Assembly (NCBI GenBank): GCA_021323655.1
Contig: JAJPKO010000042.1
Location: 1-64,000, forward strand
DNA from: Acidobacteriaceae bacterium
Lineage (GTDB): Bacteria > Acidobacteriota > Terriglobia > Terriglobales > Acidobacteriaceae
DNA length: 64,000 nt
Direction of reading: 5' to 3'
A program made the translations under genes and the position numbers. This document shows, piece by piece, positions 1 to 64,000 of the stretch. Numbering within the stretch: position 1 is the first letter of the stretch; every line of letters begins with the position of its first letter. The notes under the pieces were generated by a model, which ran no database searches, was not told where the DNA came from, and worked only from the letters and a program-made list of their open reading frames with translations.

Positions 1-81
1 CCTTACCAGCATCCTCAATCTGGCCATGAACGGCATCCCCTCATAGCTGCAACGCCCGATACCGACAAACACTCAGCTAGC

Positions 82-110
82 AAAAAAGACGCCCCCTCGC
101 GGGAGCGTCT
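82..110 (-). terminator. Rho-independent terminator
   Basis: Read on the minus strand, an AGACGC...GCGTCT stem with a GC-rich, partly paired interior is followed at once by a run of six T. It lies about 250 bases beyond the stop of the GH59 gene, so it probably ends that operon. The rest of 1-360 shows no gene I can support. Confidence 0.6.
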
Positions 111-360
111 CGATACATGGAGACTGCGTTTCGTAACAGCCTCATCACGGATGGCCTTTTTGCTTACCGGACGGCGCCCAGGTTCGACGGAGACCAACGC
201 GGGCCTGCTCCGTCGCATAACCAAATTGCCCCGTTCCCGCCAGACTGCACCACTACAGCCGCTCAAGTACAGCCTGATCCGCGCCGCACCAACGATTATG
301 GAACGGACCCTTCATCGTCTGGGACGAAATTGTAATTACACATGCTCGAAGATTCCGCTG

Positions 361-2340
361 TTACGGACGTCCGACAGAAAGATCATCAAACTGCGCCCGG
401 TTCCATCCTGTGCCTACACCAAACATTCCGTGTGCATGGTCTGCGTCTTCCACACTCGCCACATCATGCCCATCTACGCTGGCCGCAATCTTCTTTCCTG
501 CAAATCGTAGCCGCAAATGATGCCACTTCACAGGCGCAAACTCCATCGTACCCTGCGCCAGTACGCGGTCGGGTTTTTTGTAAGCGCACGAGAGCAGCTT
601 CCACTCGCCCGTTTCGTTCACAACAAACACATACCCGCTGGGATAGCGCGCCTTGCCGTTCTGAAAAACATCAGCAGAATCCACGCGCCCCATCACGGTC
701 ACATTCCCCGGCCCTGCCAGCCGGACATCCGTATCAACGCGATAGTCCGTCCAGTTCACGTCCCCCGCAATCGTCCACGGATCCGGCAGTGGCCCCCACG
801 GAATCGGCTTGTCCGTAATCACCTGCTCCAGACAGCGCCCCGCCCGTCCGCTGCAAGCAACGGCCTCAAAAGCACCATCCTGGTCAGCCAGAAAATGCGG
901 CGCACGGTGCAGCTCCGTCTTCTCAAAATCGTCCCTGTAGGGAAACGGAACCGGCTTCTGCGGCGGAGGCATCGCCGAGCCTTTCCCCTGTCCCGTCGTA
1001 GTCGTAAGCGAATACAGCGAATCTGGATCAAACGTATAAGTGAACACCCCTTCTTTCACTGAGACATCAGCCACGTGCTCGAACGTATGTGTGCTGTTTG
1101 TCTCCCATATATGCACCGCGCCCTCTGCCAGCCCACCGCGCAGATGAAACCTGACCTTCTGCGGCTTCTTCGCATCAATCGTCTCCAGCACCACGCTCCA
1201 GTCCTTGCCATTCGGTGAGCGCAGCGCGACATAATCGCCTTTCTCCGGCAGATACCCCGACGAGCTTTCCAGATACTGCCATCCCGGCTGCGCGAACTGC
1301 GTCGTATGCGCCGTCGCCCATATCGCGCCCTGCACATCGTAATGTCCCGACCACGGAGTGTTTGCATACATCAGCCCGGAATTGGGCGCCGCCAGAATGT
1401 CGTAATACGAAGTAATCGGGCTCCAGATCTCCGTCTTCGTAAATCCGCCCTTCAGATAGTTCTCGTTATAAAGCTGCGCCAGCAACCGTCCGCCCACCTT
1501 CCAGTCCCGCGACAGAATATTCGACGCGCTTGACGCCGGCTGGTCTTCACTCGACCACAGCGGTTTGCCAGTCGTCCGCGCATCTTCCGGCGTCGTCAGC
1601 TTCCCGTCTACCCGCGGATAATGTACCGAAACCACCGCAACATCCCTGCGCAACTCCGGGTCCTGCTGCATCGCCTTGATAATCGTCCACTGGTCCACAT
1701 CCTTGCGCGGATACTCATCACAGCAGACAATCTTCGTCCGCAGATGATGCGCATCGAGCGATCGCCGCAGCATCTTCACATACTCCGGACTATCAAAGTG
1801 CTTCTCATTCCAGATTCCGGCGTACTGAATATCAAGCCCATAGGTCTTCGCGCCAACAATAAAATCGGCAACATAGTTCGCCATGTCTTCTGAATAGAAG
1901 TGGTGATTGCCCACCCACCCCGGAGCACCCCACGGCAGAATGTCGAGAATAATATTCGGATTGCGCTTGTGCGCCTCCTCCATCAGCCACCACTCGTAGC
2001 CCCGCGTGTAGTTGTGGTCATCGCGCGTGCGCATATGGCTCGGCTCTGAGCCATCCGTCGAGTTCACGTCCGCGCCAATTTCCACTTTCAGATGCTGCAG
2101 TGACGCCCCATAATCCGGCTTAAAAAGATAATCAAGAATCTGGCTCCGGTACGGCTCCGGATAGTCCATCAACAGACGCGAAGACGCTCCCGCGCTCACC
2201 GCCCCCAGCCCATCAAAGATCGCGCCCTTGCTCTTCCCATCCAGCACAACATCTTTCGTCGCACTCTGCGCCATGGCGTGGCCTGAAAGAAGCAGACACA
2301 GCATCAAAGCCGCAAAGCATGTGGCCCATCCCTTCATCAT
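361..2340 (-). CDS. Exported GH59 galactosylceramidase-like glycosidase
   Basis: Glycoside hydrolase family 59 protein, closely resembling animal galactocerebrosidase (GALC) over its whole length. GALC hydrolyses beta-galactosyl residues from galactosylceramide; the bacterial substrate is not known. The N-terminus is a signal peptide ending near AMAQS. Then comes the GALC-like TIM barrel (DGLGAVSAG, YPEPYRSQILDYLFKP, GYEWWLM), with the acid/base Glu in GIWNE (about residue 179) and the nucleophile Glu in LWSSED (about 265). A beta-sandwich and a C-terminal lectin-like domain (SGHYDVQ to AQFDDLSVG) follow. Length of about 659 aa matches GALC. I start at the tandem ATG at 2340/2337 because AAGGGGGAG lies just upstream and the signal peptide then begins correctly; an upstream TTG at 2385 is less likely. 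It is the last gene of a putative four-gene sugar locus with the MFS, DUF5107-TPR and LacI genes. Confidence 0.93.
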   Translation of the reverse strand: MMKGWATCFAALMLCLLLSGHAMAQSATKDVVLDGKSKGAIFDGLGAVSAGASSRLLMDYPEPYRSQILDYLFKPDYGASLQHLKVEIGADVNSTDGSEPSHMRTRDDHNYTRGYEWWLMEEAHKRNPNIILDILPWGAPGWVGNHHFYSEDMANYVADFIVGAKTYGLDIQYAGIWNEKHFDSPEYVKMLRRSLDAHHLRTKIVCCDEYPRKDVDQWTIIKAMQQDPELRRDVAVVSVHYPRVDGKLTTPEDARTTGKPLWSSEDQPASSASNILSRDWKVGGRLLAQLYNENYLKGGFTKTEIWSPITSYYDILAAPNSGLMYANTPWSGHYDVQGAIWATAHTTQFAQPGWQYLESSSGYLPEKGDYVALRSPNGKDWSVVLETIDAKKPQKVRFHLRGGLAEGAVHIWETNSTHTFEHVADVSVKEGVFTYTFDPDSLYSLTTTTGQGKGSAMPPPQKPVPFPYRDDFEKTELHRAPHFLADQDGAFEAVACSGRAGRCLEQVITDKPIPWGPLPDPWTIAGDVNWTDYRVDTDVRLAGPGNVTVMGRVDSADVFQNGKARYPSGYVFVVNETGEWKLLSCAYKKPDRVLAQGTMEFAPVKWHHLRLRFAGKKIAASVDGHDVASVEDADHAHGMFGVGTGWNRAQFDDLSVGRP

Positions 2341-2375
2341 CACTCCCCCTTCAAAACCATCCCGTATTCCCCGGA

Positions 2376-3701
2376 CTACATCCAAAGTCGTTCAATCTCT
2401 TCCAGGCTCTTGCCCTTCGTCTCCGGCGTAAATCTCCACACCAGAAAAAACGTCAGCACACACATCGCGCTGTAAATAGAGAACGCCCCGGTAATCGTCA
2501 GGGCATGCGCCAGCGAAAGAAACGTCGCCGTAAGCACAAAGCTCGCCACCCACAGCGCCGTGTTCGCCACTGACATCGCCCTTCCGCGTACGCGCGTCGG
2601 AAACAGTTCCGACATCAGCACCCAGACCGCGGGCCCCAGTCCCACAGCAAACGCCGCCACACACAAAAGCATGCAGCCCAGCACCAGCCATGCCGGCGGA
2701 GCAGCCAGAGTAAACGCAATGCCCAGCAAAAGCTGGCAAACGGCCATGCACGCGCTTGAAAACATCAGCAGCGGACGCCTCCCCGTGCGATCAATCAGCC
2801 ATAATGCAATCACCGTCGCCAGAAAATTAATCAGCCCGATCGTCACATTCGCGCCAATCGCCGTACTGTGGCTCGACCCGCCCAGATGCCGCTCCCATAT
2901 CATCGAGCCATAAAACAGCACCGTGTTAATTCCGGTAATCTGCTGCAGAATCGCCAGCGACACCGTTAGAAACAGCGGCTTCCGCAATGCCGGAGCAAGC
3001 AGGTCTGTGAACGTCCCGGCCTCCGCCGCCACCGACTGCCGTATCGCATCCAGCTGCGCCTCCGCATTGGCTCCTTCGATCTTTCTCAGCACCGCAAGCG
3101 CATCCACGTCGCGCTTCTGCTCCACCATCCATCGCGGACTTTCCGGCACAAAAAACAACCCCAGAAAAAGCCCCAGCGAAGGAACAACAGCAATCGCAAA
3201 CATCCAACGCCAGCCGGAAGGCCCTCCAAACGACAGCGACCAGTTCACCAGATACGCCAGCAGAATCCCGGTCACAATCGCCATCTGGTTCAGTGAAACC
3301 AGCCGCCCACGAATGCGCGCTGGCGACACCTCCGCCATATACAAAGGCGCCAGCATGGAAGCAATTCCAATCGCAATGCCACCCGCAAAACGGGCAATCC
3401 CAAATTCAACAAAATTGCGCGGCAGCGCTGCCCCTACCGATGACACTGCAAACAGCAGCGCAGAAGCTGCCAGCACATTCCGCCGCCCATAACGGTCACT
3501 CAACCAGCCCGCAATCAGCGCGCCTGCAATGCACCCCGCCAGCAGGCTGCTCGCCGCCAGCTCTGTCGAAAAATCAGAAAGATGAAACTGGTCGCGTAGA
3601 AACACCAGCGCGCCATTGATCACCGCAATATCGAACCCAAACAGTAGTCCTGCCAGCGCCGCAATCGCGCAAACCATGGAAGCATAGCGGCCCGTGCTCA
3701 T
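2376..3701 (-). CDS. MFS sugar-porter family transporter
   Basis: Inner-membrane sugar importer of the major facilitator superfamily, sugar porter family, probably a proton symporter. It is 441 residues with about 12 hydrophobic segments. Signature motifs are visible: DRYGRR after TM2, the central loop PESPRWMVEQ, DRTGRRPLL in the second half, and the C-terminal PETKGKSLEEIE. The ATG overlaps the stop of the upstream DUF5107-TPR gene (ATGA), and the GH59 gene follows after about 35 bases, so the three genes are very likely co-transcribed. The likely substrate is the monosaccharide released by the neighbouring glycosidase, possibly galactose or glucose; the sequence alone does not decide this. 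Confidence 0.93.
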   Translation of the reverse strand: MSTGRYASMVCAIAALAGLLFGFDIAVINGALVFLRDQFHLSDFSTELAASSLLAGCIAGALIAGWLSDRYGRRNVLAASALLFAVSSVGAALPRNFVEFGIARFAGGIAIGIASMLAPLYMAEVSPARIRGRLVSLNQMAIVTGILLAYLVNWSLSFGGPSGWRWMFAIAVVPSLGLFLGLFFVPESPRWMVEQKRDVDALAVLRKIEGANAEAQLDAIRQSVAAEAGTFTDLLAPALRKPLFLTVSLAILQQITGINTVLFYGSMIWERHLGGSSHSTAIGANVTIGLINFLATVIALWLIDRTGRRPLLMFSSACMAVCQLLLGIAFTLAAPPAWLVLGCMLLCVAAFAVGLGPAVWVLMSELFPTRVRGRAMSVANTALWVASFVLTATFLSLAHALTITGAFSIYSAMCVLTFFLVWRFTPETKGKSLEEIERLWM

Positions 3702-6700
3702 CGTGTCTTCACCGGGCTGCGGAGTTGCTCCAGCAGGTCCGCCGCTGCCATATGGTTTCTGTCCAAGGCCAGCACCTCATTCAGCAGCGCCTCGGCCTCC
3801 GCATACTGTTTCAACCCATAGGCCGCCTGCGCACGAAGAAACTTCGCCTCGACCTGATTGCGCAGCGCAAGGTCTTCTTCAAACAGCAGCATCGTTGGCA
3901 ACGACGTCGCAAAATAATCTATCTTCGGAACACGCCGCTCCAACTCCTCTGCATATTCACGAACCCGCTCAAACAGCCGGCGTGCCTGCTCAGTCCTTCC
4001 CAGTCGCTCCTGCGCCATCGCCGTCCAGAACGTCATGTCCGACACAGACCGCACACTCATCTGCTGAAAGTCGCCCTGCTTCGTCGCAGCCCGCTCCCAC
4101 ATCGCGCGCGCTTCATCATCTCTGCCCTCCTCCGCACACACTGTACCCGCCCAGTAGTACACATCGCTCCAGTTGGCCAGCAGATGCTTCGCTTCACTCA
4201 GCGTCTTCGGCGGATTCAGCGCAGATTCAAAAAAGAAGCGGGCCTTCGGGAGGTTGTTATTTTGCAAGGCCCGCTTGCACATCAGGAGGCATGCGCGAAG
4301 GTATTGTCCAAGTACCTGCCCTTCTCCGCCCTCCCATGGTTGAAACCTGCGCGTCATCAACAAATCCAGCGCCGCATCCGGTTGCCCCGTCTGGTTCAGC
4401 AACGTCGCCATCTCCAGCGCCAGATCATCCCGCAATTGCACCAGCTGCGGAAACCGCTTCATCTCCGCCAGCCGCTCTTCCGGAGCCCTCCCCATCCGCT
4501 TCCACAACTGGTCGCGCTCATAAAGAATGCGCGCATCGTCCCCAGCATGGGAGAAAGCGCGCTCAAACGCATCCAACGCCTTCTGCTCATCACGCCGGAC
4601 GTTAAAGTACGCGATCCCCAGATTGCGCCACGCCGTTGCATTCGTCGCATCCAGCGCAACCGCCCGCTCCCAGCGCGCAATCGCCTCTTCACGCCGGCCT
4701 TTGTCGTAAAGAAAATTCCCAAGGTAGTAGGGCGCGCGCGCATCGCTTGTGTTCGCGGCCATCGCAGCATCTAACACCATCTGCTCTTCCACACGCGACG
4801 GGAAACAATACACCGGATTCGCCTTCGCCGCCGCTTCCCATGCCCGCGCAGCTTCCTCTTCTCTTCCTTGCTGCGACAGAACATATGCCTTCAAATAAAG
4901 CGGTATCGGGTGCGAACCATGCCTCTCAAGCACACAGAAGGCCTCGTCGTTGAATCCACCCCATATCAAATCCAGTGCCACATCCAGCGCCTGCTGCGCA
5001 TCTTCCGGAATCCGTCCATCACGCAGAAATCTCGCCCACGCATCCAGCGGATCCAGCCTCTGCGTCTCTTCCAGAAGCGTCGCGGCTTCTGCCTCGCGAC
5101 CCAATCGGCGCAGCACCATCACCTTCAAATTGCGCGCATTCAGGTTTTCCGCATTGGCACTCAGCGAGCGGTCAAGATGCTCCAGCGCCTTCCGCCAGTC
5201 TTTGCGCTTTGCATCCAGCTCTGCCAGCGCGTGGTACGCGGGCCCAACCCAGGCCGCATTCCACGCTGCCTTGTGAAACGCCGCATAGGCCTCATCGTCT
5301 TTTTTCTGAAAGCGCAACACAAGGCCCAGGCTGTAGTACGGCTCGCCATCATAAGGATTCGGATTCAGCCGCGTAATCCGCGCAATCGCTTTGCGAAAGT
5401 GCTCCTCCGCCGCTGCAAACTCACCGCGATGCAACCGCCACAATCCCAGCGCATGGTTGCACCGGCTGTCACCCGCATCGCGCCGCAGCGCCTCTTCCCA
5501 ATACAGCTCCGGCCTGCGCGTCGCATGCCGGTACTGCCACAGATGCAGCCCTGTCAGATACAGCTCTTCACTGCTCGCAATCTCTTCCGGCAGCGGCGGC
5601 TCCTTCGCCGCCTCCGGTGCGTCCGCAGGCACTACATCGGCCTCGCAAAAACGCACCAGCTCACGGCCATTTTCCTCTACTGAAATTGCGACATCTTTCG
5701 CTTCCACTCCCTCCGGCAAGCCATGCATCGCAACAAACGCCTTCGCCGGATGCAAATCTTCTCGCCACTCCGCCAGCACATCCTGTCCATGCGTCAGCAC
5801 GATCTTCGCCTGCGCGATCTCCCGCGTCACGCACACTCCCACGCAGACACCATTTCCCTCCGCGCGAAGACTCAATGCTGCATCCAGCGTCGCGGCCTGT
5901 GGCGGTCCCATCTTGTGAATCGGATACCAGAACTGCGAAAAGCTTTTCGTCTCTCTCGGAGCGAGAAACGAGAAATCCGGCTGATTGTCCGTATACACTC
6001 CAGCCATCAGCTCGATATAAGGTCCATCTTCGTCCGTCAGGTTCCGGTCCCATGCATAACCAAATTCGTGATTGCCCCACGTCCACTGCTTCTTGCCCGG
6101 AGCAATATGGTGGTCCGCAACATGCACCACGCCTACCCCAATCTTGTGGTCGTACCCGCCAAAAAAGTCCTCTTTCGTGCCCGTAATCATGTAACTCGTG
6201 GGCACCGGAATATTGGCATACCAGCTCAGATCATTCGGCGCATATGAGCCATCCGGCACAAACATGCGCGGCATCTCTTCCGCCGGAACTCCGCTACGCG
6301 CGCGCTCCGCGTAATCCACCCCATAGTAGGGGCGGTCGCTCAGCGGAAAGCTGGTGATCGCCCGCTTCGCATGATCGGCTACAAAGCGAACATCCGGGGG
6401 AAAAAACGATTGATACTTTTCATGCACGCGGCACGCCACATTCGCCCACCACAAAAACGTCTGCACGTAAGGCGTACGATTGTACAGCTTCACCTTCAAT
6501 TCGATATACGCGCGCCCAGGATGCAGACAGACCCCATGCATTCCCTTCATCCGCTGCATCGGATCATGATCGCTGCACCACACGGTGACTGACCCATCTG
6601 CCGCACGCTCCATCTCAACTTCCACCGGCATAAAGGTCGCAGGCCGATGGTGCTGCGGCCAGTTGAATTCCACGCCGCCAGAAATCCACGGTCCTGCAAG

Positions 6701-7096
6701 CCCTACCAGCGCAGGCTTGATCACATTCTGGCGATAAAAAAAATCGTATCCCGTGGTCTTGTCCTGTCCCACATGGATGCGTCCACCAATCTCCGGCAGA
6801 ATCATCACCCGCAAAAATTCATTCTCCAGATGGACCGCCTTCCACTCGCGCTCCACCGGCTCCGTTGCAATCCGGTCAATCACCGGAATGGGATACACAC
6901 GCCCGCTGCTCCCCTGATACACACGCTTTTCCAGAAACATCGGGTTCGGATCAGGCCTGCCCGGCTCATACGTCAGCATGAAAACAGCCTGCTCCCACGC
7001 CTTCACCGCGCCCCGCTCCTCCGCGGGAGCATCGGGTAGCACAAGCTTCTTGGCATGAGCATGGTTGCCGGAAGTTGAATTCTGTGGGATCTTCAT
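3698..7096 (-). CDS. DUF5107 domain protein with TPR repeats
   Basis: Large (about 1132 aa) protein common in carbohydrate-utilisation loci. The N-terminal third matches the DUF5107 fold: LENEFLRVMILPEIGGRI, GPWISGGVEFNWPQHHRP, and WWANVACRVHEKYQSFFPPD followed by a Trp-rich beta-sandwich resembling aldose-epimerase or GH-associated sandwich domains. The rest is a long array of tetratricopeptide repeats (CNHALGLWRLHRGEFAAAEEHF, AWRNLGIAYFNVRRDEQKALDAF), suggesting protein-protein contact. I see no signal peptide, so it is probably cytoplasmic. The biochemical role of DUF5107-TPR proteins is not established. I start at ATG 7096 rather than at an upstream start: the preceding residues are unlike the family, and a consensus promoter plus operator end exactly at this ATG, implying a very short leader. 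It is the first gene of the operon with the MFS transporter and GH59. Confidence 0.85.
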   Translation of the reverse strand: MKIPQNSTSGNHAHAKKLVLPDAPAEERGAVKAWEQAVFMLTYEPGRPDPNPMFLEKRVYQGSSGRVYPIPVIDRIATEPVEREWKAVHLENEFLRVMILPEIGGRIHVGQDKTTGYDFFYRQNVIKPALVGLAGPWISGGVEFNWPQHHRPATFMPVEVEMERAADGSVTVWCSDHDPMQRMKGMHGVCLHPGRAYIELKVKLYNRTPYVQTFLWWANVACRVHEKYQSFFPPDVRFVADHAKRAITSFPLSDRPYYGVDYAERARSGVPAEEMPRMFVPDGSYAPNDLSWYANIPVPTSYMITGTKEDFFGGYDHKIGVGVVHVADHHIAPGKKQWTWGNHEFGYAWDRNLTDEDGPYIELMAGVYTDNQPDFSFLAPRETKSFSQFWYPIHKMGPPQAATLDAALSLRAEGNGVCVGVCVTREIAQAKIVLTHGQDVLAEWREDLHPAKAFVAMHGLPEGVEAKDVAISVEENGRELVRFCEADVVPADAPEAAKEPPLPEEIASSEELYLTGLHLWQYRHATRRPELYWEEALRRDAGDSRCNHALGLWRLHRGEFAAAEEHFRKAIARITRLNPNPYDGEPYYSLGLVLRFQKKDDEAYAAFHKAAWNAAWVGPAYHALAELDAKRKDWRKALEHLDRSLSANAENLNARNLKVMVLRRLGREAEAATLLEETQRLDPLDAWARFLRDGRIPEDAQQALDVALDLIWGGFNDEAFCVLERHGSHPIPLYLKAYVLSQQGREEEAARAWEAAAKANPVYCFPSRVEEQMVLDAAMAANTSDARAPYYLGNFLYDKGRREEAIARWERAVALDATNATAWRNLGIAYFNVRRDEQKALDAFERAFSHAGDDARILYERDQLWKRMGRAPEERLAEMKRFPQLVQLRDDLALEMATLLNQTGQPDAALDLLMTRRFQPWEGGEGQVLGQYLRACLLMCKRALQNNNLPKARFFFESALNPPKTLSEAKHLLANWSDVYYWAGTVCAEEGRDDEARAMWERAATKQGDFQQMSVRSVSDMTFWTAMAQERLGRTEQARRLFERVREYAEELERRVPKIDYFATSLPTMLLFEEDLALRNQVEAKFLRAQAAYGLKQYAEAEALLNEVLALDRNHMAAADLLEQLRSPVKTR

Positions 7097-7141
7097 CGTT
7101 AACGTTAACGCAACTTTAGAAAGCCAGGACAGAGTTGTCAA
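7097..7141 (-). promoter_or_regulatory. Sigma70-type promoter with overlapping LacI-type operator
   Basis: On the minus strand TTGACA (7141-7136) is followed after 17 bases by TAAAGT (7118-7113). Next comes the perfect 14-base palindrome CGTTAACGTTAACG (7110-7097), which abuts the ATG at 7096. The expected transcription start falls inside the palindrome, so the leader would be only about 10 bases with no Shine-Dalgarno. A repressor bound here would block initiation. The palindrome shares AACGTT/ACGTT elements with 8524-8535 and 8644-8660, which pins it to the adjacent LacI-family regulator by inference. Confidence 0.6.
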
Positions 7142-7244
7142 GAGCAATTCACTCAGATCACGATTTCTGAAATGAGCTTCAGGTAGTAGAAGCACCGGCC
7201 TTCAGGCCGTGAACAAACAAAAACCCGGGTGTGTCGTACACGCG

Positions 7245-8342
7245 CTACCGATCATCCGCCTCACTGCCATTCGCAGAAATCCGGTTCAGAAACAGTGGTA
7301 GATTACTGCGCAGAACAATATGCGGAGCAAGCCTGTTCACCGTCTCCGGCCTCACCCCGTCCGTCAGATAATGCGCCAGCATCTCCATCGCCACCTTGCC
7401 TTGCGTAAACGGCCGCTGATAAAGCGTGGCCATGATTTTCCCCGACTCAATCAGCGGCACCAGGTCCGGAAACAGGTCCGTCGTAATAATCTCAATCTGC
7501 CCCAGCATCCTCTGTTCTTCGAGCGCCCGCAGCACCGGAAGACTGTTCGCCGTGCTGATATAAATCCCCAACGGACGCGGCCTCTGCCCCAGCAGCGCCA
7601 GCGTTGCCTGATACGCTTCCTTCGGCCGCTCATGGCTTTCCATCACCGGTAGCAGTGAGAGGTGCGGAGCTACCGTCGCCAGCGTCGCCGCAAATCCACG
7701 CAGCTTCTCGGCATGGTCCAGCGTTCCCAGGCTTCCCGTAATGGTGGCCACCGGTCCTTTTTCTCGGATCACTCGCCCAAATAACTCCGCCGCAATGCCT
7801 CCGCTCGCCGCCGCATCCACGCACACCGCCGCCAGCCTATCCGTCCTCGGAGCATCGCTGGCCACGCACACCACCGCCGTCCCCTGCTGCGTCAGCCGCC
7901 GCACTAGCGGGTCCATGCGTACCGGGTCGCCAGGAGTAAGAATCAGCCCGTCATAATGGCGCTCCAGTGTGCCTTCCAGCATCTCCAGGTCGCCATCCCC
8001 AAGCCTCGGATACATCTGAAAATCCAGCTCTAGATTCAACCCATGTGTGGCTGCCGCCGCCGCCCGTATCCCCTCGCGCAGCGGATCAAAAAATGACGCA
8101 ATCTGTCGCGGCAGATTCACCCCAATCCGCATCCGTCGGTTCAGCTTCAAACTCCGCGCCGCCACGTTAGGCCGGTAATTCAGCTTCTCGGCCATCTTCA
8201 TCACGCGCGCGCGCGTCTTCGGACTCACCCCCGGTCTATCATGCAGCGCCCGGTCCACCGTCCCAATCGAAATGTTCAGCGCCGCCGCAATCTCCTTGAT
8301 CCCCGTCGGCTTTGTCGTTTTGTTCTTCACAGGTGGATTCAT
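7245..8342 (-). CDS. LacI-family transcriptional regulator
   Basis: DNA-binding regulator of about 365 aa. The N-terminal LacI helix-turn-helix and hinge are clear (IKEIAAALNISIGTVDRAL, SPKTRARVMKMAEKLNYRP, residues about 14-65), followed by a periplasmic-binding-protein-like sensor domain (LNRRMRIGVNLP, DGLILTPGDP, TITGSLGTLDHAEKLRGF, ITTDLFPDLVPLIESGKI). The sensor resembles the substrate-binding-protein class that reads sugars. I place the start at ATG 8342 (GAAGG six bases upstream) rather than an in-frame ATG at 8399. It lies between the divergent TonB receptor and the DUF5107-MFS-GH59 operon, and AACGTT-type palindromes occur at both promoters, so it probably represses both until a glycan-derived sugar binds. 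Confidence 0.92.
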   Translation of the reverse strand: MNPPVKNKTTKPTGIKEIAAALNISIGTVDRALHDRPGVSPKTRARVMKMAEKLNYRPNVAARSLKLNRRMRIGVNLPRQIASFFDPLREGIRAAAAATHGLNLELDFQMYPRLGDGDLEMLEGTLERHYDGLILTPGDPVRMDPLVRRLTQQGTAVVCVASDAPRTDRLAAVCVDAAASGGIAAELFGRVIREKGPVATITGSLGTLDHAEKLRGFAATLATVAPHLSLLPVMESHERPKEAYQATLALLGQRPRPLGIYISTANSLPVLRALEEQRMLGQIEIITTDLFPDLVPLIESGKIMATLYQRPFTQGKVAMEMLAHYLTDGVRPETVNRLAPHIVLRSNLPLFLNRISANGSEADDR

Positions 8343-8523
8343 TGTAGCCTTCGCACACCTGTCATTCTGAGGGAAGTAAACAATCCACGGGCACCACATC
8401 TCCTAGAGATGGGGCCTTACAAACATCTCACGTAGCCCATCCACATGCGCCTGAGCAAAACAAAGAATCCCAACGATACACCAGAACCTGCAAGAAGCTA
8501 CAAAAATCGGGAGATTTCCAGCA

Positions 8524-8535
8524 AACGTTCACGTT
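8524..8535. promoter_or_regulatory. Candidate LacI-type operator AACGTTCACGTT
   Basis: The sequence AACGTTCACGTT lies in the 338-base divergent region between the LacI gene and the TonB receptor. It matches the reverse complement of the site at 8644-8660 in 11 of 12 positions and resembles the palindrome at 7097-7110. The regulator is inferred from proximity. Confidence 0.5.
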
Positions 8536-8569
8536 CTTTTACGTCCGCATGCCACAGCCCTCGTCTACG

Positions 8570-8608
8570 CCTTGAAAACCATCCTCAAATAGACCTTGAC
8601 AACCATTT
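8570..8608 (+). repeat. Short direct repeat CCTTGAMAACCAT
   Basis: CCTTGAAAACCAT (8570-8582) recurs as CCTTGACAACCAT (8595-8607) at a 25-base period. The second copy contains a perfect -35-like TTGACA (8596-8601), but no good -10 lies at 17 bases; TACCGT at 18 bases is weak. The repeat may be an activator site or a promoter duplication in front of the TonB receptor. Confidence 0.35.
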
Positions 8609-8643
8609 TCGTCAGGGCTTACCGTTATCGCCTTAAGAGAATA

Positions 8644-8660
8644 ACGTGAACGTACACGTT
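8644..8660. promoter_or_regulatory. Candidate LacI-type operator upstream of TonB receptor
   Basis: AACGTG and CACGTT form an inverted repeat around a six-base spacer (AACGTG-AACGTA-CACGTT), 20 bases before the receptor ATG and just before its Shine-Dalgarno (AGGAGA). Its position downstream of the likely promoter suits a repressor operator. It shares its core with 8524-8535 and 7097-7110. Confidence 0.5.
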
Positions 8661-8680
8661 AAATTATCAGGAGAAAGCTT

Positions 8681-11600
8681 ATGAAACGCTTCTTTTATGG
8701 AGGCCCCGGCCTGCGGACCATTCTGCTCTTTCTGTGCGCCCTCTGCGCACTTCCCATCCATGCCCAGGTAGACCAGGGCACCATCACCGGCACCGTCACT
8801 GACCCCACAGGCGCCGTCGTACCCAACGCGCAGATCACCCTCACCAACACTGACACCGGACTAGTCCTCACTTCCACCACCAACCAGAACGGCGTCTACG
8901 TCTTTTCTCCACTCAAGATCGGCAACTACTCCGTCTCGGCCTCCGCGGCGGGCTTCGCCACCAGCACCCTCTCCGACCTGGTCCTCAACGTCAATCAGCG
9001 TCTCGCTGCCGACGTAAAACTCCAGCCCGGAAACGTCTCGCAAACCGTCACCGTCAGCTCCAGCGTCGAACAGCTCCTCCAAACCCAGCAGTCGTCCACC
9101 GGACAAGTCGTCAGCGCCCAGATCATCAATGACACGCCACTCAACGGCCGCAACTACGTCTTCATCGCTCAGTTCTCCGCCGGCGTCACGCAATCCAACG
9201 GCTCCCGCGGCTTGGGCAAGGGAGACTTCGACGCCAACGGCCTGCGCGCCGAGCAGAACAACTTCATCCTCGACGGCGTAGACAACAACTCCAACGCCGT
9301 GGACTTCCTCAATGGTGCCAGCTTCGTCGTAAAGCCTCCGCCAGATGCACTCGCCGAATTCAAAGTGCAGACCAGCAACTACGACGCTGAATTCGGCCAT
9401 TCCGCCGGTGCCGTGCTCAACGCCTCCATCAAAAGTGGCACCAACGCCCTCCACGGCGACCTCTGGGAGTACTGGCGTAACGACGCACTCGACGCAAAAG
9501 ATTATTTCGCCAGGACCACGCCGGAATACCGCCAGAACCAGTTCGGCGCCACCATCGGCGGCCCCATCGCTAAAAATCACCTCTTCTTCTTCGGCGATGT
9601 CGAAGCCAACCGCATCATCTTTGGCGAAACCGACACCTACACCGTCCCCACCGCGCGTATGAGAAATGGCGACTTCACTGAATTACTCAATCCATCTCTC
9701 ACCGGCTCCAGCCAGCCCATCTACCTCTATCAGCCCGGCTCCGCTGGAAACGCGCTACTCGCCTGCAATGGCCAGCAGAACGTCTTCTGCGCCAACCAGA
9801 TTGACCCCATCGCCCAGCGCATTCTCAATCTCTATCCGCAGCCCAACGCCAATGGCGGCAACACCTACAGTAACTACGTCTTCAACCGCAGAAACCTCGA
9901 CAACTCCGTCTCCTGGGACGGCCGCATAGACTGGAACGCATCCGCCCGCGACCAGGCCTTCTTCCGTATGAGCTACTACAACGAGCGCGGCAACTACGCC
10001 CCGCCACTCGGTCCCATCCTCGACGGAGGCAGCTACGGCTCTGACGGCCCCACCATCAACATGGGCGAAAACTACGCCCTCAGCGAGACCCACGAATTCA
10101 GCAACACCCTCGCCAACGAGTTCCGCTTCGGCTACAACTGGGGACACTTCCAGTTCCTCCAGCCCGGTGCCAATCAGAACATCGCGCCTACCCTCGGCCT
10201 CGGCGGCATTCCCTTTCAGAAGAACAACGGCGGCCTACCCAGCACCAGCATTTCCGGCATCAGCAGCTTCGGCTCCCCCGGCTTCTATCCCGCCATCGAG
10301 TATGAAAACGTCTTTCAAATCCTCGACAACGTGACCAAAGTTGCCGGCAACCACACACTCAAGATGGGCCTCGCCTTCCAGCATGTCCGCTACTCCACCA
10401 CCGCACCCATCAACCCACACGGCAGTTATAGTTTCAACGGCTTCTACACCAGCAAGCCCGGCGCCAGCTTCACCGGTTCCGGTGTCGCCGACTTCCTCGC
10501 CAACCAGATGCGCAGCGCAGGCCTCTCCAACTTCTTCAACATTGACAACGTGCGCTGGTACAACTCCGGCTATTTTCAGGACGACTGGAAGGCCCTTCCC
10601 AATCTCACGCTCAACCTCGGCATCCGCTATGACTACTACCAGCCACCCGAAGAACGCCACGACAACCAGGCCCTCTGGTATCCCACAGCTATCAACGGCC
10701 CCGGCTCCGGCACCGCTAATTATGTTATGGCCAACAGCAAGCGCAACCTGCCTCTCGCGCCCAGCTTTCTCAACCTGCTCGCGAAAGACAATATCAGCCT
10801 CGTCTACACCGGCAACCACTCGCTCCTCAAGCCTGAATACACTGACGTAAGCCCCCGCATCGGCTTTGCCTACACGCCCTTCAGCCGCTTCGTCATTCGC
10901 GGAGGCTTCGGACTCTTCTATGGGGGGCTCGAAAGCATTGGCGGCGCGCCTAATCCCGGCTTTAACTATCCTTTCTCCTTCTCATCCAACTTCCCTGCTC
11001 CCGGATGCAGCACCACCAACTGCCCCACCAACGGCCTTACTCTGGAAACAGGCTTCTCTCAGGCCTTGGCCCAGGGCATCCAGAACTATCTCTCCACCCC
11101 CGGCCTCGTCGGCGGACAGCCCAGGTTCCACTCCTCCTACACCGAGCAGTACAACCTCTCCACGCAGTACGCCTTTTCGCCTACGCTCAGCCTCACGCTC
11201 GCTTACGTCGGCAATCTTTCCCGGCGTCTTCAGGCCTTCCCCGACCAGAACTCACCCGACGGACTCCTCGGACCAAGAGATAACGCGCAGCTTATCCGCC
11301 CATTCCCCAACTTCGGCGGCTCCCAATTCAACGCCTACGAGGGCGTAGGCAGTTTCAACTCCGGGCAGGCCACGCTTGAGAAGCGCTCATCCAGCGGCCT
11401 CTATTTCCTCGCCACCTACACCTACGGCCACGCGCTCGATGACACAGCCACCCCGCTCAACGGAGGATCCAACACCTACCGCAATGCCTTGCTCATTCCC
11501 ATGGGTTACGAGCTGGCCAACTCTGACTGGGACGTGCGCCATCGTTTCACCTTCAATGGCGACTACCAGCTCCCCTTCGGCCGCGGACGCCGCTTCCTCA

Positions 11601-12196
11601 ACCAGGGCGGCGTGCTCAATGCCCTCATCGGCGGATGGTCTACTGATCTTGTCTTTGTCGCGCAGACCGGCACCCCCTTCACCGTCGGCCCCAACAACGC
11701 CGGGGTCAATGGAGCCTCCCGTCGCGCCATCCTGAAGCGCGATCCCTTTAAGGCAGGCGGCGCTCAGGATCCAACCAACCCCAACACCACCTGCGCACCC
11801 AGCACCCGCAACATCCAGCACTGGTTCAATCCCTGTGCCTTTGCCAATCCGCTGCCGGGCGGCGACATCCCCAACACCCAGACCGCGCAAAACCCGCTTG
11901 GCACCCCCATTCGCGGACTCGCCCAGGTCCTCGCCTTCACCGGAACAGCCAGAAACCAGATCTTTGGCCCCGGCTACGAGCGCATCAATATGAGCGTCTT
12001 CAAAAACTTTGATACCTTTGAAGGCCAATACCTCCAGTTCCGCGCCGATGCCTTCAACCTCTTCAACACGCCCGCCTTCGGAAACCCCAGCGGCAGCATC
12101 AACCCCAACGGCGGACAAATCACATCCACACGCAACCTCGGCCTCTTCACCCCCAACCCCAGGTTCATTCAACTGGCGTTAAAGTATTACTTCTAA
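8681..12196 (+). CDS. TonB-dependent receptor, Oar-like with CarboxypepD_reg-like domain
   Basis: Outer-membrane active transporter of 1171 aa, of the class expanded in Acidobacteriota. Order of parts: signal peptide ending at HAQ (residue about 29); carboxypeptidase-regulatory-like domain (QGTITGTVTDPTGAVVPNA to LSDLVLNVNQ, about 30-110); plug (LNGRNYVFIAQFSAGVTQ, NNFILDGVDNN, about 140-250); then a long 22-strand-type barrel ending in the aromatic LALKYYF typical of BAM substrates. It probably imports the oligosaccharide or glycolipid headgroup attacked by GH59. AGGAGA lies eight bases before the ATG. It is transcribed divergently from the LacI gene with two candidate operators between them. 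No SusD-like gene is present, as is usual in this phylum. The substrate is inferred from context only. Confidence 0.92.
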   Translation: MKRFFYGGPGLRTILLFLCALCALPIHAQVDQGTITGTVTDPTGAVVPNAQITLTNTDTGLVLTSTTNQNGVYVFSPLKIGNYSVSASAAGFATSTLSDLVLNVNQRLAADVKLQPGNVSQTVTVSSSVEQLLQTQQSSTGQVVSAQIINDTPLNGRNYVFIAQFSAGVTQSNGSRGLGKGDFDANGLRAEQNNFILDGVDNNSNAVDFLNGASFVVKPPPDALAEFKVQTSNYDAEFGHSAGAVLNASIKSGTNALHGDLWEYWRNDALDAKDYFARTTPEYRQNQFGATIGGPIAKNHLFFFGDVEANRIIFGETDTYTVPTARMRNGDFTELLNPSLTGSSQPIYLYQPGSAGNALLACNGQQNVFCANQIDPIAQRILNLYPQPNANGGNTYSNYVFNRRNLDNSVSWDGRIDWNASARDQAFFRMSYYNERGNYAPPLGPILDGGSYGSDGPTINMGENYALSETHEFSNTLANEFRFGYNWGHFQFLQPGANQNIAPTLGLGGIPFQKNNGGLPSTSISGISSFGSPGFYPAIEYENVFQILDNVTKVAGNHTLKMGLAFQHVRYSTTAPINPHGSYSFNGFYTSKPGASFTGSGVADFLANQMRSAGLSNFFNIDNVRWYNSGYFQDDWKALPNLTLNLGIRYDYYQPPEERHDNQALWYPTAINGPGSGTANYVMANSKRNLPLAPSFLNLLAKDNISLVYTGNHSLLKPEYTDVSPRIGFAYTPFSRFVIRGGFGLFYGGLESIGGAPNPGFNYPFSFSSNFPAPGCSTTNCPTNGLTLETGFSQALAQGIQNYLSTPGLVGGQPRFHSSYTEQYNLSTQYAFSPTLSLTLAYVGNLSRRLQAFPDQNSPDGLLGPRDNAQLIRPFPNFGGSQFNAYEGVGSFNSGQATLEKRSSSGLYFLATYTYGHALDDTATPLNGGSNTYRNALLIPMGYELANSDWDVRHRFTFNGDYQLPFGRGRRFLNQGGVLNALIGGWSTDLVFVAQTGTPFTVGPNNAGVNGASRRAILKRDPFKAGGAQDPTNPNTTCAPSTRNIQHWFNPCAFANPLPGGDIPNTQTAQNPLGTPIRGLAQVLAFTGTARNQIFGPGYERINMSVFKNFDTFEGQYLQFRADAFNLFNTPAFGNPSGSINPNGGQITSTRNLGLFTPNPRFIQLALKYYF

Positions 12197-12387
12197 AACA
12201 AAGCACGGGTGAAGACCTATGTGACACGCTCTGATGTCCCGGCGATGGCCCCTGCGGCACTCTTTGCCAGAAGCCATCGCCAGCCTCGACCAAAACATCT
12301 GATGTGTGCGTCCTGCAGCAGTCCGCTCCCGCGCTTCCTCTCCACACCAGCAGACCTACATCATAGGCAGCACCGGATGGCTGAGCG

Positions 12388-12699
12388 TGGTGCGGGGCGG
12401 AAGGCGTCGAGTTTGTCGTTGCTGGACTACAGGTTGAGCCGCTCGACGCAATCGTGCGGCGCATCCGTTGCATGGGTCTCAATACCGTGCGGCTGCTTTG
12501 GTCCAACGAAATGTATGAGAACAATCCCATCGTGCCCGACTACGCCGTCGTCGCTAACCCGCAGCTCAAAGGCAGGCACTCCCCTGCAGGTCTTTGACAT
12601 CGTCATCCGCGAACTTGCTCGCCCGGGCATCCTCGTCGTACTCGATAACCGCAACAGTAACGCCGAATGGTGTTGCGGCAACGATGGTAATCAGCTCTT
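12388..12699 (+). pseudogene. Remnant of GH5 glycoside hydrolase
   Basis: Only the N-terminal part of a GH5-type catalytic domain is readable: WCGAEGVEFVVAGLQ, IVRRIRCMGLNTVRLLWSNE and NPIVPDYAVVANPQLKG. A one-base shift near 12570-12580 follows, and then LQVFDIVIRELARPGILVVLD and NSNAEWCCGNDGNQL in another frame. After about 12699 the match stops: the catalytic acid/base and nucleophile regions are missing, as is a clean start. The rest of 12197-12981 holds nothing I recognise. A functional GH5 may once have worked with the adjacent TonB receptor. The long open frame spanning part of this stretch is a chance fusion across the frameshift. Confidence 0.7.
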
Positions 12700-12981
12700 G
12701 GCTGATTCTCAGTTCCGTGGCAGATGTCATTATCGTCAGCCTGATGGCAACCACGGCATCCTGATGGCCAGCATCCCTTGGTCTTTGATCGCTTCTTTGT
12801 ATGCCGGAGTACTTGTTCTTCTGCTTCTGATCAACAACGGGAAAGTTCGTATCTTCCGGAGCTTCGAAATCCGGCGAGAGTACCGTAATCCTGATCTTCT
12901 GCGGTTACACGCCAGAAGTGTGAGTTTAATCACAGCCAGCGCAAATCAAGGGGGATACGTTGAGCACAGAGGCATACAGCC

Positions 12982-13233
12982 ATGACACACATTGATGGAC
13001 GTGATGGACGTCTTGAAAAAGCGTACATGTGTTTATGCAAAGTACTCAGAGATCCCCAGGATTTTGGCTTAGGCCCAAGAGTCCCGCCGCCGCTCAAGAA
13101 TATTCTCGAAAAAACGCTTTCTATGTTGGCGGAGGTTATGCGAGAGAAAGGGTCCGATTCTACTGGAAATCTTGAGGCCGAACTGTCTCAGGATGCTGAT
13201 CGCCATGATCAACAAACCCCTGGATGCGCATAA
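12982..13233 (+). CDS. Small hypothetical protein (83 aa)
   Basis: Unrecognised small charged protein with no signal peptide and a helical-looking middle (PPPLKNILEKTLSMLAEVMREK). AGAGG lies nine bases before the ATG, an acceptable ribosome site. It follows the GH5 remnant and lies convergent to the universal stress protein gene. No domain is visible. It could equally be a chance frame in a decayed region. Confidence 0.35.
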   Translation: MTHIDGRDGRLEKAYMCLCKVLRDPQDFGLGPRVPPPLKNILEKTLSMLAEVMREKGSDSTGNLEAELSQDADRHDQQTPGCA

Positions 13234-13309
13234 AGACAAAGGCCGTGGCTCCGTCCCCAGGGACCAACGCCGGATTCCATTGAAGCAAAACATACCTACT
13301 ATCTATGAA

Positions 13310-14206
13310 TTACACGAGGTGAGGCTTCAGAGATTGTTGTTGGGCCACGGTGAGCACGGGACAACGCGCTTCCCTGACAATCGCCGAAACAATTCCGTGT
13401 AACCGCGTTCCGTCTTCAAGGTCACCCTGATGGACGCCCATCACAATAAAATCGGCATTATTTTTTTCGGCCAACAACAGGATATTCCTTGCAATAGCCC
13501 CATGCCGGGTGAACTGCTTCACAGGCACTGCCTGTTTTTGGATGGCGCTTGCAATCTCGTCCAGTTTTTTCCTGCATGCTGCTTCATGACCAAAGCAGGA
13601 AGAGACTCCATAAGGGTCGCAGACATGGAGCAAAAGCAAGTTTGCTGAGAGACTGATGGCCAGTGAAGTTGCAGTGGGAAGGGCCGCGAGCGAACTTGCA
13701 GAGAAGTCTGTTGGAAAAAGGATGGCTTGGGCCCTCACAGAAAACGGGCCCGGCTCAACCCTGGGACCTACAGTAAGCACGCTGCATGGCACGCTGCGCA
13801 GAATGGCTTCTGCAGTCGATCCAAGGCCCTTCCCCATGCCGATTTTCATGCCGCTTGAGCCGAGGACCACTATGTCCGCGCGGCATTCCTGCTGGACCTG
13901 AAAGATCGCGTCCCTGACATTGCCATAACGAACAAGGACCTCGCCCTTAATTCCTTTGGCGGCCAGCAGGCTATCGCTGATGCGGTTCAAGTCGCTCCTG
14001 GCGGCCTCCGCAAGTTCCCGAAGATCGGAAGAAGAGGAATCCATTGGGCTGGTCGCGCCCGATGGATCAAGCACATGAACAAGGAAAAGCTTGGCCCGGT
14101 AGGCAGAAGCGATGCTCGCGGCATAGCCTAACGCAACTGACGAGTGATCAGAGAGGTCCGTCGCAAACAGAACAGTATGTATGGAGTTTTGGAGCGTGCT
14201 TGGCAT
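13310..14206 (-). CDS. Tandem-domain universal stress protein (UspA family)
   Basis: Cytoplasmic stress protein of 298 aa with two UspA domains. Domain 1 starts HTVLFATDLSDHSSVAL and carries an ATP-binding-type loop (VVLGSSGMKIGMGKGLGSTAEAI). Domain 2 starts QAILFPTDFSASSLAAL and ends IVMGVHQGDLEDGTRL...RCPVLTV, where the G-2x-G-9x-G(S/T) loop is degenerate, so only the first domain is likely to bind nucleotide. Tandem USPs are frequent in low-oxygen regulons. The gene is divergent from the hydrogenase operon, and a GTGATCTGGATCAC box (FNR-like) lies about 55 bases before its start, so co-regulation with hydrogenase under oxygen limitation is plausible. Confidence 0.92.
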   Translation of the reverse strand: MPSTLQNSIHTVLFATDLSDHSSVALGYAASIASAYRAKLFLVHVLDPSGATSPMDSSSSDLRELAEAARSDLNRISDSLLAAKGIKGEVLVRYGNVRDAIFQVQQECRADIVVLGSSGMKIGMGKGLGSTAEAILRSVPCSVLTVGPRVEPGPFSVRAQAILFPTDFSASSLAALPTATSLAISLSANLLLLHVCDPYGVSSCFGHEAACRKKLDEIASAIQKQAVPVKQFTRHGAIARNILLLAEKNNADFIVMGVHQGDLEDGTRLHGIVSAIVREARCPVLTVAQQQSLKPHLV

Positions 14207-14260
14207 GGCTTCCTCGACGAAATGCAGCCCCTAGGGTAGTGCACTTTGAACATCAGCGAC

Positions 14261-14274
14261 GTGATCTGGATCAC
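14261..14274. promoter_or_regulatory. FNR-like box GTGATCTGGATCAC
   Basis: This matches the FNR consensus TTGAT-N4-ATCAA at all but the outermost position of each half-site. It is centred about 62 bases before the USP start and 181 bases before hyaA, in the divergent intergenic region 14207-14448. Confidence 0.5.
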
Positions 14275-14361
14275 TCGCAATTAATGGGAAAGGAATCCGC
14301 ATTGTTTACACACACGAGACCGGCGCATCCATATCGCTGGTCGCAATTTTGGAAATGCATA

Positions 14362-14377
14362 TGTGACGCGCGTCACA
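14362..14377. promoter_or_regulatory. CRP/FNR-family palindrome TGTGA-N6-TCACA
   Basis: TGTGACGCGCGTCACA is a perfect palindrome, extending to 20 bases (14360-14379), and fits the CRP consensus TGTGA-N6-TCACA exactly. It lies about 80 bases before hyaA. An equivalent site occurs at 24244-24259. The cognate regulator is not in the window. Confidence 0.6.
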
Positions 14378-14448
14378 TACGTGCGCTCCCAACTGGAGCT
14401 AATTTTCAATGTCGAACGCGATTTCCGGCAGATGAAGGGTGAAATTCG

Positions 14449-15573
14449 ATGCTCCTCTCAGGGGAATCTATTCCTGAAGCATGCCAACGGCAGGGTGTAT
14501 CACGGCGGCAGTTCCTGGAGTTCTGTGCAGCAATCACAGCAACATTAGCACTGCCAACAAGCTACGCAGAAGCCATCGCCGAGGCGCTGGAGCAGCGAAG
14601 AAAACCTGTCCTCGTCTGGCTGGAATTTCAGGACTGCGCCGGCAATACCGAATCCATGCTTCGGGCCAGCCATCCCTCCGTGGAGGACATCGTCCTTGAA
14701 ACCCTCTCGTGGGAATATCACGAAACCATCATGGCCGGATACGGTAAAGCCGCCGAAGCCGCGCTGGATCGCGTCATTCGAGAAGAAAAAGGAAAATACA
14801 TCGCTGTCGTCGAAGGCGCCATTCCCACCGCTGACGACGGCGTGTATTGCACTATAGGAGGACGCACAGCGCTGGATATTGCGCGCGAAGTCTGCGGCAA
14901 TGCAGCGGCGAACATCGCCGTCGGCGCCTGCGCCTGGGATGGCGGTCTGGTCCGTTCCAATCCCAACCCCACCGGCGCGTTGGGGTTACAAGATGCCGTG
15001 CCAGGACTCAAGGTCGTGAATCTTCCAGGTTGCCCGCATAATGCGGCGAACACGGCTGCGGTGTTAGTACATTATCTGACGTTTGGCGAGATGCCTGCGC
15101 TTGATCCCTACAACCGCCCTTTGTTTGCCTATGGGCAGATCATTCATGATCAGTGCGAGCGCCGCGCCCATTACGATGCGGGCCGTTTCGTGCAGGCATG
15201 GGGGGACGAAGCGCACCGCAAGGGGTGGTGCCTGTACAAGATGGGCTGCAAGGGTCCTGAAGCGAACTACAACTGCCCGACGGTACGCTGGAATGACGCT
15301 ACCAGTTGGCCTGTGAAAGCAGGCCACGGCTGTATCGCCTGCGCGTCTCCGCGTTTCTGGGACACGAAATCACCTTTTTATGAACGACTGCCGCATCCTG
15401 CCGGATTCGGCGTAGATGTTACCGCCGGCGAGATCGGCTGGACCATTGTCGGGGCAGTGGCAGCAGCAACTGCCGCGCATGGGGTCGGTCATCTTATTCG
15501 CAACCGGATACATCCGCTGGACCAGGAAGGCGAGGAAACAAAGAAAGACGCTGCTCCCACGGAGGAACCATAA
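14449..15573 (+). CDS. hyaA: [NiFe] hydrogenase small subunit (group 1, Hya type)
   Basis: Electron-transfer subunit of a membrane-bound, periplasm-facing uptake hydrogenase. The Tat signal is clear (VSRRQFLEFCAAITATLALP). Iron-sulfur ligands are largely in place: NLPGCPHN for the proximal cluster, and IHDQC, GWCLYKMGCKGP, NCP and GHGCIACASPRFWD for the distal and medial clusters. The first proximal motif reads QDCAGNTES, so the second Cys of the usual CxxC is Asn. The extra Cys pair of oxygen-tolerant group 1d enzymes is absent. A C-terminal hydrophobic helix (GWTIVGAVAAATAAHGVGHLI) anchors the subunit to the membrane next to HyaC. It is first in a ten-gene operon, with AAGGG upstream of the ATG. 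Confidence 0.95.
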   Translation: MLLSGESIPEACQRQGVSRRQFLEFCAAITATLALPTSYAEAIAEALEQRRKPVLVWLEFQDCAGNTESMLRASHPSVEDIVLETLSWEYHETIMAGYGKAAEAALDRVIREEKGKYIAVVEGAIPTADDGVYCTIGGRTALDIAREVCGNAAANIAVGACAWDGGLVRSNPNPTGALGLQDAVPGLKVVNLPGCPHNAANTAAVLVHYLTFGEMPALDPYNRPLFAYGQIIHDQCERRAHYDAGRFVQAWGDEAHRKGWCLYKMGCKGPEANYNCPTVRWNDATSWPVKAGHGCIACASPRFWDTKSPFYERLPHPAGFGVDVTAGEIGWTIVGAVAAATAAHGVGHLIRNRIHPLDQEGEETKKDAAPTEEP

Positions 15574-17289
15574 GTGCCACGTGTTGTGATTGACCCAATG
15601 ACCCGCATCGAGGGCCATCTACGCATTGAGGCCGAGGTGAACGGACACGAAGTTACAGATGCCTGGAGTTCAGGCACAATGTTCCGCGGCATCGAGTTGA
15701 TCCTTCGCGGCCGCGACCCGCGGGAAGCCTGGATATGGGCGCAGCGCATCTGCGGCGTCTGCACGACTGTGCATGCACTGGCTTCGGTACGCGCTGTCGA
15801 GAACGCGCTTGGAATCGAAGTGCCGGACAATGCGCGCCTGGTGCGCAATCTGATCGCAGGCGCACAGAACGTCCACGACCACATCATTCACTTCTATCAT
15901 CTGCATGCCTTGGATTGGGTGGATGTAACGCTGGCGCTCAAAGCTGATCCGACAAAGACATCGCAGATTGCGCAGTCAATTTCCGATTGGCCGAAATCAA
16001 GCGCCGCCTATTTCAAGGGCGTGCAGGACCGCGTGAAGTCGCTGGTCGCCAGCCGCCAGCTCAGCCTGTTCAGCAGCGGCGACTGGGGGCACCCTTCTTA
16101 CCATCTGCCTCCTGAAGTGAATCTGCTGGCCGTCGCGCACTACATCGAAGCGCTTGAGTTGCAACGCGAGTTCATTCGCATCCACGCAGTTCTGGGAGGC
16201 AAAAACCCGCACCCCCAGACCTATCTTGTCGGCGGCATGACGACCGCGATGGATGCGAATGAACCAGAAGCGGTCATCAATCCCGAGCGCATCACGTTGC
16301 TCAACCAACTGGTTGCCAATGCACAGACTTTTGTGAAGCAGGTATATGTGCCGGATATACTGGCCATCGCTGGGTTCTATCGCGACTGGTTCCAGTATGG
16401 GGAGGGGCTGGGAAATTTCCTGGCCTATGGAGATTATCCGAGCGCCAGCATCAAGGACCCAGCGGGCTTTCTTTTTCCACGTGGCATCATTCTTAAGCGC
16501 GACCTTTCTGCTGTGCTTCCTTTCGATCCGAAGAATGTCACTGAATATGTGACGCATTCCTGGTACGAATACTCAGATGGCGACCAGGCGGGCAAGCATC
16601 CGTCGCTGGGTGAGACCAACCCAAAATACACCGGACCGAAGCCTCCCTACGAATATCTGAAGACGGATGAGAAGTATTCATGGCTAAAGTCGCCGCGCTA
16701 TGACGATAAACCGATGGAGGTCGGGCCGTTGGCAAGGACGCTGGTGGCCTATGCTTCCGGCAATGAGCAAATCAAGAAACTGGTTGATGGAACACTTGCA
16801 AAACTGAATCTGCCGCCCGCGGCGCTTTTCTCCACAATGGGCCGTATTGCCGCCCGCGCGCTGGAAGCACAATTCATGGTGGACAATCTCTCCGCATGGG
16901 TCCGGCAACTGGATGACAACATGGCCCACGGAGATGTTCGTATCCATAACAGTGAGAAATGGGATCCGGAGAGCTGGCCGAAGTCCTGTCAAGGCTTCGG
17001 CTTGGAAGAGGCGCCGCGTGGTTCTCTCGGGCATTGGGTCGAAATCGAAAACAAGAAAATCGTAAATTACCAGGCTGTGGTCCCATCGACCTGGAATGCA
17101 GGCCCACGCGATGCTCACGGGCAGAGAGGAGCATACGAAGCGTCGCTGTTGAAGACACCGATCACCGATCCAGAGCGGCCGCTTGAGATTCTGCGCACCG
17201 TGCATTCCTTTGATCCCTGTCTGGCATGCGCTGTGCATGTCGTGGATGCGACGGGTCGTCTATATAGCCGAAGAGCAGTGGCGGTCTAA
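15574..17289 (+). CDS. hyaB: [NiFe] hydrogenase large subunit
   Basis: Catalytic subunit carrying the NiFe(CN)2CO centre that oxidises H2. The L1 motif RICGVCTTVH (Cys60, Cys63) and the L2 motif DPCLACAVH (Cys549, Cys552) supply the four Cys ligands. A 16-residue tail follows His555, to be removed by the HyaD endopeptidase. The family signatures IDPMTRIEGHLRIE and GGKNPHPQ are present. Length (571 aa) is normal. The start is GTG, directly abutting the hyaA stop, with GGAGG upstream. It is exported by hitchhiking on the Tat signal of HyaA. Confidence 0.97.
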   Translation: MPRVVIDPMTRIEGHLRIEAEVNGHEVTDAWSSGTMFRGIELILRGRDPREAWIWAQRICGVCTTVHALASVRAVENALGIEVPDNARLVRNLIAGAQNVHDHIIHFYHLHALDWVDVTLALKADPTKTSQIAQSISDWPKSSAAYFKGVQDRVKSLVASRQLSLFSSGDWGHPSYHLPPEVNLLAVAHYIEALELQREFIRIHAVLGGKNPHPQTYLVGGMTTAMDANEPEAVINPERITLLNQLVANAQTFVKQVYVPDILAIAGFYRDWFQYGEGLGNFLAYGDYPSASIKDPAGFLFPRGIILKRDLSAVLPFDPKNVTEYVTHSWYEYSDGDQAGKHPSLGETNPKYTGPKPPYEYLKTDEKYSWLKSPRYDDKPMEVGPLARTLVAYASGNEQIKKLVDGTLAKLNLPPAALFSTMGRIAARALEAQFMVDNLSAWVRQLDDNMAHGDVRIHNSEKWDPESWPKSCQGFGLEEAPRGSLGHWVEIENKKIVNYQAVVPSTWNAGPRDAHGQRGAYEASLLKTPITDPERPLEILRTVHSFDPCLACAVHVVDATGRLYSRRAVAV

Positions 17290-17301
17290 GTAGAGGACGC
17301 T

Positions 17302-18015
17302 ATGGCGACCAGTATCAAGACTCACGATGTTGAACAACCTGAAATCGTGCCGGTTTATGTCTGGCAGTGGCCCGTACGCATCGCGCACTGGATGATGGTG
17401 CTTTCGCTCACAGTTCTCACTGTCACGGGGTTCTACATGCACCATCCGTTTCTCGTGGCTACCGGTTCGAAGGCCTGGGTGATGGGCACAGCACGCTTCG
17501 TGCATGAGCTGTTCGGATTCATCCTGATCGCAGCGGTCCTCCTCCGTCTCTACTGGTTCTTCGCAGGGAACAAGTGGGCGCATTGGCACGCATGGGTCCC
17601 GCTGAAACGGGAACAATGGCGCAGCATGTACAGCATGGTCCTCTATTACACCTACCGGCGCCGTGAGCCATTTCCTGAGATCGGGCATAACTCGCTGGCG
17701 ACCGCCTCTTATCTCGGCATTGGCTTTTTCCTTGTTGTGGAATGCGTGACCGGGCTTGTGCTCTTCAGCGTGGTGCGTGGAAGCCGCTGGTTGACGTTGT
17801 TAGTAGGCTGGATACCGCGCATTGTGGACATTCAGTACATCCGCGCCACTCATTACTTCGTGATGTTCATCTTCATGGCGTTTCTGATCCACCACGTCTA
17901 CAGCGCCGTGCTGGTCTCGATGGAGCAAAAGAACGGTTTGATGGAGAGCATCTTCACAGGTTGGAAGTTTGTCCGCAAAGATCTGGTGGAGCAGGAGCGA
18001 GAAAACACGCGATGA
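17302..18015 (+). CDS. hyaC: Ni/Fe-hydrogenase b-type cytochrome subunit
   Basis: Integral membrane di-heme cytochrome b that accepts electrons from HyaA and passes them to the quinone pool. Four hydrophobic segments are visible, with candidate heme-ligand His residues in PVRIAHWMMVLS, RFVHELFGFIL and THYFVMFIFMAFLIHHVYS. Length of 237 aa is typical. It lies 12 bases after hyaB and overlaps hyaD (ATGA). Its presence argues that H2 electrons enter the respiratory chain rather than only a soluble carrier. Confidence 0.95.
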   Translation: MATSIKTHDVEQPEIVPVYVWQWPVRIAHWMMVLSLTVLTVTGFYMHHPFLVATGSKAWVMGTARFVHELFGFILIAAVLLRLYWFFAGNKWAHWHAWVPLKREQWRSMYSMVLYYTYRRREPFPEIGHNSLATASYLGIGFFLVVECVTGLVLFSVVRGSRWLTLLVGWIPRIVDIQYIRATHYFVMFIFMAFLIHHVYSAVLVSMEQKNGLMESIFTGWKFVRKDLVEQERENTR

Positions 18016-18494
18016 GCAAAATCGTGGTGCTCGGCCTTGGGAACCTGATGCGTACGGATGACGGCGCTGGCATTTCAGCGTTGCATTTGCTGTTGGCAGA
18101 CAAGCGCCTTCCCGCCGACATTCAGATGATCGAAGGCGGGACGCTGGGTCTTGATCTGCTGCATCCGCTCCAGGGAGTGACGCACCTTGTTGTACTGGAT
18201 GCCGTGGACGTGGGCGCGGCTCCGGGCGCGTTGTTGCGGTTTGAGAACGCAGAGCTGGCTGCACTGCCGGTGGCGAAGAGCGTGCATCTGCTCGGGTTTG
18301 CTGATCTGCTGGGCGCAATGAAGCTGCTGGGTCATGCGCCTGAAGAGATTGTGCTCCTTGGCATCCAGCCTGAATCCACGGATTGGGGAGTAGTCTTGTC
18401 GCCCAGCATCCAGGCGGCCATGGATCAGCTTGTAGAAGCAGCTGTTGCCCAGGTCCACGCATGGGAGCAACAAGCGGTCGAACTAGCTTCATAG
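18012..18494 (+). CDS. hyaD: Hydrogenase maturation endopeptidase
   Basis: Protease of the HyaD/HybD family (160 aa) that clips the C-terminal tail of HyaB after nickel insertion. Seen: VVLGLGNLMRTDDGAG at the N-terminus with the nickel-binding Glu/Asp region, VVLDAVDVGAAPG in the middle, and a His in the HLLGFADLL region. The ATG at 18012 overlaps the hyaC stop by four bases. The long in-frame extension upstream lies inside hyaC and is not used. Confidence 0.93.
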   Translation: MSKIVVLGLGNLMRTDDGAGISALHLLLADKRLPADIQMIEGGTLGLDLLHPLQGVTHLVVLDAVDVGAAPGALLRFENAELAALPVAKSVHLLGFADLLGAMKLLGHAPEEIVLLGIQPESTDWGVVLSPSIQAAMDQLVEAAVAQVHAWEQQAVELAS

Positions 18495-18508
18495 AAGAAA
18501 GGCCTGTC

Positions 18509-18793
18509 ATGTGTCTTGCGATTCCAGGCAAAGTAATCTCCGTTGGCGAAGAGAACGGCATTCGCATCGGCCGTGTGCTCTTCGGCGGTGTAACGCAGCC
18601 TGTTTCCCTCGATTTTGTTCCTGAGGCATCAATAGGCGATTACGTGATGGTACATGTGGGTTTTGCCATCAGCCGCGTCAATCAGGAAGAAGCAGAGAAG
18701 ACCTGGCAGACGTTGGAAGAGATGGGTTTGTTGGCAGGGGAATTACCAGAAGCCAATAGAACCGCCGGTTTAGCAGAAAGGGACCAATCATGA
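18509..18793 (+). CDS. hypC: HypC/HupF hydrogenase assembly chaperone
   Basis: Small chaperone (94 aa) that, with HypD, carries the Fe(CN)2CO unit to the large subunit. The N-terminus MCLAIPGKV contains the essential Cys2. An OB-fold-like core follows (GVTQPVSLDFVPEASIGDYVMVHVGFAISRV). AAAGG lies just upstream of the ATG. It overlaps hypD by four bases. Confidence 0.96.
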   Translation: MCLAIPGKVISVGEENGIRIGRVLFGGVTQPVSLDFVPEASIGDYVMVHVGFAISRVNQEEAEKTWQTLEEMGLLAGELPEANRTAGLAERDQS

Positions 18794-19893
18794 AATATCT
18801 GGATGAATACCGTGACAGCCAGATGGTGAAACGTCTGCTCGAAAAGATCCGGCGCACAGTCACTCAGCATTTGGTGCTGATGGAGATCTGCGGCGGCCAG
18901 ACACATACAATCATGCGCTATGGCCTGGATGAACTGTTGCCTCCGCAGATTGAACTGGTGCATGGTCCGGGATGCCCTGTATGCGTGACATCGACAAGCA
19001 TTCTCGACCGCGCCATAGAGGTGGCGCAGCGTGAGGATGTGACGCTTGTTTCTTATGGGGATATGCTGCGTGTGCCTGGCTCGAAGACCGATTTGCTCTC
19101 GGCGAAATCCCGCGGAGCAGATGTGCGCATGGTCTATTCGCCGCTCGATGCCTTGCGGATCGCACGACAGACCCCGGAGCGCAAAATTGTCTTTCTGGCG
19201 GTTGGATTCGAGACCACAGCGCCCGCGAATGCCATGGCGGTATGGCAGGCCCATCGTGAAGGATTGAATAACTTCTTTCTTCTGGCTTCGCATGTGCTTG
19301 TTCCACCTGCCATTCGCGCATTGGCCGGCTCGCCGGACAACCGCGTACAGGGATTTATCGCACCAGGACATGTATGCACTGTGGTCGGATGCCGCGACTA
19401 TGAAGACTTGGTGCAGGAATTCCGAATGCCCATCGTCGTGGGCGGCTTTGAGCCGGTTGACCTGCTTCAGGCAATCGCCGTCCTGGTCACCATGCTTGAG
19501 GAGGGTCGCGCTGCATTTTCCAATGAATACGCGCGCTCGGTGAGTTATCGCGGCAACATCGAGGCGCAACGGATCCTGGCCGAAGTATTTGAAGTCGCGG
19601 ACCAGCCCTGGCGCGGCCTTGGCGAAATTCCGCAGAGCGGTTTGCGCCTAAAGAGCAAGTTCGCAGCTTACGATGCCAACCAGGTATTCGCGCTGACGAT
19701 TCCGGAAGTGGAGGCCTCCTCGGTTTGCATCAGCGCGAAAATCTTGAAAGGCCTGAAAAAGCCGACCGATTGCTCTGTGTTTGGCCATTCTTGTACGCCC
19801 GAGAGCCCACTGGGAGCGCCAATGGTTTCTTCTGAAGGCGCTTGCTCGGCCTATTACCAATACCGTCGGCACGATCTTGTGGTGATCCAATGA
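18790..19893 (+). CDS. hypD: Hydrogenase formation protein HypD
   Basis: Iron-sulfur scaffold (367 aa) on which CN and CO ligands are attached to iron. Conserved motifs: MEICGGQTHTIMRYG, HGPGCPVCVT, GFETTAP, and the C-terminal Cys-rich part VCISAKILKGLKKPTDCSVF plus GHSCTPESPLGAPMVSSEG that binds the 4Fe-4S cluster. It forms the ligand-transfer complex with the neighbouring HypC and HypE. It overlaps both by ATGA junctions. Confidence 0.97.
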   Translation: MKYLDEYRDSQMVKRLLEKIRRTVTQHLVLMEICGGQTHTIMRYGLDELLPPQIELVHGPGCPVCVTSTSILDRAIEVAQREDVTLVSYGDMLRVPGSKTDLLSAKSRGADVRMVYSPLDALRIARQTPERKIVFLAVGFETTAPANAMAVWQAHREGLNNFFLLASHVLVPPAIRALAGSPDNRVQGFIAPGHVCTVVGCRDYEDLVQEFRMPIVVGGFEPVDLLQAIAVLVTMLEEGRAAFSNEYARSVSYRGNIEAQRILAEVFEVADQPWRGLGEIPQSGLRLKSKFAAYDANQVFALTIPEVEASSVCISAKILKGLKKPTDCSVFGHSCTPESPLGAPMVSSEGACSAYYQYRRHDLVVIQ

Positions 19894-20930
19894 ACCCACT
19901 CAGTTGTCCACTTCCTCTTACTGAAACGGAAACTGTCCTGTCTGGACATGGCAGCGGAGGCAAGCTTACCGCGGAGCTTTTCCGCAGCATTTTCCTTCCG
20001 GCATTCAGCAATTCCATTCTTGGCAGGATGGACGACCAGGCGCTGCTTGAAATTGAAAGCGCCAGACTCGCATTTACAACGGACTCCTTTGTTGTGAAGC
20101 CGCTCTTCTTTCGCGGAGGTGACATTGGATCGCTCGCCGTCCACGGGACCGTGAACGACCTGGCCGTTGGCGGAGCAAGGCCTCTGTTTTTGAGTGCTGC
20201 TTTCATTCTGGAAGAAGGGCTTCCAATAGCAACGTTGCGCCGCATCGTCACCTCCATGCAGGAGGCTGCTGCGCGCGCAGGCGTGCAGATTGTCACCGGC
20301 GATACCAAAGTTGTCGAAAAGGGCAGCTGCGATGGGATGTTTGTAAATACTGCCGGCATCGGTATTATCGAAACTACTTTGCGCCTCTCCGCAGACCAGG
20401 CACGCCCGGGCGATGTCGTTCTGCTCAGCGGCCCTATTGGCGACCATGGTATCGCTATCCTGGCCGAGCGCGAGGGGCTGTCATTCGAGTCGGAAATCGC
20501 AAGTGATACTGCGCCACTGTATTCGCTGGTTGCGGACATGCTTGAAACCAGAGCAACCCTGCGCTGTATGCGCGACCCTACCCGTGGCGGCGTGGCCAGC
20601 GCCTCGAATGAGATTGCGCAAACGTCCCATGTAGGCATTCAGCTTTATGAAGAATCCATTCCAGTAAAACCAGAGGTGCGCGGGGCGTGTGAACTTCTGG
20701 GAATCGATCCGCTGTATATCGCCAATGAAGGAAAACTACTGGCAATCACCGCGCCTGAAGACGCTGAACGACTGCTTGATGCCATGCGACGGAATCCACT
20801 GGGTACGGATGCGGCCGTGATCGGGAAGGTAAGCAGCGAAAATCCAGGCATGGTTACGTTGCGCACTTCCTTTGGCACAACCAGGATCATGGACATGCTG
20901 GCCAACGATCCGCTTCCTCGGATCTGCTGA
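19890..20930 (+). CDS. hypE: Hydrogenase maturation protein HypE
   Basis: PurM-like ATPase that dehydrates the carbamoylated C-terminal Cys to a thiocyanate, the cyanide donor for the active-site iron. The start at 19890 gives the family N-terminus (VLSGHGSGGKLTAELF). DDQALLEIE, AVHGTVNDLAVGGARP, VTGDTKVVEKG and DPTRGGVASASNEIA follow. The C-terminus is PRIC, with the required terminal Cys. It works on carbamoyl groups supplied by HypF, encoded four genes along. Confidence 0.97.
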   Translation: MNPLSCPLPLTETETVLSGHGSGGKLTAELFRSIFLPAFSNSILGRMDDQALLEIESARLAFTTDSFVVKPLFFRGGDIGSLAVHGTVNDLAVGGARPLFLSAAFILEEGLPIATLRRIVTSMQEAAARAGVQIVTGDTKVVEKGSCDGMFVNTAGIGIIETTLRLSADQARPGDVVLLSGPIGDHGIAILAEREGLSFESEIASDTAPLYSLVADMLETRATLRCMRDPTRGGVASASNEIAQTSHVGIQLYEESIPVKPEVRGACELLGIDPLYIANEGKLLAITAPEDAERLLDAMRRNPLGTDAAVIGKVSSENPGMVTLRTSFGTTRIMDMLANDPLPRIC

Positions 20931-20936
20931 AGAGTC

Positions 20937-21284
20937 ATGCACGAAGTTGCGATCGCCGCCGCCATTCTTGAAGCCGGACAGGCCGAAGCCGAGCGGCGTC
21001 CGGGATCAAAGCTGACGGGTATCGGTGTACGCCTCGGGGCTCTTTCCGGAGTAGACAGCGATGCATTGCGGTTTGCTTTCGCCGCGCTCACGGCAGGAAC
21101 GTATCTGGATGCACTGAAGTTTGAAATTGAAAGCCGTCCGCGGCGCAATCGCTGCGAACGTTGCGGTCACGAGTTTGAGTCCTCGCTGTACAACGCTCCC
21201 TGCCCATTGTGCGCAAGTGAAAATACTCTGTTTGTCGGCGGCGATGATCTGGAACTGGCATGGGTAGAAGTGGAGGAAATATGA
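20937..21284 (+). CDS. hypA: Hydrogenase nickel incorporation protein HypA
   Basis: Nickel metallochaperone of 115 aa. MHEVAIA at the N-terminus gives the nickel-binding His2. The zinc site is formed by two CxxC motifs (CERCGHEF and CPLCASEN). It acts with HypB, whose gene overlaps it by four bases. Confidence 0.96.
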   Translation: MHEVAIAAAILEAGQAEAERRPGSKLTGIGVRLGALSGVDSDALRFAFAALTAGTYLDALKFEIESRPRRNRCERCGHEFESSLYNAPCPLCASENTLFVGGDDLELAWVEVEEI

Positions 21285-21961
21285 CTGTCATACCAGTTGA
21301 AAAAAAGGTGCTGAGCGAGAACCAACGCATCGCCGCGTCTTTGCGCAGCCGCTTTGAAGAACACGGCATATTCTGCCTGAACCTCATCAGCTCCCCAGGT
21401 TCGGGCAAGACAACTCTGCTCGAACGGACGCTCGCTGGCCTAAGCCCGCAGGAGCGTGTCGCCGTGTTGACGGGCGACTTACAGACAGAAAACGATGCAA
21501 AACGTCTGTCCCATTATGGGTTTCCAGTTCAGCAGATTACGACTGGAGGCATCTGCCATCTCGACGCCGGAATGATTGAACGCGCGTTGAACATGTGGCA
21601 GTTGGATGACATCGACTTGCTCATCATTGAAAACGTCGGCAACCTGGTATGCCCGTCCAGCTATGACCTGGGCGAAGAGGTGAAAATTGTTCTGTTGAGC
21701 GTGACCGAGGGCGAAGACAAGCCGCTGAAATACCCATCGATCTTTGCTAAGTCTGAATTATTGCTGCTGACAAAAATCGACCTTCTGCCGCATGTTCCGT
21801 TCAGGATCGAACAAGCGCGCACGAATGCGAGGCTGGTCCACCCCGCCATGAAAATCATTGAAGTATCGAGCACAACCGGAGAAGGACTTGAGCAGTGGCT
21901 GACATGGATAAAGCGTCGCCGCCAGCAGATGTACCAGCGCATCTGCGCTGCGTATGGGTAA
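21281..21961 (+). CDS. hypB: Hydrogenase nickel incorporation GTPase HypB
   Basis: GTPase (226 aa) that drives nickel delivery to HyaB. P-loop SSPGSGKTTLLE, the metal-site region TTGGICHLDAGM, ENVGNLVCPSSYDLGE, and the guanine-specificity motif LTKIDLL are present. It lacks the His-rich N-terminal stretch of nickel-storing HypB proteins. I use ATG 21281 (GGAGG five bases before; overlap with the hypA stop) rather than an earlier in-frame start inside hypA. Confidence 0.96.
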   Translation: MTVIPVEKKVLSENQRIAASLRSRFEEHGIFCLNLISSPGSGKTTLLERTLAGLSPQERVAVLTGDLQTENDAKRLSHYGFPVQQITTGGICHLDAGMIERALNMWQLDDIDLLIIENVGNLVCPSSYDLGEEVKIVLLSVTEGEDKPLKYPSIFAKSELLLLTKIDLLPHVPFRIEQARTNARLVHPAMKIIEVSSTTGEGLEQWLTWIKRRRQQMYQRICAAYG

Positions 21962-24248
21962 GAAAACGATGACAGTTCGGAAGCGTATCGATGTTTCGGG
22001 CATTGTTCAGGGTGTGGGTTTTCGCCCCCATGTCTATCGCCTTGCGCATCGCTACTGCCTGAGCGGCCAGGTGCGAAACACCGTAGCCGGCGTGACCGTT
22101 GAGGTGCAGGGTGAGTCCGGCGCGATAAAGCAGTTTGTGCGCAGCCTGGAAGAAGAAGCGCCGCCGCTGGCACAGGTCACAGGCGTCTTTGTTGCTGACC
22201 TCGAGTGCAAAGCAGAAAACGGCTTCCATATCGTAAACAGTCCTCAGGGTGGGCGCGTGGATACATTGATCGCCCCGGACATCGCCACCTGTTCCGATTG
22301 CCTGCACGAATTGTTCGACCCTGCTGACAGGCGTTACGGTTACCCCTTCATCAACTGCACCAACTGCGGCCCACGCTTCACAATTCTGGGGCACATCCCT
22401 TATGATCGGCCCAACACCTCTATGGCCGCATTTACGATGTGCGCCACCTGCCAGGCTGAATATGACAACCCTCTGGATCGCCGCTTTCATGCCCAGCCCA
22501 ATGCCTGCTGGGAATGCGGACCGATGCTGGCGTTGCTGGACAGCGAGGGAGAACAGGTTGTGCGTGATCCCCTTGAAGAAACGATAGCGCTGCTCAAAAC
22601 GGGCCGCATAGTTGCGATCAAGGGGCTTGGCGGGTTCCACCTTGCGGTCGATGCGACCAATACCGAAGCTGTTAAGGAGTTGCGGCGGCGCAAAAAGCGT
22701 TTCGAAAAACCCTTTGCGGTGATGGTGGCCAGCTCACATGACGCGGAAGAGTTCTGCGTTGTCGGCCTGAAAGACCGGGTCCTGCTTGAATCTCCCCAGC
22801 GGCCCATCGTGCTGTTGAAAGCACGGAGCGGTTCTGGATTATCAGATGCCATTGCGCCGTGCAATCCTGAGCTTGGCATTTTTCTTCCCTATACTCCAGT
22901 CCAACACTTGCTGTTTGCGCATGGACAGTTTCGTGCGCTGGTCATGACCAGCGCCAACCTGAGCGAAGAGCCAATCTGCGTTGATAACGAAGAAGCGGTC
23001 GGGCGGCTGCATAGCATTGCAGACTTCTTTCTCGTCCATAACCGTGACATCCGGCTGCGCTGTGATGACTCTGTAGTTCGCAGCGTCCAGGGGCGAACTA
23101 CAATTCTGCGCCGTTCCCGAGGCTATGTTCCCGCACCAATCGCTCTCAAGGACGAACTCCCTGCCATTCTTGCTGTCGGAGGTGAACTGAAGAACGCCAT
23201 CTGCCTTACCAAAGGCAGGAACGCTTTTCTGGGTCAGCATGTAGGCGATCTTGAGAACCTTGCAGCTTACAGTTTCTTTCGGGAATCGATCGCACATCTC
23301 AAAAATATCCTTCAAATAGAACCAGAGGCGATTGCGTACGATCTGCATCCTGGCTATCTCTCGACGCAGTGGACGCTCCAGCAAAAAGCCGTCAGGACCA
23401 TCGGCGTGCAACACCATCATGCGCATGTTGCCAGTTGCATGGCAGAGAACCATCTTTCTGGGCCAGTCATCGGTGTTGTGCTCGATGGCACAGGTTATGG
23501 GACGGACGCACAGATATGGGGTGGCGAGATTCTGGTGGCTGACTTCAGGGATTTCAGAAGGGCTGCGCATCTTGAATACGTGCCTATGCCGGGAGCCGTG
23601 CAGGCTATTCGAGAGCCTTGGCGGATGGCCGTAGCACATTTGCTCCATGCCGATCCGGACTGTTTCGAACAGAATTGCAGGTTTCTTAAAACTCTCCCTC
23701 GCGAACGCATTGATATAGCGCGACAAATGGCTGCGCGACAAGTCCGCTCTCCGCTTACCTCCAGTTGCGGACGGCTGTTCGACGCTGTGGCTGCGCTGAT
23801 CGGCTTGCGCACCCACGTGTCCTTTGAAGCGCAGGCTGCGATGGAACTCGAAGCCTGTTGCGAGGATGCTGTTGAGGACAGTCCTTATACCCTTACGATC
23901 AGGAAGGAAGATGACTGCTTTAGTATCGGCACGGCACGGCTCTTTCAGGAGATTCTGGATGATCTGTACGAAGGCGTACCTAAGGGAACGATCAGCTTGC
24001 GCTTCCACAAAGGTCTGATCGCGGTATTCGCCAACTTGGTCCAGCAGATTTCCCGTGAAACCGGCATCCGGCAGGTTTGCCTCAGCGGTGGATGCTTCCT
24101 GAATCTGCGTCTTTCTGTTGGACTTGAAGAGAAGCTTAAGCTGTTGGGTTTTAAGGTATTTACGCAGTCGCAAGTCCCTCCCGGCGACGGTGGTCTGGGC
24201 CTCGGGCAAGCAGTCATTGCAGCCCATCACATCCATCAAGGTCTGTGA
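21954..24248 (+). CDS. hypF: Carbamoyltransferase HypF
   Basis: Enzyme of 764 aa that makes carbamoyl adenylate and transfers the carbamoyl group to HypE. Parts in order: acylphosphatase-like domain (GIVQGVGFRPHVYRLA), two zinc-finger motifs (CSDCLHELFDP, CTNCGPRFT, CATCQAEYDNP, CWECGP), YrdC-like domain (IVAIKGLGGFHLA to RDIRLRCDDSVVR), and Kae1-like domain (HHHAHVASCMAEN, GVVLDGTGYG, CLSGGCFLN). It overlaps hypB by eight bases; an ATG at 21969 is an alternative start. The last gene of the hya-hyp operon; its stop lies inside the palindrome at 24244-24259. Confidence 0.97.
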   Translation: MGKKTMTVRKRIDVSGIVQGVGFRPHVYRLAHRYCLSGQVRNTVAGVTVEVQGESGAIKQFVRSLEEEAPPLAQVTGVFVADLECKAENGFHIVNSPQGGRVDTLIAPDIATCSDCLHELFDPADRRYGYPFINCTNCGPRFTILGHIPYDRPNTSMAAFTMCATCQAEYDNPLDRRFHAQPNACWECGPMLALLDSEGEQVVRDPLEETIALLKTGRIVAIKGLGGFHLAVDATNTEAVKELRRRKKRFEKPFAVMVASSHDAEEFCVVGLKDRVLLESPQRPIVLLKARSGSGLSDAIAPCNPELGIFLPYTPVQHLLFAHGQFRALVMTSANLSEEPICVDNEEAVGRLHSIADFFLVHNRDIRLRCDDSVVRSVQGRTTILRRSRGYVPAPIALKDELPAILAVGGELKNAICLTKGRNAFLGQHVGDLENLAAYSFFRESIAHLKNILQIEPEAIAYDLHPGYLSTQWTLQQKAVRTIGVQHHHAHVASCMAENHLSGPVIGVVLDGTGYGTDAQIWGGEILVADFRDFRRAAHLEYVPMPGAVQAIREPWRMAVAHLLHADPDCFEQNCRFLKTLPRERIDIARQMAARQVRSPLTSSCGRLFDAVAALIGLRTHVSFEAQAAMELEACCEDAVEDSPYTLTIRKEDDCFSIGTARLFQEILDDLYEGVPKGTISLRFHKGLIAVFANLVQQISRETGIRQVCLSGGCFLNLRLSVGLEEKLKLLGFKVFTQSQVPPGDGGLGLGQAVIAAHHIHQGL

Positions 24249-24259
24249 CGGCCGTCACA
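24244..24259. promoter_or_regulatory. CRP/FNR-family palindrome TGTGA-N6-TCACA
   Basis: TGTGACGGCCGTCACA is a perfect palindrome overlapping the hypF stop codon, about 110 bases before the decaheme cytochrome gene. It matches the site upstream of hyaA in both half-sites and spacing, with only the central bases differing, so one regulator probably controls both transcripts. Confidence 0.6.
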
Positions 24260-24360
24260 AACAGAACGGCATGGCTTCGGTTACGCTTTTCCCGTCTGGT
24301 CAGTACTCTTTCCAGCGAAGGCAGCAGTTTCTGTAGTGAACCTATCTTTTGAGGATGCCA

Positions 24361-25281
24361 ATGAGACGTTGGTCGGTCTGCGGAGTACTGTTACTGCTGA
24401 TGACAAGCTTTCTCTTGAAAGCTAGGCAGGTCGACGCGAAAAATCAGGAGGCAGCGACTCCGTCAGGCCATGCAGCAAGAATACGTCCAGGTTATGTCGG
24501 TTCTGACGCCTGCACTCTCTGCCATCAGGATCTCGTCAATAAATTTTCTACAAACCCACACACCAAAATGGCGCTCATGCATAGTGGTGAGGGCGTGACC
24601 TGCGAAAACTGTCATGGACCGGGCAAAGCGCATATCGACTCGGGCGGCGACGTCACGAAAATCTTCCGCTTTACCAAGGCAACGCCCAAAGAGATCGATG
24701 CCAAATGCCTCGATTGCCACGCCGCTGCGCACCCCAACTTTGAGCGCTCTGCGCATGGCGAAGCAAAAGTAAGCTGCACGAGTTGTCATAGCGTGCATAA
24801 GTTCGAGAGCGAAGCTGGGCTGCTCAAGGTTCCCCAACCGAAGCTCTGCTACACCTGCCATTCCGACGTGAAGCCGGCATTCTCCATGCCTTTTCATCAT
24901 CGTATTGACGAAGGGTTGATGAACTGCAGCGACTGCCATGATCCACATGGAACATTCCAGAGAAAACAACTGAAGGTCACAGCGGACCAGAATGCAGTCT
25001 GCACCAAGTGCCACACAGAAACAGCAGGCCCGTTTGCTTATGAACACCCTGTAGTGAAAGCGGAAGGGTGCACCTTCTGTCACTCGCCGCACGGATCGCC
25101 CAACGCGCGGCTGCTGAATGTGAGCAATGTAAACACAATGTGCCTGCAGTGCCACTCTGCCGTGCTCGGTTTTGGCGGGCCGGCAGGGCCTGTTCATAAT
25201 CAGGCGGTGCAGTATCAGGCCTGCACAGTGTGTCATACGCAGATTCATGGTTCGAACGCTAGCGATATCTTCTTTAAGTGA
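24361..25281 (+). CDS. Decaheme c-type cytochrome (DmsE/MtrA-like)
   Basis: Periplasmic multiheme cytochrome with exactly ten CxxCH motifs (CTLCH, CENCH, CLDCH, CTSCH, CYTCH, CSDCH, CTKCH, CTFCH, CLQCH, CTVCH) in about 306 aa. The regular spacing and many extra His residues for bis-His ligation match MtrA/DmsE-type wires, which sit inside an outer-membrane barrel and carry electrons across the outer membrane. A signal peptide begins at ATG 24361 (TGAGG upstream; ATG 24355 and TTG 24349 are less likely). The next gene encodes a large outer-membrane barrel, as in mtrAB/dmsEF pairs. The electron donor may be the NapC-like protein three genes downstream. Confidence 0.92.
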   Translation: MRRWSVCGVLLLLMTSFLLKARQVDAKNQEAATPSGHAARIRPGYVGSDACTLCHQDLVNKFSTNPHTKMALMHSGEGVTCENCHGPGKAHIDSGGDVTKIFRFTKATPKEIDAKCLDCHAAAHPNFERSAHGEAKVSCTSCHSVHKFESEAGLLKVPQPKLCYTCHSDVKPAFSMPFHHRIDEGLMNCSDCHDPHGTFQRKQLKVTADQNAVCTKCHTETAGPFAYEHPVVKAEGCTFCHSPHGSPNARLLNVSNVNTMCLQCHSAVLGFGGPAGPVHNQAVQYQACTVCHTQIHGSNASDIFFK

Positions 25282-25295
25282 TGGAGAGGTGAGCC

Positions 25296-27482
25296 GTGAA
25301 ACGAATTCGTCCAGGCGCTTTCTCTGAACTTGGCCTTTTCATCGCCGTTGCGGCTTTCTTTTTGTCATGCGCTCCGTCTTCCAAGGCGCAGGACAATACA
25401 GCGCCTAAAGGGACGATTAAGGATGGCTATGCTATCCGGCAGACCTTCGATTTAGGCGGCCATATTGCTGACTACTCAGGCAGCGGCGCGATGTATGACA
25501 CTCTTGTGAATCTGCAGTCCGGTCCGCGGATCCTCAACCAGTCGCTTGAAATGCACGCGCTTCAGGGGTCGCATCATTTCCTCTTCGACACCTTGTCTAC
25601 AAACAGCACGGGCTATGGTGGCGATCCCAATAACGTGACCATGTTCCGCATGTCGAAGGGGAAGCTCTATGACTTCCAGGGAATCTTCCGCCGCGATCGC
25701 CAATATTTCGATTACGACCTTCTTGCAAACCCGCTGGTCCCGCCCACTTCAAATCCTTATGTCCCTGTTCTCAACTCGCCGCACTTATTCAATACCGTGC
25801 GCCGCATAACAGACACAACTCTGACGTTGTTTCCGCTCTCAGTTGTTAGTTTTCGTGCGGGCTATTCCCAGAATGTAAACGAGGGTCCTTCATACAGCAC
25901 AATCCACTTTGGTGCCGAGGCGCTGCTTTCGCAATATTGGCGGAACAGCACGGATACATGGCTGGGAGCTATTGACTGGAAGCCCAGTCCCAAAACGACA
26001 TTCACCTATGAAGAGATTGTGACCCACTACAAGGGCAATACCTTCTGGCAGTTGGCGGGCCTGAACTACCAGCTCGCCAACGGGACACCCGTGAGCCTTG
26101 GAATTGATATCTTTCCGGCAACCGGCAGTCCGTGTGCTACTCCTTTCGCAAATTCGTCCACCACTCCACCAACTGTCAATCCTGCCTGTAACGGCTACCT
26201 GCAATATTATCGCTATACTCCAACGCGCGTCTTGTTCCCCACCGAAGGGGTCCGCTTCCAAAGCTCAGCGCTCAAGAATGTACAGATGACAGGACGCCTT
26301 CGCTACACGTCAGCGAACATGAACCTGCCAGATTACAATGAATACTTCAACGGCTTGGTGACCAGAACTTCTCTTCGTGCCGCCACTTATACAGGCTTTT
26401 CCAAGGCGAAGCGCATTAGTGTGGACGGAGATTATGGGATCGTCTGGCAGATTGCTCCCAAAGTCAGTTTCTCCGAACAGTATGATTTCTGGTACTTCCG
26501 CCAGCCCAGCAGCAACAGCATCACGGAAACAGACCAACTAGGACGCTCCATGCTCACGCCGCCAGGATCACCAGGCACTCCAACAACTACATTCGTTGCG
26601 AACTACCTGAGCCAAAAAACAGAGATGAACACGCTGATGGCTGAATGGCAGGCATCAGCGCGTGCCAGTGTCTCCTTGGGATGGCGGTGGCGGCTTCGCA
26701 ACATTGTTGTCTCCTCTGATGGTAGCGGCTTCACTGTGCCGATTCACGAGAACGGCTTGATCTTTGGCGTAGTTCTGCGTCCATCTCCACAATGGCGCAT
26801 CAATGGCGATGTCGAGGCATCCTACGCCGACAACACCTTCACGCAGATCAGCCCGCGCCAGATGCAACGCTATCGTGTGCGGACTCTGTATCAGCCTGGG
26901 CCAAGGGCAACCATTTCACTGGCCTTCAATGATCTGGAGCAGCGCAACAACGTGGCTTTTGTGAACCATCTGGATCATGCCCGTTTTGCCTCCGCTGGCC
27001 TGTGGCTTATGCCCAATGAACACTTTGGACTCGACATGAATTACGGCTATTCTGATATTTTCACGCGGACCAATGAGTGCTATGCCTCGACGCCACCTCT
27101 TGCGGGTGCTCCTGCCGCCCCAACGCCTTGCATCAGGAACAACTCCCCTTATCTGGCGACAGGCTATTATGATGCTCCCACACAATATGGGTCTGTCGGC
27201 ATTACCTGGTCGCCAGTGAAGAAGTTCCATTCCAACCTGGGCTATCGCATGAGCGCCGTGAATGGCACAACAGAGTTTCTCAACCCGCGACAGGTACCTG
27301 GCTCACTCCAGTCTCAGTTCCAGTCTCCTTATGCCAATGTCGCCTGGACCCTTGCTCCCGGATGGATCTGGAAGGCAGACTGGAACTACTACGGATATGG
27401 AGAAGGCACACCCATCGGGCCAACATTGCCGCGCAGTTTTCGGGGCAATGTCTATACGTTGGGCATGCACTATGAATTCTGA
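25296..27482 (+). CDS. Outer-membrane beta-barrel, probable porin partner of decaheme cytochrome
   Basis: Large exported protein (728 aa) with a signal peptide ending near SKAQD, alternating polar/hydrophobic strands throughout (SVDGDYGIVWQIAPKVSF, ARASVSLGWRWRLRNIVV) and a C-terminal Phe (LGMHYEF), all marks of an outer-membrane barrel. Size and position directly after a decaheme cytochrome fit the MtrB/PioB/DmsF role of a sheath for a heme wire. The CxxC seen near the N-terminus of Shewanella MtrB is not present, so homology is by architecture only. GTG start with GAGAGG six bases before; 15 bases after the cytochrome gene. Confidence 0.75.
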   Translation: MKRIRPGAFSELGLFIAVAAFFLSCAPSSKAQDNTAPKGTIKDGYAIRQTFDLGGHIADYSGSGAMYDTLVNLQSGPRILNQSLEMHALQGSHHFLFDTLSTNSTGYGGDPNNVTMFRMSKGKLYDFQGIFRRDRQYFDYDLLANPLVPPTSNPYVPVLNSPHLFNTVRRITDTTLTLFPLSVVSFRAGYSQNVNEGPSYSTIHFGAEALLSQYWRNSTDTWLGAIDWKPSPKTTFTYEEIVTHYKGNTFWQLAGLNYQLANGTPVSLGIDIFPATGSPCATPFANSSTTPPTVNPACNGYLQYYRYTPTRVLFPTEGVRFQSSALKNVQMTGRLRYTSANMNLPDYNEYFNGLVTRTSLRAATYTGFSKAKRISVDGDYGIVWQIAPKVSFSEQYDFWYFRQPSSNSITETDQLGRSMLTPPGSPGTPTTTFVANYLSQKTEMNTLMAEWQASARASVSLGWRWRLRNIVVSSDGSGFTVPIHENGLIFGVVLRPSPQWRINGDVEASYADNTFTQISPRQMQRYRVRTLYQPGPRATISLAFNDLEQRNNVAFVNHLDHARFASAGLWLMPNEHFGLDMNYGYSDIFTRTNECYASTPPLAGAPAAPTPCIRNNSPYLATGYYDAPTQYGSVGITWSPVKKFHSNLGYRMSAVNGTTEFLNPRQVPGSLQSQFQSPYANVAWTLAPGWIWKADWNYYGYGEGTPIGPTLPRSFRGNVYTLGMHYEF

Positions 27483-27503
27483 CTCTCAAAAGGAGATCGA
27501 ACG

Positions 27504-27821
27504 GTGAAGACAATCCTCAGAATCGCTGCAATCCTGCTCATAGCTTCTGTCACTCCGGCGTTTGCACAGAATGGAGGCGCAGATATTTATAAGGCAAAGT
27601 GCGCCATGTGTCATGCCGCCGACGGATCGGGCAACACGCCAACGGGAAAGGCAATGAAGGTCACTTCTTTCAGCTCTCCGGACATGATGAAGATGTCCGA
27701 CGCAGATCTCATCGCAGCTACCAGGAACGGAAAAGGCAAGATGCCCGCATATTCCGGCAAGCTGACCGATGCTCAGATCAAGGATGTGGTCGCGTACATC
27801 CGCACCTTGCAGAAGAAATAA
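27504..27821 (+). CDS. Small periplasmic cytochrome c (class I)
   Basis: Monoheme cytochrome of 105 aa with a signal peptide ending at FAQ, one heme site KCAMCHAADGSG and a probable axial Met in GKGKMPAYSGKLTD, followed by the conserved helix IKDVVAYIRTL. It probably shuttles electrons in the periplasm between the membrane NapC-like protein and the decaheme conduit. GTG start with AAGGAG upstream; 22 bases after the barrel gene and three bases before the next gene, so part of one operon. Confidence 0.93.
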   Translation: MKTILRIAAILLIASVTPAFAQNGGADIYKAKCAMCHAADGSGNTPTGKAMKVTSFSSPDMMKMSDADLIAATRNGKGKMPAYSGKLTDAQIKDVVAYIRTLQKK

Positions 27822-27824
27822 GCG

Positions 27825-29258
27825 ATGACCCCACTTGGACGATTCAAGAGGAACTGGCTCCAGCCGCTTATCTTTCTTGGAAACAACCCAATCAGCCTGA
27901 TTGGGGCAGGGCTTACCACTGCCTCAGCCCTCGTGCTGATTGGGTTCTGGGTAGTGGATGCCTTCGGACACGGTGGACCTTCCAATCCTTACATTGGCAT
28001 CATCATTGATCTCTGTCTTCCGGGCCTCTTCGTTTTCGGGCTTCTTCTTGTTCCTATTGGTGTCTGGTTTCGGCGGCGTCGTCTCAGGGCCGTTGGGCAG
28101 CTTCCTTCCGTCTATCCCAGGATCGACTTAAGTGATCCTGTTTTCCGCCATGCTGTCGATTTCGTTGTCATCGCTACCTTTATCAACTTCGTCATTGTGG
28201 GCACTGCAAGCTATCGCGGTGTCGCCTATATGGACACGTCCAACTTCTGCGGCCAGGCATGTCATGTCATGGCCCCAGAATGGGCCGCCTATGCGGTCTC
28301 GTCTCACGCGCATGTCGCTTGCACCGAATGCCATATCGCCTCCGGGATCCCAGGTTTCATCCATGCCAAGGTCAATGGCACAAAGCAGCTCTTTCAGGTC
28401 ATGTTCGATACATACCCGCGTCCCATCATGGCGGAAAACAAGGTCCCAGCAGCGCGTACCACATGCCTGAACTGTCATAACCCGGAAAAGTACATCGGAG
28501 ACCGGCTGCTGATCAAGACCTCCTACGGCGACGATGAAAAGAACTCAGTAACGCATTCGCTTGTTCTGCTACATATCGGCGGACACGACCAGTTCGGCCA
28601 TCTGAGTGGGATCCATGGAGCACACTTAAGTCGTATTGAGTACATTGCCACAGATGCAAACAATCAAACCATTCCGTGGAGCGCCAGGATGAACGATGAC
28701 GGCTCAATAACTGAATATCTGTCATCTGATGCGCAGGGGCGGCCTATTCGCGGCGAGAAACACCGGATGGATTGTTTGGACTGCCATAACCGCGCCGCCC
28801 ACTCGTTTGATACTCCGGAAGATGCTCTTAACAAAGCGATGGCAAAGGGGGTCCCCGATGCCAGGCTTCCCTTTGTGCACAAGGAAAGCCTGACTCTTAT
28901 CAAGGCCAGCTATGCTTCGCAAGCAGAGGCTGCATCAAAGATCACGACCGGTCTTGAAGATTTTTACAGATCGCAATATCCGGCAGTCTGGAGCCAGCAA
29001 CGCGCCCAGATCGATCAGGCTGCGCAAATCCTCGTCAGTATCTACGGAAAGAATGTCTTCCCATTCATGAAGGTCACCTGGGGCACGCATCCGGACAACA
29101 TCGGACATAATGCGTACCCTGGATGCTTTCGCTGCCACGATGGCAACCACAATGCGAAAGATGGCAAAAGCATCACGAATGACTGCTCGGTTTGTCACAA
29201 TCTGCTCGCTGTCGATGAAGCCAATCCCAAACAATTGGCCGACTTAGGGTTCCAATAA
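27825..29258 (+). CDS. Membrane-anchored NapC/NirT-like multiheme cytochrome
   Basis: Probable quinol-oxidising cytochrome (477 aa). Hydrophobic segments (ISLIGAGLTTASALVLIGFWV, GLFVFGLLLVPIGVWF, FVVIATFINFVIVGTASY) are followed by a periplasmic heme domain. Five CxxCH motifs are visible (CTECH, CLNCH, CLDCH, CFRCH, CSVCH), plus an unusual CX3CH, CGQACHVMAPEW, in the position of the first NapC heme. The region from CGQACH to CTECHIASGIPGF follows the NapC/NrfH pattern. Context suggests it feeds quinol electrons to the small cytochrome and the decaheme-barrel conduit. A terminal reductase other than this conduit is not encoded nearby. Confidence 0.85.
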   Translation: MTPLGRFKRNWLQPLIFLGNNPISLIGAGLTTASALVLIGFWVVDAFGHGGPSNPYIGIIIDLCLPGLFVFGLLLVPIGVWFRRRRLRAVGQLPSVYPRIDLSDPVFRHAVDFVVIATFINFVIVGTASYRGVAYMDTSNFCGQACHVMAPEWAAYAVSSHAHVACTECHIASGIPGFIHAKVNGTKQLFQVMFDTYPRPIMAENKVPAARTTCLNCHNPEKYIGDRLLIKTSYGDDEKNSVTHSLVLLHIGGHDQFGHLSGIHGAHLSRIEYIATDANNQTIPWSARMNDDGSITEYLSSDAQGRPIRGEKHRMDCLDCHNRAAHSFDTPEDALNKAMAKGVPDARLPFVHKESLTLIKASYASQAEAASKITTGLEDFYRSQYPAVWSQQRAQIDQAAQILVSIYGKNVFPFMKVTWGTHPDNIGHNAYPGCFRCHDGNHNAKDGKSITNDCSVCHNLLAVDEANPKQLADLGFQ

Positions 29259-29559
29259 AACTCTGTCGTTGAGAAGCTCGAATCAGCCGCGTAATCGAGT
29301 GTTAGCAGAGTCAGATGGTCCTTTTGCTCATCGAAATTCAGTAGGTTTAATGTTTGGATTTCATTCAGCGCTCACAAAAAAATTTCGGGTTGAGGCAATT
29401 CCCCATTCTGGATGAGTCGGCGATATAGGGCATCTATTCCGGAGAACCCATAAGAAAATAAATGAGAGCGACGAGCAGGTATGACGTGAGTTTGCACGGT
29501 TGAAGCACCACTCACATGAATTGAAAAATCAACACCTTGCCCAAATTTCTTTGTATCGA

Positions 29560-29599
29560 GACCAGAGGGTCGGAGGTTCAAATCCTCTCTCCCCGGCCA
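29560..29599 (+). other. 3' tRNA fragment (probable attachment-site scar)
   Basis: The sequence folds as the 3' part of a class I tRNA: 3' anticodon strand CCAGA (29562-29566), five-base variable loop GGGTC, T-arm GGAGG-TTCAAAT-CCTCT (29572-29588), acceptor strand CTCCCCG, discriminator G and encoded CCA (29597-29599). The 5' half (acceptor CGGGGAG, D-arm) is absent upstream. It looks most like a proline-type tRNA, but identity cannot be fixed. Such 3' fragments are typical of tyrosine-integrase attachment sites. The rest of 29259-29732 shows no supported gene; a 69-codon minus-strand frame (29372-29581) is unrecognised. Confidence 0.6.
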
Positions 29600-29732
29600 A
29601 CCTAACTATTTTTTTATTACTCTCGGATTGCCCAGACATCCTATTGGATTCTGGGCTTGGACTTGCTTCGCCAGAAGGCATCCTGTCCCAATTCCGCTTT
29701 TCCTTCTAATATTTCTGCGGTAGTTTTTCTGC

Positions 29733-30884
29733 ATGCGTATTTCTTCTCTTTTTCCTTCACTTTTGTTTCTGGCATTGCCGTTATTAGCGCAGCGAGCGCG
29801 GGACCTGGGGGTACCGTTTGACGGAACACCGGGAACACTGGATGCAATTACAGATGTGCGCGGCATCGAGGTCGGCAATACGACTTTGATCTCAGGCAAC
29901 GGGCCGCTGAAAGTAGGCGTGGGGCCGGTGCGCACGGGAGTTACGGTGATCTTTCCACGGGGGAAAAAGAATCCTGACCCTGTATATGCAGGATGGTTCA
30001 GCCAGAATGGCAACGGTGAGATGACAGGCACCACGTGGGTGGAGGAATCCGGCTTTCTGGAAGGCCCGGTGGCGATTACAAACACGCACAGCGTGGGCGT
30101 GGTGCGAGATGCTGTGATTGCCTGGGGCATACAGCACCAGACGTTCCACCAGAACTGGGCGCTGCCAGTGGTGGCGGAAACGTGGGACGGGTGGCTGAAT
30201 GACCTGAATGGCTTCCACGTAAAACCAGATGACGTATTCCACGCGCTCGATGAGGCGCGTGCAGGCGCTGTTCCAGAAGGCGCTGTAGGCGGCGGAACCG
30301 GAATGATCTGCTACGGATTCAAAGGCGGCATAGGGACGGCATCACGCGTGCTGCCCAGGGATGAAGGCGGATATACGGTGGGGGTTCTGGTGCAGTGCAA
30401 TTGCGGTGAACGCCGCCAACTGACGATCGCGGGTGTGCCGGTGGGCAAGGAGATTCCGGAAGACACGCCGGACGCGATGTTTAAGGATGGAGCTGGCGGC
30501 GAGAAACAAGGCGAACTTGGCTCGATCATCGTCATTGTGGCAACGGATGCGCCTCTGATTCCTACTCAACTGAAGCGGCTTGCACGTAGGGCCACGATGG
30601 GACTGGCAAGGACGGGATCTATCTCAGGCAATGGTTCGGGCGATATTTTCCTGGCTTTCTCGACGGCGAACGCTCATGCGAATGATGAGCCAGGGCCGAA
30701 TACGGTTCAGACGGTCGCGAATGAACGGATCAATCCGTTGTTTGCTGCGACGGTGCAGGCGACGGAAGAGGCAATTGTAAACGCCATGGTTGGCGCCAGG
30801 ACCATGACCGGAATTGATGGACATACTGTGATTGGGCTTCCGCACGAAAAGCTGCAGGAAGTCTTGAAGAAATACGGCAGATGA
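29733..30884 (+). CDS. Secreted P1-family (DmpA-type) aminopeptidase
   Basis: N-terminal nucleophile peptidase of family S58 (DmpA/BapA), which matures by self-cleavage and releases N-terminal residues, including from beta- or D-amino-acid peptides. Signal peptide MRISSLFPSLLFLALPLLAQ. The fold markers ITDVRGIEVGNTT, VRTGVTVIFPRG, ITNTHSVGVVRDA and GAVGGGTGM are present. The autocleavage site is Gly263-Ser264 in GELGSIIVIVATDAPL, making Ser264 the nucleophile of the small subunit. Length of 383 aa is normal. It is convergent with bshB1, separated by nine bases. Confidence 0.93.
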   Translation: MRISSLFPSLLFLALPLLAQRARDLGVPFDGTPGTLDAITDVRGIEVGNTTLISGNGPLKVGVGPVRTGVTVIFPRGKKNPDPVYAGWFSQNGNGEMTGTTWVEESGFLEGPVAITNTHSVGVVRDAVIAWGIQHQTFHQNWALPVVAETWDGWLNDLNGFHVKPDDVFHALDEARAGAVPEGAVGGGTGMICYGFKGGIGTASRVLPRDEGGYTVGVLVQCNCGERRQLTIAGVPVGKEIPEDTPDAMFKDGAGGEKQGELGSIIVIVATDAPLIPTQLKRLARRATMGLARTGSISGNGSGDIFLAFSTANAHANDEPGPNTVQTVANERINPLFAATVQATEEAIVNAMVGARTMTGIDGHTVIGLPHEKLQEVLKKYGR

Positions 30885-30893
30885 CCGTACCGG

Positions 30894-31616
30894 CTACATG
30901 GACTGCACGGGAATGTGCATCAGGTCTTCGACCACTCCGACTTCTTTCTGCACAAACGGCTCTGCGTAGCGGACGCCGCCGAGCAGCCCGTAATGACGGG
31001 CTTCGGCGAAGGTGCGCTCGCGGATTTCTTCCTCGGGGACGAAGAGGCCGCTGCCCGCCTGCTGATTCTGGTACTGCGATTGATACGCCATGAGCGCCTG
31101 ATGACGCTGCACAATATATGGGGTGATGTCCACTACAAAGCTGGGGCGGACATCGGCGTAGAGGCTGGCATAGAGGATTTTGAAAGGGCGATGCGGAGGT
31201 GTTCCGGTATCGAGCTTCGCCAGTCCGGACAAAAAGCATGCTTCATAGCCGAGAATGGCTGTGGTGTAGTGGTCGGGGTGGCGCCCTGTCCAGTAGGGCA
31301 GGATGACGACGCGCGGGCGGACTTCGCGCAGAACGCTGACGATCTTGAGGCGATTCTCGTAGGTGTTCTCGACGCGGCCATCGGGGATGTCCAGCGCCTG
31401 ACGCCAGCTTACTCCCAGGATTTCAGCCGCCGCGGCAGCTTCGGCAGCGCGCTCGCCGGCTGAACCTCGAGTGCCTGCTTCGCCCTGTGTCAGATCAAGG
31501 ATGGCGGTGCGCCAGCCGAGGGCCTTCATTTTAAGAAGAGTACCGCCGCAAGTCTGCTCTACATCGTCGCGGTGGGCGGCAATGGCGAGAATGTCAGCAA
31601 TGGTATTGTCCGACAT
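30894..31616 (-). CDS. bshB1: PIG-L deacetylase, BshB1-type
   Basis: Zinc-dependent N-acetylglucosaminyl-malate deacetylase of bacillithiol synthesis (LmbE/PIG-L family, 240 aa). Zinc-site motif IAAHRDDVEQTCGGTL (usual AHPDD, here AHRDD) and GRHPDHYTT are present, with the BshB1 core DLTQGEAGTRGSAGERAAEA and the substrate-loop ALDIPDGRVENT. Cytoplasmic; no other bsh gene is in the window. The next gene upstream on this strand is a lipoprotein 45 bases away. Confidence 0.9.
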   Translation of the reverse strand: MSDNTIADILAIAAHRDDVEQTCGGTLLKMKALGWRTAILDLTQGEAGTRGSAGERAAEAAAAAEILGVSWRQALDIPDGRVENTYENRLKIVSVLREVRPRVVILPYWTGRHPDHYTTAILGYEACFLSGLAKLDTGTPPHRPFKILYASLYADVRPSFVVDITPYIVQRHQALMAYQSQYQNQQAGSGLFVPEEEIRERTFAEARHYGLLGGVRYAEPFVQKEVGVVEDLMHIPVQSM

Positions 31617-31660
31617 ATTTCTTCATTCGGGCAGGGGCCATGCTGCTCAGATGATCAGGC

Positions 31661-33112
31661 CTAATACGTCGTGTTGTTGCCGTCGGAACCGCCGTCCATA
31701 TAGGAGACGTCATACGCGGTTCCAGTGACTGTGACATTGGAGTTGTCGCGGGCCGAGCCGTCGGTGGTGTTGTAGATGTAGACCTGTCCACCTTCTGCGG
31801 TGTAGACCTTGTGCAGGCCGGTCACTGCTGCAATGCCTGTGCCGTCACCCTTGTAGGACTCAATCACGGCGGAATTTTTCGCGATGTTGAACATAGTGAT
31901 GCAGCCGAACGGTGTTCCCGGAGCCGAAGTCTGGCTCAGGTTATAACGCTCGCCGGACTCGCACTGGGAGGAGCCAATCCAGAGGGTATTGTCGTCGGCC
32001 AGGATCATTTTGTTGTGCGTGCCGTCGCTGATGGAATACTGTCCGGTGACCTGTCCTGTCAGGGTATTGATGACCGAAAGATAACCGGCGAGCAGGTTGT
32101 TTCCCTGCACCTGCTGGCCAGCGACGGTATAGGTATTTCCTGGAGTGAGCACTGCCTGACCGGCGACGTAGAAGGTGTTCCCGTCAAAGACGCCGTTGGT
32201 TGCGCCTCCCGGAACAGCAATGGTTTGCGTGGCCACAAGAGCAATGCCACTGGCGCCTACACCAGATGGATTCAGCGAGGAGGCTGTAATCGGGATTTTT
32301 GTAACACTTGCAGTAGTGCCGCCACACTCTGGCCCGCAGTTCAGGACCCAGGCGGCTGAGCCATCAGCGGAAAATACTGCCTTGACGGGGCGATCAAAAC
32401 TCGCGCCGTTGCTCGTGCTGACTGGGAAAACACAATAAGTAGGAAGGTTCTGTGGCTCGCAGTCCACGGCGCCGTTCCAGTTTGGATTATTGATGGCCGC
32501 CTGCCGCTGATTGTCATTGAGGTGTACGACGCTGTACACGTCATTCGTGTTCTGCACAAACGCCAGCACGACCGTGTTGCCGGGATTCATGGAAACGCGG
32601 TACACCCCGGGAAGATTTAACGCGATGGAGCTACCGTGGTCATAAACGGTCAGGGAATGCAGAGACTGCGCCGCGGCATACGCGTAATTCAGATCGCGCG
32701 ATACAAAGACGCTCTGGGAAATGCCGCCGAGATTGCTTCCGCCGATGGTGCTCTTTACCTTTTCAGCCGAGTAATCTATCAGTGTCAGATTGCCATCGCC
32801 GATGGAGTAGACCGCTCCCTGCTGCTCTTCCGGCATGTTCTGAATGGTGACGGGCAGCTTTCCGGAGTAGCCGCTGATGGAAAAGGTCGCCGTCTGGTTG
32901 TTATAGCTGTGCCGGATGTCGTAATTGGCATCGTCAAAGAGCAAAGCACCCTGGGAAAGGGGGCTGGGGTTCTGCACGGCAACCAGAACACGGTTCAAAA
33001 CTCCACTGGGCGGGAGATTGCGGCCCGCGAAGTAGTAGTTCTTGCCGCAAGCGGTCAGGACCGAAAGGGCGCATACAATGCCAGCAGCGAAAAGCAGACT
33101 TCTTTTCTTCAA
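31661..33112 (-). CDS. Putative secreted lipoprotein, beta-propeller-like
   Basis: Unrecognised 483-aa protein. The N-terminus is a lipoprotein signal with lipobox LTAC (ALSVLTACGKN), so it is probably anchored in the outer or inner membrane facing the periplasm. The body has repeated Gly/Asn-rich strands such as KAVFSADGSAAWVLN, TNGVFDGNTFYVAG and AAVTGLHKVYTAEGGQVYIYN, at intervals that suggest a beta-propeller of the YVTN/6-bladed type. No catalytic motif is visible. Homologues of this look are frequent in acidobacterial genomes near TonB receptors, but none is adjacent here. It may form an operon with bshB1. Confidence 0.8.
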   Translation of the reverse strand: MKKRSLLFAAGIVCALSVLTACGKNYYFAGRNLPPSGVLNRVLVAVQNPSPLSQGALLFDDANYDIRHSYNNQTATFSISGYSGKLPVTIQNMPEEQQGAVYSIGDGNLTLIDYSAEKVKSTIGGSNLGGISQSVFVSRDLNYAYAAAQSLHSLTVYDHGSSIALNLPGVYRVSMNPGNTVVLAFVQNTNDVYSVVHLNDNQRQAAINNPNWNGAVDCEPQNLPTYCVFPVSTSNGASFDRPVKAVFSADGSAAWVLNCGPECGGTTASVTKIPITASSLNPSGVGASGIALVATQTIAVPGGATNGVFDGNTFYVAGQAVLTPGNTYTVAGQQVQGNNLLAGYLSVINTLTGQVTGQYSISDGTHNKMILADDNTLWIGSSQCESGERYNLSQTSAPGTPFGCITMFNIAKNSAVIESYKGDGTGIAAVTGLHKVYTAEGGQVYIYNTTDGSARDNSNVTVTGTAYDVSYMDGGSDGNNTTY

Positions 33113-33224
33113 AACCTTGAGACCTCAATCCGTTTCAAAACTACGGAATTAGCGGGAAAAGCCAAGTATAACAAAGCGAACGGACGTCTATCGAAGCATA
33201 GGCTTTTTCCAATACCCTGAATTT

Positions 33225-34220
33225 ATGCGCGTTGTTACTGTTCAGCAATTCGGCGGCCCGGAAGAGCTAGTGATCGGTGAAGCTCCCCTGCCTAGGCCCG
33301 CTCCGGATGAGGTCCTCATCCGTGTGGCAGCGGCGGGAGTCAACCGGGCCGACATCCTCCAGCGGCAAGGGCACTATCCACCTCCACCGGGAGCATCGCC
33401 AATTCTTGGACTGGAGGTCTCAGGAAACGTCATCGAAACCGGTTCGCGAGTCACTCGATGGAAGCCTGATGACAAGGTATGCGCACTTCTTCCCGGGGGT
33501 GGATATGCGGAATACTGCATCGCCAATGCTGGATGCTGTCTGCCCATACCAAAGGCTGTTTCCCTGGTAGAAGCTGCGGCGCTGCCGGAAGCAATTTTTA
33601 CTGTGTGGGCAAACTTGTTTTCTCTGCCCTATCTGAGAACGGGCGAAAAGTTCCTGGTCCATGGAGGAACGAGCGGTATTGGAACAGTGGCCATTCAGAT
33701 GGCAAGGGCATTCGGCGCGCGCGTGATTACAACCTCTGGCTCCGTGGAAAAATGCCGGTTCTGCGTTTCGCTCGGCGCGGAACGTGCCTTCAACTATCGC
33801 GAAGAGGCCTGGGCCGAAGGCGCAATGAAATGGAGTGAATATGACGGAATAGATGTCATTCTCGATATGGTCGGCGGAGATTACTTTCCGAAGCACCTGA
33901 AACTGCTGGCCCCGCGTGGCCGCCTCATCCATATTGCAACCCAGCGAGGAAATGCCGTAACCGCTGATCTGCACCTGATTATGTCAAAACGGCTGGTGAT
34001 CACCGGCTCGACGTTGCGCTCGCGTCCTACTGAAGAAAAAGCAGCGCTGCGCGATCAGGTAGAAGAGCATGTCTGGCCCCTCGTGGAAAAAGGCATGGTA
34101 CGCCCGGTGATTGACCGCGTCTTCGAGATGGAAAATGTGGCCGCCGCCCACGAGAGAATGCAAAGCAGTGAGCACATTGGGAAATTGCTGTTGCAAATGG
34201 ATACTACGTCAGGTTCGTAA
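33225..34220 (+). CDS. NAD(P)H:quinone oxidoreductase, PIG3 family
   Basis: Medium-chain dehydrogenase/reductase lacking zinc, of the PIG3 (TP53I3) branch, which reduces quinones with NADPH. Start MRVVTVQQFGGPEEL; substrate/cofactor motifs AAGVNRADILQRQGHYPPPP, ILGLEVSG and the nucleotide loop LVHGGTSGIGTVAIQMA. Catalytic zinc-binding Cys/His of alcohol dehydrogenases are absent, as expected. It is cytoplasmic, 331 aa, alone on this strand and divergent from the lipoprotein gene. Confidence 0.93.
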   Translation: MRVVTVQQFGGPEELVIGEAPLPRPAPDEVLIRVAAAGVNRADILQRQGHYPPPPGASPILGLEVSGNVIETGSRVTRWKPDDKVCALLPGGGYAEYCIANAGCCLPIPKAVSLVEAAALPEAIFTVWANLFSLPYLRTGEKFLVHGGTSGIGTVAIQMARAFGARVITTSGSVEKCRFCVSLGAERAFNYREEAWAEGAMKWSEYDGIDVILDMVGGDYFPKHLKLLAPRGRLIHIATQRGNAVTADLHLIMSKRLVITGSTLRSRPTEEKAALRDQVEEHVWPLVEKGMVRPVIDRVFEMENVAAAHERMQSSEHIGKLLLQMDTTSGS

Positions 34221-34300
34221 GTTCTGACTCCGCTTCCATGTAGATGTGTTTAGACCCACGTTGGCCCGCCTTCGGCTCCATTAACATAGGCACTTGTCTT

Positions 34301-35508
34301 CTATTGATGGTGTTCTCCTTTGGCCATGCGGTCTATTTCTGAACCAGCGAGCAGGAAGCCGCCTGCCCCGAAGACCCAGCTCGAGGAGGGCATAAAAAAT
34401 GCCGGCCCAGCGCCAACCTGCTGCATACTGCCCAGGCGCCGATCTGCATAGATGTAAGACAACAATCCTTTCCATGCTTTCTCTATGACTGGGCGATACG
34501 TTTTGCTGTCCAGAATGCCTTCGTTGACACCGTAGGCCAGTCCATAGGTGATGAATGCGGAGCCGGTATTTTCCGGAACTTTGTAGTAGTCGGGATCCAG
34601 AAGACCGGAGCGCCAAAGGCCGTTTTTGCCCTGAATGGAGGCCAGCTTCGCTGACATTTCCTGCAATTGACGGACGTATTTTTCCCGCCGCGGATCATTC
34701 TTTGGCAGATACTGAAGAACGCGCACCAGACCGCCCATCACCCATCCGTTGCCGCGTGACCAGAAGACCTTTTTACCGTTCGGTTCAGTCTTGTTCAGAT
34801 ACGTTGCATCGCGAAAAAAGAGGTGCTCCTGCGGGTCATAGAGAAGATTCGAGGTCTTCGTCCACTCGCGGTCTATGTAGTCGAGGTATTTGCTGTCCTG
34901 AGTAATGGCATACATCCTTTACCCAGACCGGAGGCGCCATAAACAAGGCGTCGCACCACCACCATGGAATTCTGCCTTTCGCATCTTTTTCAAGCGGATA
35001 GAGATCGTCCAGTTCCTGCCTGGTGTTGGCGATCATCTGCCCATCGTGCCGCAGCATGTACATTTCGGTGTACATCTGGCCGATGCTCTGGTCATCGGCA
35101 TTGGGAAGGTGCAAGCGCAGCTTCCACTGAAATTTTTCACCCACACCCTGCATGACTTCACGATATCTGGCGTCCCCCGTTGCCTGTGAAGCAGCCATAA
35201 AGCCGGCATACAGCGCGCTCCATGTCCACTCATTGCCGAAATATGGCTGCGAACGCTCCAGTTCCCAATCGGCGACTTTACGCATGGCAGCTTCAACAGC
35301 CTTTGGCTTGATTTTTGGGGAAAGATGTTTTGCGAATGGTCCGGGATTATCGGGGATATCGCCAATGTGGGTAGCAATCCCCTCATCTATTTATATATTT
35401 CTGCTGCTCGGGAGTCGGCTGCTGCGCAATTACAACCGCACCGATTGAGAGGCAGGAAACCAGGAGAGTGCAGCCAACTGCATGCTTCAGGTAGACGTGG
35501 ACTTTCAT
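34301..35508 (-). pseudogene. GH88/GH105 unsaturated glycuronyl hydrolase, frameshifted
   Basis: The gene encodes a signal peptide (from ATG 35508: MKVHVYLKHAVG...VIAQQ), then a GH105/GH88 alpha6/alpha6 barrel (PYFGNEWTWSALYAGF, WWWCDALFMAPPVW with the catalytic Asp, VFWSRGNGWVMGGLVR, GPAFFMPSSSWVFG). Two single-base insertions break it. One near 35390 lies after QKYIN and before DEGIATHIGDIPDNPG. The other near 34917 lies between APPVWVK and MYAITQDSKYLDY. The enzyme class removes unsaturated uronic acid from pectin-derived oligosaccharides. Both lesions are minimal, so recent inactivation or sequencing error are both possible. It lies next to the hydroxyproline locus. Confidence 0.85.
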
Positions 35509-35577
35509 GACGGAACTCCGCAAAAGCCCAGTCTAATGGCAGAGTACGAAATGGGGTCTCTGATAGTGGTACAGCCT

Positions 35578-36303
35578 TTACCAGCTCCCCCGCTCACCAA
35601 ATACATCAATCACGTGGCCAAGTCGTTCAGCGCCATTTTCCCAGTTGACCTGGAGCGCCTTTTCTACGCGGTCCGCATCTCCGGCAGAGATGGCTTCGAT
35701 GATTTCTTCGTGCTCGGCGATGGAGCGGTGAAGGTCATGAATAATCGAGCTTGCGTAGAGACGCCAATAGCGTTCCGTCTGCGGCTCAATGGCCTTATGC
35801 AGGGCCATGAGGCGTGGTCCTGCTCCAGACTCAATAATGCTGCGATGGAAATTGTGGTCCAGGTCGAAGATTCCATGGGCCTTCGCCGGGCGCGCTTTTA
35901 CGATTTCTTCCAGCTGGCGGTTGTAATTCCTGAGTTGTTGCGCGATTTCTGACCGCTTCTCATCTGGCAAGGATGCAGTGCGTCGGCCCGCCAGTCCTTC
36001 AATACGGCCAATAATGGAGTACAGCTCGTTCGCGTCTTCTTTGGTAAGTGGAGCAACGATCATGCGCGACTTGCTGACGTTCTTATGCTCCAGAACGTAT
36101 CCTTCCCGTTGTAGCCAGTGCAGCGCGCCGCGAACGGGAGTGCGGCTCATGCCCAGACGTGCAGCCAGATCGCCTTCTACGATCCAGGTGCCAGGGGAAA
36201 GCCTGCCGTGGACAATCAGCTCTCGAATCTCATGGAAGGCAGTCCGGAGGCTCGTTCCATGCTCCGCTTTCGGTTTAGAAACTGTTTTCTTAATTGCACT
36301 CAT
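35578..36303 (-). CDS. GntR-family regulator with FCD domain
   Basis: DNA-binding regulator of 241 aa. The N-terminal winged helix (IRELIVHGRLSPGTWIVEGDLAARLGMSRTPVRGAL in part, about residues 28-80) is followed by an all-helical FCD ligand domain (DLDHNFHRSIIE, SIIHDLHRSIAEHEEIIEAI) with the Asp and His residues that usually hold a metal near the effector site. ATG 36303 is preferred over a TTG at 36312. It is divergent from lhpA, and a TTGTATCC-type box lies between them. The same box occurs before the GH127 operon and the second TonB receptor, so it probably controls all three, with hydroxyproline or an intermediate as effector (inference). Confidence 0.93.
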   Translation of the reverse strand: MSAIKKTVSKPKAEHGTSLRTAFHEIRELIVHGRLSPGTWIVEGDLAARLGMSRTPVRGALHWLQREGYVLEHKNVSKSRMIVAPLTKEDANELYSIIGRIEGLAGRRTASLPDEKRSEIAQQLRNYNRQLEEIVKARPAKAHGIFDLDHNFHRSIIESGAGPRLMALHKAIEPQTERYWRLYASSIIHDLHRSIAEHEEIIEAISAGDADRVEKALQVNWENGAERLGHVIDVFGERGSW

Positions 36304-36398
36304 AAGAACCAAGCCTCAGAGTACTGGATATGAGGAATTTCATGAAGACTTTCGTTGAAAAGAATGTCCCACTGAGCTTTGATTGGGTTATACTTCGT

Positions 36399-36419
36399 TT
36401 GTATCCAATTTTGTAGACA
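36399..36419. promoter_or_regulatory. GntR/FCD-type operator pair before lhpA
   Basis: TTGTATCCAA (36399-36408) is followed 12 bases on by a second TTGTA (36411-36415), immediately before the lhpA start at 36427. The two-box spacing is identical at 46657-46675, and the core recurs at 51731-51739. TTGTATACAA-like palindromes are typical FCD-GntR sites. Confidence 0.5.
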
Positions 36420-36426
36420 TTTTTAA

Positions 36427-37386
36427 ATGCCAAACCGTGAAGCTCAACCACACCGCATTCAGGTCATTGACTCCCATACCGCTGGCGAGCCCACGCGTCT
36501 TGTGCTCTCAGGAGGTCCTGACCTTGGCTCTGGCCCGTTGTCTGAACGGCTGGAACGCTTTCGCCTGCAGCACGACATTTTCCGCTCGGCGATTGTGAAT
36601 GAGCCACGAGGTTCAGATGTTCTGGTAGGGGCGCTGCTGTGCGAGCCGCATGATCCGACCTGTGACATTGGCATCATCTTCTTCAATAATGTTGGGTATC
36701 TGGGCATGTGCGGTCATGGCTCCATCGGCGTGATCGTGAGCCTGGCATGGCTAGGCAGAATCCGGCCGGGCATTCATCGGATAGAAACGCCAGTGGGAAT
36801 CGTGAACGCTACCCTGCACGAGTCGGGCGAGGTAACGATTGCGAATGTCCCAAGTTACCGCAGTCGTTGCGGGGTTTCCGTAGACGTGCCGGGATTCGGC
36901 AAAGTCACCGGGGACATCGCGTGGGGAGGAAACTGGTTCTATCTGGTAGAACAGCACCGGATACCTCTGACGCTGCAGCATGTGAATGAGCTTACGGACT
37001 TTTCTTGGGCGATTCGGCAGGCGCTGAATGCAAGCGCTATTACGGGCACAGATGGCGCAGAGATTGACCACATTGAAATTTTTGGACCGCCCTCCAATGG
37101 TCATGCGGACAGCCGTAATTTCGTGCTTTGCCCAGGAAAGGCCTACGACCGTTCGCCATGCGGCACAGGAACCAGCGCCAAGATGGCCTGTCTGCATGCC
37201 GATGGAAAACTGAAACCGGGCGACATCTGGCGGCAGGAAGGCATTCTGGACACAGTATTTGAAGGCTCAATCGAAGTACGCGATGGGCAGGTGCTGCCCA
37301 GCATCACCGGATCGGCCTATGTCACAGCAGAGTCTTCGCTCGTGCTTGACGCAAATGATCCCTTCCGCATGGGCATTGTTCCATGA
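36427..37386 (+). CDS. lhpA: 4-hydroxyproline 2-epimerase
   Basis: Cofactor-free epimerase of the proline racemase family (319 aa) that turns trans-4-hydroxy-L-proline into cis-4-hydroxy-D-proline. The two catalytic Cys are in YLGMCGHGSIG and RSPCGTGTSAKMA. The N-terminus IQVIDSHTAGEPTRLV is typical. Proline racemase itself and the trans-3-hydroxyproline dehydratase (which lacks one Cys) are excluded or unlikely, because both Cys are present and the rest of the 4-hydroxyproline pathway follows. It overlaps the next gene by four bases and heads the operon. Confidence 0.93.
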   Translation: MPNREAQPHRIQVIDSHTAGEPTRLVLSGGPDLGSGPLSERLERFRLQHDIFRSAIVNEPRGSDVLVGALLCEPHDPTCDIGIIFFNNVGYLGMCGHGSIGVIVSLAWLGRIRPGIHRIETPVGIVNATLHESGEVTIANVPSYRSRCGVSVDVPGFGKVTGDIAWGGNWFYLVEQHRIPLTLQHVNELTDFSWAIRQALNASAITGTDGAEIDHIEIFGPPSNGHADSRNFVLCPGKAYDRSPCGTGTSAKMACLHADGKLKPGDIWRQEGILDTVFEGSIEVRDGQVLPSITGSAYVTAESSLVLDANDPFRMGIVP

Positions 37387-38507
37387 AGCTTTCCTACGAT
37401 GCCGTAGTGATTGGCGCGGGAATTGTAGGCGCTGCCTGCGCCTGCGAACTGGCCCGCGCCGGAATGCGCATGGCAATTGTAGAAGCGCAGATCATAGGCG
37501 GCGGAGCGACGGCTGCCGGCATGGGACACATCGTTGTGATGGATGATTCGCCTGCGCAGCTTGCTCTGACGCAATATTCGCAGTCTCTCTGGAACGAGCT
37601 CGCTTCACAGCTTCCGCCCAACGTTGAATATGACCGCTGTGGCACGCTTTGGATTGCGGCAGACGATGACGAGATGCAGGAAGTCCATCGCAAGCAGGCG
37701 GTGTATGCAGCCGCGCATGTCAGCACAGAAATTCTTGACGCGAAGGCACTGGCTGAGGCAGAACCGAACCTGCGGCGTCCTTTGGCGGGCGCGCTGTTTG
37801 TGCCCTCGGATGCAGTAATCTATCCGCCGTGCGCGGCCATGTATCTGGTGGAATGCGCGAAGCAGGCCGGAGCTACTCTCTACCTGGAAAGAGCGGTGGC
37901 GAAGGCCGGTAAAGGACGCCTGGTTTTCAGCGATGGCACAGAGATTTTCGCGGCCAGCATCATTCATGCCACTGGCGCCAGCGCATCGCGACTGATGCCA
38001 CATCTTCCAGTGAGAAAGCGCAAGGGCCATCTGGTCATCACCGACCGTTATCCTGGTTTTGTGCGCCACCAGCTTGTGGAACTGGGTTATCTGAAAAGCG
38101 CGCATTCCACCAGCAGCGATTCCGTCGCCTTTAATGTTCAGCCGCGACGCACCGGGCAGTTGCTGATTGGCTCGTCTCGACAATACAACAACGAAGGTAC
38201 TGGAGTAGACCAGAACATTCTGGGCGCAATGCTCGCCCGCGCCTTCGACTACATTCCATCGCTGCAAGGCCTTTCGTCCATTCGGGTATGGACGGGTTTT
38301 CGCGCGGCGACCCCCGACAAGCTGCCGCTCATTGGTCCAACGGAAGACGCCTCTGTGTTTCTGGCTACGGGCCACGAAGGGCTCGGCATCACAACGTCAC
38401 TGGCAACGGCGCGGTTGCTTACGGACCATCTGCTGGACCGCACACCTGCGATTTCCCTCGCGCCTTATCTACCGGAGCGCTTCGCCTGTGAGGCGGCCCA
38501 TGCCTGA
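37383..38507 (+). CDS. lhpB: D-hydroxyproline dehydrogenase, DAO-like FAD subunit
   Basis: FAD-dependent amine oxidoreductase of the D-amino-acid oxidase fold (374 aa). The Rossmann motif VVIGAGIVGAACACELARAG binds FAD; the C-terminal half has RVWTGFRAATPDKLPLIG and the FAD-closing GHEGLGITTSLATARLL. With the next two genes it forms a heteromeric dehydrogenase converting cis-4-hydroxy-D-proline to pyrroline-4-hydroxy-2-carboxylate, passing electrons to the respiratory chain. It overlaps the small [2Fe-2S] gene by eight bases. Confidence 0.9.
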   Translation: MKLSYDAVVIGAGIVGAACACELARAGMRMAIVEAQIIGGGATAAGMGHIVVMDDSPAQLALTQYSQSLWNELASQLPPNVEYDRCGTLWIAADDDEMQEVHRKQAVYAAAHVSTEILDAKALAEAEPNLRRPLAGALFVPSDAVIYPPCAAMYLVECAKQAGATLYLERAVAKAGKGRLVFSDGTEIFAASIIHATGASASRLMPHLPVRKRKGHLVITDRYPGFVRHQLVELGYLKSAHSTSSDSVAFNVQPRRTGQLLIGSSRQYNNEGTGVDQNILGAMLARAFDYIPSLQGLSSIRVWTGFRAATPDKLPLIGPTEDASVFLATGHEGLGITTSLATARLLTDHLLDRTPAISLAPYLPERFACEAAHA

Positions 38508-38742
38508 GCGCATTGCATTGACGATCAATGGCAGGCAATGGGAAACGTCGGAGGGCACAACGATTGCTGCTGCCATCATGAACACTGAAGCAGCCTGTCG
38601 TACCTCTGTGACTGGAGAAGAACGCGGTCCGCTTTGCGGCATGGGCATCTGTTTTGAATGCCGAGCGATTGTGAATGGCGTTCCGCACCAGCGCACGTGC
38701 CAGATGCTCTGCCAGGACGGAATGGACGTGACAACGCAATGA
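38500..38742 (+). CDS. lhpF: [2Fe-2S] subunit of D-hydroxyproline dehydrogenase
   Basis: Small ferredoxin-like subunit of 80 aa, made by ATG 38500 overlapping the end of lhpB. Cluster ligands are in GPLCGMGICFECRAIV and RTCQ. The N-terminus IALTINGRQWETSEGTTIAAA is the beta-grasp of HcnA/SoxA-type subunits. It bridges electron flow between the two FAD subunits. It overlaps lhpE by four bases. Confidence 0.88.
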   Translation: MPERIALTINGRQWETSEGTTIAAAIMNTEAACRTSVTGEERGPLCGMGICFECRAIVNGVPHQRTCQMLCQDGMDVTTQ

Positions 38743-40013
38743 CACAGCACTTTGACATCGTCGTGGTGGGAGGCGGTCCCGCGGGAATGGCTGCGGCTGC
38801 GTGTGCCGCTGAGTACGGAAAGCCTGTTGTCATTGTGGATGACAACCTTACGCTCGGCGGGCAGATCTGGCGCGGCAAGGATATTCCTGCCGCTGCCAGA
38901 AAATGGCAGGCGCGGCTCGATTCGGTTTCGGCACACGTCACGCGTATTCACGGCGCGCGTGTTTTTTCACAGCCAGTACCCGGCGTTCTTCGTGCTGAGC
39001 AAAACGGCAGATATCTGGATATTGCTTATCGCAAATTGATTCTGGCCACAGGAGCGCGCGAGCGGTTTCTTCCTTTTCCTGGCTGGACATTGCCCAACGT
39101 AGTGGGTGCTGGTGGCTTGCAGGCGCTGGTGAAGAGCGGCCTTTCCGTAAAAGGCAAGCATGTTGTGGTCGCCGGAAGCGGTCCGCTTCTGCTGGCAGTC
39201 GCTGCTTATTTGCAAACCCATGGCGCAAAGGTGCTCGCCATCTGCGAACAGGCGCAGTTCTCACGTCTTCTAAAATTTGTACACTCCATAGTTACAGATA
39301 GTGGCAAGCTTCGGCAGGCACTCACGTACAAGATGCAGACGATGTCTGTTCCCTTTTATGCCGGGTGCTATCCGGTATCGGCTGGTGGAGGAAAGAAGTT
39401 CGAATCGGTGACATTGCGCCAGGGGAAACGCGCATGGACGATCGCGTGTGATTATCTGGCGTGCGGCTTTCATCTGGTACCAAACACTGAGTTGGCGGAG
39501 TTTTTTGGCTGCCGTATCTCCAATGGCAAAGTTGCCGTGGATAAGTGGCAGCAGACGAGTATTTTGGATGTTTATTGCGCGGGCGAGCCTACTGGGATTG
39601 GCGGTGCTGAGCTGGCCCTCGTCGAAGGACAGATTGCCGGATATGCGGCTGCCGGGCAACAAGACAAAGCACATTCTTTCTTTGAAGAACGCGCACGCCG
39701 GCGCAAGTTTGCACAGCTGTTAGAAGAGACATTCGCTCTTGACCCCGCGCTCGCACAGCTTCCGCAGGACGAGACGCTTGTCTGCCGCTGTGAAGATGTG
39801 CCTTACAGTGTGCTGAAGCACGAGCCTTCATGGCGCGCCGCCAAACTGCATACGCGCTGCGGCATGGGACCATGCCAGGGGCGCATCTGCGGGACCGCGA
39901 CAGAATTTATTTTCGGATGGACAGCTGGACAAGTACGTCCGCCGATCTTCCCAACACCACTTTCAAGTCTCGGAGCAAAACCCGAACTTATTGAATTACA
40001 GGAGACACGATGA
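38739..40013 (+). CDS. lhpE: D-hydroxyproline dehydrogenase, NAD(P)/FAD-type subunit
   Basis: Pyridine-nucleotide-disulfide-oxidoreductase-like subunit (424 aa) of the same complex, resembling HcnB and octopine/nopaline oxidase OoxA. First Rossmann fold VVVGGGPAGMAAAACAAEYG; second KHVVVAGSGPLLLAVAAYL; and a C-terminal [2Fe-2S] site (LVCRCEDVPYS, TRCGMGPCQGRICG), like the BFD-type domain of this group. It starts at ATG 38739 with a four-base overlap; the earlier in-frame frame lies inside the ferredoxin gene. It ends overlapping lhpC by four bases, so translation is coupled. Confidence 0.92.
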   Translation: MTQHFDIVVVGGGPAGMAAAACAAEYGKPVVIVDDNLTLGGQIWRGKDIPAAARKWQARLDSVSAHVTRIHGARVFSQPVPGVLRAEQNGRYLDIAYRKLILATGARERFLPFPGWTLPNVVGAGGLQALVKSGLSVKGKHVVVAGSGPLLLAVAAYLQTHGAKVLAICEQAQFSRLLKFVHSIVTDSGKLRQALTYKMQTMSVPFYAGCYPVSAGGGKKFESVTLRQGKRAWTIACDYLACGFHLVPNTELAEFFGCRISNGKVAVDKWQQTSILDVYCAGEPTGIGGAELALVEGQIAGYAAAGQQDKAHSFFEERARRRKFAQLLEETFALDPALAQLPQDETLVCRCEDVPYSVLKHEPSWRAAKLHTRCGMGPCQGRICGTATEFIFGWTAGQVRPPIFPTPLSSLGAKPELIELQETR

Positions 40014-40936
40014 ACTGGTTTGGCGTAATGCCTGCAATGACCACTGCATTTGATGAACAACTGAAGGTAGACCACGCCTTTATGCAGCAGCACGCGCAAT
40101 GGCTATTGGAGAACGGCTGCACCGGCCTGGTGATGCTTGGCTCCCTGGGAGAAGCAGCCACTCTTACATTTGATGAGAAAGTGGCAGTCCTAAAAAGCAT
40201 GGTGAAGACTCTTGCTTGCAAGGCGCCTATTGTCGCAACCATTTCTGCGCTCTCAACTGCGGAGGCGGTTTTACTTGCGAAAGCTGCGGCTGATGCAGGC
40301 TGCTCGGGATTGATGGTGCTGCCGCCGTATGTCTATCGCGGAGACTGGCGCGAGATGAAAGCACATATTGCTGCAATCTTCAAAGCAACTCCGCTTTCCT
40401 GCATGCTCTACAACAATCCGGTAGCGTATGGCACAGATTTTCTTCCTGAGCACATTGCAGAGCTTGCTGCGGAGCACGACAACTTCCATTCGGTCAAAGA
40501 ATCAAGCACCGACGTGCGCCGCGTAACGGCGGTTCGTGCGCTGATTGGCGACCGCCTAAAAATTTTTATGGGCGTGGATGACGCAATTGTCGAGGGTATT
40601 GGTGTCGGGGCCTGTGGATGGATTGCTGGCCTCGTGAATGCTTTGCCCGCAGAGTCGGTCGCGTTGTTCAACCTGGCATATGAAGGTAAAACGAAGGAGG
40701 CGTTTGAGCTTTACCGCTGGTTTTTGCCTCTCCTGCGCATGGATACCGTTCCCAAGTTCATCCAATTGATTAAGTTTGCGCAACAGGAATTGGGAGTAGG
40801 CAATGCCCGAGTTCGTCCTCCGCGTCTGGAAATCACGGGCCAGGAATTGGCCGAAACGAAAAAGGTAATTGTGGAAGCGCTGAAGCACCGTCCTGCTATA
40901 AAAGAAGTTGCGTTCGCGGCGGCTGCTGCGCATTAA
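40010..40936 (+). CDS. lhpC: Pyrroline-4-hydroxy-2-carboxylate deaminase (DapA family)
   Basis: Class I aldolase-fold enzyme (308 aa) of the dihydrodipicolinate synthase family. In this context it opens and deaminates pyrroline-4-hydroxy-2-carboxylate to 2-oxoglutarate semialdehyde. Family marks: GSLGEAATLTFDEKVAVL, LPPYVYRGD, the catalytic Tyr in MLYNNPVAYGTD and the Schiff-base Lys in SVKESSTDVRR. Lysine-pathway DapA is unlikely, because of the operon and the divergence of the substrate loop (GSLGEAATLT in place of GTTGE). Confidence 0.9.
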   Translation: MNWFGVMPAMTTAFDEQLKVDHAFMQQHAQWLLENGCTGLVMLGSLGEAATLTFDEKVAVLKSMVKTLACKAPIVATISALSTAEAVLLAKAAADAGCSGLMVLPPYVYRGDWREMKAHIAAIFKATPLSCMLYNNPVAYGTDFLPEHIAELAAEHDNFHSVKESSTDVRRVTAVRALIGDRLKIFMGVDDAIVEGIGVGACGWIAGLVNALPAESVALFNLAYEGKTKEAFELYRWFLPLLRMDTVPKFIQLIKFAQQELGVGNARVRPPRLEITGQELAETKKVIVEALKHRPAIKEVAFAAAAAH

Positions 40937-40948
40937 ACAACCCTGTGT

Positions 40949-40983
40949 TGTCATTTTGAGCAGAGCGAAGGACCTGCTTTTTG
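40949..40983 (+). repeat. REP-like intergenic repeat
   Basis: TTGTCATTTTGAGCAGAGCG followed by AAGGACCTGC and T5 resembles an intergenic repeat common in acidobacterial genomes (TGTCATTCTGAGCGNAGCGAAG type). A diverged partial copy begins at 8360 (TGTCATTCTGAGGGAAGTAA). It occupies the 134-base gap between lhpC and lhpG, which otherwise shows nothing and may be read through. Confidence 0.35.
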
Positions 40984-41070
40984 CTTAGCGCTCCACAAAT
41001 CTCTGCCATCCGTTTACGCTGCTTTGCGTGAATAGATAAGGGACGGCATTATGAGGTCAAGGTCATTCCT

Positions 41071-42642
41071 ATGTTGAACGGAACATCTATCCTCGGAACC
41101 AAACGTAGCGCCACAACAGGCGAGGGTTTTTACGGCATCAACCCGGCTACGGGAGAGCAGCTGCAACCAGCTTTCTTCTCCGCTTCGGCAGAAGATGTAG
41201 ACACCGCTGCAAGACTCGCAGATGCGGCCTTCTCCAGCTACAGCAAGCTATCAAACAGTAGACGCGCCGCTTTTTTGCGCAGCATTGCCGATGCTCTCCT
41301 GAAAGCTTCCCGTGAAATCATCGAGCGGGCACATCTGGAAACCGCATTGCCTGTTCCCCGGCTTGAAGGAGAACTGGCTCGCACGGCCAACCAGCTTCGT
41401 CTTTTTGCTGAAGTCGTGGAGGAAGGATCCTGGGTAAATGCGCGCATTGATACGGCCGACCCAGAACGTAAACCTCTGCCCAAGCCCGATATTCGCTCTG
41501 TACTTCAGCCGCTCGGCCCTGTGGCTGTATTCGGAGCAAGCAATTTTCCGCTGGCTTTTTCCGTCGCAGGCGGAGACAGTGCCTCGGCCCTTGCCGCAGG
41601 ATGCCCTGTGGTTGTGAAAGCGCATCCTGCGCATCCGGGCACAAGCGAGCTTGTGGGCACTGTCATCCGCGAATGTGTGGCCACTGCCGGACTGCACGAA
41701 GGCACTTTTTCGCTGCTCTTCGATTCGGGGATTGAAGTAGGCTCGCGGCTCGTACAGCATCCGCTCATCAAGGCCGTGGGATTCACCGGATCTCTGAAGG
41801 CCGGCCGCGCTCTCATGGACCTTTGCGCCAGCCGCCCTGAGCCCATTCCCTGTTACGCGGAGATGAGCAGCACCAATCCAGTCTTTGTCCTGCCCGGAGC
41901 TTTGAAAGAGCACGACAAGATCGCGGCTGATCTGACTGCTTCCTACACATTGGGAGCAGGTCAATTCTGTACGAAGCCGGGACTTGTATTTCTGCCGCCT
42001 CAGGACGAAACTTCAGGGCTGGTGGAAGAAATGCGCAGACGTGCAGCCTCTTTGCCTGCATTTACGATGCTGACTGCCGGGATCGCGGCCCAATACAAAC
42101 GCGGCATCGCGCAGCAGACACAAGCGAATGGAGCGCGTGTCGTTGCCGCTCCTGATACAATTTTTGGAACAGCCGCTGCCCTGCTCGAAGCTGACGCTGA
42201 AGATATCCTGAAAAATCCTGCGCTGACAGAAGAGATATTTGGCCCGACGACACTGCTCGTTCGTTATCAAAGCCGCGAGCAGATGCTCAGAATCGCCGAG
42301 TCACTCCAGGGGCATTTGACCGCAACGTTGCTGGGCACTGAAGAAGACCTCGCGGGCCATCAGGATTTAATCGCGATTCTCGAGCGCAAAGTGGGACGCA
42401 TAATTTTCAACGGATATCCTACGGGCGTTGAGGTCTGTCACTCCATGGTCCACGGTGGCCCATATCCGGCTACGTCGGAGAGCAAAAGCACCTCTGTCGG
42501 AACACTGGCGGTTTACCGCTTTGCGCGCCCTGTCTGTTACCAGAACATACCGCAGCCTGTGCTGCCTGAAGCGCTGAGGGACAGCAATCAGCTTGGTCTA
42601 TTGCGCATGGTAAACGGACAAATAAGTCGTGATGCTATTTAG
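41071..42642 (+). CDS. lhpG: 2-oxoglutarate semialdehyde dehydrogenase (ALDH family)
   Basis: NADP-preferring aldehyde dehydrogenase (523 aa), catalysing the last step, 2,5-dioxopentanoate (2-oxoglutarate semialdehyde) to 2-oxoglutarate. Motifs: GASNFPLAFSVAGGD, VGFTGSLKAGRAL, the catalytic Glu in CYAEMSSTNPVF and the nucleophile Cys in LGAGQFCTKPGLV. It is one of the KGSADH-like long-form aldehyde dehydrogenases. It completes the hydroxyproline pathway into the TCA cycle. A weak AAGG lies upstream of ATG 41071. Confidence 0.92.
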   Translation: MLNGTSILGTKRSATTGEGFYGINPATGEQLQPAFFSASAEDVDTAARLADAAFSSYSKLSNSRRAAFLRSIADALLKASREIIERAHLETALPVPRLEGELARTANQLRLFAEVVEEGSWVNARIDTADPERKPLPKPDIRSVLQPLGPVAVFGASNFPLAFSVAGGDSASALAAGCPVVVKAHPAHPGTSELVGTVIRECVATAGLHEGTFSLLFDSGIEVGSRLVQHPLIKAVGFTGSLKAGRALMDLCASRPEPIPCYAEMSSTNPVFVLPGALKEHDKIAADLTASYTLGAGQFCTKPGLVFLPPQDETSGLVEEMRRRAASLPAFTMLTAGIAAQYKRGIAQQTQANGARVVAAPDTIFGTAAALLEADAEDILKNPALTEEIFGPTTLLVRYQSREQMLRIAESLQGHLTATLLGTEEDLAGHQDLIAILERKVGRIIFNGYPTGVEVCHSMVHGGPYPATSESKSTSVGTLAVYRFARPVCYQNIPQPVLPEALRDSNQLGLLRMVNGQISRDAI

Positions 42643-42942
42643 TCTGGCTGGCAGTATGACAAAGTAATACTGCCTTTGCTAAATTTCATGAGCACGTCAC
42701 GCATATAACGCTATCGTAACCTGCGAGTTGATTTTTTTAAGTGACAAGAGTTCTTATAGATAAATTCGGCTGGGCGGAATCCGATATATTCATGCCGCCT
42801 TTCGAAATTGCCTGACGGAGCAAGAAGTGTATCCATTTCCGTCACATCAAAGGCCTATGTCAGCATCCTAAGGATGGCATGCTGATTGAGTGTGCGATAG
42901 GGCAAAAGTCGGAATCCTTATGGCCGGCGACAAAGACGTCCT
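42643..42942. other. Intergenic region without recognised gene
   Basis: Three hundred AT-richer bases between two convergent transcripts (lhpG and the TIM-barrel protein). A TTTTTTT run at 42733-42739 has no clear stem before it. I see no coding frame, repeat or operator here. Confidence 0.5.
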
Positions 42943-44703
42943 CTAACTCGACCCCGCCCTGACCTTCGCTCCCTGAATCACCTGCACCATCACATCTCGA
43001 TACTTATCAAACGTGTCATCCACAACTGTAATCGTGGGAATCACAAATTGCTTAGGATCCACATGCGGATAGAAGTGACCGAAACCAGCTTCATGCACGC
43101 CCGTGCTACCGCGTCCAGGAGCAGGCGTGCTCAGGTGCGAGTACGTGCGCACATACTTCCGGAAGCCAGCATGATAGAGCGAAGCTGAGTTCACCTGATA
43201 CATGGGAATGCAGGACATCAGCGCATCGTAATGCATTTCACCCACAGGGACGATGCCAGGGTGTTTGTGGCACAGATCAGCGACCAGTTCTCGCGTGCCC
43301 TCAAACATATCGCCCTTCGTGTTGTTCTGCCATCCGCCCACAATGTCGAGAAAGTACGCGTCCACGTTGTATTTTTCTATGGCCTCAGAGATGCGCCCCG
43401 AAAGCCAGTTCCGCCAAGACGCCACTCCGACATTCATAAACGGACTCCAGCCTTCCATGCCCCGATCATTGTCCCAATCTACCCAATCCAGATCGTAGGC
43501 ATTGCCGTCAATCAGGTCTGTCGTTGCATCGCTGAAATTGCCAAACTCCGGCAAAGTTTTGTTGGCAGAGTTCGTGCCGAACATGGGCATAAAACGAAAG
43601 CCCATCGTATGCCCTTCGTCCACTAAACGGTGCAACCCACCTTCTCCACCGAGGCGCGGATCGGCCTTATAAATTGGATAGTTCCAGTAATAGCGGCCAT
43701 CCCATGCAGGCAGAAAAACGAGCACATTTTTCCCTGGAATCTGCGTGTTCGTCCATTTCAGGATGTCGAGCATCTTCGCAAAATCATTGAAGATGTATCC
43801 GGTCCAGTGCGTGCCGTGCAGTGCGAGCACCAGGTTCGTTTCGCGCATCCAGGCTGGAACGTCGGCGCGCATCTCCCAATCCGGAATATTGAAGGTCTTT
43901 TCAAGATGCGCGTAATGCGGGCGTGCTGCCGCGTCCACGCTTGCAGCATAGCCTGCCCGCCAACGACAGCTTGTAATGCTGTTACTGCGCTCCCATCCTG
44001 CAGCTTCATAAATTAACTCGGTGCGGTAACCAGCATCTCCGGGCTGGAGATAGTAGCGCATACCGCGCACCTTCTCTTCTTCTGCCGAAAGCACAAAATA
44101 TTGCTGCGGAGATTTCTCGATGATGACGAGCGGTGTGGTCAGTCCTCCGCCGAGATATGGATATTGCAGCAGGACTTCATTGTCCTTGGGATCGAAGAAC
44201 TGCTCGGCGGAAGGCGAGATTCTCCCACGCGGAACACCGCGCAGAATGGTGGCAATGGACTTGATGGGCCTGCCCATCTCCGCGCTCACCTGCCAGGTAA
44301 TGTCATTACCATTTTTGCGAATGAGTGTTTTCAGATGACCCGGCGCCGCCATTTGCCCGCCAGCCCAGACAAACTGCGAGCACTCAATCTCAACACCATC
44401 GCTCACAGGGCGCACACGAATGTGCGCCGCATCCAGTCCGTAAGTATTTTCAAAGGTAAAGACACGAAAGCTGAACTGCAAACCAGCGAATTCAACTGAA
44501 GGTTCCGGAAAGTCATAGCTGAATTTGAAAAAGCTTTCGCCACGCGGAGGAATGTAGACACCGCTCGTAGAGGTGAGGGGCAGCACTTGTATGCTCTTCG
44601 CTTCTTCCGCAAAAATGCCTGGAAAAGTAGATGAGCCAAGACGGGTGGTGACCACGGCCGCTCCGCCTTTCAAAAGATCACGCCGGGAAAATGGGTCAGT
44701 CAT
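42943..44703 (-). CDS. Tat-exported TIM-barrel protein, probable glycosidase of unknown family
   Basis: Exported 586-aa protein. The N-terminus carries a Tat motif (FSRRDLLKGGAAVV). A beta-sandwich-like first half (FFKFSYDFPEPSVEFAGLQF) precedes a TIM-barrel-like second half (NLVLALHGTHWTGYIFNDF, GKNVLVFLPAWDGRYYWNYP, FRFMPMFGTNSANKTLPEF). The strand YNVDAYFLDIVGGWQNN and the later VPVGEMHYDALM could provide catalytic Asp and Glu, by analogy with retaining glycosidases. It resembles DUF6259-type proteins; I cannot name a GH family. It lies one base after GH127, so the two are co-translated and probably act on the same substrate. In Bifidobacterium, GH127 (HypBA1) works with a beta-L-arabinobiosidase; this protein may fill that role (speculative). 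Confidence 0.75.
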   Translation of the reverse strand: MTDPFSRRDLLKGGAAVVTTRLGSSTFPGIFAEEAKSIQVLPLTSTSGVYIPPRGESFFKFSYDFPEPSVEFAGLQFSFRVFTFENTYGLDAAHIRVRPVSDGVEIECSQFVWAGGQMAAPGHLKTLIRKNGNDITWQVSAEMGRPIKSIATILRGVPRGRISPSAEQFFDPKDNEVLLQYPYLGGGLTTPLVIIEKSPQQYFVLSAEEEKVRGMRYYLQPGDAGYRTELIYEAAGWERSNSITSCRWRAGYAASVDAAARPHYAHLEKTFNIPDWEMRADVPAWMRETNLVLALHGTHWTGYIFNDFAKMLDILKWTNTQIPGKNVLVFLPAWDGRYYWNYPIYKADPRLGGEGGLHRLVDEGHTMGFRFMPMFGTNSANKTLPEFGNFSDATTDLIDGNAYDLDWVDWDNDRGMEGWSPFMNVGVASWRNWLSGRISEAIEKYNVDAYFLDIVGGWQNNTKGDMFEGTRELVADLCHKHPGIVPVGEMHYDALMSCIPMYQVNSASLYHAGFRKYVRTYSHLSTPAPGRGSTGVHEAGFGHFYPHVDPKQFVIPTITVVDDTFDKYRDVMVQVIQGAKVRAGSS

Positions 44704-44704
44704 G

Positions 44705-46624
44705 CTATGCCGATCTTGGTGTCACTTTCCAGTAGATGCTGTACCGCTGATCCAACAATTGATAGAGCGGAATCAGTTCCGTCTGTTGACTCTGCCCGAC
44801 GGTCTGAAACTTCAAGCCGTCTGTTTTCTCCAGCCATCCCGTGGGGTTACTTGCCTCCGTCGTCGCCTCAGGCATCGGATAGTCTTTTGTCTTCTTATCA
44901 TCCGGGCCATACTCGCCGCGGATCATCTTCTCGGTGAGGCCCTCGCGTCCCATCTCGGCAGCGAGTACCAACGGCCCATACATCGGTGCTTGAATGGTCT
45001 TGTCATCCGGCAGCGGAGCAACATGCAGTTTCATGGGCAGCGATACTTCAACTTTGTCTCCGTCATGCCAGGTGCGATGAAGTTCTGCATAAGTACCCGG
45101 TTCTGCTTTGATCTTCTCTGTCTTGCCGTTCACCTTGATGGTTGCGCCGTCGGCCCAGTACGGAATGCGGATGTTGACGCCGAACGCAGTTGGGTTTTCT
45201 GTCTTGAAGGTCAGCGTGGTGGCTTCTTCTTCAGGAAAGTTTGTGTCCTGCACCAGACGAATGCCTTTCTCTTCCCAGTTCACCTCGGAACCGATAAACA
45301 GATTCACATAAATGTTCTTCTCATCGTGGAAGTAGATTGAGTCGTTTGTTTTGGAGTACTCTTCTACGCCGGTCCCCGTACAGCACCAGAAAGAATCATA
45401 GGGGGTCCCAAAAGTCTTCCAGAAACCAGGCTTCAGCGGGACATAGTACATCAGCATCCCGTTCGGGTCCTGCGTGCCAAGGCGCACGTTAAACAGCAGC
45501 CGCTCATAGTAATCCATGATGCGCGGATCAGGGTCCCATCCATACACGTGGCGCGAGAGCTTCATCATGTTGTAGCTGCAGCAGCACTCCTGTGCTGCCG
45601 GGCCAAGTTCGCCCGAGAGTTTGCCAGCAGCCTGCCAGAATTCCCCGTTGCTCGTGCCGCCAGTCGCATAGGTGTGCTCGGCCACGCACTCATGCCAGAA
45701 GTAGTCAGCAATTTTGCGATAACGGTCTTCCGCCGTCAGTTCGTAGCCGCGCGCAGCACCAATCACCTGGGGAATGTGCGTGTTCGCGTGAATGCCAGCG
45801 AGATCATCCTGCCCCTGCGCGAGCGGGTCAAAAAACTTTTTCTTGGTAAAGCGCCGTGCAAGCTGCACGTACTCCTGCTTGCCGGTCAGCGCATAGAGAT
45901 TGAACAACACTTCCTGCATTCCGCCGAACTCCACGTTCAGAATGTGCTGGAAGTCTTCATCGCTGATCGGCATGACATACGCGTTCGCCCATCCAGCCAT
46001 TTTTTCTGCCGTGTCCAGAGCCTGCTTGTTTCCACAGTGGACATACATATCCACGTGTCCGGCCATGATCTTATGGTATGTGTAAAAAGGCGCCCAAACC
46101 TTCTCGTGCTTGCGCAGGCGGTCATAGAACTCCTCAGGATATGCGCCGAGATACCCGTTCGCCTTCTGGCACTTTGCCAGCTCGGCCACAAGCGCATCAC
46201 CTTTTGCCTTGACCGAATCATCACCGGTGCTCGCGTACATCAACGCGTATGCGGACAGGATGTGTCCTCCCGCAAAATGTCCGCGCAGCTCGCATTTGGG
46301 ATCTTCCCATCCACCAAGCGGCTCAGCGTTCGATGGCAGTCCCGCAGTCACACGAAACATATGTACCAGGCGGTCGTTCGGAAGGGACATGATGTAGCGA
46401 AGATTGATCTGCTGCGCGCGCTGCATCGGCCCGCTGCGCAAACGAACAGCAGTCATCGGGAAGGGTTGGACCTTCCAGAAAACCTTTTCATGACCGCCCG
46501 CGTGATTGTTTCTGGGTACATCTGTAATAGCGTCCTGCGCGAACACTCCGCGAGTTAGCAACGCAGCTGTGGCTGCCGCTGAGGAGGCCGAGGCAAGAAA
46601 GTTTCTGCGAGAGATCGAGTTCAT
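44705..46624 (-). CDS. Tat-exported GH127 beta-L-arabinofuranosidase
   Basis: GH127 (DUF1680) glycosidase, the family whose founder HypBA1 removes L-arabinose from Araf-beta1,2-Araf-hydroxyproline. Tat signal SISRRNFLASASSAAATAAL. Active-site elements visible: probable acid/base Glu in GGTSNGEFW (about residue 328 from this start); zinc ligands Glu346 and Cys348 in AAQECCCSYN; and the vicinal Cys pair 414-415 in DSFWCCTGTGVEE, one of which is the nucleophile. Length of 639 aa is normal. ATG 46624 gives the Tat motif near the start; the earlier frame start at 46651 is less likely. TTGTATACAA lies just upstream. Its presence beside a hydroxyproline operon points to plant extensin arabinosides. 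Confidence 0.93.
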   Translation of the reverse strand: MNSISRRNFLASASSAAATAALLTRGVFAQDAITDVPRNNHAGGHEKVFWKVQPFPMTAVRLRSGPMQRAQQINLRYIMSLPNDRLVHMFRVTAGLPSNAEPLGGWEDPKCELRGHFAGGHILSAYALMYASTGDDSVKAKGDALVAELAKCQKANGYLGAYPEEFYDRLRKHEKVWAPFYTYHKIMAGHVDMYVHCGNKQALDTAEKMAGWANAYVMPISDEDFQHILNVEFGGMQEVLFNLYALTGKQEYVQLARRFTKKKFFDPLAQGQDDLAGIHANTHIPQVIGAARGYELTAEDRYRKIADYFWHECVAEHTYATGGTSNGEFWQAAGKLSGELGPAAQECCCSYNMMKLSRHVYGWDPDPRIMDYYERLLFNVRLGTQDPNGMLMYYVPLKPGFWKTFGTPYDSFWCCTGTGVEEYSKTNDSIYFHDEKNIYVNLFIGSEVNWEEKGIRLVQDTNFPEEEATTLTFKTENPTAFGVNIRIPYWADGATIKVNGKTEKIKAEPGTYAELHRTWHDGDKVEVSLPMKLHVAPLPDDKTIQAPMYGPLVLAAEMGREGLTEKMIRGEYGPDDKKTKDYPMPEATTEASNPTGWLEKTDGLKFQTVGQSQQTELIPLYQLLDQRYSIYWKVTPRSA

Positions 46625-46656
46625 ACATTTACACCTGTCATGGTTATACATTCACA

Positions 46657-46675
46657 TTGTATACAAAATTGTACA
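46657..46675. promoter_or_regulatory. GntR/FCD-type operator pair before GH127 operon
   Basis: The perfect palindrome TTGTATACAA (46657-46666) is followed 12 bases after its start by a second TTGTA (46669-46673), the same arrangement as at 36399-36415. It is about 35 bases before the GH127 start and also upstream of the small secreted gene at 46772. Confidence 0.55.
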
Positions 46676-46716
46676 TTAATAATACCCACCCAAAGCTTAG
46701 AAAATCAGGAAAACTC

Positions 46717-46745
46717 TTTAACCCGATATTAGATGGGTGTATAAT
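46717..46745 (+). promoter_or_regulatory. Promoter of small secreted-protein gene
   Basis: A perfect -10 TATAAT (46740-46745) lies 17 bases after TTTAAC (46717-46722, weak -35). It is 27 bases before the GTG at 46772, which has a strong AAGGAGGAG at 46756-46764. Confidence 0.55.
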
Positions 46746-46771
46746 GCTTCCCCCCAAGGAGGAGATCAGCC

Positions 46772-47038
46772 GTGATTGAATCAGCAAATCTCGTTTTTCG
46801 TAGAAGTTTATTCATTTTGCTTGTGCTATTTACTTGTAATCTGCTCCATGCAGATATTACGAGCTGTAGCTCAACCGTGCACACGTGCACGCCAGTATCG
46901 GCCCCCGGTTCTTGCCCCCTCTATATTGTATGCAATAAAAATATTGACCCGCCGACCTCCGGAAGAGCTGGTGAAGTTATTTACGAATGCTCCGATGGAT
47001 CTTTTTATTTTTGCTGGGAATGTTGTGGCATTATCTGA
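46772..47038 (+). CDS. Small secreted Cys-rich protein
   Basis: 88-aa protein with a signal peptide (RSLFILLVLFTCNLLHA) and a mature part of about 60 residues with eight Cys in paired spacing (TSCSSTVHTC, GSCPLYIVCN, YECSDGSFYFCWECCGII). No family recognised. The Cys density suggests disulfide-bonded folding or metal binding. The start is GTG with a near-perfect Shine-Dalgarno and a TATAAT promoter upstream. The stretch is visibly AT-richer than neighbouring genes, suggesting recent gain. It precedes another small exported-protein gene by 19 bases on the same strand. Confidence 0.65.
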   Translation: MIESANLVFRRSLFILLVLFTCNLLHADITSCSSTVHTCTPVSAPGSCPLYIVCNKNIDPPTSGRAGEVIYECSDGSFYFCWECCGII

Positions 47039-47057
47039 GAACGCAAGGGAGAGTTCT

Positions 47058-47645
47058 ATGAAACGCTCTAAACTATTGCACTCTATAGTCATCATGACCT
47101 TTGCTGTTCATCTTTGGAGCCAAACCAGTTGGGTTCCTTATACGGCTAAATTAAGGGAAACCATCAACAATATTTATCCAGGAGGAAAACAAGAAACCAT
47201 CGTCAATGAAGGCATTAAAGCGCGCAATTCTGAAGGTAGCATATTAGAAGAGATATATTCACCCAATTCAACTAAGCCAGATCATGGAAAGCTATACATC
47301 GCACCTGAAGGTATAGCATATACCTTAAACTTTCCACAGAATATTGCCGTTGGTGTCCATCAAAAGCTTGGCAGGATGTTAGAACCAAAGGGACAGCCCA
47401 TCGGGCGGGCAGTCATCGGAGGTGTTACTGCCACGGGCTACCCCATGCTTAGTGCACAAACAAAACAGCCTGAAGGAGAAATCTGGATTGCAGACGGATC
47501 AGATATTATTGTCAAAATAACCTCAACTGCTCCCGGTGGTAGCAAGTATACCCAGGAATTGCTCGATGTAAAAATTGGTGAAGAGCCTCCTAACTCACTC
47601 TTTTCTCTCCCTAAATCGATGGCTGTTTCGAAACCGGAAAAGTAG
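47058..47645 (+). CDS. Exported hypothetical protein
   Basis: 195-aa protein with a signal peptide (HSIVIMTFAVHLWS) and no recognised family. Beta-rich segments (GKLYIAPEGIAYTLNFP, GEIWIADGSDIIVKITST) and the end VKIGEEPPNSLFSLPKSM recall small periplasmic LolA/DUF4412-like proteins of acidobacteria. ATG 47058 with GGGAGAG upstream is preferred; the longer in-frame extension back to 46776 runs through the Cys-rich gene in another frame and has no ribosome site. AT-richer than neighbours, like its partner. Confidence 0.7.
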   Translation: MKRSKLLHSIVIMTFAVHLWSQTSWVPYTAKLRETINNIYPGGKQETIVNEGIKARNSEGSILEEIYSPNSTKPDHGKLYIAPEGIAYTLNFPQNIAVGVHQKLGRMLEPKGQPIGRAVIGGVTATGYPMLSAQTKQPEGEIWIADGSDIIVKITSTAPGGSKYTQELLDVKIGEEPPNSLFSLPKSMAVSKPEK

Positions 47646-47669
47646 CAGTCTACTGTTGATACTTGTTCA

Positions 47670-47704
47670 AAAATGCAGCCGCAGCAGGAGGCTACCGCGG
47701 CTGA
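47670..47704 (-). terminator. Terminator after second TonB receptor
   Basis: On the minus strand CAGCCGC and GCGGCTG (47704-47698 with 47683-47677) form a seven-base stem, followed by CATTTTTG. It lies 10 bases after the receptor stop. It also sits just beyond the convergent gene at 47645. Confidence 0.5.
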
Positions 47705-47713
47705 AGCAAGGAA

Positions 47714-50700
47714 TTAAAAGTCCACGTTGACGCGAAGCTCGATGGCACGTGGGCTGCTGGTCTCATAGCCCGTACCAAAACTGGCATTCTGCACATAGGA
47801 AAGCCCATTGGTGTATCCACCACCATTGCCGAAGAAGGGGTGGTTCCAGGCATTCAGGAACTCGCCCTGGAATTTGAAATTAATGTTCTCCGTGATCGGG
47901 AAACGCTTGGTCAGGGAGATGTCCTGACCAAAGGTATGCGGGCCATAGAGATAAATAACCTGTCCAAATGTACCCGGAGTTGTATTGGGCGTAATGTAGT
48001 TGGTATTAGCGCCACCGCTGTAGCCTGCCAGATATTTTTTATCGAGCAGGTCTACGAAGGTCGCAGCAGTACCGCCGTTTTCAGCCGGCGTAATGCGGTG
48101 CACACCAACAGCGCTCTGCAATTGCTTTGCGGTAATCCCAGTGAGTTGAATACCTCCATCTGCGTAATCGTTGAAGGTGTAGTTTCCGCCGTTCAGGCGC
48201 AGCGGAGCGCCACTCTGGAAGTTGACAATCGTTCCAAGCGTCCAGTTACCCAATATCCTGTCGACAACATTTCCTGAGTTCAGGAAGGCCTTGCCTGCGC
48301 CAAAGGGCAGATCATACGTGCCGCTGAGATGCAGAACATGCCGCAGGTCAAAGAGCGTTGGCCCGTAGGCCTTGGCCAGATTCCGCATGCTGTACACAGG
48401 TGATCCACCCGTCCACTCATTGTCTGTGGCAGTGCCCAGCGTGTGGCTCCAGACATAGTTGACGTCAAATTGCAGCCCGTTCCACGCGTTCTGGCGGAAG
48501 TCCACCTGCAGGGCGTTGTAGTTCGAGTATCCAGCAGCGACCATATAGCTGGTCTGCTGTCCCGCGCCGAAGGGGTTGGCCTGGAAGAAGTTGATCGGAT
48601 ATCCCGCGCCCGGCCCGCTATATCCAGCGTTGTTCGCGCATGGAGCAAAGCCGGCACCGACAAGATTGCAGAAATACGGCACTGTGCCATTGATGCCACT
48701 CAGCACGTTTGCCATCGCACCCGCCTGTCCGGTTTGCAGATACGTGATGAACTGGCTGTTTGTGTAATCGGAACCGGCCGGGGATTCGCCCGCAAATGCT
48801 GCATCAAAAATCGGAAGCGGCTTCTGCCCGGGAATGCCGTTGTTCGCAAAGGACGTGCCACCGTTTAGCGCAAGGTTGGTCTGAGCAGCTTTGAACTGGT
48901 TCAGGAAGCCATTCTCAAAAATATTCACCTCATTCGGATTCAGCGCGATCCACTGGTGAATGGTGCGGTTTCCGTTGTAGCGAATTTCAATGGCGCGCGT
49001 GTTTCCAAGCTGTCGCTGTATGCCTAAGTTCCAGGCCTCACTGTAAGGCTGCTGAATATGCGGATCAATGCCTGCAAACGAAAGCGAGTTCTGAAACGTA
49101 AAGTCGGAAAGCGGTTCCGTCTTCAGGTAACTCGCAGGCGACAAGCCATACGCCGGTAAGGAACTGCCCAGTGACAGGCTGCCCGGAGCAAAGGTGCCCG
49201 GCCGTCCAGTATTGTTCGCATTCAAGTAGAAGCTCTGGTAGAAGAATGCGCCATAGGCTGACGCGTTGTCCCAATAGTATTGATACGGCTCAGTAAAGCG
49301 GCGCAGATTGAAGCCGCCGCGTACCACTGTTTTCCCATCGCCAAACAGTTTACCCAGCACGCCTTCGCTTCCCTTTGGGTTCCAGGCAAAACCAAAAGCG
49401 GGCTGCGGGCTCACATTCCATGGGCTGTAGGCATGCGGCCTCGCGCTGATCACCGGGTCCATCGCTCCCTGAAGCGATCCGGGGTTAAAGATATTGCCAA
49501 CGCCCGATGGTCCATACAAACTGGCTGCATCTACGTTGTGATAGTTTCCAGTCAGATCATAGTTATCGCCGGTAAAGTCCCACCGCAGACCATAATTTAG
49601 GGTCAGTGACGGCGTGACTCTCCAGGAATCTTCAAAGAACAGGCCCCATGCCTTTGACAGCTCGTCCAGATTGTAAGCGCCAATTCCGTTCTTGTAGTTT
49701 CCGGACTTAGGATCATAGGCAAAGCTGCCATTTATCGCCCCGGAACCCGGTCCGCCCGACCCTGTACTGCTGCCGATTCTGCCCGTGAGCACAGCATAGA
49801 GTTGTCCTGCTTCCCCCATGTTCTGGCTGCTGGCATTCGGCATCGTAGCAGAATTGAATGCCTGCAACGCCGGATCACCAGTGGCCAACCCTAGGTTGTA
49901 GTTCGGAAAACCTGCGGGTGGGTTCCAGTAATGGTCCTGCTCGCGATACCAGGAGAAGCCGAAACTCATGGTATGCGCGCCACGCTGCCACGTGACCGAG
50001 TCGGAAAGATTAAAGACGGGATAGTAGGAAGTGACCGGAAGCTGATAAACCTGTCCGGACATATTGCCATTGCCGCCATAGTTGTTCATGTTCCAGAAGA
50101 CAGTAGGTTCCGTTGCATAGAGCGGCGCCGAGTTATACGCCCACTTACTGGTGTTATAGAGAAAGCCCAGCTTGAACTGGTTAATAAGAGCAGGAGAAAG
50201 GGTCCAGTCCAGGCCATACGATGCAACATAGCTGCGGAACCAGTTTCCAGCCGCCTGGTCTCGAAAGTCTGATCCCGGAAAGTTTGGCGCCGCACCGGAA
50301 GGGTACTCATATTGCGACATATTTCCGGCCAGATACATGCGCACCTTCTGGGAAAGGCTGTAGTCTATTCGGGCCGTTGGGTAATAGAAAGTAGTTGGAT
50401 TCGGAACATTCCAGCGCACGGTGTTGAAATTTGGATCGGGTGTGCTGGAAATCGTGCCCTGCTGCAGCGAGTTGTTGATCTTCTGAAGCTGCGCAGCGAT
50501 GACGGAGTTCTGCGATGTGGGCAGAGCAGGGTTTGTCTGTTGCGCAAGCTGAAATACATTGACCGTGTGTGTCTGCCCGTCTGTCCCCGTATAGGTAAAG
50601 TTGCCGTTTTGCGCCGCTTGGGTAAAGACATTGTTGGAAGCCGTCGTTGTGCCCGGCTGCTTGGCAACGGCGAAGCTGCCAAAGAAAAACAGTTTGTCAT

Positions 50701-51577
50701 GCAGAATCGGACCGCCCAAATTGCCACCAAAGCTGTTCTTGATGAACTTGTTCTTGCGCACACCAGCAGCGTTGTTCGTCCAACTATTTGCATTCAACCC
50801 GGCATTCTGGAAATCGCCAAAGACGCTGCCATGATACCGGTTGGTTCCGCGCTTGGTGACGTAGTTGATCTGTGTACTGGACTGGCCAAAGCCCGCACCC
50901 AGCCCCAACTGGTCCGTGACAATAGACATCTCCTCAATGTCTTCAAGACGCGGCGTCACGACGGGAGCGTCGTTGCCACTGAACTTCATGCGCGACGGAC
51001 TTCCCTGAATGCCGTCAATGTTCGTGCCCTGATCTATGGAAGGCAGCCCGTTGTAGGTGCCGTTATAACCCGGCGTCAGATGGGCAAGGGAGGTGAGGTT
51101 GCGATCGGCTACCGGCAGGTCCTGAATCTGCTTCAGATCCACAACCGTGCCGATCTGGTTTGATGTCGTCTCCATCACCGGCGTGGCGCTCTCAGAGACA
51201 GTCACGGTCTGTGTGGCCTGCCCAAGGGAGAGTGTTGCTGTAACCGGAGTCACCTGTCCGGCATGGACCACAACCGAGTCAAAAACACGCGTGGCAAAGC
51301 CATCTTTACTGACGGTCAGTTTATAGGTGCCGATGTTCAGGTTGACGAAAGCGTAAGTACCACGATCCTGACTTTCGGCATTGCGCACGTCATTCGTGGC
51401 AAGATCGGTGAGTTCCAGATGAGCAGCAGAGATGACGCTTCCGCTGGGGTCGAGCACAGTTACGGCGATAGTGCCCTGTGAGCCGCTCTGTCCGTGTGCC
51501 GACAGCACGAAGATCCAGCTAAGGACCATCAGGCTCGCTACAAACCTGAAGAAATGGCCTCCAATACGACAACGCAT
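47714..51577 (-). CDS. TonB-dependent receptor, Oar-like with CarboxypepD_reg-like domain
   Basis: Second outer-membrane transporter (1287 aa) of the acidobacterial type: signal peptide ending SAHGQ; carboxypeptidase-regulatory-like domain (GTIAVTVLDPSGSVISAAHLE to VTATLSLGQ); plug (DLPVADRNLTSLAHLTPGY, STQINYVTKRGTNRYHGSVFG); barrel; C-terminal RAIELRVNVDF. GGAGG is seven bases before the ATG. A promoter with an embedded TGTATACA box is at 51727-51756. By shared operator it is the likely importer of arabinosylated hydroxyproline peptides or arabino-oligosaccharides for the GH127/hydroxyproline locus. Substrate assignment is inference. Confidence 0.92.
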   Translation of the reverse strand: MRCRIGGHFFRFVASLMVLSWIFVLSAHGQSGSQGTIAVTVLDPSGSVISAAHLELTDLATNDVRNAESQDRGTYAFVNLNIGTYKLTVSKDGFATRVFDSVVVHAGQVTPVTATLSLGQATQTVTVSESATPVMETTSNQIGTVVDLKQIQDLPVADRNLTSLAHLTPGYNGTYNGLPSIDQGTNIDGIQGSPSRMKFSGNDAPVVTPRLEDIEEMSIVTDQLGLGAGFGQSSTQINYVTKRGTNRYHGSVFGDFQNAGLNANSWTNNAAGVRKNKFIKNSFGGNLGGPILHDKLFFFGSFAVAKQPGTTTASNNVFTQAAQNGNFTYTGTDGQTHTVNVFQLAQQTNPALPTSQNSVIAAQLQKINNSLQQGTISSTPDPNFNTVRWNVPNPTTFYYPTARIDYSLSQKVRMYLAGNMSQYEYPSGAAPNFPGSDFRDQAAGNWFRSYVASYGLDWTLSPALINQFKLGFLYNTSKWAYNSAPLYATEPTVFWNMNNYGGNGNMSGQVYQLPVTSYYPVFNLSDSVTWQRGAHTMSFGFSWYREQDHYWNPPAGFPNYNLGLATGDPALQAFNSATMPNASSQNMGEAGQLYAVLTGRIGSSTGSGGPGSGAINGSFAYDPKSGNYKNGIGAYNLDELSKAWGLFFEDSWRVTPSLTLNYGLRWDFTGDNYDLTGNYHNVDAASLYGPSGVGNIFNPGSLQGAMDPVISARPHAYSPWNVSPQPAFGFAWNPKGSEGVLGKLFGDGKTVVRGGFNLRRFTEPYQYYWDNASAYGAFFYQSFYLNANNTGRPGTFAPGSLSLGSSLPAYGLSPASYLKTEPLSDFTFQNSLSFAGIDPHIQQPYSEAWNLGIQRQLGNTRAIEIRYNGNRTIHQWIALNPNEVNIFENGFLNQFKAAQTNLALNGGTSFANNGIPGQKPLPIFDAAFAGESPAGSDYTNSQFITYLQTGQAGAMANVLSGINGTVPYFCNLVGAGFAPCANNAGYSGPGAGYPINFFQANPFGAGQQTSYMVAAGYSNYNALQVDFRQNAWNGLQFDVNYVWSHTLGTATDNEWTGGSPVYSMRNLAKAYGPTLFDLRHVLHLSGTYDLPFGAGKAFLNSGNVVDRILGNWTLGTIVNFQSGAPLRLNGGNYTFNDYADGGIQLTGITAKQLQSAVGVHRITPAENGGTAATFVDLLDKKYLAGYSGGANTNYITPNTTPGTFGQVIYLYGPHTFGQDISLTKRFPITENINFKFQGEFLNAWNHPFFGNGGGYTNGLSYVQNASFGTGYETSSPRAIELRVNVDF

Positions 51578-51726
51578 AAAATCCTCCGAAAAAGAAACGC
51601 CTGAATGCGCCGACAGGGCTGGAAATCTGTGAATTCCGGGAAACGATTTCCCGCCAGCCCTGCGCCTTCCCTCGCCTTTGGAACTCTGCTTCGCTGCGCT
51701 GTACAGGCAAGTTTTGAAGGTACTGA

Positions 51727-51756
51727 ATTATGTATACAATTTTGAGTTTTTTGCAA
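51727..51756 (-). promoter_or_regulatory. Promoter with embedded TGTATACA operator
   Basis: On the minus strand TTGCAA (51756-51751), 18 bases, CATAAT (51732-51727). The spacer ends in AATTGTATA, so the palindrome TGTATACA (51738-51731) overlaps the -10. It fits repression by the GntR/FCD protein. The rest of 51578-51938 shows nothing else. Confidence 0.5.
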
Positions 51757-51938
51757 GATTTATTTTTGTATCTATTATGAGACAAAAACATCCCTTCCAG
51801 CCCTGCCCATTCCTGCTGGATGGGGCTATAAGAAAATGTTCTCTTTCCAGGTTCTGCTCCCCTGTTCCAGCCTACCTTCCAGGCCGTCAGGCGCGTCTAA
51901 GCCGTGCAACCGATAAAATAAATGACGGAAGTTCCCCA

Positions 51939-54560
51939 TTGGCCGTGAAAGTAAAATTCGCCCCCCGTTCTGCGCCCAACAGCCTTCTGAACAAAACCAC
52001 GCTTAAGATTGCAGGCGTTGCTGTTGGCGTAGTTTTGCTCTTTTTCGTCGCCGTCACCTCTTTTTACTACTTCAAATACAAGCGCATTGTGGACGAGCGG
52101 CTGGAAAAGCCATTGTTTACAAATACCGCCAGGATTTACGCCGCTCCAAGAGAAGTCCGTCCGGGCCAGAAACTGACCGCGACTTTTATTGCGCAGGAGC
52201 TTCGGGAAGCCGGATACAACGAAACTGGCTCAGGCTCGGCTTCTCCCATGGGGACCTATGATCTTTCCGGCGGCAGCATCACAGTGCATCCCGGGCCGCA
52301 GTCCTATCATGCCCCCGACAGTGCGACGATCAGCTTCAGCAGCGGCAAGGTCAGCCAGATTACCGATGCCAACGGCCAGCAGCTCGCAGCTTATGAACTT
52401 GAGCCACTGCTCATCACCGGACTTTCCGACCAGAACCGAATCAAGCGACGCCTGGTGACCTACGATGAGCTGCCACACTCTCTCGTCGCCGCCGTGACCT
52501 CTATCGAAGACCGGCGCTTCTTTGAGCACGATGGGGTGGACTACTACTCCATGATCGGGTGGGCATGGCATGATCTGCGCGGCGACCGTCGTTATGTAGG
52601 TGGTGGCTCTACGCTGACCATGCAGTTGGCCAAAAATGTCTTTCTCTCGCCGGAAAGAACGCTCCGCCGCAAACTCAAGCAGATCCTCATCACCTTCCAG
52701 CTCGAGCACCGCTTCAGCAAACAGAAGATTTTTGAGATCTACGCCAACGATATACCCCTGGGGCAGCGGGGCAGCTTTGCCATTAACGGTTTTGGCGAGG
52801 CCGCTGAGGCGTATTTCGGGAAAGATGTGCGTCAACTCACCCTGCCCGAGTGCGCCCTGCTTGCGGGAATGATCCAGAGCCCCAGCCGCCTGAACCCGTA
52901 TCGGCATCCGGCGCGGGCGCTCGAACGGCGCAACGTGGTGCTGGACGCGATGGTGGAAACCGGGGCGATTACAAAAGAGCAGGCCGAGAAGGCCAAGGCC
53001 GCTCCACTGAAGCTTGCTTCGCAAAGCGTGGATGCCAACGAAGCACCGTATTTTGTAGACCTGGTCCGCGACCAGATTGTGCAGAAACTTGGCGATGAGC
53101 AGTACAACCAGCAGGGGCTTCGCATCTATACCTCGCTTGACCCGCAGTTGCAGGCCGCAGCGACGGAAGCTGTGACTGAAGGCATGAAGCGCGTGGATGA
53201 GCTTGTGCTGAGGATGCATACGCATCGTGCTTCAAAGAAAGGGCCTGCTACGGTAGACAGCAATATCACTTATCCCCAGGTGGCGCTGGTTGCGTTAAAT
53301 CCGCATACGGGACAGGTCCTTGCACTGGTGGGCGGTCGCAATTATGGCATGAGCCAGTTCGACCATGCTGTGCAGCACCGGCCAACAGGTTCGATCTTCA
53401 AGCCCTTTGTTTATGCTGCGGCGTTCAACACCAGTCTGACCGGTGCGCAGCTTACAAATAGTGATGGAGTGAGCGGCGTCTTTACTCCTGTGACCATGCT
53501 GAATGACCAGCCGACTACATATTATGTAGGCAACCAGGAATACACTCCGCACAACTACCACAACGAACAATTCGGCATGATCACGGCGCGCTTTGCCTTA
53601 CAGGAGTCACAGAACGTGGCCACAATCGCGCTGGCGCAGATGGTGGGATTCAATAACGTGGCCGCTCTGGCACGCGATGCCGGCATTAAATCGGCGCGCG
53701 GCACGCCAGCGGTGGCCATCGGTGCATACGACGCGACTCCGCTCGAAATGGCGGGAGCATACACGGTATTTGCCAACAGCGGCGTCAAAATTGACCCCTG
53801 GATGCTGGCTTCTGTTCGCAGCTCAAACGGGGACGTGATGAGTGATTACTCCCCCACCAGCAAACCCATCCTGGATCCGCGTGTGGCTTATCTGACCACC
53901 CACATGCTGGAAAATGTGATCAATCATGGCACGGGAGCAGGAGTACGGGCCATGGGGTTCACCGTTCCAGCCGCTGGTAAGACCGGCACCTCCAACGATG
54001 CCTGGTTTGCGGGCTATACGTCAAACCTTCTGTGCGTCGTCTGGGTGGGAAATGATGATTACACCGACATCAAGCTGGATGGCGCTAAGGCCGCCGCACC
54101 CATCTGGGCCGAATTTATGAAGCGTGCCGTTGCCCTGCCGCAGTACTCCGATACAGAAGAGTTCCCCGTCCCGCCAGGAGTCACACTCGTGCAACTGGAC
54201 AAGGACACGAATCTGCTGGCCGACGCCGCCTGCCCCAATAACGTAATCACCGTAGCATTCCTGGATGGCACGCAGCCTACGGACACTTGTGACCATGCCA
54301 ATGGAGACCAGCGCAATCTCTTCCAGAAGATTTTTGGCCTGGGAGAAAAACAGGCCTCTGCACCAGCCATTCAGGGGCCTCCCCCTCCCGTGGTGAAGCC
54401 CATGACACCTGCGCCCAACCCTGCGCAGAATGCCACAACAGCGCAAAACCAGGACCAGCAGGCGCAGAAGCCAAAGAAAAAGCGTGGCTTCTTCAGCAAA
54501 CTCTTTGGGCTGGGAAAGAAAGACAAACAGCAGGACCAGCAGCAGGAAAATCCCCAATAA
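51939..54560 (+). CDS. mrcA: Class A penicillin-binding protein (PBP1A-like)
   Basis: Bifunctional peptidoglycan synthase of about 873 aa. A membrane anchor (IAGVAVGVVLLFFVAVTSFYYF in part) is followed by a UvrB-interacting-type/regulatory segment, the GT51 glycosyltransferase (SIEDRRFFEHDGVDYYS, GGSTLTMQLAKNVFLS, RKLKQILITFQLEHRFSK), and the transpeptidase with SxxK (GSIFKPF), SQN (QESQNVATIA) and KTG (AGKTGTSNDAWF). The C-terminus is a low-complexity Pro/Gln/Lys tail. TTG 51939 or GTG 51945 are the likely starts (GGAAG upstream); the open frame further upstream to 51678 is unlike the family and overlaps the neighbouring promoter. Confidence 0.93.
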   Translation: MAVKVKFAPRSAPNSLLNKTTLKIAGVAVGVVLLFFVAVTSFYYFKYKRIVDERLEKPLFTNTARIYAAPREVRPGQKLTATFIAQELREAGYNETGSGSASPMGTYDLSGGSITVHPGPQSYHAPDSATISFSSGKVSQITDANGQQLAAYELEPLLITGLSDQNRIKRRLVTYDELPHSLVAAVTSIEDRRFFEHDGVDYYSMIGWAWHDLRGDRRYVGGGSTLTMQLAKNVFLSPERTLRRKLKQILITFQLEHRFSKQKIFEIYANDIPLGQRGSFAINGFGEAAEAYFGKDVRQLTLPECALLAGMIQSPSRLNPYRHPARALERRNVVLDAMVETGAITKEQAEKAKAAPLKLASQSVDANEAPYFVDLVRDQIVQKLGDEQYNQQGLRIYTSLDPQLQAAATEAVTEGMKRVDELVLRMHTHRASKKGPATVDSNITYPQVALVALNPHTGQVLALVGGRNYGMSQFDHAVQHRPTGSIFKPFVYAAAFNTSLTGAQLTNSDGVSGVFTPVTMLNDQPTTYYVGNQEYTPHNYHNEQFGMITARFALQESQNVATIALAQMVGFNNVAALARDAGIKSARGTPAVAIGAYDATPLEMAGAYTVFANSGVKIDPWMLASVRSSNGDVMSDYSPTSKPILDPRVAYLTTHMLENVINHGTGAGVRAMGFTVPAAGKTGTSNDAWFAGYTSNLLCVVWVGNDDYTDIKLDGAKAAAPIWAEFMKRAVALPQYSDTEEFPVPPGVTLVQLDKDTNLLADAACPNNVITVAFLDGTQPTDTCDHANGDQRNLFQKIFGLGEKQASAPAIQGPPPPVVKPMTPAPNPAQNATTAQNQDQQAQKPKKKRGFFSKLFGLGKKDKQQDQQQENPQ

Positions 54561-54599
54561 AGCGAAGGACCACGGAAGACACCATCTATACTTCCTTCA

Positions 54600-55403
54600 G
54601 TGGCCCCGCTTATAGCCATCTTTTCAGTACTTTTTGGGCTTGCTTTTGGCAGCTTCCTGAATGTCTGCATTTCACGCCTGCCTCGGCATACATCCATTGT
54701 TTCCCCAGGGTCGCGCTGTCCCGCTTGCGGTACCTCTATTAGTCCGCGAGACAATCTACCCCTGCTGAGCTGGTTTCTCCTCGGCGGCCGCGCGCGCTGC
54801 TGCAACTGGAAGATCCCCGTCCGCTACCCCCTGATCGAGCTGGCTACAGCGCTGCTGTTCGTACTGTGCTATCTCACCTTTGGGCTCACGCTGACAACAG
54901 CAGGGATGGCCCTCTTCTGCTTCCTGCTGCTTGGTCTTGCTGCCATGGATGCGGAGTTTCTGCTCTTGCCCGATGCATTTACTCTTCCCGGCATCATTCT
55001 GGGGATTCTCTATACCGGCATCGTGGACGGAGTACGCGCCGCAGCGTGGTCGTTCGTCTATGCCTTGCTTGCGGCTTTGCTCATACTGCTGGTCCGTGGC
55101 GGGTATTGGCTTGTGCGTCGGCGCGAGGGCATGGGGCTGGGTGATGCCAAGCTGCTCGCCATGATTGCCGCATGGTTAGGCCCCGAGCAGGCACTCCTGG
55201 TCTTTTTTCTCGGGATAGTTTCCGGCGCCGTTTTTGGCCTGCTCGCAGCAGCTATGATGCACATCTGTCGCTCCGCCTATCCTGACCAGGTACCCATTCG
55301 ACACCGTGCTCTCCCCTTCGGATCATTTTTATGTGCGGCTGCGCTGTATGCCATCTTTGCTGGTGCACAAACCTTAAAGTGGTACCTGCACTTTTTCCAT
55401 TAA
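54600..55403 (+). CDS. pilD: Prepilin peptidase / N-methyltransferase
   Basis: Polytopic inner-membrane aspartyl protease (267 aa) that cleaves type IV pilin and type II secretion pseudopilin leaders. The N-terminal part has FGSFLNVCISRLP, and the Cys cluster CPACG plus RCCNWK; the second CxxC is imperfect (Trp where the last Cys is expected). Catalytic Asp residues are in AAMDAEFLLLPD (Asp117) and GLGDAKLLA (Asp182). GTG start 39 bases after the PBP gene. Pilin genes are not in the window. Confidence 0.92.
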   Translation: MAPLIAIFSVLFGLAFGSFLNVCISRLPRHTSIVSPGSRCPACGTSISPRDNLPLLSWFLLGGRARCCNWKIPVRYPLIELATALLFVLCYLTFGLTLTTAGMALFCFLLLGLAAMDAEFLLLPDAFTLPGIILGILYTGIVDGVRAAAWSFVYALLAALLILLVRGGYWLVRRREGMGLGDAKLLAMIAAWLGPEQALLVFFLGIVSGAVFGLLAAAMMHICRSAYPDQVPIRHRALPFGSFLCAAALYAIFAGAQTLKWYLHFFH

Positions 55404-55889
55404 ACTCATATCAACTAAGCGAACCCCGGTTTATCTTCTGCAAAACTTTGCATAGTTATCGAGTACTTTATGTACCGGTGCCCTGTTGTTTTCTGGAGAA
55501 GAAATACAAAAAAGTGCAAAATTTTTCATTTTTGCTTTGCGCTTTTTGGGATTTTGTTTTAAAAATTGTTCAAACACGCTTAATAAAAGCTTCCGCTCAT
55601 CAGCTCCCAAGAAGCCATACACTTGCTCATGCATGGTGCAAATAAGGTTTGCACCATTTCTGAAGCAGTAAGCCTGCTTTTTCTCCCCCTCCTTGGGTCT
55701 GCGAAATAGGTAAATGTACCAGTCTGCCTGCGAAGGCAGGGATGTTGGTAAGTTTTGCCAGCCTCCTCATCTCGCAGTTCAGAGAACGTTTGCGTATTCA
55801 GGGAAAGAGTAAGTGCTGCTATGAAAAGAAAAGTAGTGCGAAATCTTTTCAAAGAACAATCCCCCAACCTTGAATTCAAAGGCTGTTTT
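55404..55889 (+). other. AT-rich leader with three hairpins before beta-helix gene
   Basis: No supported gene in about 490 bases. Elements seen: ATGGTGCAAA-TAAGG-TTTGCACCAT (55633-55657, perfect 10-base stem); AAGCAG-TAAGC-CTGCTT followed by TTT (55663-55682, terminator-like); CTGCCT-GCGA-AGGCAG (about 55722-55737). They could be an attenuator or riboswitch-like leader, but match no class I know. A minus-strand frame (55431-55634, GFLGADERKLLLSVFEQFL) faintly recalls a MarR C-terminus and is not annotated. Confidence 0.35.
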
Positions 55890-57815
55890 ATGAAGTTGAG
55901 ATTTTCTTTTATCGCACTTGTAATTTGTTTGCTTGCGGTGCCGTTCTATCGCGCTGATGCCCAGGCGAATGTGGTAGAAAACCAGAGCATCTACGTCCAC
56001 GTAAACGCCAGTTCAGGATCAGATAAAAATTCTGGCTCTGTTTCGCAACCTTATAAGACAATTAGCGCCGCAGTCGCAAAGGCCCTTGCCAACAACCGGG
56101 CTGGCATTGGCACCAAGGTCATGATTGATCCGGGCATATACCGCGAGTTCGTAAAGATCAGCCCCTACAATCAGACCAGCGCTCCCATCACCATCCAGGC
56201 AACTACCGCAGGCACAGTTACGATTGATGGTGCGGATGTCCTGACAAACTGGTACAGGAAGAACAGCAATGTATATGCGTACTCCTGGAAAGACCCCGTG
56301 GGTGGATGCCCACTGCCCGGCGGCTGGTACACAGGCATGCCATCCATTGTTCAGAACAATGAGATGGTCTTTGTCAATGGCACGCCGATGACCCAGGTTA
56401 CGTCCATTTCGCAGATGCGTCCTGGAACGTTCTTCGTCAACAGCTCATACCAGGAGCTCGATATATGGCCTCCAGCCGGCACTGACATGAATAGTGCCCG
56501 GGTAGAAGCGTCAGCGCGCCGGGAAACACTGGAAGTAGACAACGGCAAGAACATGGTTTTCCGCGGCATCATTCTGCAACATGCGGCCTCATGCATGAAT
56601 CAGAATGGCGCGAATGTCTACAACAGCTCAAATATTCTCTTCGACAATGTTCAGGTCTACTGGAACAACTGGGGCGGGCTTGGCCTTAGTGGCAGCAATC
56701 ACTATACCGTGCAGAACTCCACTGCCAGCTACAACGGCGGTGTAGGACTTGCCGCCTTTGAAGTGAAGAGCGCCCTCTACCAGAACAATGAGACGGACTA
56801 TAACAACTGGCGCGGAGAAATGATCGGTCTATATGACTTTGCCCAGGGCGGAACAAAGCTGATGCATGCCCACGGAGTCACAGTCAATTCGCACCGCTCA
56901 TATAACAATGCTGCCCAGGGACTGTGGTTCGATACCGACAACACCAACGTGACGGTTGCGAACAGCCAGTTGGTTGGCAACACAGTGGCTGCTCTTCAAT
57001 TGGAAGCGAACGAAGGCCCGGTGTCTGTGCAGAACTCAAGCCTTTGCTCGAGTGGCATGGGCGTTCATCTGATCAACACAGAAGACCTTACGATGAGCGG
57101 CAATATCTTCTACAACAACGGAGGAAACAACTTCCAGAATGGAAATTTCTTCCTGGCCGGCAAAGCTGGTGGAAGGGTCTTCACGAACTTCGAAACCGGC
57201 CAGACTGAAACTACATTCACTGAAAACACTAAATTGGAAAATAATGTTTTCACCGCCGCCAACTCCAGCCAGTTCGTCTTCAACACTTATCTCAGCGGCA
57301 GTGACTGGTCCAAGTTCATCAACAGCCTCCAGTCCAACAATAACTACTGGTATAACGGTCAGCAATCATCTGCGTTCATCGTGACTTCTGGCAAACGTAT
57401 CACATTTGGTGGATGGAAGTCTGTCTCAGGACAGGACTACAGCTCTGCCTGGGCACTTGCATCCACCTATACCCGTGGTTGCGGAGTACCTGACCCGAGC
57501 TATAAGGACTTCCATGTACAGGCACATAATGCAGCTTCTTACGTGCCTGCCTACTATATGTCCAATGGTGCTGTCTCCATTCCCTTGCAGGTAAAGTCTT
57601 ACGGATATGGATCGGTTCAGCTTTCTGTTTCCGGACTGCCTTCTGGGGTGAGCGCTTCATTCAGCCCATCGTCACTCACCAGTGGAACGTCTACTCTCAC
57701 TCTTCGCGCCTCTTCTTCCGCAGCAACGCAAATGGTGCCCATCACTATCTTTGCAGCAAGCGGAAGCCGTGTGCACTCTATCACACTCAAGGTAAACATA
57801 AGACCGGCCTCTTAG
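55890..57815 (+). CDS. Secreted right-handed parallel beta-helix protein
   Basis: Exported protein of 641 aa: signal peptide MKLRFSFIALVICLLAV ending near ADAQA; a DUF1565/Poly-lyase-type N-terminus (IYVHVNASSGSDKNSGS, QPYKTISAAVAKAL); and parallel beta-helix rungs (ENGKN-like SNHYTVQNSTASYNGGVGL, TNVTVANSQLVGNTVAALQL, EDLTMSGNIFYNN). A C-terminal Ig-like domain (LSVSGLPSGVSASFSPSS) closes it. The fold is shared by polysaccharide lyases and epimerases, but no catalytic site is identified. ATG 55890 (AAAGG upstream) places the signal correctly; ATG 55821 is an alternative. Next to the polysaccharide gene block. Confidence 0.88.
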   Translation: MKLRFSFIALVICLLAVPFYRADAQANVVENQSIYVHVNASSGSDKNSGSVSQPYKTISAAVAKALANNRAGIGTKVMIDPGIYREFVKISPYNQTSAPITIQATTAGTVTIDGADVLTNWYRKNSNVYAYSWKDPVGGCPLPGGWYTGMPSIVQNNEMVFVNGTPMTQVTSISQMRPGTFFVNSSYQELDIWPPAGTDMNSARVEASARRETLEVDNGKNMVFRGIILQHAASCMNQNGANVYNSSNILFDNVQVYWNNWGGLGLSGSNHYTVQNSTASYNGGVGLAAFEVKSALYQNNETDYNNWRGEMIGLYDFAQGGTKLMHAHGVTVNSHRSYNNAAQGLWFDTDNTNVTVANSQLVGNTVAALQLEANEGPVSVQNSSLCSSGMGVHLINTEDLTMSGNIFYNNGGNNFQNGNFFLAGKAGGRVFTNFETGQTETTFTENTKLENNVFTAANSSQFVFNTYLSGSDWSKFINSLQSNNNYWYNGQQSSAFIVTSGKRITFGGWKSVSGQDYSSAWALASTYTRGCGVPDPSYKDFHVQAHNAASYVPAYYMSNGAVSIPLQVKSYGYGSVQLSVSGLPSGVSASFSPSSLTSGTSTLTLRASSSAATQMVPITIFAASGSRVHSITLKVNIRPAS

Positions 57816-57841
57816 TCCTGAGTAAGCCGGTTTTATCCTGT

Positions 57842-57872
57842 GGCCGGGGCAGCAACCGCTCCCCGGCCTTTT
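57842..57872 (+). terminator. Rho-independent terminator
   Basis: GGCCGGGG (57842-57849) and CCCCGGCC (57861-57868) form a strong eight-base stem with an 11-base loop, followed by TTTTCTTTT. It ends the beta-helix gene; the convergent phosphotransferase gene stops immediately after. Confidence 0.85.
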
Positions 57873-57875
57873 CTT

Positions 57876-59015
57876 TTACTCAAACAGGAGCCGTATCTGA
57901 CGCAACGTGTAGTTGTAGCGTGCGTACTCGCCATGCCGGTAGTCTTCAAACAGCGTGCGCAGCAGATAATACGATGTAAGTGATCGCATCGAATTTCTTG
58001 TCAGATTGCATTTACGCGCATAGGCCCGAAGCAAAGGATGTGAAATCAGCACTTCCCATACGTTTTTTCCTTCGCGAAACAGGTAGTCCTGAATATAGAA
58101 ATACCTGCAGACGTCCTGCCACGGCAGACTCTTTTCCACCGCCCACTCCCAGTCAATCAGAGTAATCCTGCCATCAGCGAACCTGCGCACGTTCCACGGA
58201 GCGAAGTCGCGGTGTTCAGTAAAAGCCATCCACTCTTCATCAAGACCCAGCAAATCGAAGGCCTGCTTGACGAACTTCCGTTCACTTTCAGGACGGTCAA
58301 AGTTCTCCATTTCTGAAGCCAGCAGATTTTGAAATGCAGACAGCCTGACGGAACATTCATTGCAAGCCAGGCGCAAGAGAAAATCCAGATGTGGTTGCTG
58401 AAACTTGCGAGAAACAGGCTTTCCCGCTATCCACGACTGCGCAGCCGTGCCACATACGACATCCGTGGACAGCACCTCCGGCACAATCTGCTTTTCCTTG
58501 ATCACATTGAGAATCGCCGCTTCATTCAGGATGGCTGCCTTTGCTTCCATCGTCAGAGGGACCTTCGCAACAGCTTTGATCGAACCACCATGCAGAAAAA
58601 AGAAAATCGCCTTCTGTGTTGGAGATGGGTTTCCAATGTGCCCCAACATCTCCCACTCCTCAGAAAAACCACGAAGCTGCATGTTCCAATATGAGAGATT
58701 GCAGCCTGCCTGTACCGCTCTAACGCCGGGCAGCAGAGGCAGAAGGTTCGAAGAACATGCCGCGATGACGCCCTGCCACTGCAAACGCGACTTTGTTCCG
58801 TATGGTCGCCAGCTCCTGAAAACCGGCAAGGCTGACCGCACTTTCTCCGGAACAAGCCAGCGAGGCTGGCTACTTTGAGAAATAACGACAAAGCTGCGAG
58901 GAATAAGCCCCGTGCTTGCCTGCTCGTCAGGAAACCGGCAAACCCGCTCTATGACATTAGTAGCTTCAGAAATAATGCCAGCGCGGTCCCGGACTATTTC
59001 TTCCACTCTGGCCAC
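57876..59015 (-). CDS. Kinase-fold phosphotransferase (APH-like)
   Basis: Cytoplasmic 379-aa protein with an aminoglycoside-phosphotransferase/protein-kinase-like fold. Visible: ATP-site Lys region in SIKAVAKVPLT, catalytic loop TEHRDFAPWNVRRF (HxD...N), and the metal-binding Asp in RITLIDWEWAVE. Aminoglycoside resistance is unlikely: relatives of this form occur in polysaccharide clusters and may phosphorylate a sugar or lipid carrier. GTG start one base after the upstream stop, with AAAGG upstream, so the pair is translationally linked to the NTase-kinase fusion. Confidence 0.8.
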   Translation of the reverse strand: MARVEEIVRDRAGIISEATNVIERVCRFPDEQASTGLIPRSFVVISQSSQPRWLVPEKVRSALPVFRSWRPYGTKSRLQWQGVIAACSSNLLPLLPGVRAVQAGCNLSYWNMQLRGFSEEWEMLGHIGNPSPTQKAIFFFLHGGSIKAVAKVPLTMEAKAAILNEAAILNVIKEKQIVPEVLSTDVVCGTAAQSWIAGKPVSRKFQQPHLDFLLRLACNECSVRLSAFQNLLASEMENFDRPESERKFVKQAFDLLGLDEEWMAFTEHRDFAPWNVRRFADGRITLIDWEWAVEKSLPWQDVCRYFYIQDYLFREGKNVWEVLISHPLLRAYARKCNLTRNSMRSLTSYYLLRTLFEDYRHGEYARYNYTLRQIRLLFE

Positions 59016-59016
59016 G

Positions 59017-60378
59017 CTATTTACCTTTCAGCTGCAGGCGAGAACTCGTCCGCGCAGAGTAGTGGAAAACAATCGCCTCCACTACATCATGCACAACCGA
59101 TGGAAGAGGTTGCGCGGCATCTATGACGGCTACATTCTTCAGCTTCCGCGCAAGAGCAAGATAAGCCTGTTGCTGGCGCATGACTTCTTCAAAAGGAACT
59201 TCCTGTTTGCGGGACCACAAGACTTCAGGAGGAGCATTCAGCAAAATCACAAGCTCGGGGCTGGGCAGGACCGCGGTCATCAGCTTCAAAAACCAGCGTG
59301 GCCCACCATAGCGCACGCGTTTAGGATCAACAAGAATGTCGTAAAAATATCGGTCAAACACAACCAGTCCAGTGCGCATCATCGCAGGCCAAACCCGAGC
59401 AGCAAAACCAGCACAATAGTCAAAGGCCAGATAAGCCATCTTCGCGGCAGAAGCAACACCACTACGTGCTGGTTTGCCGTGCGGATCGGTAACCGTAGCA
59501 CCGGGTTTTGTACGCCCCGGCAACATTCCCGGCCGCATGTGAAAACGTGTGATCTTCGGAAATGCCGGAGTGAACTCCCGGACAACTGCTTCAATCACAG
59601 AAGACTTGCCGCAACCATCCGGCCCAATGAACGCGATACAGCCGCCCGTGGGATGAACGACGCGGTCCAACGTGTGCCCCAGGTTCTTCCAGAACGAAAA
59701 GGCTCGCGCGGCGAGGTTCTCCGCAGAGTGCTCCATCATGTCCTGGCGAAATGGCTCGATTCCTTGAATAAGCGGCTGCCAGTCTCCGGTATCTGCCATC
59801 GTTGCGATCGCCGTCGCATTTTTCTCTGACCAGAAGCGGCGCAACAATTTATGACAGTTCTCAGGTGCCTCCCGATATAGGCGAGAGATACGATCTCCAT
59901 GCTCAGGCTTAAAGTCGCGCTTGTTAAGTCGCTTGACTAGGTAGTACAGGAATTCATGTTGTGCGCTCGGGATCCAGAACCCCTTCGGATGCAGCCGTCG
60001 CGCTCCAAGAATTTCTTCAGACCTCAGCCACAATCGGCCAAAGTGCCGATAATCCGAACAGGAGTCCGGCTGGATAAATGTAATCTTGCTTGCCTCCACG
60101 TGTGCCAGGCGAAAAGCCCGTGCTGTGCACTCGTGCGGAATGGCTTGAAAAAGCTGCGTGCCCGTTTGCTGGGCAATGGATGCGATCCATTCTGGCACAT
60201 GCTCAAAGTCCTGCGCTCCCACCATAAAATCAATGTCCGAATCAAAGCTCTGCGGCAAATCATCATAGCCAGTCAGAATGCAGTACGCTGTGCTCTGCAA
60301 AGAGAGCGCCTCAATGAATCGGCTCGCCACCAGCGATGAAACAGAAATTAGCTCAGTGTGATTTTGCACTTCCAGCAA
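59017..60378 (-). CDS. Nucleotidyltransferase-like / dTMP-kinase-like fusion protein
   Basis: 453-aa protein in two parts. The N-terminal half resembles a nucleotidyltransferase (ILTGYDDLPQSFDSDIDFMV, where the DxD would bind metal). The C-terminal half is a P-loop kinase like thymidylate kinase (FIGPDGCGKSSVIEAVV, VFDRYFYDILVDPKRV with the DR motif, and a LID-like RKQEVPFEEVMRQQQAYL). True dTMP synthesis is unlikely, since the enzyme is fused and adjacent to sugar-polymer genes. TTG start with GGAGG six bases before. Divergent from the glycosyltransferase gene. Confidence 0.8.
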   Translation of the reverse strand: MLEVQNHTELISVSSLVASRFIEALSLQSTAYCILTGYDDLPQSFDSDIDFMVGAQDFEHVPEWIASIAQQTGTQLFQAIPHECTARAFRLAHVEASKITFIQPDSCSDYRHFGRLWLRSEEILGARRLHPKGFWIPSAQHEFLYYLVKRLNKRDFKPEHGDRISRLYREAPENCHKLLRRFWSEKNATAIATMADTGDWQPLIQGIEPFRQDMMEHSAENLAARAFSFWKNLGHTLDRVVHPTGGCIAFIGPDGCGKSSVIEAVVREFTPAFPKITRFHMRPGMLPGRTKPGATVTDPHGKPARSGVASAAKMAYLAFDYCAGFAARVWPAMMRTGLVVFDRYFYDILVDPKRVRYGGPRWFLKLMTAVLPSPELVILLNAPPEVLWSRKQEVPFEEVMRQQQAYLALARKLKNVAVIDAAQPLPSVVHDVVEAIVFHYSARTSSRLQLKGK

Positions 60379-60482
60379 CTTACGCCTCCATGTTGAACAA
60401 AAGCTGAGGAGCCTGATTTTGTTCCATCCTGAAAATGGTACATTCTTCTAAGACCATCGTTTCCGGAGCAGCCAACGACCAC

Positions 60483-61697
60483 ATGAAGATTCTCCTCTCC
60501 GCCTATGCATGTGAGCCTCATAAAGGCTCAGAGCCTGCCGTAGGGTGGAACTGGATGCTTTCTCTTATCAAACAAGGACATCATGTCTTTGTACTCACTC
60601 GCAGTAATAACAAACAGACCATTGAATCTGAAATCAAAAAGCTGCAACTACCTGTAACTCCGCTTTACTATGATCTACCTTCCTGGTGCAGAAGATGGAA
60701 GCGCTGGCCAGGTGGACTATATTTCTACTATCTTTTCTGGCAGCTCGGCGCCTATTTCTTCGCCAAACGAATTCATAAGATTGAACAGTTTGATCTCGTT
60801 CATCACATAACCTTTGTCACCTTTCGCCAACCATCTTTCATGGGCCGCCTGGGCATTCCCTTCGTCCTCGGCCCCGTAGGTGGCGGTGAAACTTCTCCGC
60901 GGCCTTTGCGCCGCGGCTTTCATCGGTCAGGCCGCTTTCGTGAAGCATTCAGAGACATTGGCATTGCATGGGCACAGCGTGACCCTCTCATGCATGCAAC
61001 ATTTCACCGGGCATCTCGCATAGCATGTACAACGCCTGAGACGCTGCAGCGAATTCCGGAGAAATATCACTCGAAATGCATTGTGCTGCCGGCCATCGGC
61101 ATAGATCCACCGCAGCAATCTCCCGAATTACACCCACCATCCCATCCCAGCTTTTTATTCATCGGCCGGCTCCTCTACTGGAAAGGCCTGCATCTTGTAC
61201 TTCGCGCCTTCCCTGAAGTTCTGCAAAGGGTGCCCACTGCGCGCCTGCGCGTGATTGGCGAAGGAGAAGACTCCAGGTGGCTAAAGGAAGTTGCACGTGA
61301 GTCCGGTATTTCCTCCTCCGTGGATTGGCTGCCCTGGATGCCGCATCAGGAAATCGCCAAAGAGTACCAAAACAACATCGCGTTCGTTTTTCCCAGCCTG
61401 CACGATTCTGGTGGTCTTGTCGTGCTCGAATCTCTCGCTGCTTCATTGCCAGTCATATGCCTCGATCTTGGAGGTCCGGGCATCTTTGTAGACAGTTCCT
61501 GCGGCATTGCCCTCAAAACATCCGGGCAGAATGACTCGTCTCTTCAGAAAGCACTGGCCGAAGCCATGGTCTCTCTTGCCCAGAATCCAGAGCGTCGCGC
61601 CAAACTGGCAGCCGCCTGCCAAAATCGGGTGCGCCACTTCAGTTGGGTCGCAGCAGCAGAAACGCTCTACTCTTCGCTCCACCTGAATACCCGATAA
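60483..61697 (+). CDS. Glycosyltransferase family 4
   Basis: Cytoplasmic GT-B glycosyltransferase (404 aa), probably adding a sugar to a lipid-linked polysaccharide repeat. N-terminus MKILLSAYACEPHKGSEPAVG; donor-site motifs FIGRLLYWKGLHLVLRAFP, LRVIGEGEDSRWLKEVA and the E-x7-E-type SLHDSGGLVVLESLAASLP. ATG 60483 is used; an in-frame ATG at 60435 adds an unconserved stretch. The sugar and acceptor are not predictable. Confidence 0.92.
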   Translation: MKILLSAYACEPHKGSEPAVGWNWMLSLIKQGHHVFVLTRSNNKQTIESEIKKLQLPVTPLYYDLPSWCRRWKRWPGGLYFYYLFWQLGAYFFAKRIHKIEQFDLVHHITFVTFRQPSFMGRLGIPFVLGPVGGGETSPRPLRRGFHRSGRFREAFRDIGIAWAQRDPLMHATFHRASRIACTTPETLQRIPEKYHSKCIVLPAIGIDPPQQSPELHPPSHPSFLFIGRLLYWKGLHLVLRAFPEVLQRVPTARLRVIGEGEDSRWLKEVARESGISSSVDWLPWMPHQEIAKEYQNNIAFVFPSLHDSGGLVVLESLAASLPVICLDLGGPGIFVDSSCGIALKTSGQNDSSLQKALAEAMVSLAQNPERRAKLAAACQNRVRHFSWVAAAETLYSSLHLNTR

Positions 61698-61703
61698 AAC
61701 CGC

Positions 61704-62999
61704 TCATATCTTGCTGATCTCTACCTCCGTGCCTACACTCTTTTCCTTTTCCTTGGAACGAAACCGGTGCCACGCAAGAAACATGAAGCCCAGGTTGGCA
61801 ATCTGGCCTCCAACCGCAGCCACCATAATTCCCATGGCCTGAAAGCTGCGAATGCATGGATAAATCAGAACAACACTGGTAATGGCAGCAGCCAGAGACG
61901 AGGTAAGAATCGCGGAAGTCTCTCCGATCGTGCGAAACAGATAGCTGAACTGCCGCAAAGGCCAGAGTAGGAGAAAATACAGCATCTGCAGGTTCAGAAT
62001 GCCGGCATAAATTGCTACCTTATGGCCATAAAAGAAGGTGAGAAATTCACGCGAGAAAACAGAGATCCCAAGAAACACCACTGCCAACGCAATAAATCCT
62101 TTCGCGCCAAAGTGCAGCAGAAACCTGGAGACCCCGACGATTCCATTTCTTCTCATCTCTTCGCTGGCCTTGAGCGGAACAATATTCTCCATTGCCTGAT
62201 AAGCCACGTTCACCGGACCAACGACGTTCTGTGTAGCGCGAACGCTTCCTGCCGCCTCTGATCCAAGCACCCCTGCGCCGATCAGCATCGCCCCCTGATA
62301 AACAAACCACTGCAATTGGTTCGCAATGGCCAGGTCGCGGGAAATTCCGCGCGAACGTGCCCACGCTTCTCTTAACTCTTCACCTGACCAGCGAAGGCGT
62401 TCTATGACCGCGCCTGTCGCAAATGCAACAGCCGAAGTAATTGCGATCGCAAGAAATGCAGTATTCACACTTAAGCGATGCAACACCATCAACACAAGAA
62501 GAACGGCCGTTTGGCCCAGATAACTCACAATGTCATTCCAAACAGAATGCAATGATTGATTCACTGCAAAATAATAGCGGCGCAGCCAGTCCTGCATTAA
62601 ATAAAAAGCCAGACATAATAGAAACGCCGGGACCTGACTCATACTTCCAAATCCAGGCTTGAACAAGAGAAATCCGACCGCAAGCACAGCGGTCGCTATC
62701 ACGGCGGCAGTACAGAACCGTACCTGCACGCCATACATTCCGCGCAGGTAGCTCATCCTCGCACCGTTGTCCGTGTACAGTCCGGACAGCGTAATCATCG
62801 GGGATGAGATAAAACTCAACTGGATGCTGTTGGCGAGTAGAACAAACGCATACGCAACAGTAAAAACTCCAAATTGCTCCAGGCCCATTCCGCGGACCAG
62901 AATAATTCCCGTCGCAAAATTAGACCCACTTACGACTAACTGGTCGGCAACAGTTTGGTAGCGGCGCCGGCGCAACAGATCGCTGAAAGATAACTTCAT
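61704..62999 (-). CDS. Polysaccharide flippase-like membrane protein (Wzx/MATE-like)
   Basis: Polytopic inner-membrane protein (431 aa) with about 12 hydrophobic segments, of the oligosaccharide flippase superfamily (VVSGSNFATGIILVRGMGLEQFGVF, AFYLMQDWLRRYYFAVNQ, FSYLFRTIGETSAIL). It would carry lipid-linked repeat units across the membrane. Convergent with the glycosyltransferase and followed upstream by a Wzy-like gene on the same strand. Confidence 0.85.
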   Translation of the reverse strand: MKLSFSDLLRRRRYQTVADQLVVSGSNFATGIILVRGMGLEQFGVFTVAYAFVLLANSIQLSFISSPMITLSGLYTDNGARMSYLRGMYGVQVRFCTAAVIATAVLAVGFLLFKPGFGSMSQVPAFLLCLAFYLMQDWLRRYYFAVNQSLHSVWNDIVSYLGQTAVLLVLMVLHRLSVNTAFLAIAITSAVAFATGAVIERLRWSGEELREAWARSRGISRDLAIANQLQWFVYQGAMLIGAGVLGSEAAGSVRATQNVVGPVNVAYQAMENIVPLKASEEMRRNGIVGVSRFLLHFGAKGFIALAVVFLGISVFSREFLTFFYGHKVAIYAGILNLQMLYFLLLWPLRQFSYLFRTIGETSAILTSSLAAAITSVVLIYPCIRSFQAMGIMVAAVGGQIANLGFMFLAWHRFRSKEKEKSVGTEVEISKI

Positions 63000-63025
63000 T
63001 CGTCGTCCAGAGTGAACATCGCTGG

Positions 63026-64000
63026 TTATTTCGCCGAAAGTGTGAGCCCTTGCGCGGGAATAACACGCGTCACAGGCTGATACGCATATGCATACTGGCG
63101 CCTTACCAGGTCGGTATTCGTTATGATGCAGAGAAACAACGCCATCTCATATCCCATCCACCCTAATACGCCTGTGGACATGACAGTTGTCATCCAGACG
63201 TGGATGATCAGAACATAAGTACCGGCGTACTGCGGATGATCACGCCACGCCTTCCATGTGCGCCACGTCGCCAGAATTAGAAGAAAAGCTCCGAGGGCAA
63301 ACCCAATTGCGCCCAGGCCCGTCAGCAGCTCCATAAATCCATTGTGGAGTGAGCTTGCTGTTTGTAACGAAAAATCGCCAATGTGTTTCAGGGTTTCTTT
63401 TCCACCAACACCGCCTCCGGCCCCCAGGAGCGGATGCGCTTGCCACTGGCGAATCGCCGCATTCCACATCACTGTTCTTCCGCTCAATGTGGTAAAGTCG
63501 CTCGTCGCCTCCTTCCCTTGCAACGCGACCATGATCTTGTCCTGGAAGGCAAGACCCAACGCGAAAACAGTGGCTGCCAAAAATGCTCCAAGAGAGCTCG
63601 ACTTTCTGACGACTACAAAAATTACGCTCAGGATGAGAATCGCGAAAGAGGTCCGGCTGGCTGCAAAGGCGAACAAAAACATCGCGAATGCCATTTGCCG
63701 AAAAGCTGCCCAGCGGTCCAGTCGCTTCGCCTGCCACTCCGCAAATACCACAAGAAACAGCGCGCTGGATACATACCCGAGACCGTTTCCAGAAAGAAAA
63801 GGCGCCTGAGCAGTGGTGCGGGTAAAGATGCCGGGGCGCAGCTGAATGAATGCATGGATATGCATGAAGTAGCCCGCCACCGTTACAAACGCAACCAGTG
63901 ATATGGTCAACAGAATGATCTGGCGAAGCGCCTCAACCCGCTGCAGAGCATTTCGCGTCCGGCTCACTTCCCAGAACGCCATACCGGCCAGAAAAATTTC
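63026..64000 (-). CDS. O-antigen ligase / polymerase-like membrane protein (5' end outside window)
   Basis: Polytopic membrane protein of the Wzy/WaaL (O-antigen ligase) group. The large periplasmic loop motif SGRTVMWNAAIRQWQAHPLLGAGGG with LHNGFMELLTGLGAIGF is typical. At least 324 codons are inside; the frame stays open to 64000 (EIFLAG before MAFWEV), so the start is beyond the window and the ATG at 63982 is internal. It belongs with the flippase, glycosyltransferase and kinase genes in one surface-polysaccharide locus. Confidence 0.85.
   Translation of the reverse strand, partial: EIFLAGMAFWEVSRTRNALQRVEALRQIILLTISLVAFVTVAGYFMHIHAFIQLRPGIFTRTTAQAPFLSGNGLGYVSSALFLVVFAEWQAKRLDRWAAFRQMAFAMFLFAFAASRTSFAILILSVIFVVVRKSSSLGAFLAATVFALGLAFQDKIMVALQGKEATSDFTTLSGRTVMWNAAIRQWQAHPLLGAGGGVGGKETLKHIGDFSLQTASSLHNGFMELLTGLGAIGFALGAFLLILATWRTWKAWRDHPQYAGTYVLIIHVWMTTVMSTGVLGWMGYEMALFLCIITNTDLVRRQYAYAYQPVTRVIPAQGLTLSAK

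Follow-up and report, generated by a model that had tools for sequence, protein, structure and literature searches.

An asparagine at the place of a cluster-binding cysteine in the small subunit of a [NiFe] hydrogenase raises the question whether the ligand is truly lost or supplied from elsewhere in the protein, how this state evolved and what it may mean for the electron path of the enzyme. The case considered here is HyaA of a soil-type Acidobacteriaceae bacterium (GenBank assembly GCA_021323655.1), encoded in a 64,000 nt stretch of contig JAJPKO010000042.1 that is called the window hereafter. The first-pass annotation, made from the letters alone, had claimed that one ligand of the proximal cluster would be Asn instead of Cys, or absent. 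The gene hyaA (14449–15573, + strand) was recognized as a [NiFe] hydrogenase small subunit by TIGR00391 (409 bits, NCBIfam cut-off 179.5) and its open reading frame encodes 374 amino acids. The protein begins with a Tat-type leader (SRRQFLEFC), ends in a hydrophobic anchor segment, and its AF2 model (input of 101 sequences) reached a pLDDT of 91 and a TM score of 0.94 to 3myr.

In the HyaA motif WLEFQDCAGNTES, codons 63 to 66 (14635–14646, + strand) read TGC GCC GGC AAT and hence C63-A-G-N66, with the AAT codon of N66 at 14644–14646. In phmmer alignments with the Desulfovibrio vulgaris enzyme 1h2a and with Hyd-2 enzymes, the string dcagntes paired without gaps with the ECxGC(S/T)ES motif, which places N66 on the second proximal cysteine, as the first-pass annotation had proposed. 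The offset between HyaA and the numbering of Hyd-1 and MBH is constant at 46 (C63=C17, N66=C20, C161=C115, C195=C149); therefore, Asn66 corresponds to position 20, the second proximal ligand, which is Cys20 in E. coli Hyd-1. According to the alignment, the third and fourth proximal ligands are C161 (GACAWDGG, 14929–14931, + strand) and C195 (PGCPHN, 15031–15033, + strand). Together with Cys63 they are intact, and so are the medial and distal sets including the canonical distal His233 and medial Pro288.

Two circumstances had been named in the first-pass annotation as reasons to abandon this assignment, a sequencing error and another cysteine acting as the fourth ligand. An error in sequencing or assembly is refuted and carries next to no probability, because the same Asn is found in six orthologues with 69–78% identity to HyaA and recurs across several phyla, in dozens of independent genomes. 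As for another ligand, Cys134, Cys149 or an acidic residue might replace the lost one, so that the proximal cluster would be an ordinary four-ligand [4Fe-4S] cluster. Cys134 and Cys149 are kept in the seven closest sequences, and E122 occupies the position of Hyd-1 E76, a residue that approaches the proximal cluster. However, Cys134 also occurs in 31 of 36 outgroup enzymes with the canonical Cys, the Bryobacteraceae members that keep Cys66 possess both Cys134 and Cys149, and Cys149 is absent from some Asn members. As both cysteines thus occur beside Cys66 and Cys134 is present in most outgroup enzymes, neither substitutes for the lost ligand. An alignment scan for compensating cysteines found no Cys column gained alongside Asn, and no other Cys takes over the role of the fourth ligand in the alignment. 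Hence, we consider compensation highly improbable. A strict partner residue of the Asn was sought as well. Trp163-Asp164 is common together with Asn in Acidobacteriota and Chloroflexota, but many Asn enzymes have Ala, Phe or Tyr there, and Asp164 is retained in the Bryobacteraceae Cys members; the candidate was rejected.

The genomic context is that of a complete hydrogenase operon on the + strand, in which hyaA comes first, followed by hyaB, hyaC, hyaD, hypC, hypD, hypE, hypA, hypB and hypF. The large subunit gene hyaB (15574–17289) encodes the motifs RICGVCTTVHA (L1) and SFDPCLACAVH (L2), and hyaC (17302–18015; TIGR02125, 134.9 bits, cut-off 121.5) the b-type cytochrome subunit that provides the quinone link. 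The maturation endopeptidase gene hyaD/hupD (18012–18494) scored 126.9 bits with TIGR00072, above the cut-off. Among the hyp genes, hypC (18509–18793) was read by eye from the MCLAIPGKV start within the open reading frame 18383–18793; hypD (18790–19893; TIGR00075, 496 bits), hypE (19890–20930, start inferred; TIGR02124, 458 bits) and hypB (21260–21961; TIGR00073, 285 bits) were found by their models, and hypA (20937–21284) reached 78 bits with TIGR00100, slightly below the cut-off of 88. The assignment of hypF (21954–24248) was made by eye from its reading frame and position, with matches in sister operons. No second related small subunit was found in the window genome. Divergent from the operon, positions 13310–14206 (− strand) contain a double universal-stress-protein gene, likewise read by eye.

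The order small subunit, large subunit, cytochrome b and hyaD is retained in most named relatives. In some Acidobacteriota (L033, L040, L052 and L067, the latter being Bryocella elongata) the large subunit lies on the opposite strand near the small subunit and cytochrome b. Two further loci (L069, L043) show two tandem small-subunit matches adjoining cytochrome b, which points to a duplication or a split gene.

A scan of named genomes yielded 80 further loci, and together with the query 63 carry Asn, 9 Asp and 9 Cys at the site. For the phylogeny, the sample was enlarged by loci from Acidobacteriota and from the phyla to which Geomonas, Roseiflexus and a Nitrospirae genome belong, and a quick tree of 152 rows with SH-aLRT as the one support measure was built without the ligand column. 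The window enzyme belongs to a clade of 100 rows (SH-aLRT 94) with 60 Asn, 29 Asp and 11 Cys, which it shares with the enzymes of Roseiflexus and Geobacteraceae. The enzymes of both have been called group 1f, with Asn or Asp at the proximal cluster (PMC5364354, PMC6776052). HyaA has both this clade membership and the exchange of the proximal Cys, and by kinship on the tree, not by the HydDB classifier, it is assigned to HydDB group 1f.

Over the whole tree, the site changed its state at least 15 times, and on well-supported branches at least nine changes were counted for each of the states Asn and Asp. In the 100-row clade, Cys prevails on the deepest branches. A Bryobacteraceae-type Cys clade of six rows (support 99) is nested within a 38-row clade that otherwise has Asn (99), and the most plausible reading is that Cys was regained there. 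Beyond the group 1f clade stands a second acidobacterial lineage (L108–L111) with the motif CAGN and with Glu replacing Cys149; its Asn pair L108 and L110 stands separately on the 152-row tree, also outside the 100-row clade, and the lineage possibly represents an independent change from Cys to Asn. A single subfamily thus offers a natural series in which one and the same cluster-binding position varies between Asn, Asp and Cys and was switched repeatedly. This series provides matched pairs in which the effect of a non-Cys ligand on potential, affinity and O2 response can be tested in a quinone-linked hydrogenase.

One explanation for the Asn would be oxygen adaptation, i.e. that it evolved with aerobic life and gives an O2-tolerant enzyme. 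The window genome contains four matches to COX1, the heme-copper oxidase, and strong COX1 matches were present in 33 of 43 Asn-type genomes, compared to 9 of 35 Asp-type genomes and 9 of 19 genomes with a Cys-type enzyme of the 100-row clade. These raw counts are explainable by kinship, however: the supported branches provided only six independent contrasts between Asn and Asp, with a median p of 1, and COX1 is also present in each of the eight Bryobacteraceae-type Cys genomes checked. With these six contrasts, no phylogenetically independent link was found between ligand type and the heme-copper oxidase as a sign of aerobic respiration, and we regard oxygen adaptation as unlikely. More generally, the Asn may affect the redox potential or O2 tolerance of the enzyme, as the first-pass annotation had suggested.

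A separate observation was made on large subunits within this hydrogenase family. At 30 loci from Nitrospirota, Desulfobacterota and Chloroflexota, including a few duplicates from genomes fetched twice, in-frame TGA codons occur at the L1 nickel-ligand cysteines (L073:7283, L082:10848, L084:11240, L169–L179, L143, L212 and others). Both L1 cysteines are affected at 25 loci (RI-TGA-GV-TGA-TTVH, hence RIUGVU) and only the second at five (RICGVU or RFCGVU). The reading frames are otherwise intact and the L2 motif DPCxxC is retained where readable. All nine TGA genomes tested contain a strong tRNA-Sec (65–76 bits, cut-off 47) and SelB above the cut-off. Beginning 17 bases past the second UGA, a stem pairs in 85% of cells, compared to 35–58% when slid; its covariation support is weak, and RNAalifold alone did not find it. 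We consider these proteins putative double-selenocysteine hydrogenases on the basis of their gene sequences. A 2026 selenoproteome review lists hydrogenase alpha subunits only as single-Sec UxxC and confines Sec-containing [NiFe] hydrogenases to sulfate reducers and methanogens (PMC13188914). Double-Sec hydrogenases are absent from that review and may have been described elsewhere. The window HyaB is ordinary, with TGC codons at both L1 cysteines; the window genome gave a borderline tRNA-Sec match of 47.6 bits and no SelB above the cut-off.

Judged from sequence, the window enzyme is very probably a quinone-linked uptake hydrogenase of group 1f, in which three cysteines hold the proximal cluster and the fourth iron site faces Asn. 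Electrons taken from H2 at the [NiFe] site would travel along the three clusters (proximal, medial, distal) to HyaC and enter the quinone pool. The proximal cluster would be bound by Cys63, Cys161 and Cys195 with its fourth corner facing Asn66, where the iron is presumably held weakly, either in a [4Fe-4S] cluster with the Asn side chain or a water molecule as its ligand, or lost to give a [3Fe-4S] cluster as in Huc. Huc reads CSGN at the homologous site (7uur), and its three [3Fe-4S] clusters were found by cryo-EM and EPR and tied by the authors to a high potential fitting atmospheric H2 (PMC10017518). Group 1h is reported to have an Asp-coordinated proximal [4Fe-4S] cluster (PMC7174314). For the Nostoc HupS type with its unusual ligands, a report cited in PMC4070099 describes the clusters as intact and of the expected 4Fe-4S type; hence, Asn need not imply [3Fe-4S]. 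Our guess for the enzyme in air leans slightly towards [3Fe-4S] over the Asn- or water-bound [4Fe-4S]. Either state may have a higher potential than a four-Cys [4Fe-4S] cluster and would favour H2 oxidation over production.

Oxidation of sub-atmospheric H2 has been credited to group 1f in Acidobacterium ailaaui (PMC6776052, PMC7174314). Loss of the second proximal Cys might be a shared, convergent feature of those hydrogenase lineages for which uptake of sub-atmospheric H2 has been reported (Asp in 1h, Asn in 2a, Asn or Asp in 1f), in which a high-potential or site-open proximal cluster would make trace-H2 oxidation feasible; we put this forward tentatively and hold it to be rather doubtful. 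Its parts are published or shown here, and the synthesis itself was not found in the literature searched. Evidence against a strict rule comes from the Cys members of group 1f and from Asp members whose genomes gave no COX1 match.

Among the known systems, group 1d (E. coli Hyd-1, MBH) has the Tat-type leader, the cytochrome b-linked small subunit and the fold in common with HyaA. The 1d type with its extra cysteines is O2-tolerant. It possesses six Cys (CTCC plus C120, the extra ones at 19 and 120), whereas HyaA has Gly65 and Gly166 there. In Cupriavidus necator HofK (5AA5, group 1h) the second proximal Cys is replaced as well, by Asp instead of Asn: 5AA5 reads CDGD at the homologous site, which agrees with the first-pass annotation's statement on group 1h, and HyaA reads CAGN. 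The match of 5AA5 to HyaA is distant (E 1e-24) and 5AA5-like sequences form a distant branch on the tree. Huc of M. smegmatis and Nostoc HupS (group 2a) share the Asn at the same proximal position. However, Huc (7uur) is distant from HyaA, with 93 bits compared to 322 for 1h2a, and has three [3Fe-4S] clusters, in contrast to the canonical distal His and medial Pro of HyaA. The position is Asn in Nostoc punctiforme and Asp in Geobacter metallireducens, and the same-site variants C81N and C81D of Alteromonas macleodii HynS were functional in H2 evolution (PMC4070099). The closest system is group 1f itself (Roseiflexus, Geobacter, Frankia; PMC5364354), which has Asn or Asp at the proximal Cys, falls into the same clade and shows the same order of small subunit, large subunit and cytochrome b. 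An earlier paper has already reported both the exchange of Cys for Asn or Asp in group 1f and an Asn in group 2a (PMC5364354); the Asn finding as such is therefore known. Compared to group 1f, the window enzyme has no essential differences apart from being acidobacterial: its gene is an acidobacterial addition to the described group 1f trait, and its Asn is inherited.

What the first reader, a model, noticed from the sequence alone, without database searches (positions are those of the whole stretch)
35578..51756. Candidate extensin / hydroxyproline-arabinoside utilisation system
A full trans-4-hydroxyproline to 2-oxoglutarate operon (lhpA-B-F-E-C-G) lies next to a Tat-exported GH127 beta-L-arabinofuranosidase, the enzyme family that strips arabinose from hydroxyproline in plant extensins. 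With them come an exported TIM-barrel partner, a TonB receptor and a GntR/FCD regulator. Identical operator-like boxes link the three transcripts. Seen: the genes and boxes. Known: HypBA1/GH127 chemistry and the Lhp pathway. Inferred: that the pieces form one system taking in glycosylated hydroxyproline and using both sugar and amino acid.
Basis: partly seen in the sequence, partly recalled or inferred. Interest (0 to 1): 0.88.

Follow-up and report, generated by a model that had tools for sequence, protein, structure and literature searches.

The report
Extensin-type glycoprotein utilisation regulon
A soil bacterium keeps the genes that burn hydroxyproline beside, and apparently under the same DNA switch as, enzymes expected to strip the sugars from hydroxyproline-rich plant wall proteins, and the same pairing recurs in distantly related bacteria.

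Summary
The lhpA-B-F-E-C-G operon, divergent GntR/FCD gene, Tat-type beta-L-arabinofuranosidase, TIM-barrel partner and TonB-type porin are all present. One correction: the arabinofuranosidase is GH146-like (342 bits to BT0349, 40 to HypBA1), not GH127; GH146 includes enzymes known to act on Araf-Hyp. Linkage is conserved: in 120 family genomes 22 of 30 with GH146 also carry lhpA (34 of 120 overall), 11 of these 22 within 20 kb; in 117 genomes of Dyella's family (another phylum) 14 of 15 with both have them within 15 kb. The boxes are variants of one palindrome, GTATACAAnnTTGTATAC: in 41 Acidobacteriota loci 35 of 42 matches stand before genes of the set; shuffled palindromes average 1.3. The best genome-wide site stands before a DPPIV-type peptidase on another contig. 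The TIM-barrel protein folds like GH129/GH36 enzymes (weak model); elsewhere GH27 stands in. Best reading: a HypR-like regulon for extensin-type glycoprotein, stripping sugars, cutting X-Pro/Hyp peptides, burning hydroxyproline. Substrate, effector and arabinose use are untested; no L-arabinose isomerase was found; half of the co-carrying family genomes are unlinked.

The parts
35578..36312 (-). GntR/FCD regulator, HypR-like by function (proposed)
   Evidence: PF00392 + PF07729; orthologues at 57-91% identity in L069, L070, L071, L076, L079 and L126
36401..36418 (.). operator between FCD and lhpA, GTATCCAATTTTGTAGAC
   Evidence: box centre 10-35 bp before the tblastn-derived lhpA start also in L069, L070, L071, L074, L075, L079, L082, L088
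36427..37386 (+). lhpA, 4-hydroxyproline epimerase
   Evidence: PF05544 334 bits; NCBIfam HdxProlEpim 428.7 bits, just under its cut-off of 450; Cys95/Cys245 pair
37383..38507 (+). lhpB, D-Hyp dehydrogenase FAD subunit (by context)
   Evidence: PF01266
38488..38742 (+). lhpF, 2Fe-2S subunit (by context)
   Evidence: PF13510
38736..40013 (+). lhpE, flavoprotein subunit (by context)
   Evidence: PF07992
40010..40936 (+). lhpC, DHDPS-family pyrroline-4-hydroxy-2-carboxylate deaminase (by context)
   Evidence: PF00701
41071..42642 (+). lhpG, alpha-ketoglutaric semialdehyde dehydrogenase (by context)
   Evidence: PF00171
42943..44703 (-). exported protein (twin-arginine motif), N-terminal beta-sandwich + (beta/alpha)8 barrel, GH129/GH36-like fold; candidate alpha-galactosidase
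   Evidence: no Pfam family; AF2 pLDDT 57; Foldseek 5wzn E 2.8e-13, 5opq, GH36, GH101; VIA 5opq Z 13.9, rmsd 5.3, 461 aligned
44705..46651 (-). exported (twin-arginine motif) GH146-like beta-L-arabinofuranosidase; true start perhaps the internal Met at 46624
   Evidence: PF07944 381 bits; BT0349 342 bits against HypBA1 40 bits; Zn-site residues E355, C357, C423, C424 invariant in the 13-row alignment
46659..46676 (.). operator before GH146, GTATACAAAATTGTACAT
47714..51577 (-). TonB-dependent-transporter-like outer membrane protein
   Evidence: PF13620 + PF25183
51720..51749 (.). two overlapping weaker operator copies before the porin, 12 bp apart
   Evidence: 12/16 matches each; contains the only exact TGTATACAATTTTG in the genome

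Best explanation
The locus is most likely a HypR-type regulon for feeding on hydroxyproline-rich plant glycoprotein, extensin-type above all. Proposed working: the FCD protein, probably a repressor, sits on palindromes GTATACAAnnTTGTATAC and is lifted by hydroxyproline or a catabolite of it. Exported GH146 removes beta-linked Araf from Hyp. The exported TIM-barrel protein removes a second O-linked sugar, best guess the alpha-galactose on serine. A DPPIV-type peptidase behind the best operator in the genome cuts X-Pro/X-Hyp peptides. The TonB-type porin admits glycosylated or trimmed fragments. LhpA-B-F-E-C-G turns trans-4-hydroxy-L-proline into 2-oxoglutarate. Shown: genes, families, conserved linkage, operator statistics. 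Inferred: regulator-operator pairing, effector, substrates, order of steps, use of the sugar.
For: Complete lhp set and Cys-Cys epimerase. GH146-like enzyme with invariant Zn-Cys site; GH146 members XeHypBA1 and Bll4HypBA1 cleave Araf-Hyp (passages). Linkage: 22 of 30 GH146 genomes have lhpA against 12 of 90 without GH146 (Fisher 1.8e-9); 11 of 22 within 20 kb on one contig, G101 and G116 through a 38%-identical homologue. In Dyella's family 14 of 15 genomes with both have them 7.4-14.2 kb apart. Dyella/Rhodanobacter loci add DUF885 (4 of 4), amino-acid permease (3 of 4: L122, L128, L129), M24 Xaa-Pro peptidase (L122, L127), GH27 (L122) and a TonB receptor (L128, the one scanned). On a 55-row GH146 tree lhp linkage needs 10 changes. 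Operator: 35 of 42 matches at target starts against 1.3 mean for 40 shuffled palindromes; the unlinked loci of G047 and of G033 keep boxes at both places (L081/L082, L087/L088). S9/DPPIV peptidases occur in the fetched lhp/GH146 regions of other genomes, and the best own-genome site lies about 31 bp before one on another contig. TIM fold GH129/GH36-like; of 101 loci 6 have the TIM protein, 5 have GH27, none both.
Against: No biochemistry or expression data. GH146 also contains arabinan (BT0349) and AGP (Bll3) enzymes, and the nearest solved homologue is BT0349. 8 of 30 GH146 genomes in the family lack lhpA, and 11 of 22 with both are far apart or on separate contigs. Phylum-wide only 17 of 46 GH146 genomes have lhpA, 7 of the 17 within 21 kb. 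Only 8 of 80 named GH146 loci show lhp genes in the flank held, 5 of the 31 with at least 21 kb. A box was found at target starts in 21 of 41 Acidobacteriota loci; none at 14/18 in the unlinked loci of G039 and G096 (L083-L086) nor in L122, L127, L128, L129, L121, L124. No L-arabinose isomerase in the genome. No GH121 homologue recognised. The TIM protein is rare: 4 of 120 family genomes, in G103 on another contig than GH146. Structure models are weak (pLDDT 57 and 51). A GH28-like gene shares the S9 operator region, which points to pectin as well. Palindrome at <=3 mismatches: 8 sites against 7 for the control.
Confidence: 0.74

Rival explanations
1. Pectin/arabinan module: GH146 removes beta-1,2-Araf from RG-I arabinan as BT0349 does, and lies beside a hydroxyproline operon that has an unrelated role.
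For: Nearest solved homologue is BT0349, an RG-I locus enzyme (passages). A broken GH105-like gene (name recalled, not scanned) lies next door at 34301-35285. A GH28-like gene shares the S9 operator region.
Against: Linkage with lhp recurs in two phyla, 14 of 15 genomes in Dyella's family, and the operator is found at both places in G047 and G033, where they are unlinked.
Confidence: 0.14
2. Regulon for other Hyp glycoproteins: AGP, gum arabic, arabinosylated signalling peptides or algal walls, with extensin one of several substrates.
For: GH39, GH43, GH51 and GH27 genes occur in some linked loci; Bll3HypBA1 acts on AGP (passages).
Against: The window holds no galactanase-type family among the ten proteins scanned. 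The GH43 genes elsewhere were not assigned to subfamilies and galactanases were not searched for, so this is weak.
Confidence: 0.3
3. Chance neighbourhood: genes of unrelated function, boxes a common promoter element.
For: The porin type is common in Acidobacteriota (recalled); 11 of 22 co-carrying family genomes are unlinked.
Against: Linkage expected in about 1% of genomes by chance, observed in 11 of 22 and 14 of 15 (phylogeny not modelled); 35 of 42 boxes at target starts.
Confidence: 0.02
4. Collagen/animal hydroxyproline regulon as in Shewanella and Streptomyces HypR regulons, the glycosidases being incidental.
For: HypR regulons there include collagenases or putative collagen-degrading enzymes, and in Alteromonadales prolyl peptidases and a TonB receptor (passages of PMC5343134 and PMC6608401).
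Against: No collagenase family among 40 proteins scanned from related loci, which is only part of their genes; a beta-L-arabinofuranosidase has no known use on collagen (recalled).
Confidence: 0.06

Closest known systems
Bifidobacterium longum HypBA1/HypBA2/HypAA and Xanthomonas euvesicatoria XeHyp enzymes (GH127/GH146, GH121, GH43) for Hyp-linked arabino-oligosaccharides (passages of PMC6085000, PMC10850190)
   Same: A beta-L-arabinofuranosidase of the GH146/GH127 group in a dedicated gene set; XeHypBA1 prefers Araf-Hyp
   Different: Here it is joined with full hydroxyproline catabolism, a FCD-type operator, DPPIV peptidase, porin and a GH129-like partner; no GH121 homologue recognised. PMC6085000 says X. 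euvesicatoria cannot use L-arabinose
HypR regulon of Proteobacteria and Streptomyces (passages of PMC5343134, PMC6608401)
   Same: GntR/FadR-type regulator of hydroxyproline catabolism that also controls upstream depolymerising steps; in Alteromonadales also prolyl peptidases and a TonB receptor
   Different: Plant glycosidases in place of collagenases; operator GTATACAAnnTTGTATAC against CTNTGC(A/C)ATGTCAC in S. coelicolor; Acidobacteriota
BT0349 GH146 beta-L-arabinofuranosidase, RG-I locus of Bacteroides thetaiotaomicron
   Same: Closest solved sequence (342 bits), same Zn-Cys site
   Different: BT0349 chain is 802 aa with a C-terminal jelly roll over the active site; this protein is 648 aa and ends before it
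GH129 alpha-N-acetylgalactosaminidase NagBb / ZgGH129
   Same: Fold of the TIM partner over most of its length
   Different: 11-14% identity in the Foldseek rows, no meaningful profile match to any solved sequence

Membership tests
GH127 (HypBA1) | closest sequence relationship to HypBA1 rather than to GH146 enzymes | tested here: not met
   40 bits to 3WKW against 342 to BT0349
GH146 | closest sequence relationship to BT0349 / Bll3HypBA1 | tested here: met
   342 and 198-199 bits, over residues 60-643 and 75-568
GH146 | Zn site E-x-C and C-C | tested here: met
   E355, C357, C423, C424 invariant
GH146 | beta-L-arabinofuranosidase activity | not testable with these tools
   needs enzyme assay
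Lhp trans-4-hydroxy-L-proline pathway | epimerase, three-part dehydrogenase, deaminase and alpha-KGSA dehydrogenase families in one cluster | tested here: met
Lhp trans-4-hydroxy-L-proline pathway | NCBIfam hydroxyproline epimerase cut-off | tested here: inconclusive
   428.7 bits, cut-off 450; proline racemase model only 237
HypR regulon | GntR/FCD regulator beside hyp genes | tested here: met
HypR regulon | shared operator at hyp genes and own promoter | tested here: met
HypR regulon | binding of the operator and release by Hyp or catabolite | not testable with these tools
   needs EMSA
GH129 / GH36-like clan (TIM partner) | fold | tested here: inconclusive
   Foldseek probability 1.00, VIA Z 13.9, but on a pLDDT 57 model, and other TIM barrels (GH29, GH20, GH13) tie in Z over the barrel alone
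GH129 / GH36-like clan (TIM partner) | sequence-profile match | tested here: inconclusive
   no meaningful match among solved sequences and no Pfam family; distant kinship not excluded
Bacteroidota-type PUL | SusC/SusD pair | tested here: not met
   no SusD among the ten window proteins scanned; the porin is PF25183 type
XeHyp/HypBA system | GH121 beta-L-arabinobiosidase in the cluster | tested here: inconclusive
   none recognised, but the libraries used may have no GH121 model; a family of about 786 aa with no Pfam or solved match sits in 5 of 101 GH146/lhp loci

The most novel reading that the evidence does not exclude
This is the first described bacterial utilisation regulon for whole extensin-type glycoprotein, both glycans and peptide. 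The GH146-TIM pair strips Araf from Hyp and alpha-galactose from Ser, which makes the TIM-barrel protein the founder of a new glycoside hydrolase family that is interchangeable with GH27. The roughly 786-aa (alpha/alpha)-barrel family is a second new glycosidase family working on the Hyp-arabinan. Arabinose and hydroxyproline may meet at alpha-ketoglutaric semialdehyde.
Probability: 0.38. Interest if true: 0.86.

Novelty: new variant of a known kind. Interest (0 to 1): 0.72.

Why it matters
Extensins and related glycoproteins hold most of a plant wall's hydroxyproline, and how soil bacteria recycle them is poorly known (recalled). A conserved, operator-defined gene set in Acidobacteriota and a matching gene set in Rhodanobacteraceae make the question directly testable. 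It names three protein families without known function there (GH129-like TIM-barrel, about 786-aa family, DUF5695) and gives a marker, GH146 beside lhp, for finding such consumers in soil genomes.

Tried and rejected
GH127/HypBA1 assignment: rejected. Placing this GH146 next to the Hyp-active XeHypBA1 or Bll4HypBA1: not possible, I did not obtain their sequences. The X. bonasiae GH146 stretch in L135 (633 aa given) was not treated as XeHypBA1, which is 791 aa. Search for GH121 among unknown neighbours L128:7235, L135:3439, L118:9507, L135:12013 by phmmer against solved chains: nothing. Profile search of the TIM and about 786-aa alignments against solved sequences: chance hits only, or none. 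DUF5695 against solved sequences: nothing. Rfam and tRNA scans of the window: nothing.

Own-genome operator sites: of the five further <=3-mismatch palindrome sites, the two on C32 and one on C50 fall inside frames of my ORF list (the C50 frame, 198 aa, may be spurious) and were dropped; C27 and C59 were not looked at. Most of the other 2-mismatch hits were not followed.

Mended on re-checking: my first GH146 tree carried a duplicate contig (L072/L108), one mislabelled row (L034) and rows with short flanks; one search repeats it with 55 rows and gives the same 10 changes. The Dyella-family count is 14 of 15, not 14 of 14, if G557 (41% identical GH146) is kept; the Fisher value leaves G557 out. 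My first gene picker lost some GH146 frames to antisense ORFs; tblastn mapping replaced it. In one search the motif was first drawn from the window's own boxes; 29 of the 35 near-target hits remain without the window, same-genus L069 and duplicate L108. The 41 loci were chosen by me: the window, 20 fetched and 20 of the Acidobacteriota loci; others were not given.
Full report
WHAT IS THERE. LhpA has the Cys95/Cys245 pair and scores 428.7 bits for the hydroxyproline epimerase model, just below its cut-off of 450, against 237 for proline racemase. The other lhp names rest on family and gene order.

THE ARABINOFURANOSIDASE IS GH146-LIKE. Against solved sequences it gives 342 bits to BT0349 (5OPJ), 198-199 to Bll3HypBA1 (8K7X/Y) and 40 to HypBA1 (3WKW). 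The Zn-site residues E355, C357, C423, C424 are invariant in a 13-row alignment. The correction does not weaken the idea: passages of PMC10850190 say that GH146 includes XeHypBA1, which mainly cleaves Araf-beta1-Hyp, and Bll4HypBA1, which acts on Araf-Hyp of hydroxyproline-rich glycoprotein; it also includes arabinan and AGP enzymes. Three other PF07944 genes in the genome lie on other contigs.

THE LINKAGE IS CONSERVED. In 120 genomes of the family, GH146 (E<=1e-80) is in 30 and lhpA (E<=1e-40) in 34; 22 have both (Fisher 1.8e-9). In 11 of these 22 the two lie 5.3-20.0 kb apart on one contig; for G101 and G116 the linked GH146 is a 38%-identical homologue. The other 11 are far apart (G039, G047) or on separate contigs. 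In 396 phylum genomes 17 of 46 GH146 genomes have lhpA, against 28 of 350 without GH146; by the places listed 7 of the 17 are within 21 kb, two of them (G358, G480) outside the family. In Dyella monticola's family GH146 (E<=1e-100) is in 16 of 117 genomes and lhpA (E<=1e-70) in 49; 15 have both, and 14 of these 15 have them 7.4-14.2 kb apart; the fifteenth, G557, has only a 41%-identical GH146 on another contig, and G597 has GH146 without lhpA. Of 80 named loci, the best of 590 candidates, 8 show lhp genes in the flank held, 5 of 31 where at least 21 kb is held. These tests ignore shared ancestry; on a 55-row GH146 tree the lhp-linked label needs 10 changes, so linkage was gained or lost repeatedly.

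WHAT ELSE SITS THERE. Among 101 loci (matches at E<=1e-40, 30% identity or more): DUF5695 in 11, amino-acid permease in 10, S9/DPPIV peptidase in 8, DUF885 in 8, the TIM protein in 6, GH27 in 5, the about 786-aa family in 5, M24 Xaa-Pro peptidase in 3 (L155 weakly). L072 and L108 are one contig counted twice. TIM and GH27 never share a locus, though the window's genome has a more distant GH27-type gene elsewhere (C32). Gemmatimonadaceae L121 and L124 carry GH146 beside the TIM protein and a more distant PF05544-type protein, L124 also parts of a sugar ABC transporter.

THE OPERATOR. The palindrome GTATACAAnnTTGTATAC at 12 or more of 16 positions occurs 42 times in 41 Acidobacteriota loci (764 kb); 35 lie from -30 to 300 bp before the start of a target gene (lhpA, GH146, porin, FCD, DUF5695, S9, lhpG), against a mean of 1.3 and maximum of 5 for 40 shuffled palindromes. 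29 of the 35 remain without the window, same-genus L069 and duplicate L108. Such boxes are in 21 of the 41 loci. Before lhpA 10 of 12 lie with their centre 10-35 bp from the start. In G047 and G033, where lhp and GH146 are unlinked, both places have a box (L081/L082, L087/L088); in G039 and G096 (L083-L086) none was found, nor in the Rhodanobacteraceae and Gemmatimonadaceae loci tested, which presumably use another regulator. In the window's own genome the strongest match, GTATACATATTTGTATAC (1 mismatch), lies on contig C40, about 31 bp before a DPPIV/S9 peptidase that is 54% identical to the S9 of G066's lhp locus. The S9 family had been picked out from other genomes beforehand. A GH28-like gene with a twin-arginine start faces the other way. 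At <=3 mismatches the palindrome is no commoner than its reversed control (8 against 7 sites), so weak sites mean little.

THE TIM PARTNER. AlphaFold2 with five sequences gives pLDDT 57, pTM 0.54: an N-terminal beta-sandwich and a (beta/alpha)8 barrel. Foldseek ranks GH129 alpha-N-acetylgalactosaminidase NagBb first (E 2.8e-13, TM about 0.48), then ZgGH129, GH36 alpha-galactosidases and GH101. VIA-align gives 5OPQ Z 13.9, rmsd 5.3, 461 aligned; GH29, GH20 and GH13 barrels tie in Z but align over about 230-275 residues, while GH129 and GH36 rows cover about 430-464. No meaningful profile match exists among solved chains. It is found in 4 of 120 family genomes, in G103 on another contig than GH146. 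Extensin serine carries alpha-galactose and GH129/GH101 act on Ser/Thr-linked alpha-GalNAc (both recalled), so an alpha-galactosidase for Ser-Gal is my best guess, supported by GH27 standing in its place elsewhere. The about 786-aa family gives a weak model (pLDDT 51) of (alpha/alpha)-barrel type: Foldseek's first hit is the exo-beta-D-arabinanase ExoMA2 (E 1.2e-5, TM only 0.25); VIA rows are alpha-L-fucosidases and alpha-L-rhamnosidases at Z about 18.

HOW IT PROBABLY WORKS. GH146 and partner strip sugars outside the cytoplasm (twin-arginine motifs), DPPIV cuts X-Pro/X-Hyp peptides, the porin brings fragments in, Lhp makes 2-oxoglutarate, and the FCD protein senses hydroxyproline or a catabolite. 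HypR of S. coelicolor and S. meliloti is a GntR-type repressor of hydroxyproline-inducible genes (passages), and Alteromonadales HypR regulons add collagenases, prolyl peptidases and a TonB receptor; this locus looks like the plant-wall counterpart. The sugar's fate is open: no L-arabinose isomerase. The oxidative L-arabinose route would meet the Lhp route at alpha-ketoglutaric semialdehyde (recalled), but it was not tested.

NOVELTY. The pieces are known kinds. I found no paper tying GH146 or GH127 to hydroxyproline catabolism in the listings of searches of an open-access library; PMC4454575 (passages) infers extensin deglycosylation in Latescibacteria from a GH127 gene. The union, its operator and its spread over two phyla, with a third hinted, appear new.

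Noticed in passing
34301-35420 (-): GH105-like gene (family name recalled, not scanned) broken into two frames, 34301-34915 and 34836-35285: a frameshifted pseudogene or a sequencing error beside the FCD gene.
   Followed up: partly
L202:7285-11272 (G000:C40): Best operator match in the genome, between a DPPIV/S9 peptidase and a GH28-like gene on another contig.
   Followed up: yes
L118:9507-11855, L106:3287-5725, L128:7235-9595, L127:7228-9597: Protein family of about 786 aa with no Pfam match (L118, L128 scanned) or solved match, in GH146 loci of Acidobacteriota and Rhodanobacteraceae; weak model of (alpha/alpha)-barrel type.
   Followed up: partly
L121:4899-6248, L124:7443-8546: Gemmatimonadaceae place a divergent PF05544-type protein (35-36% to LhpA) beside GH146 and the TIM protein; possibly another hydroxyproline enzyme.
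   Followed up: partly
47061-47645 (+): Small exported-looking frame between GH146 and the porin, not scanned for families; its query found no listed match among the fetched loci.
   Followed up: no
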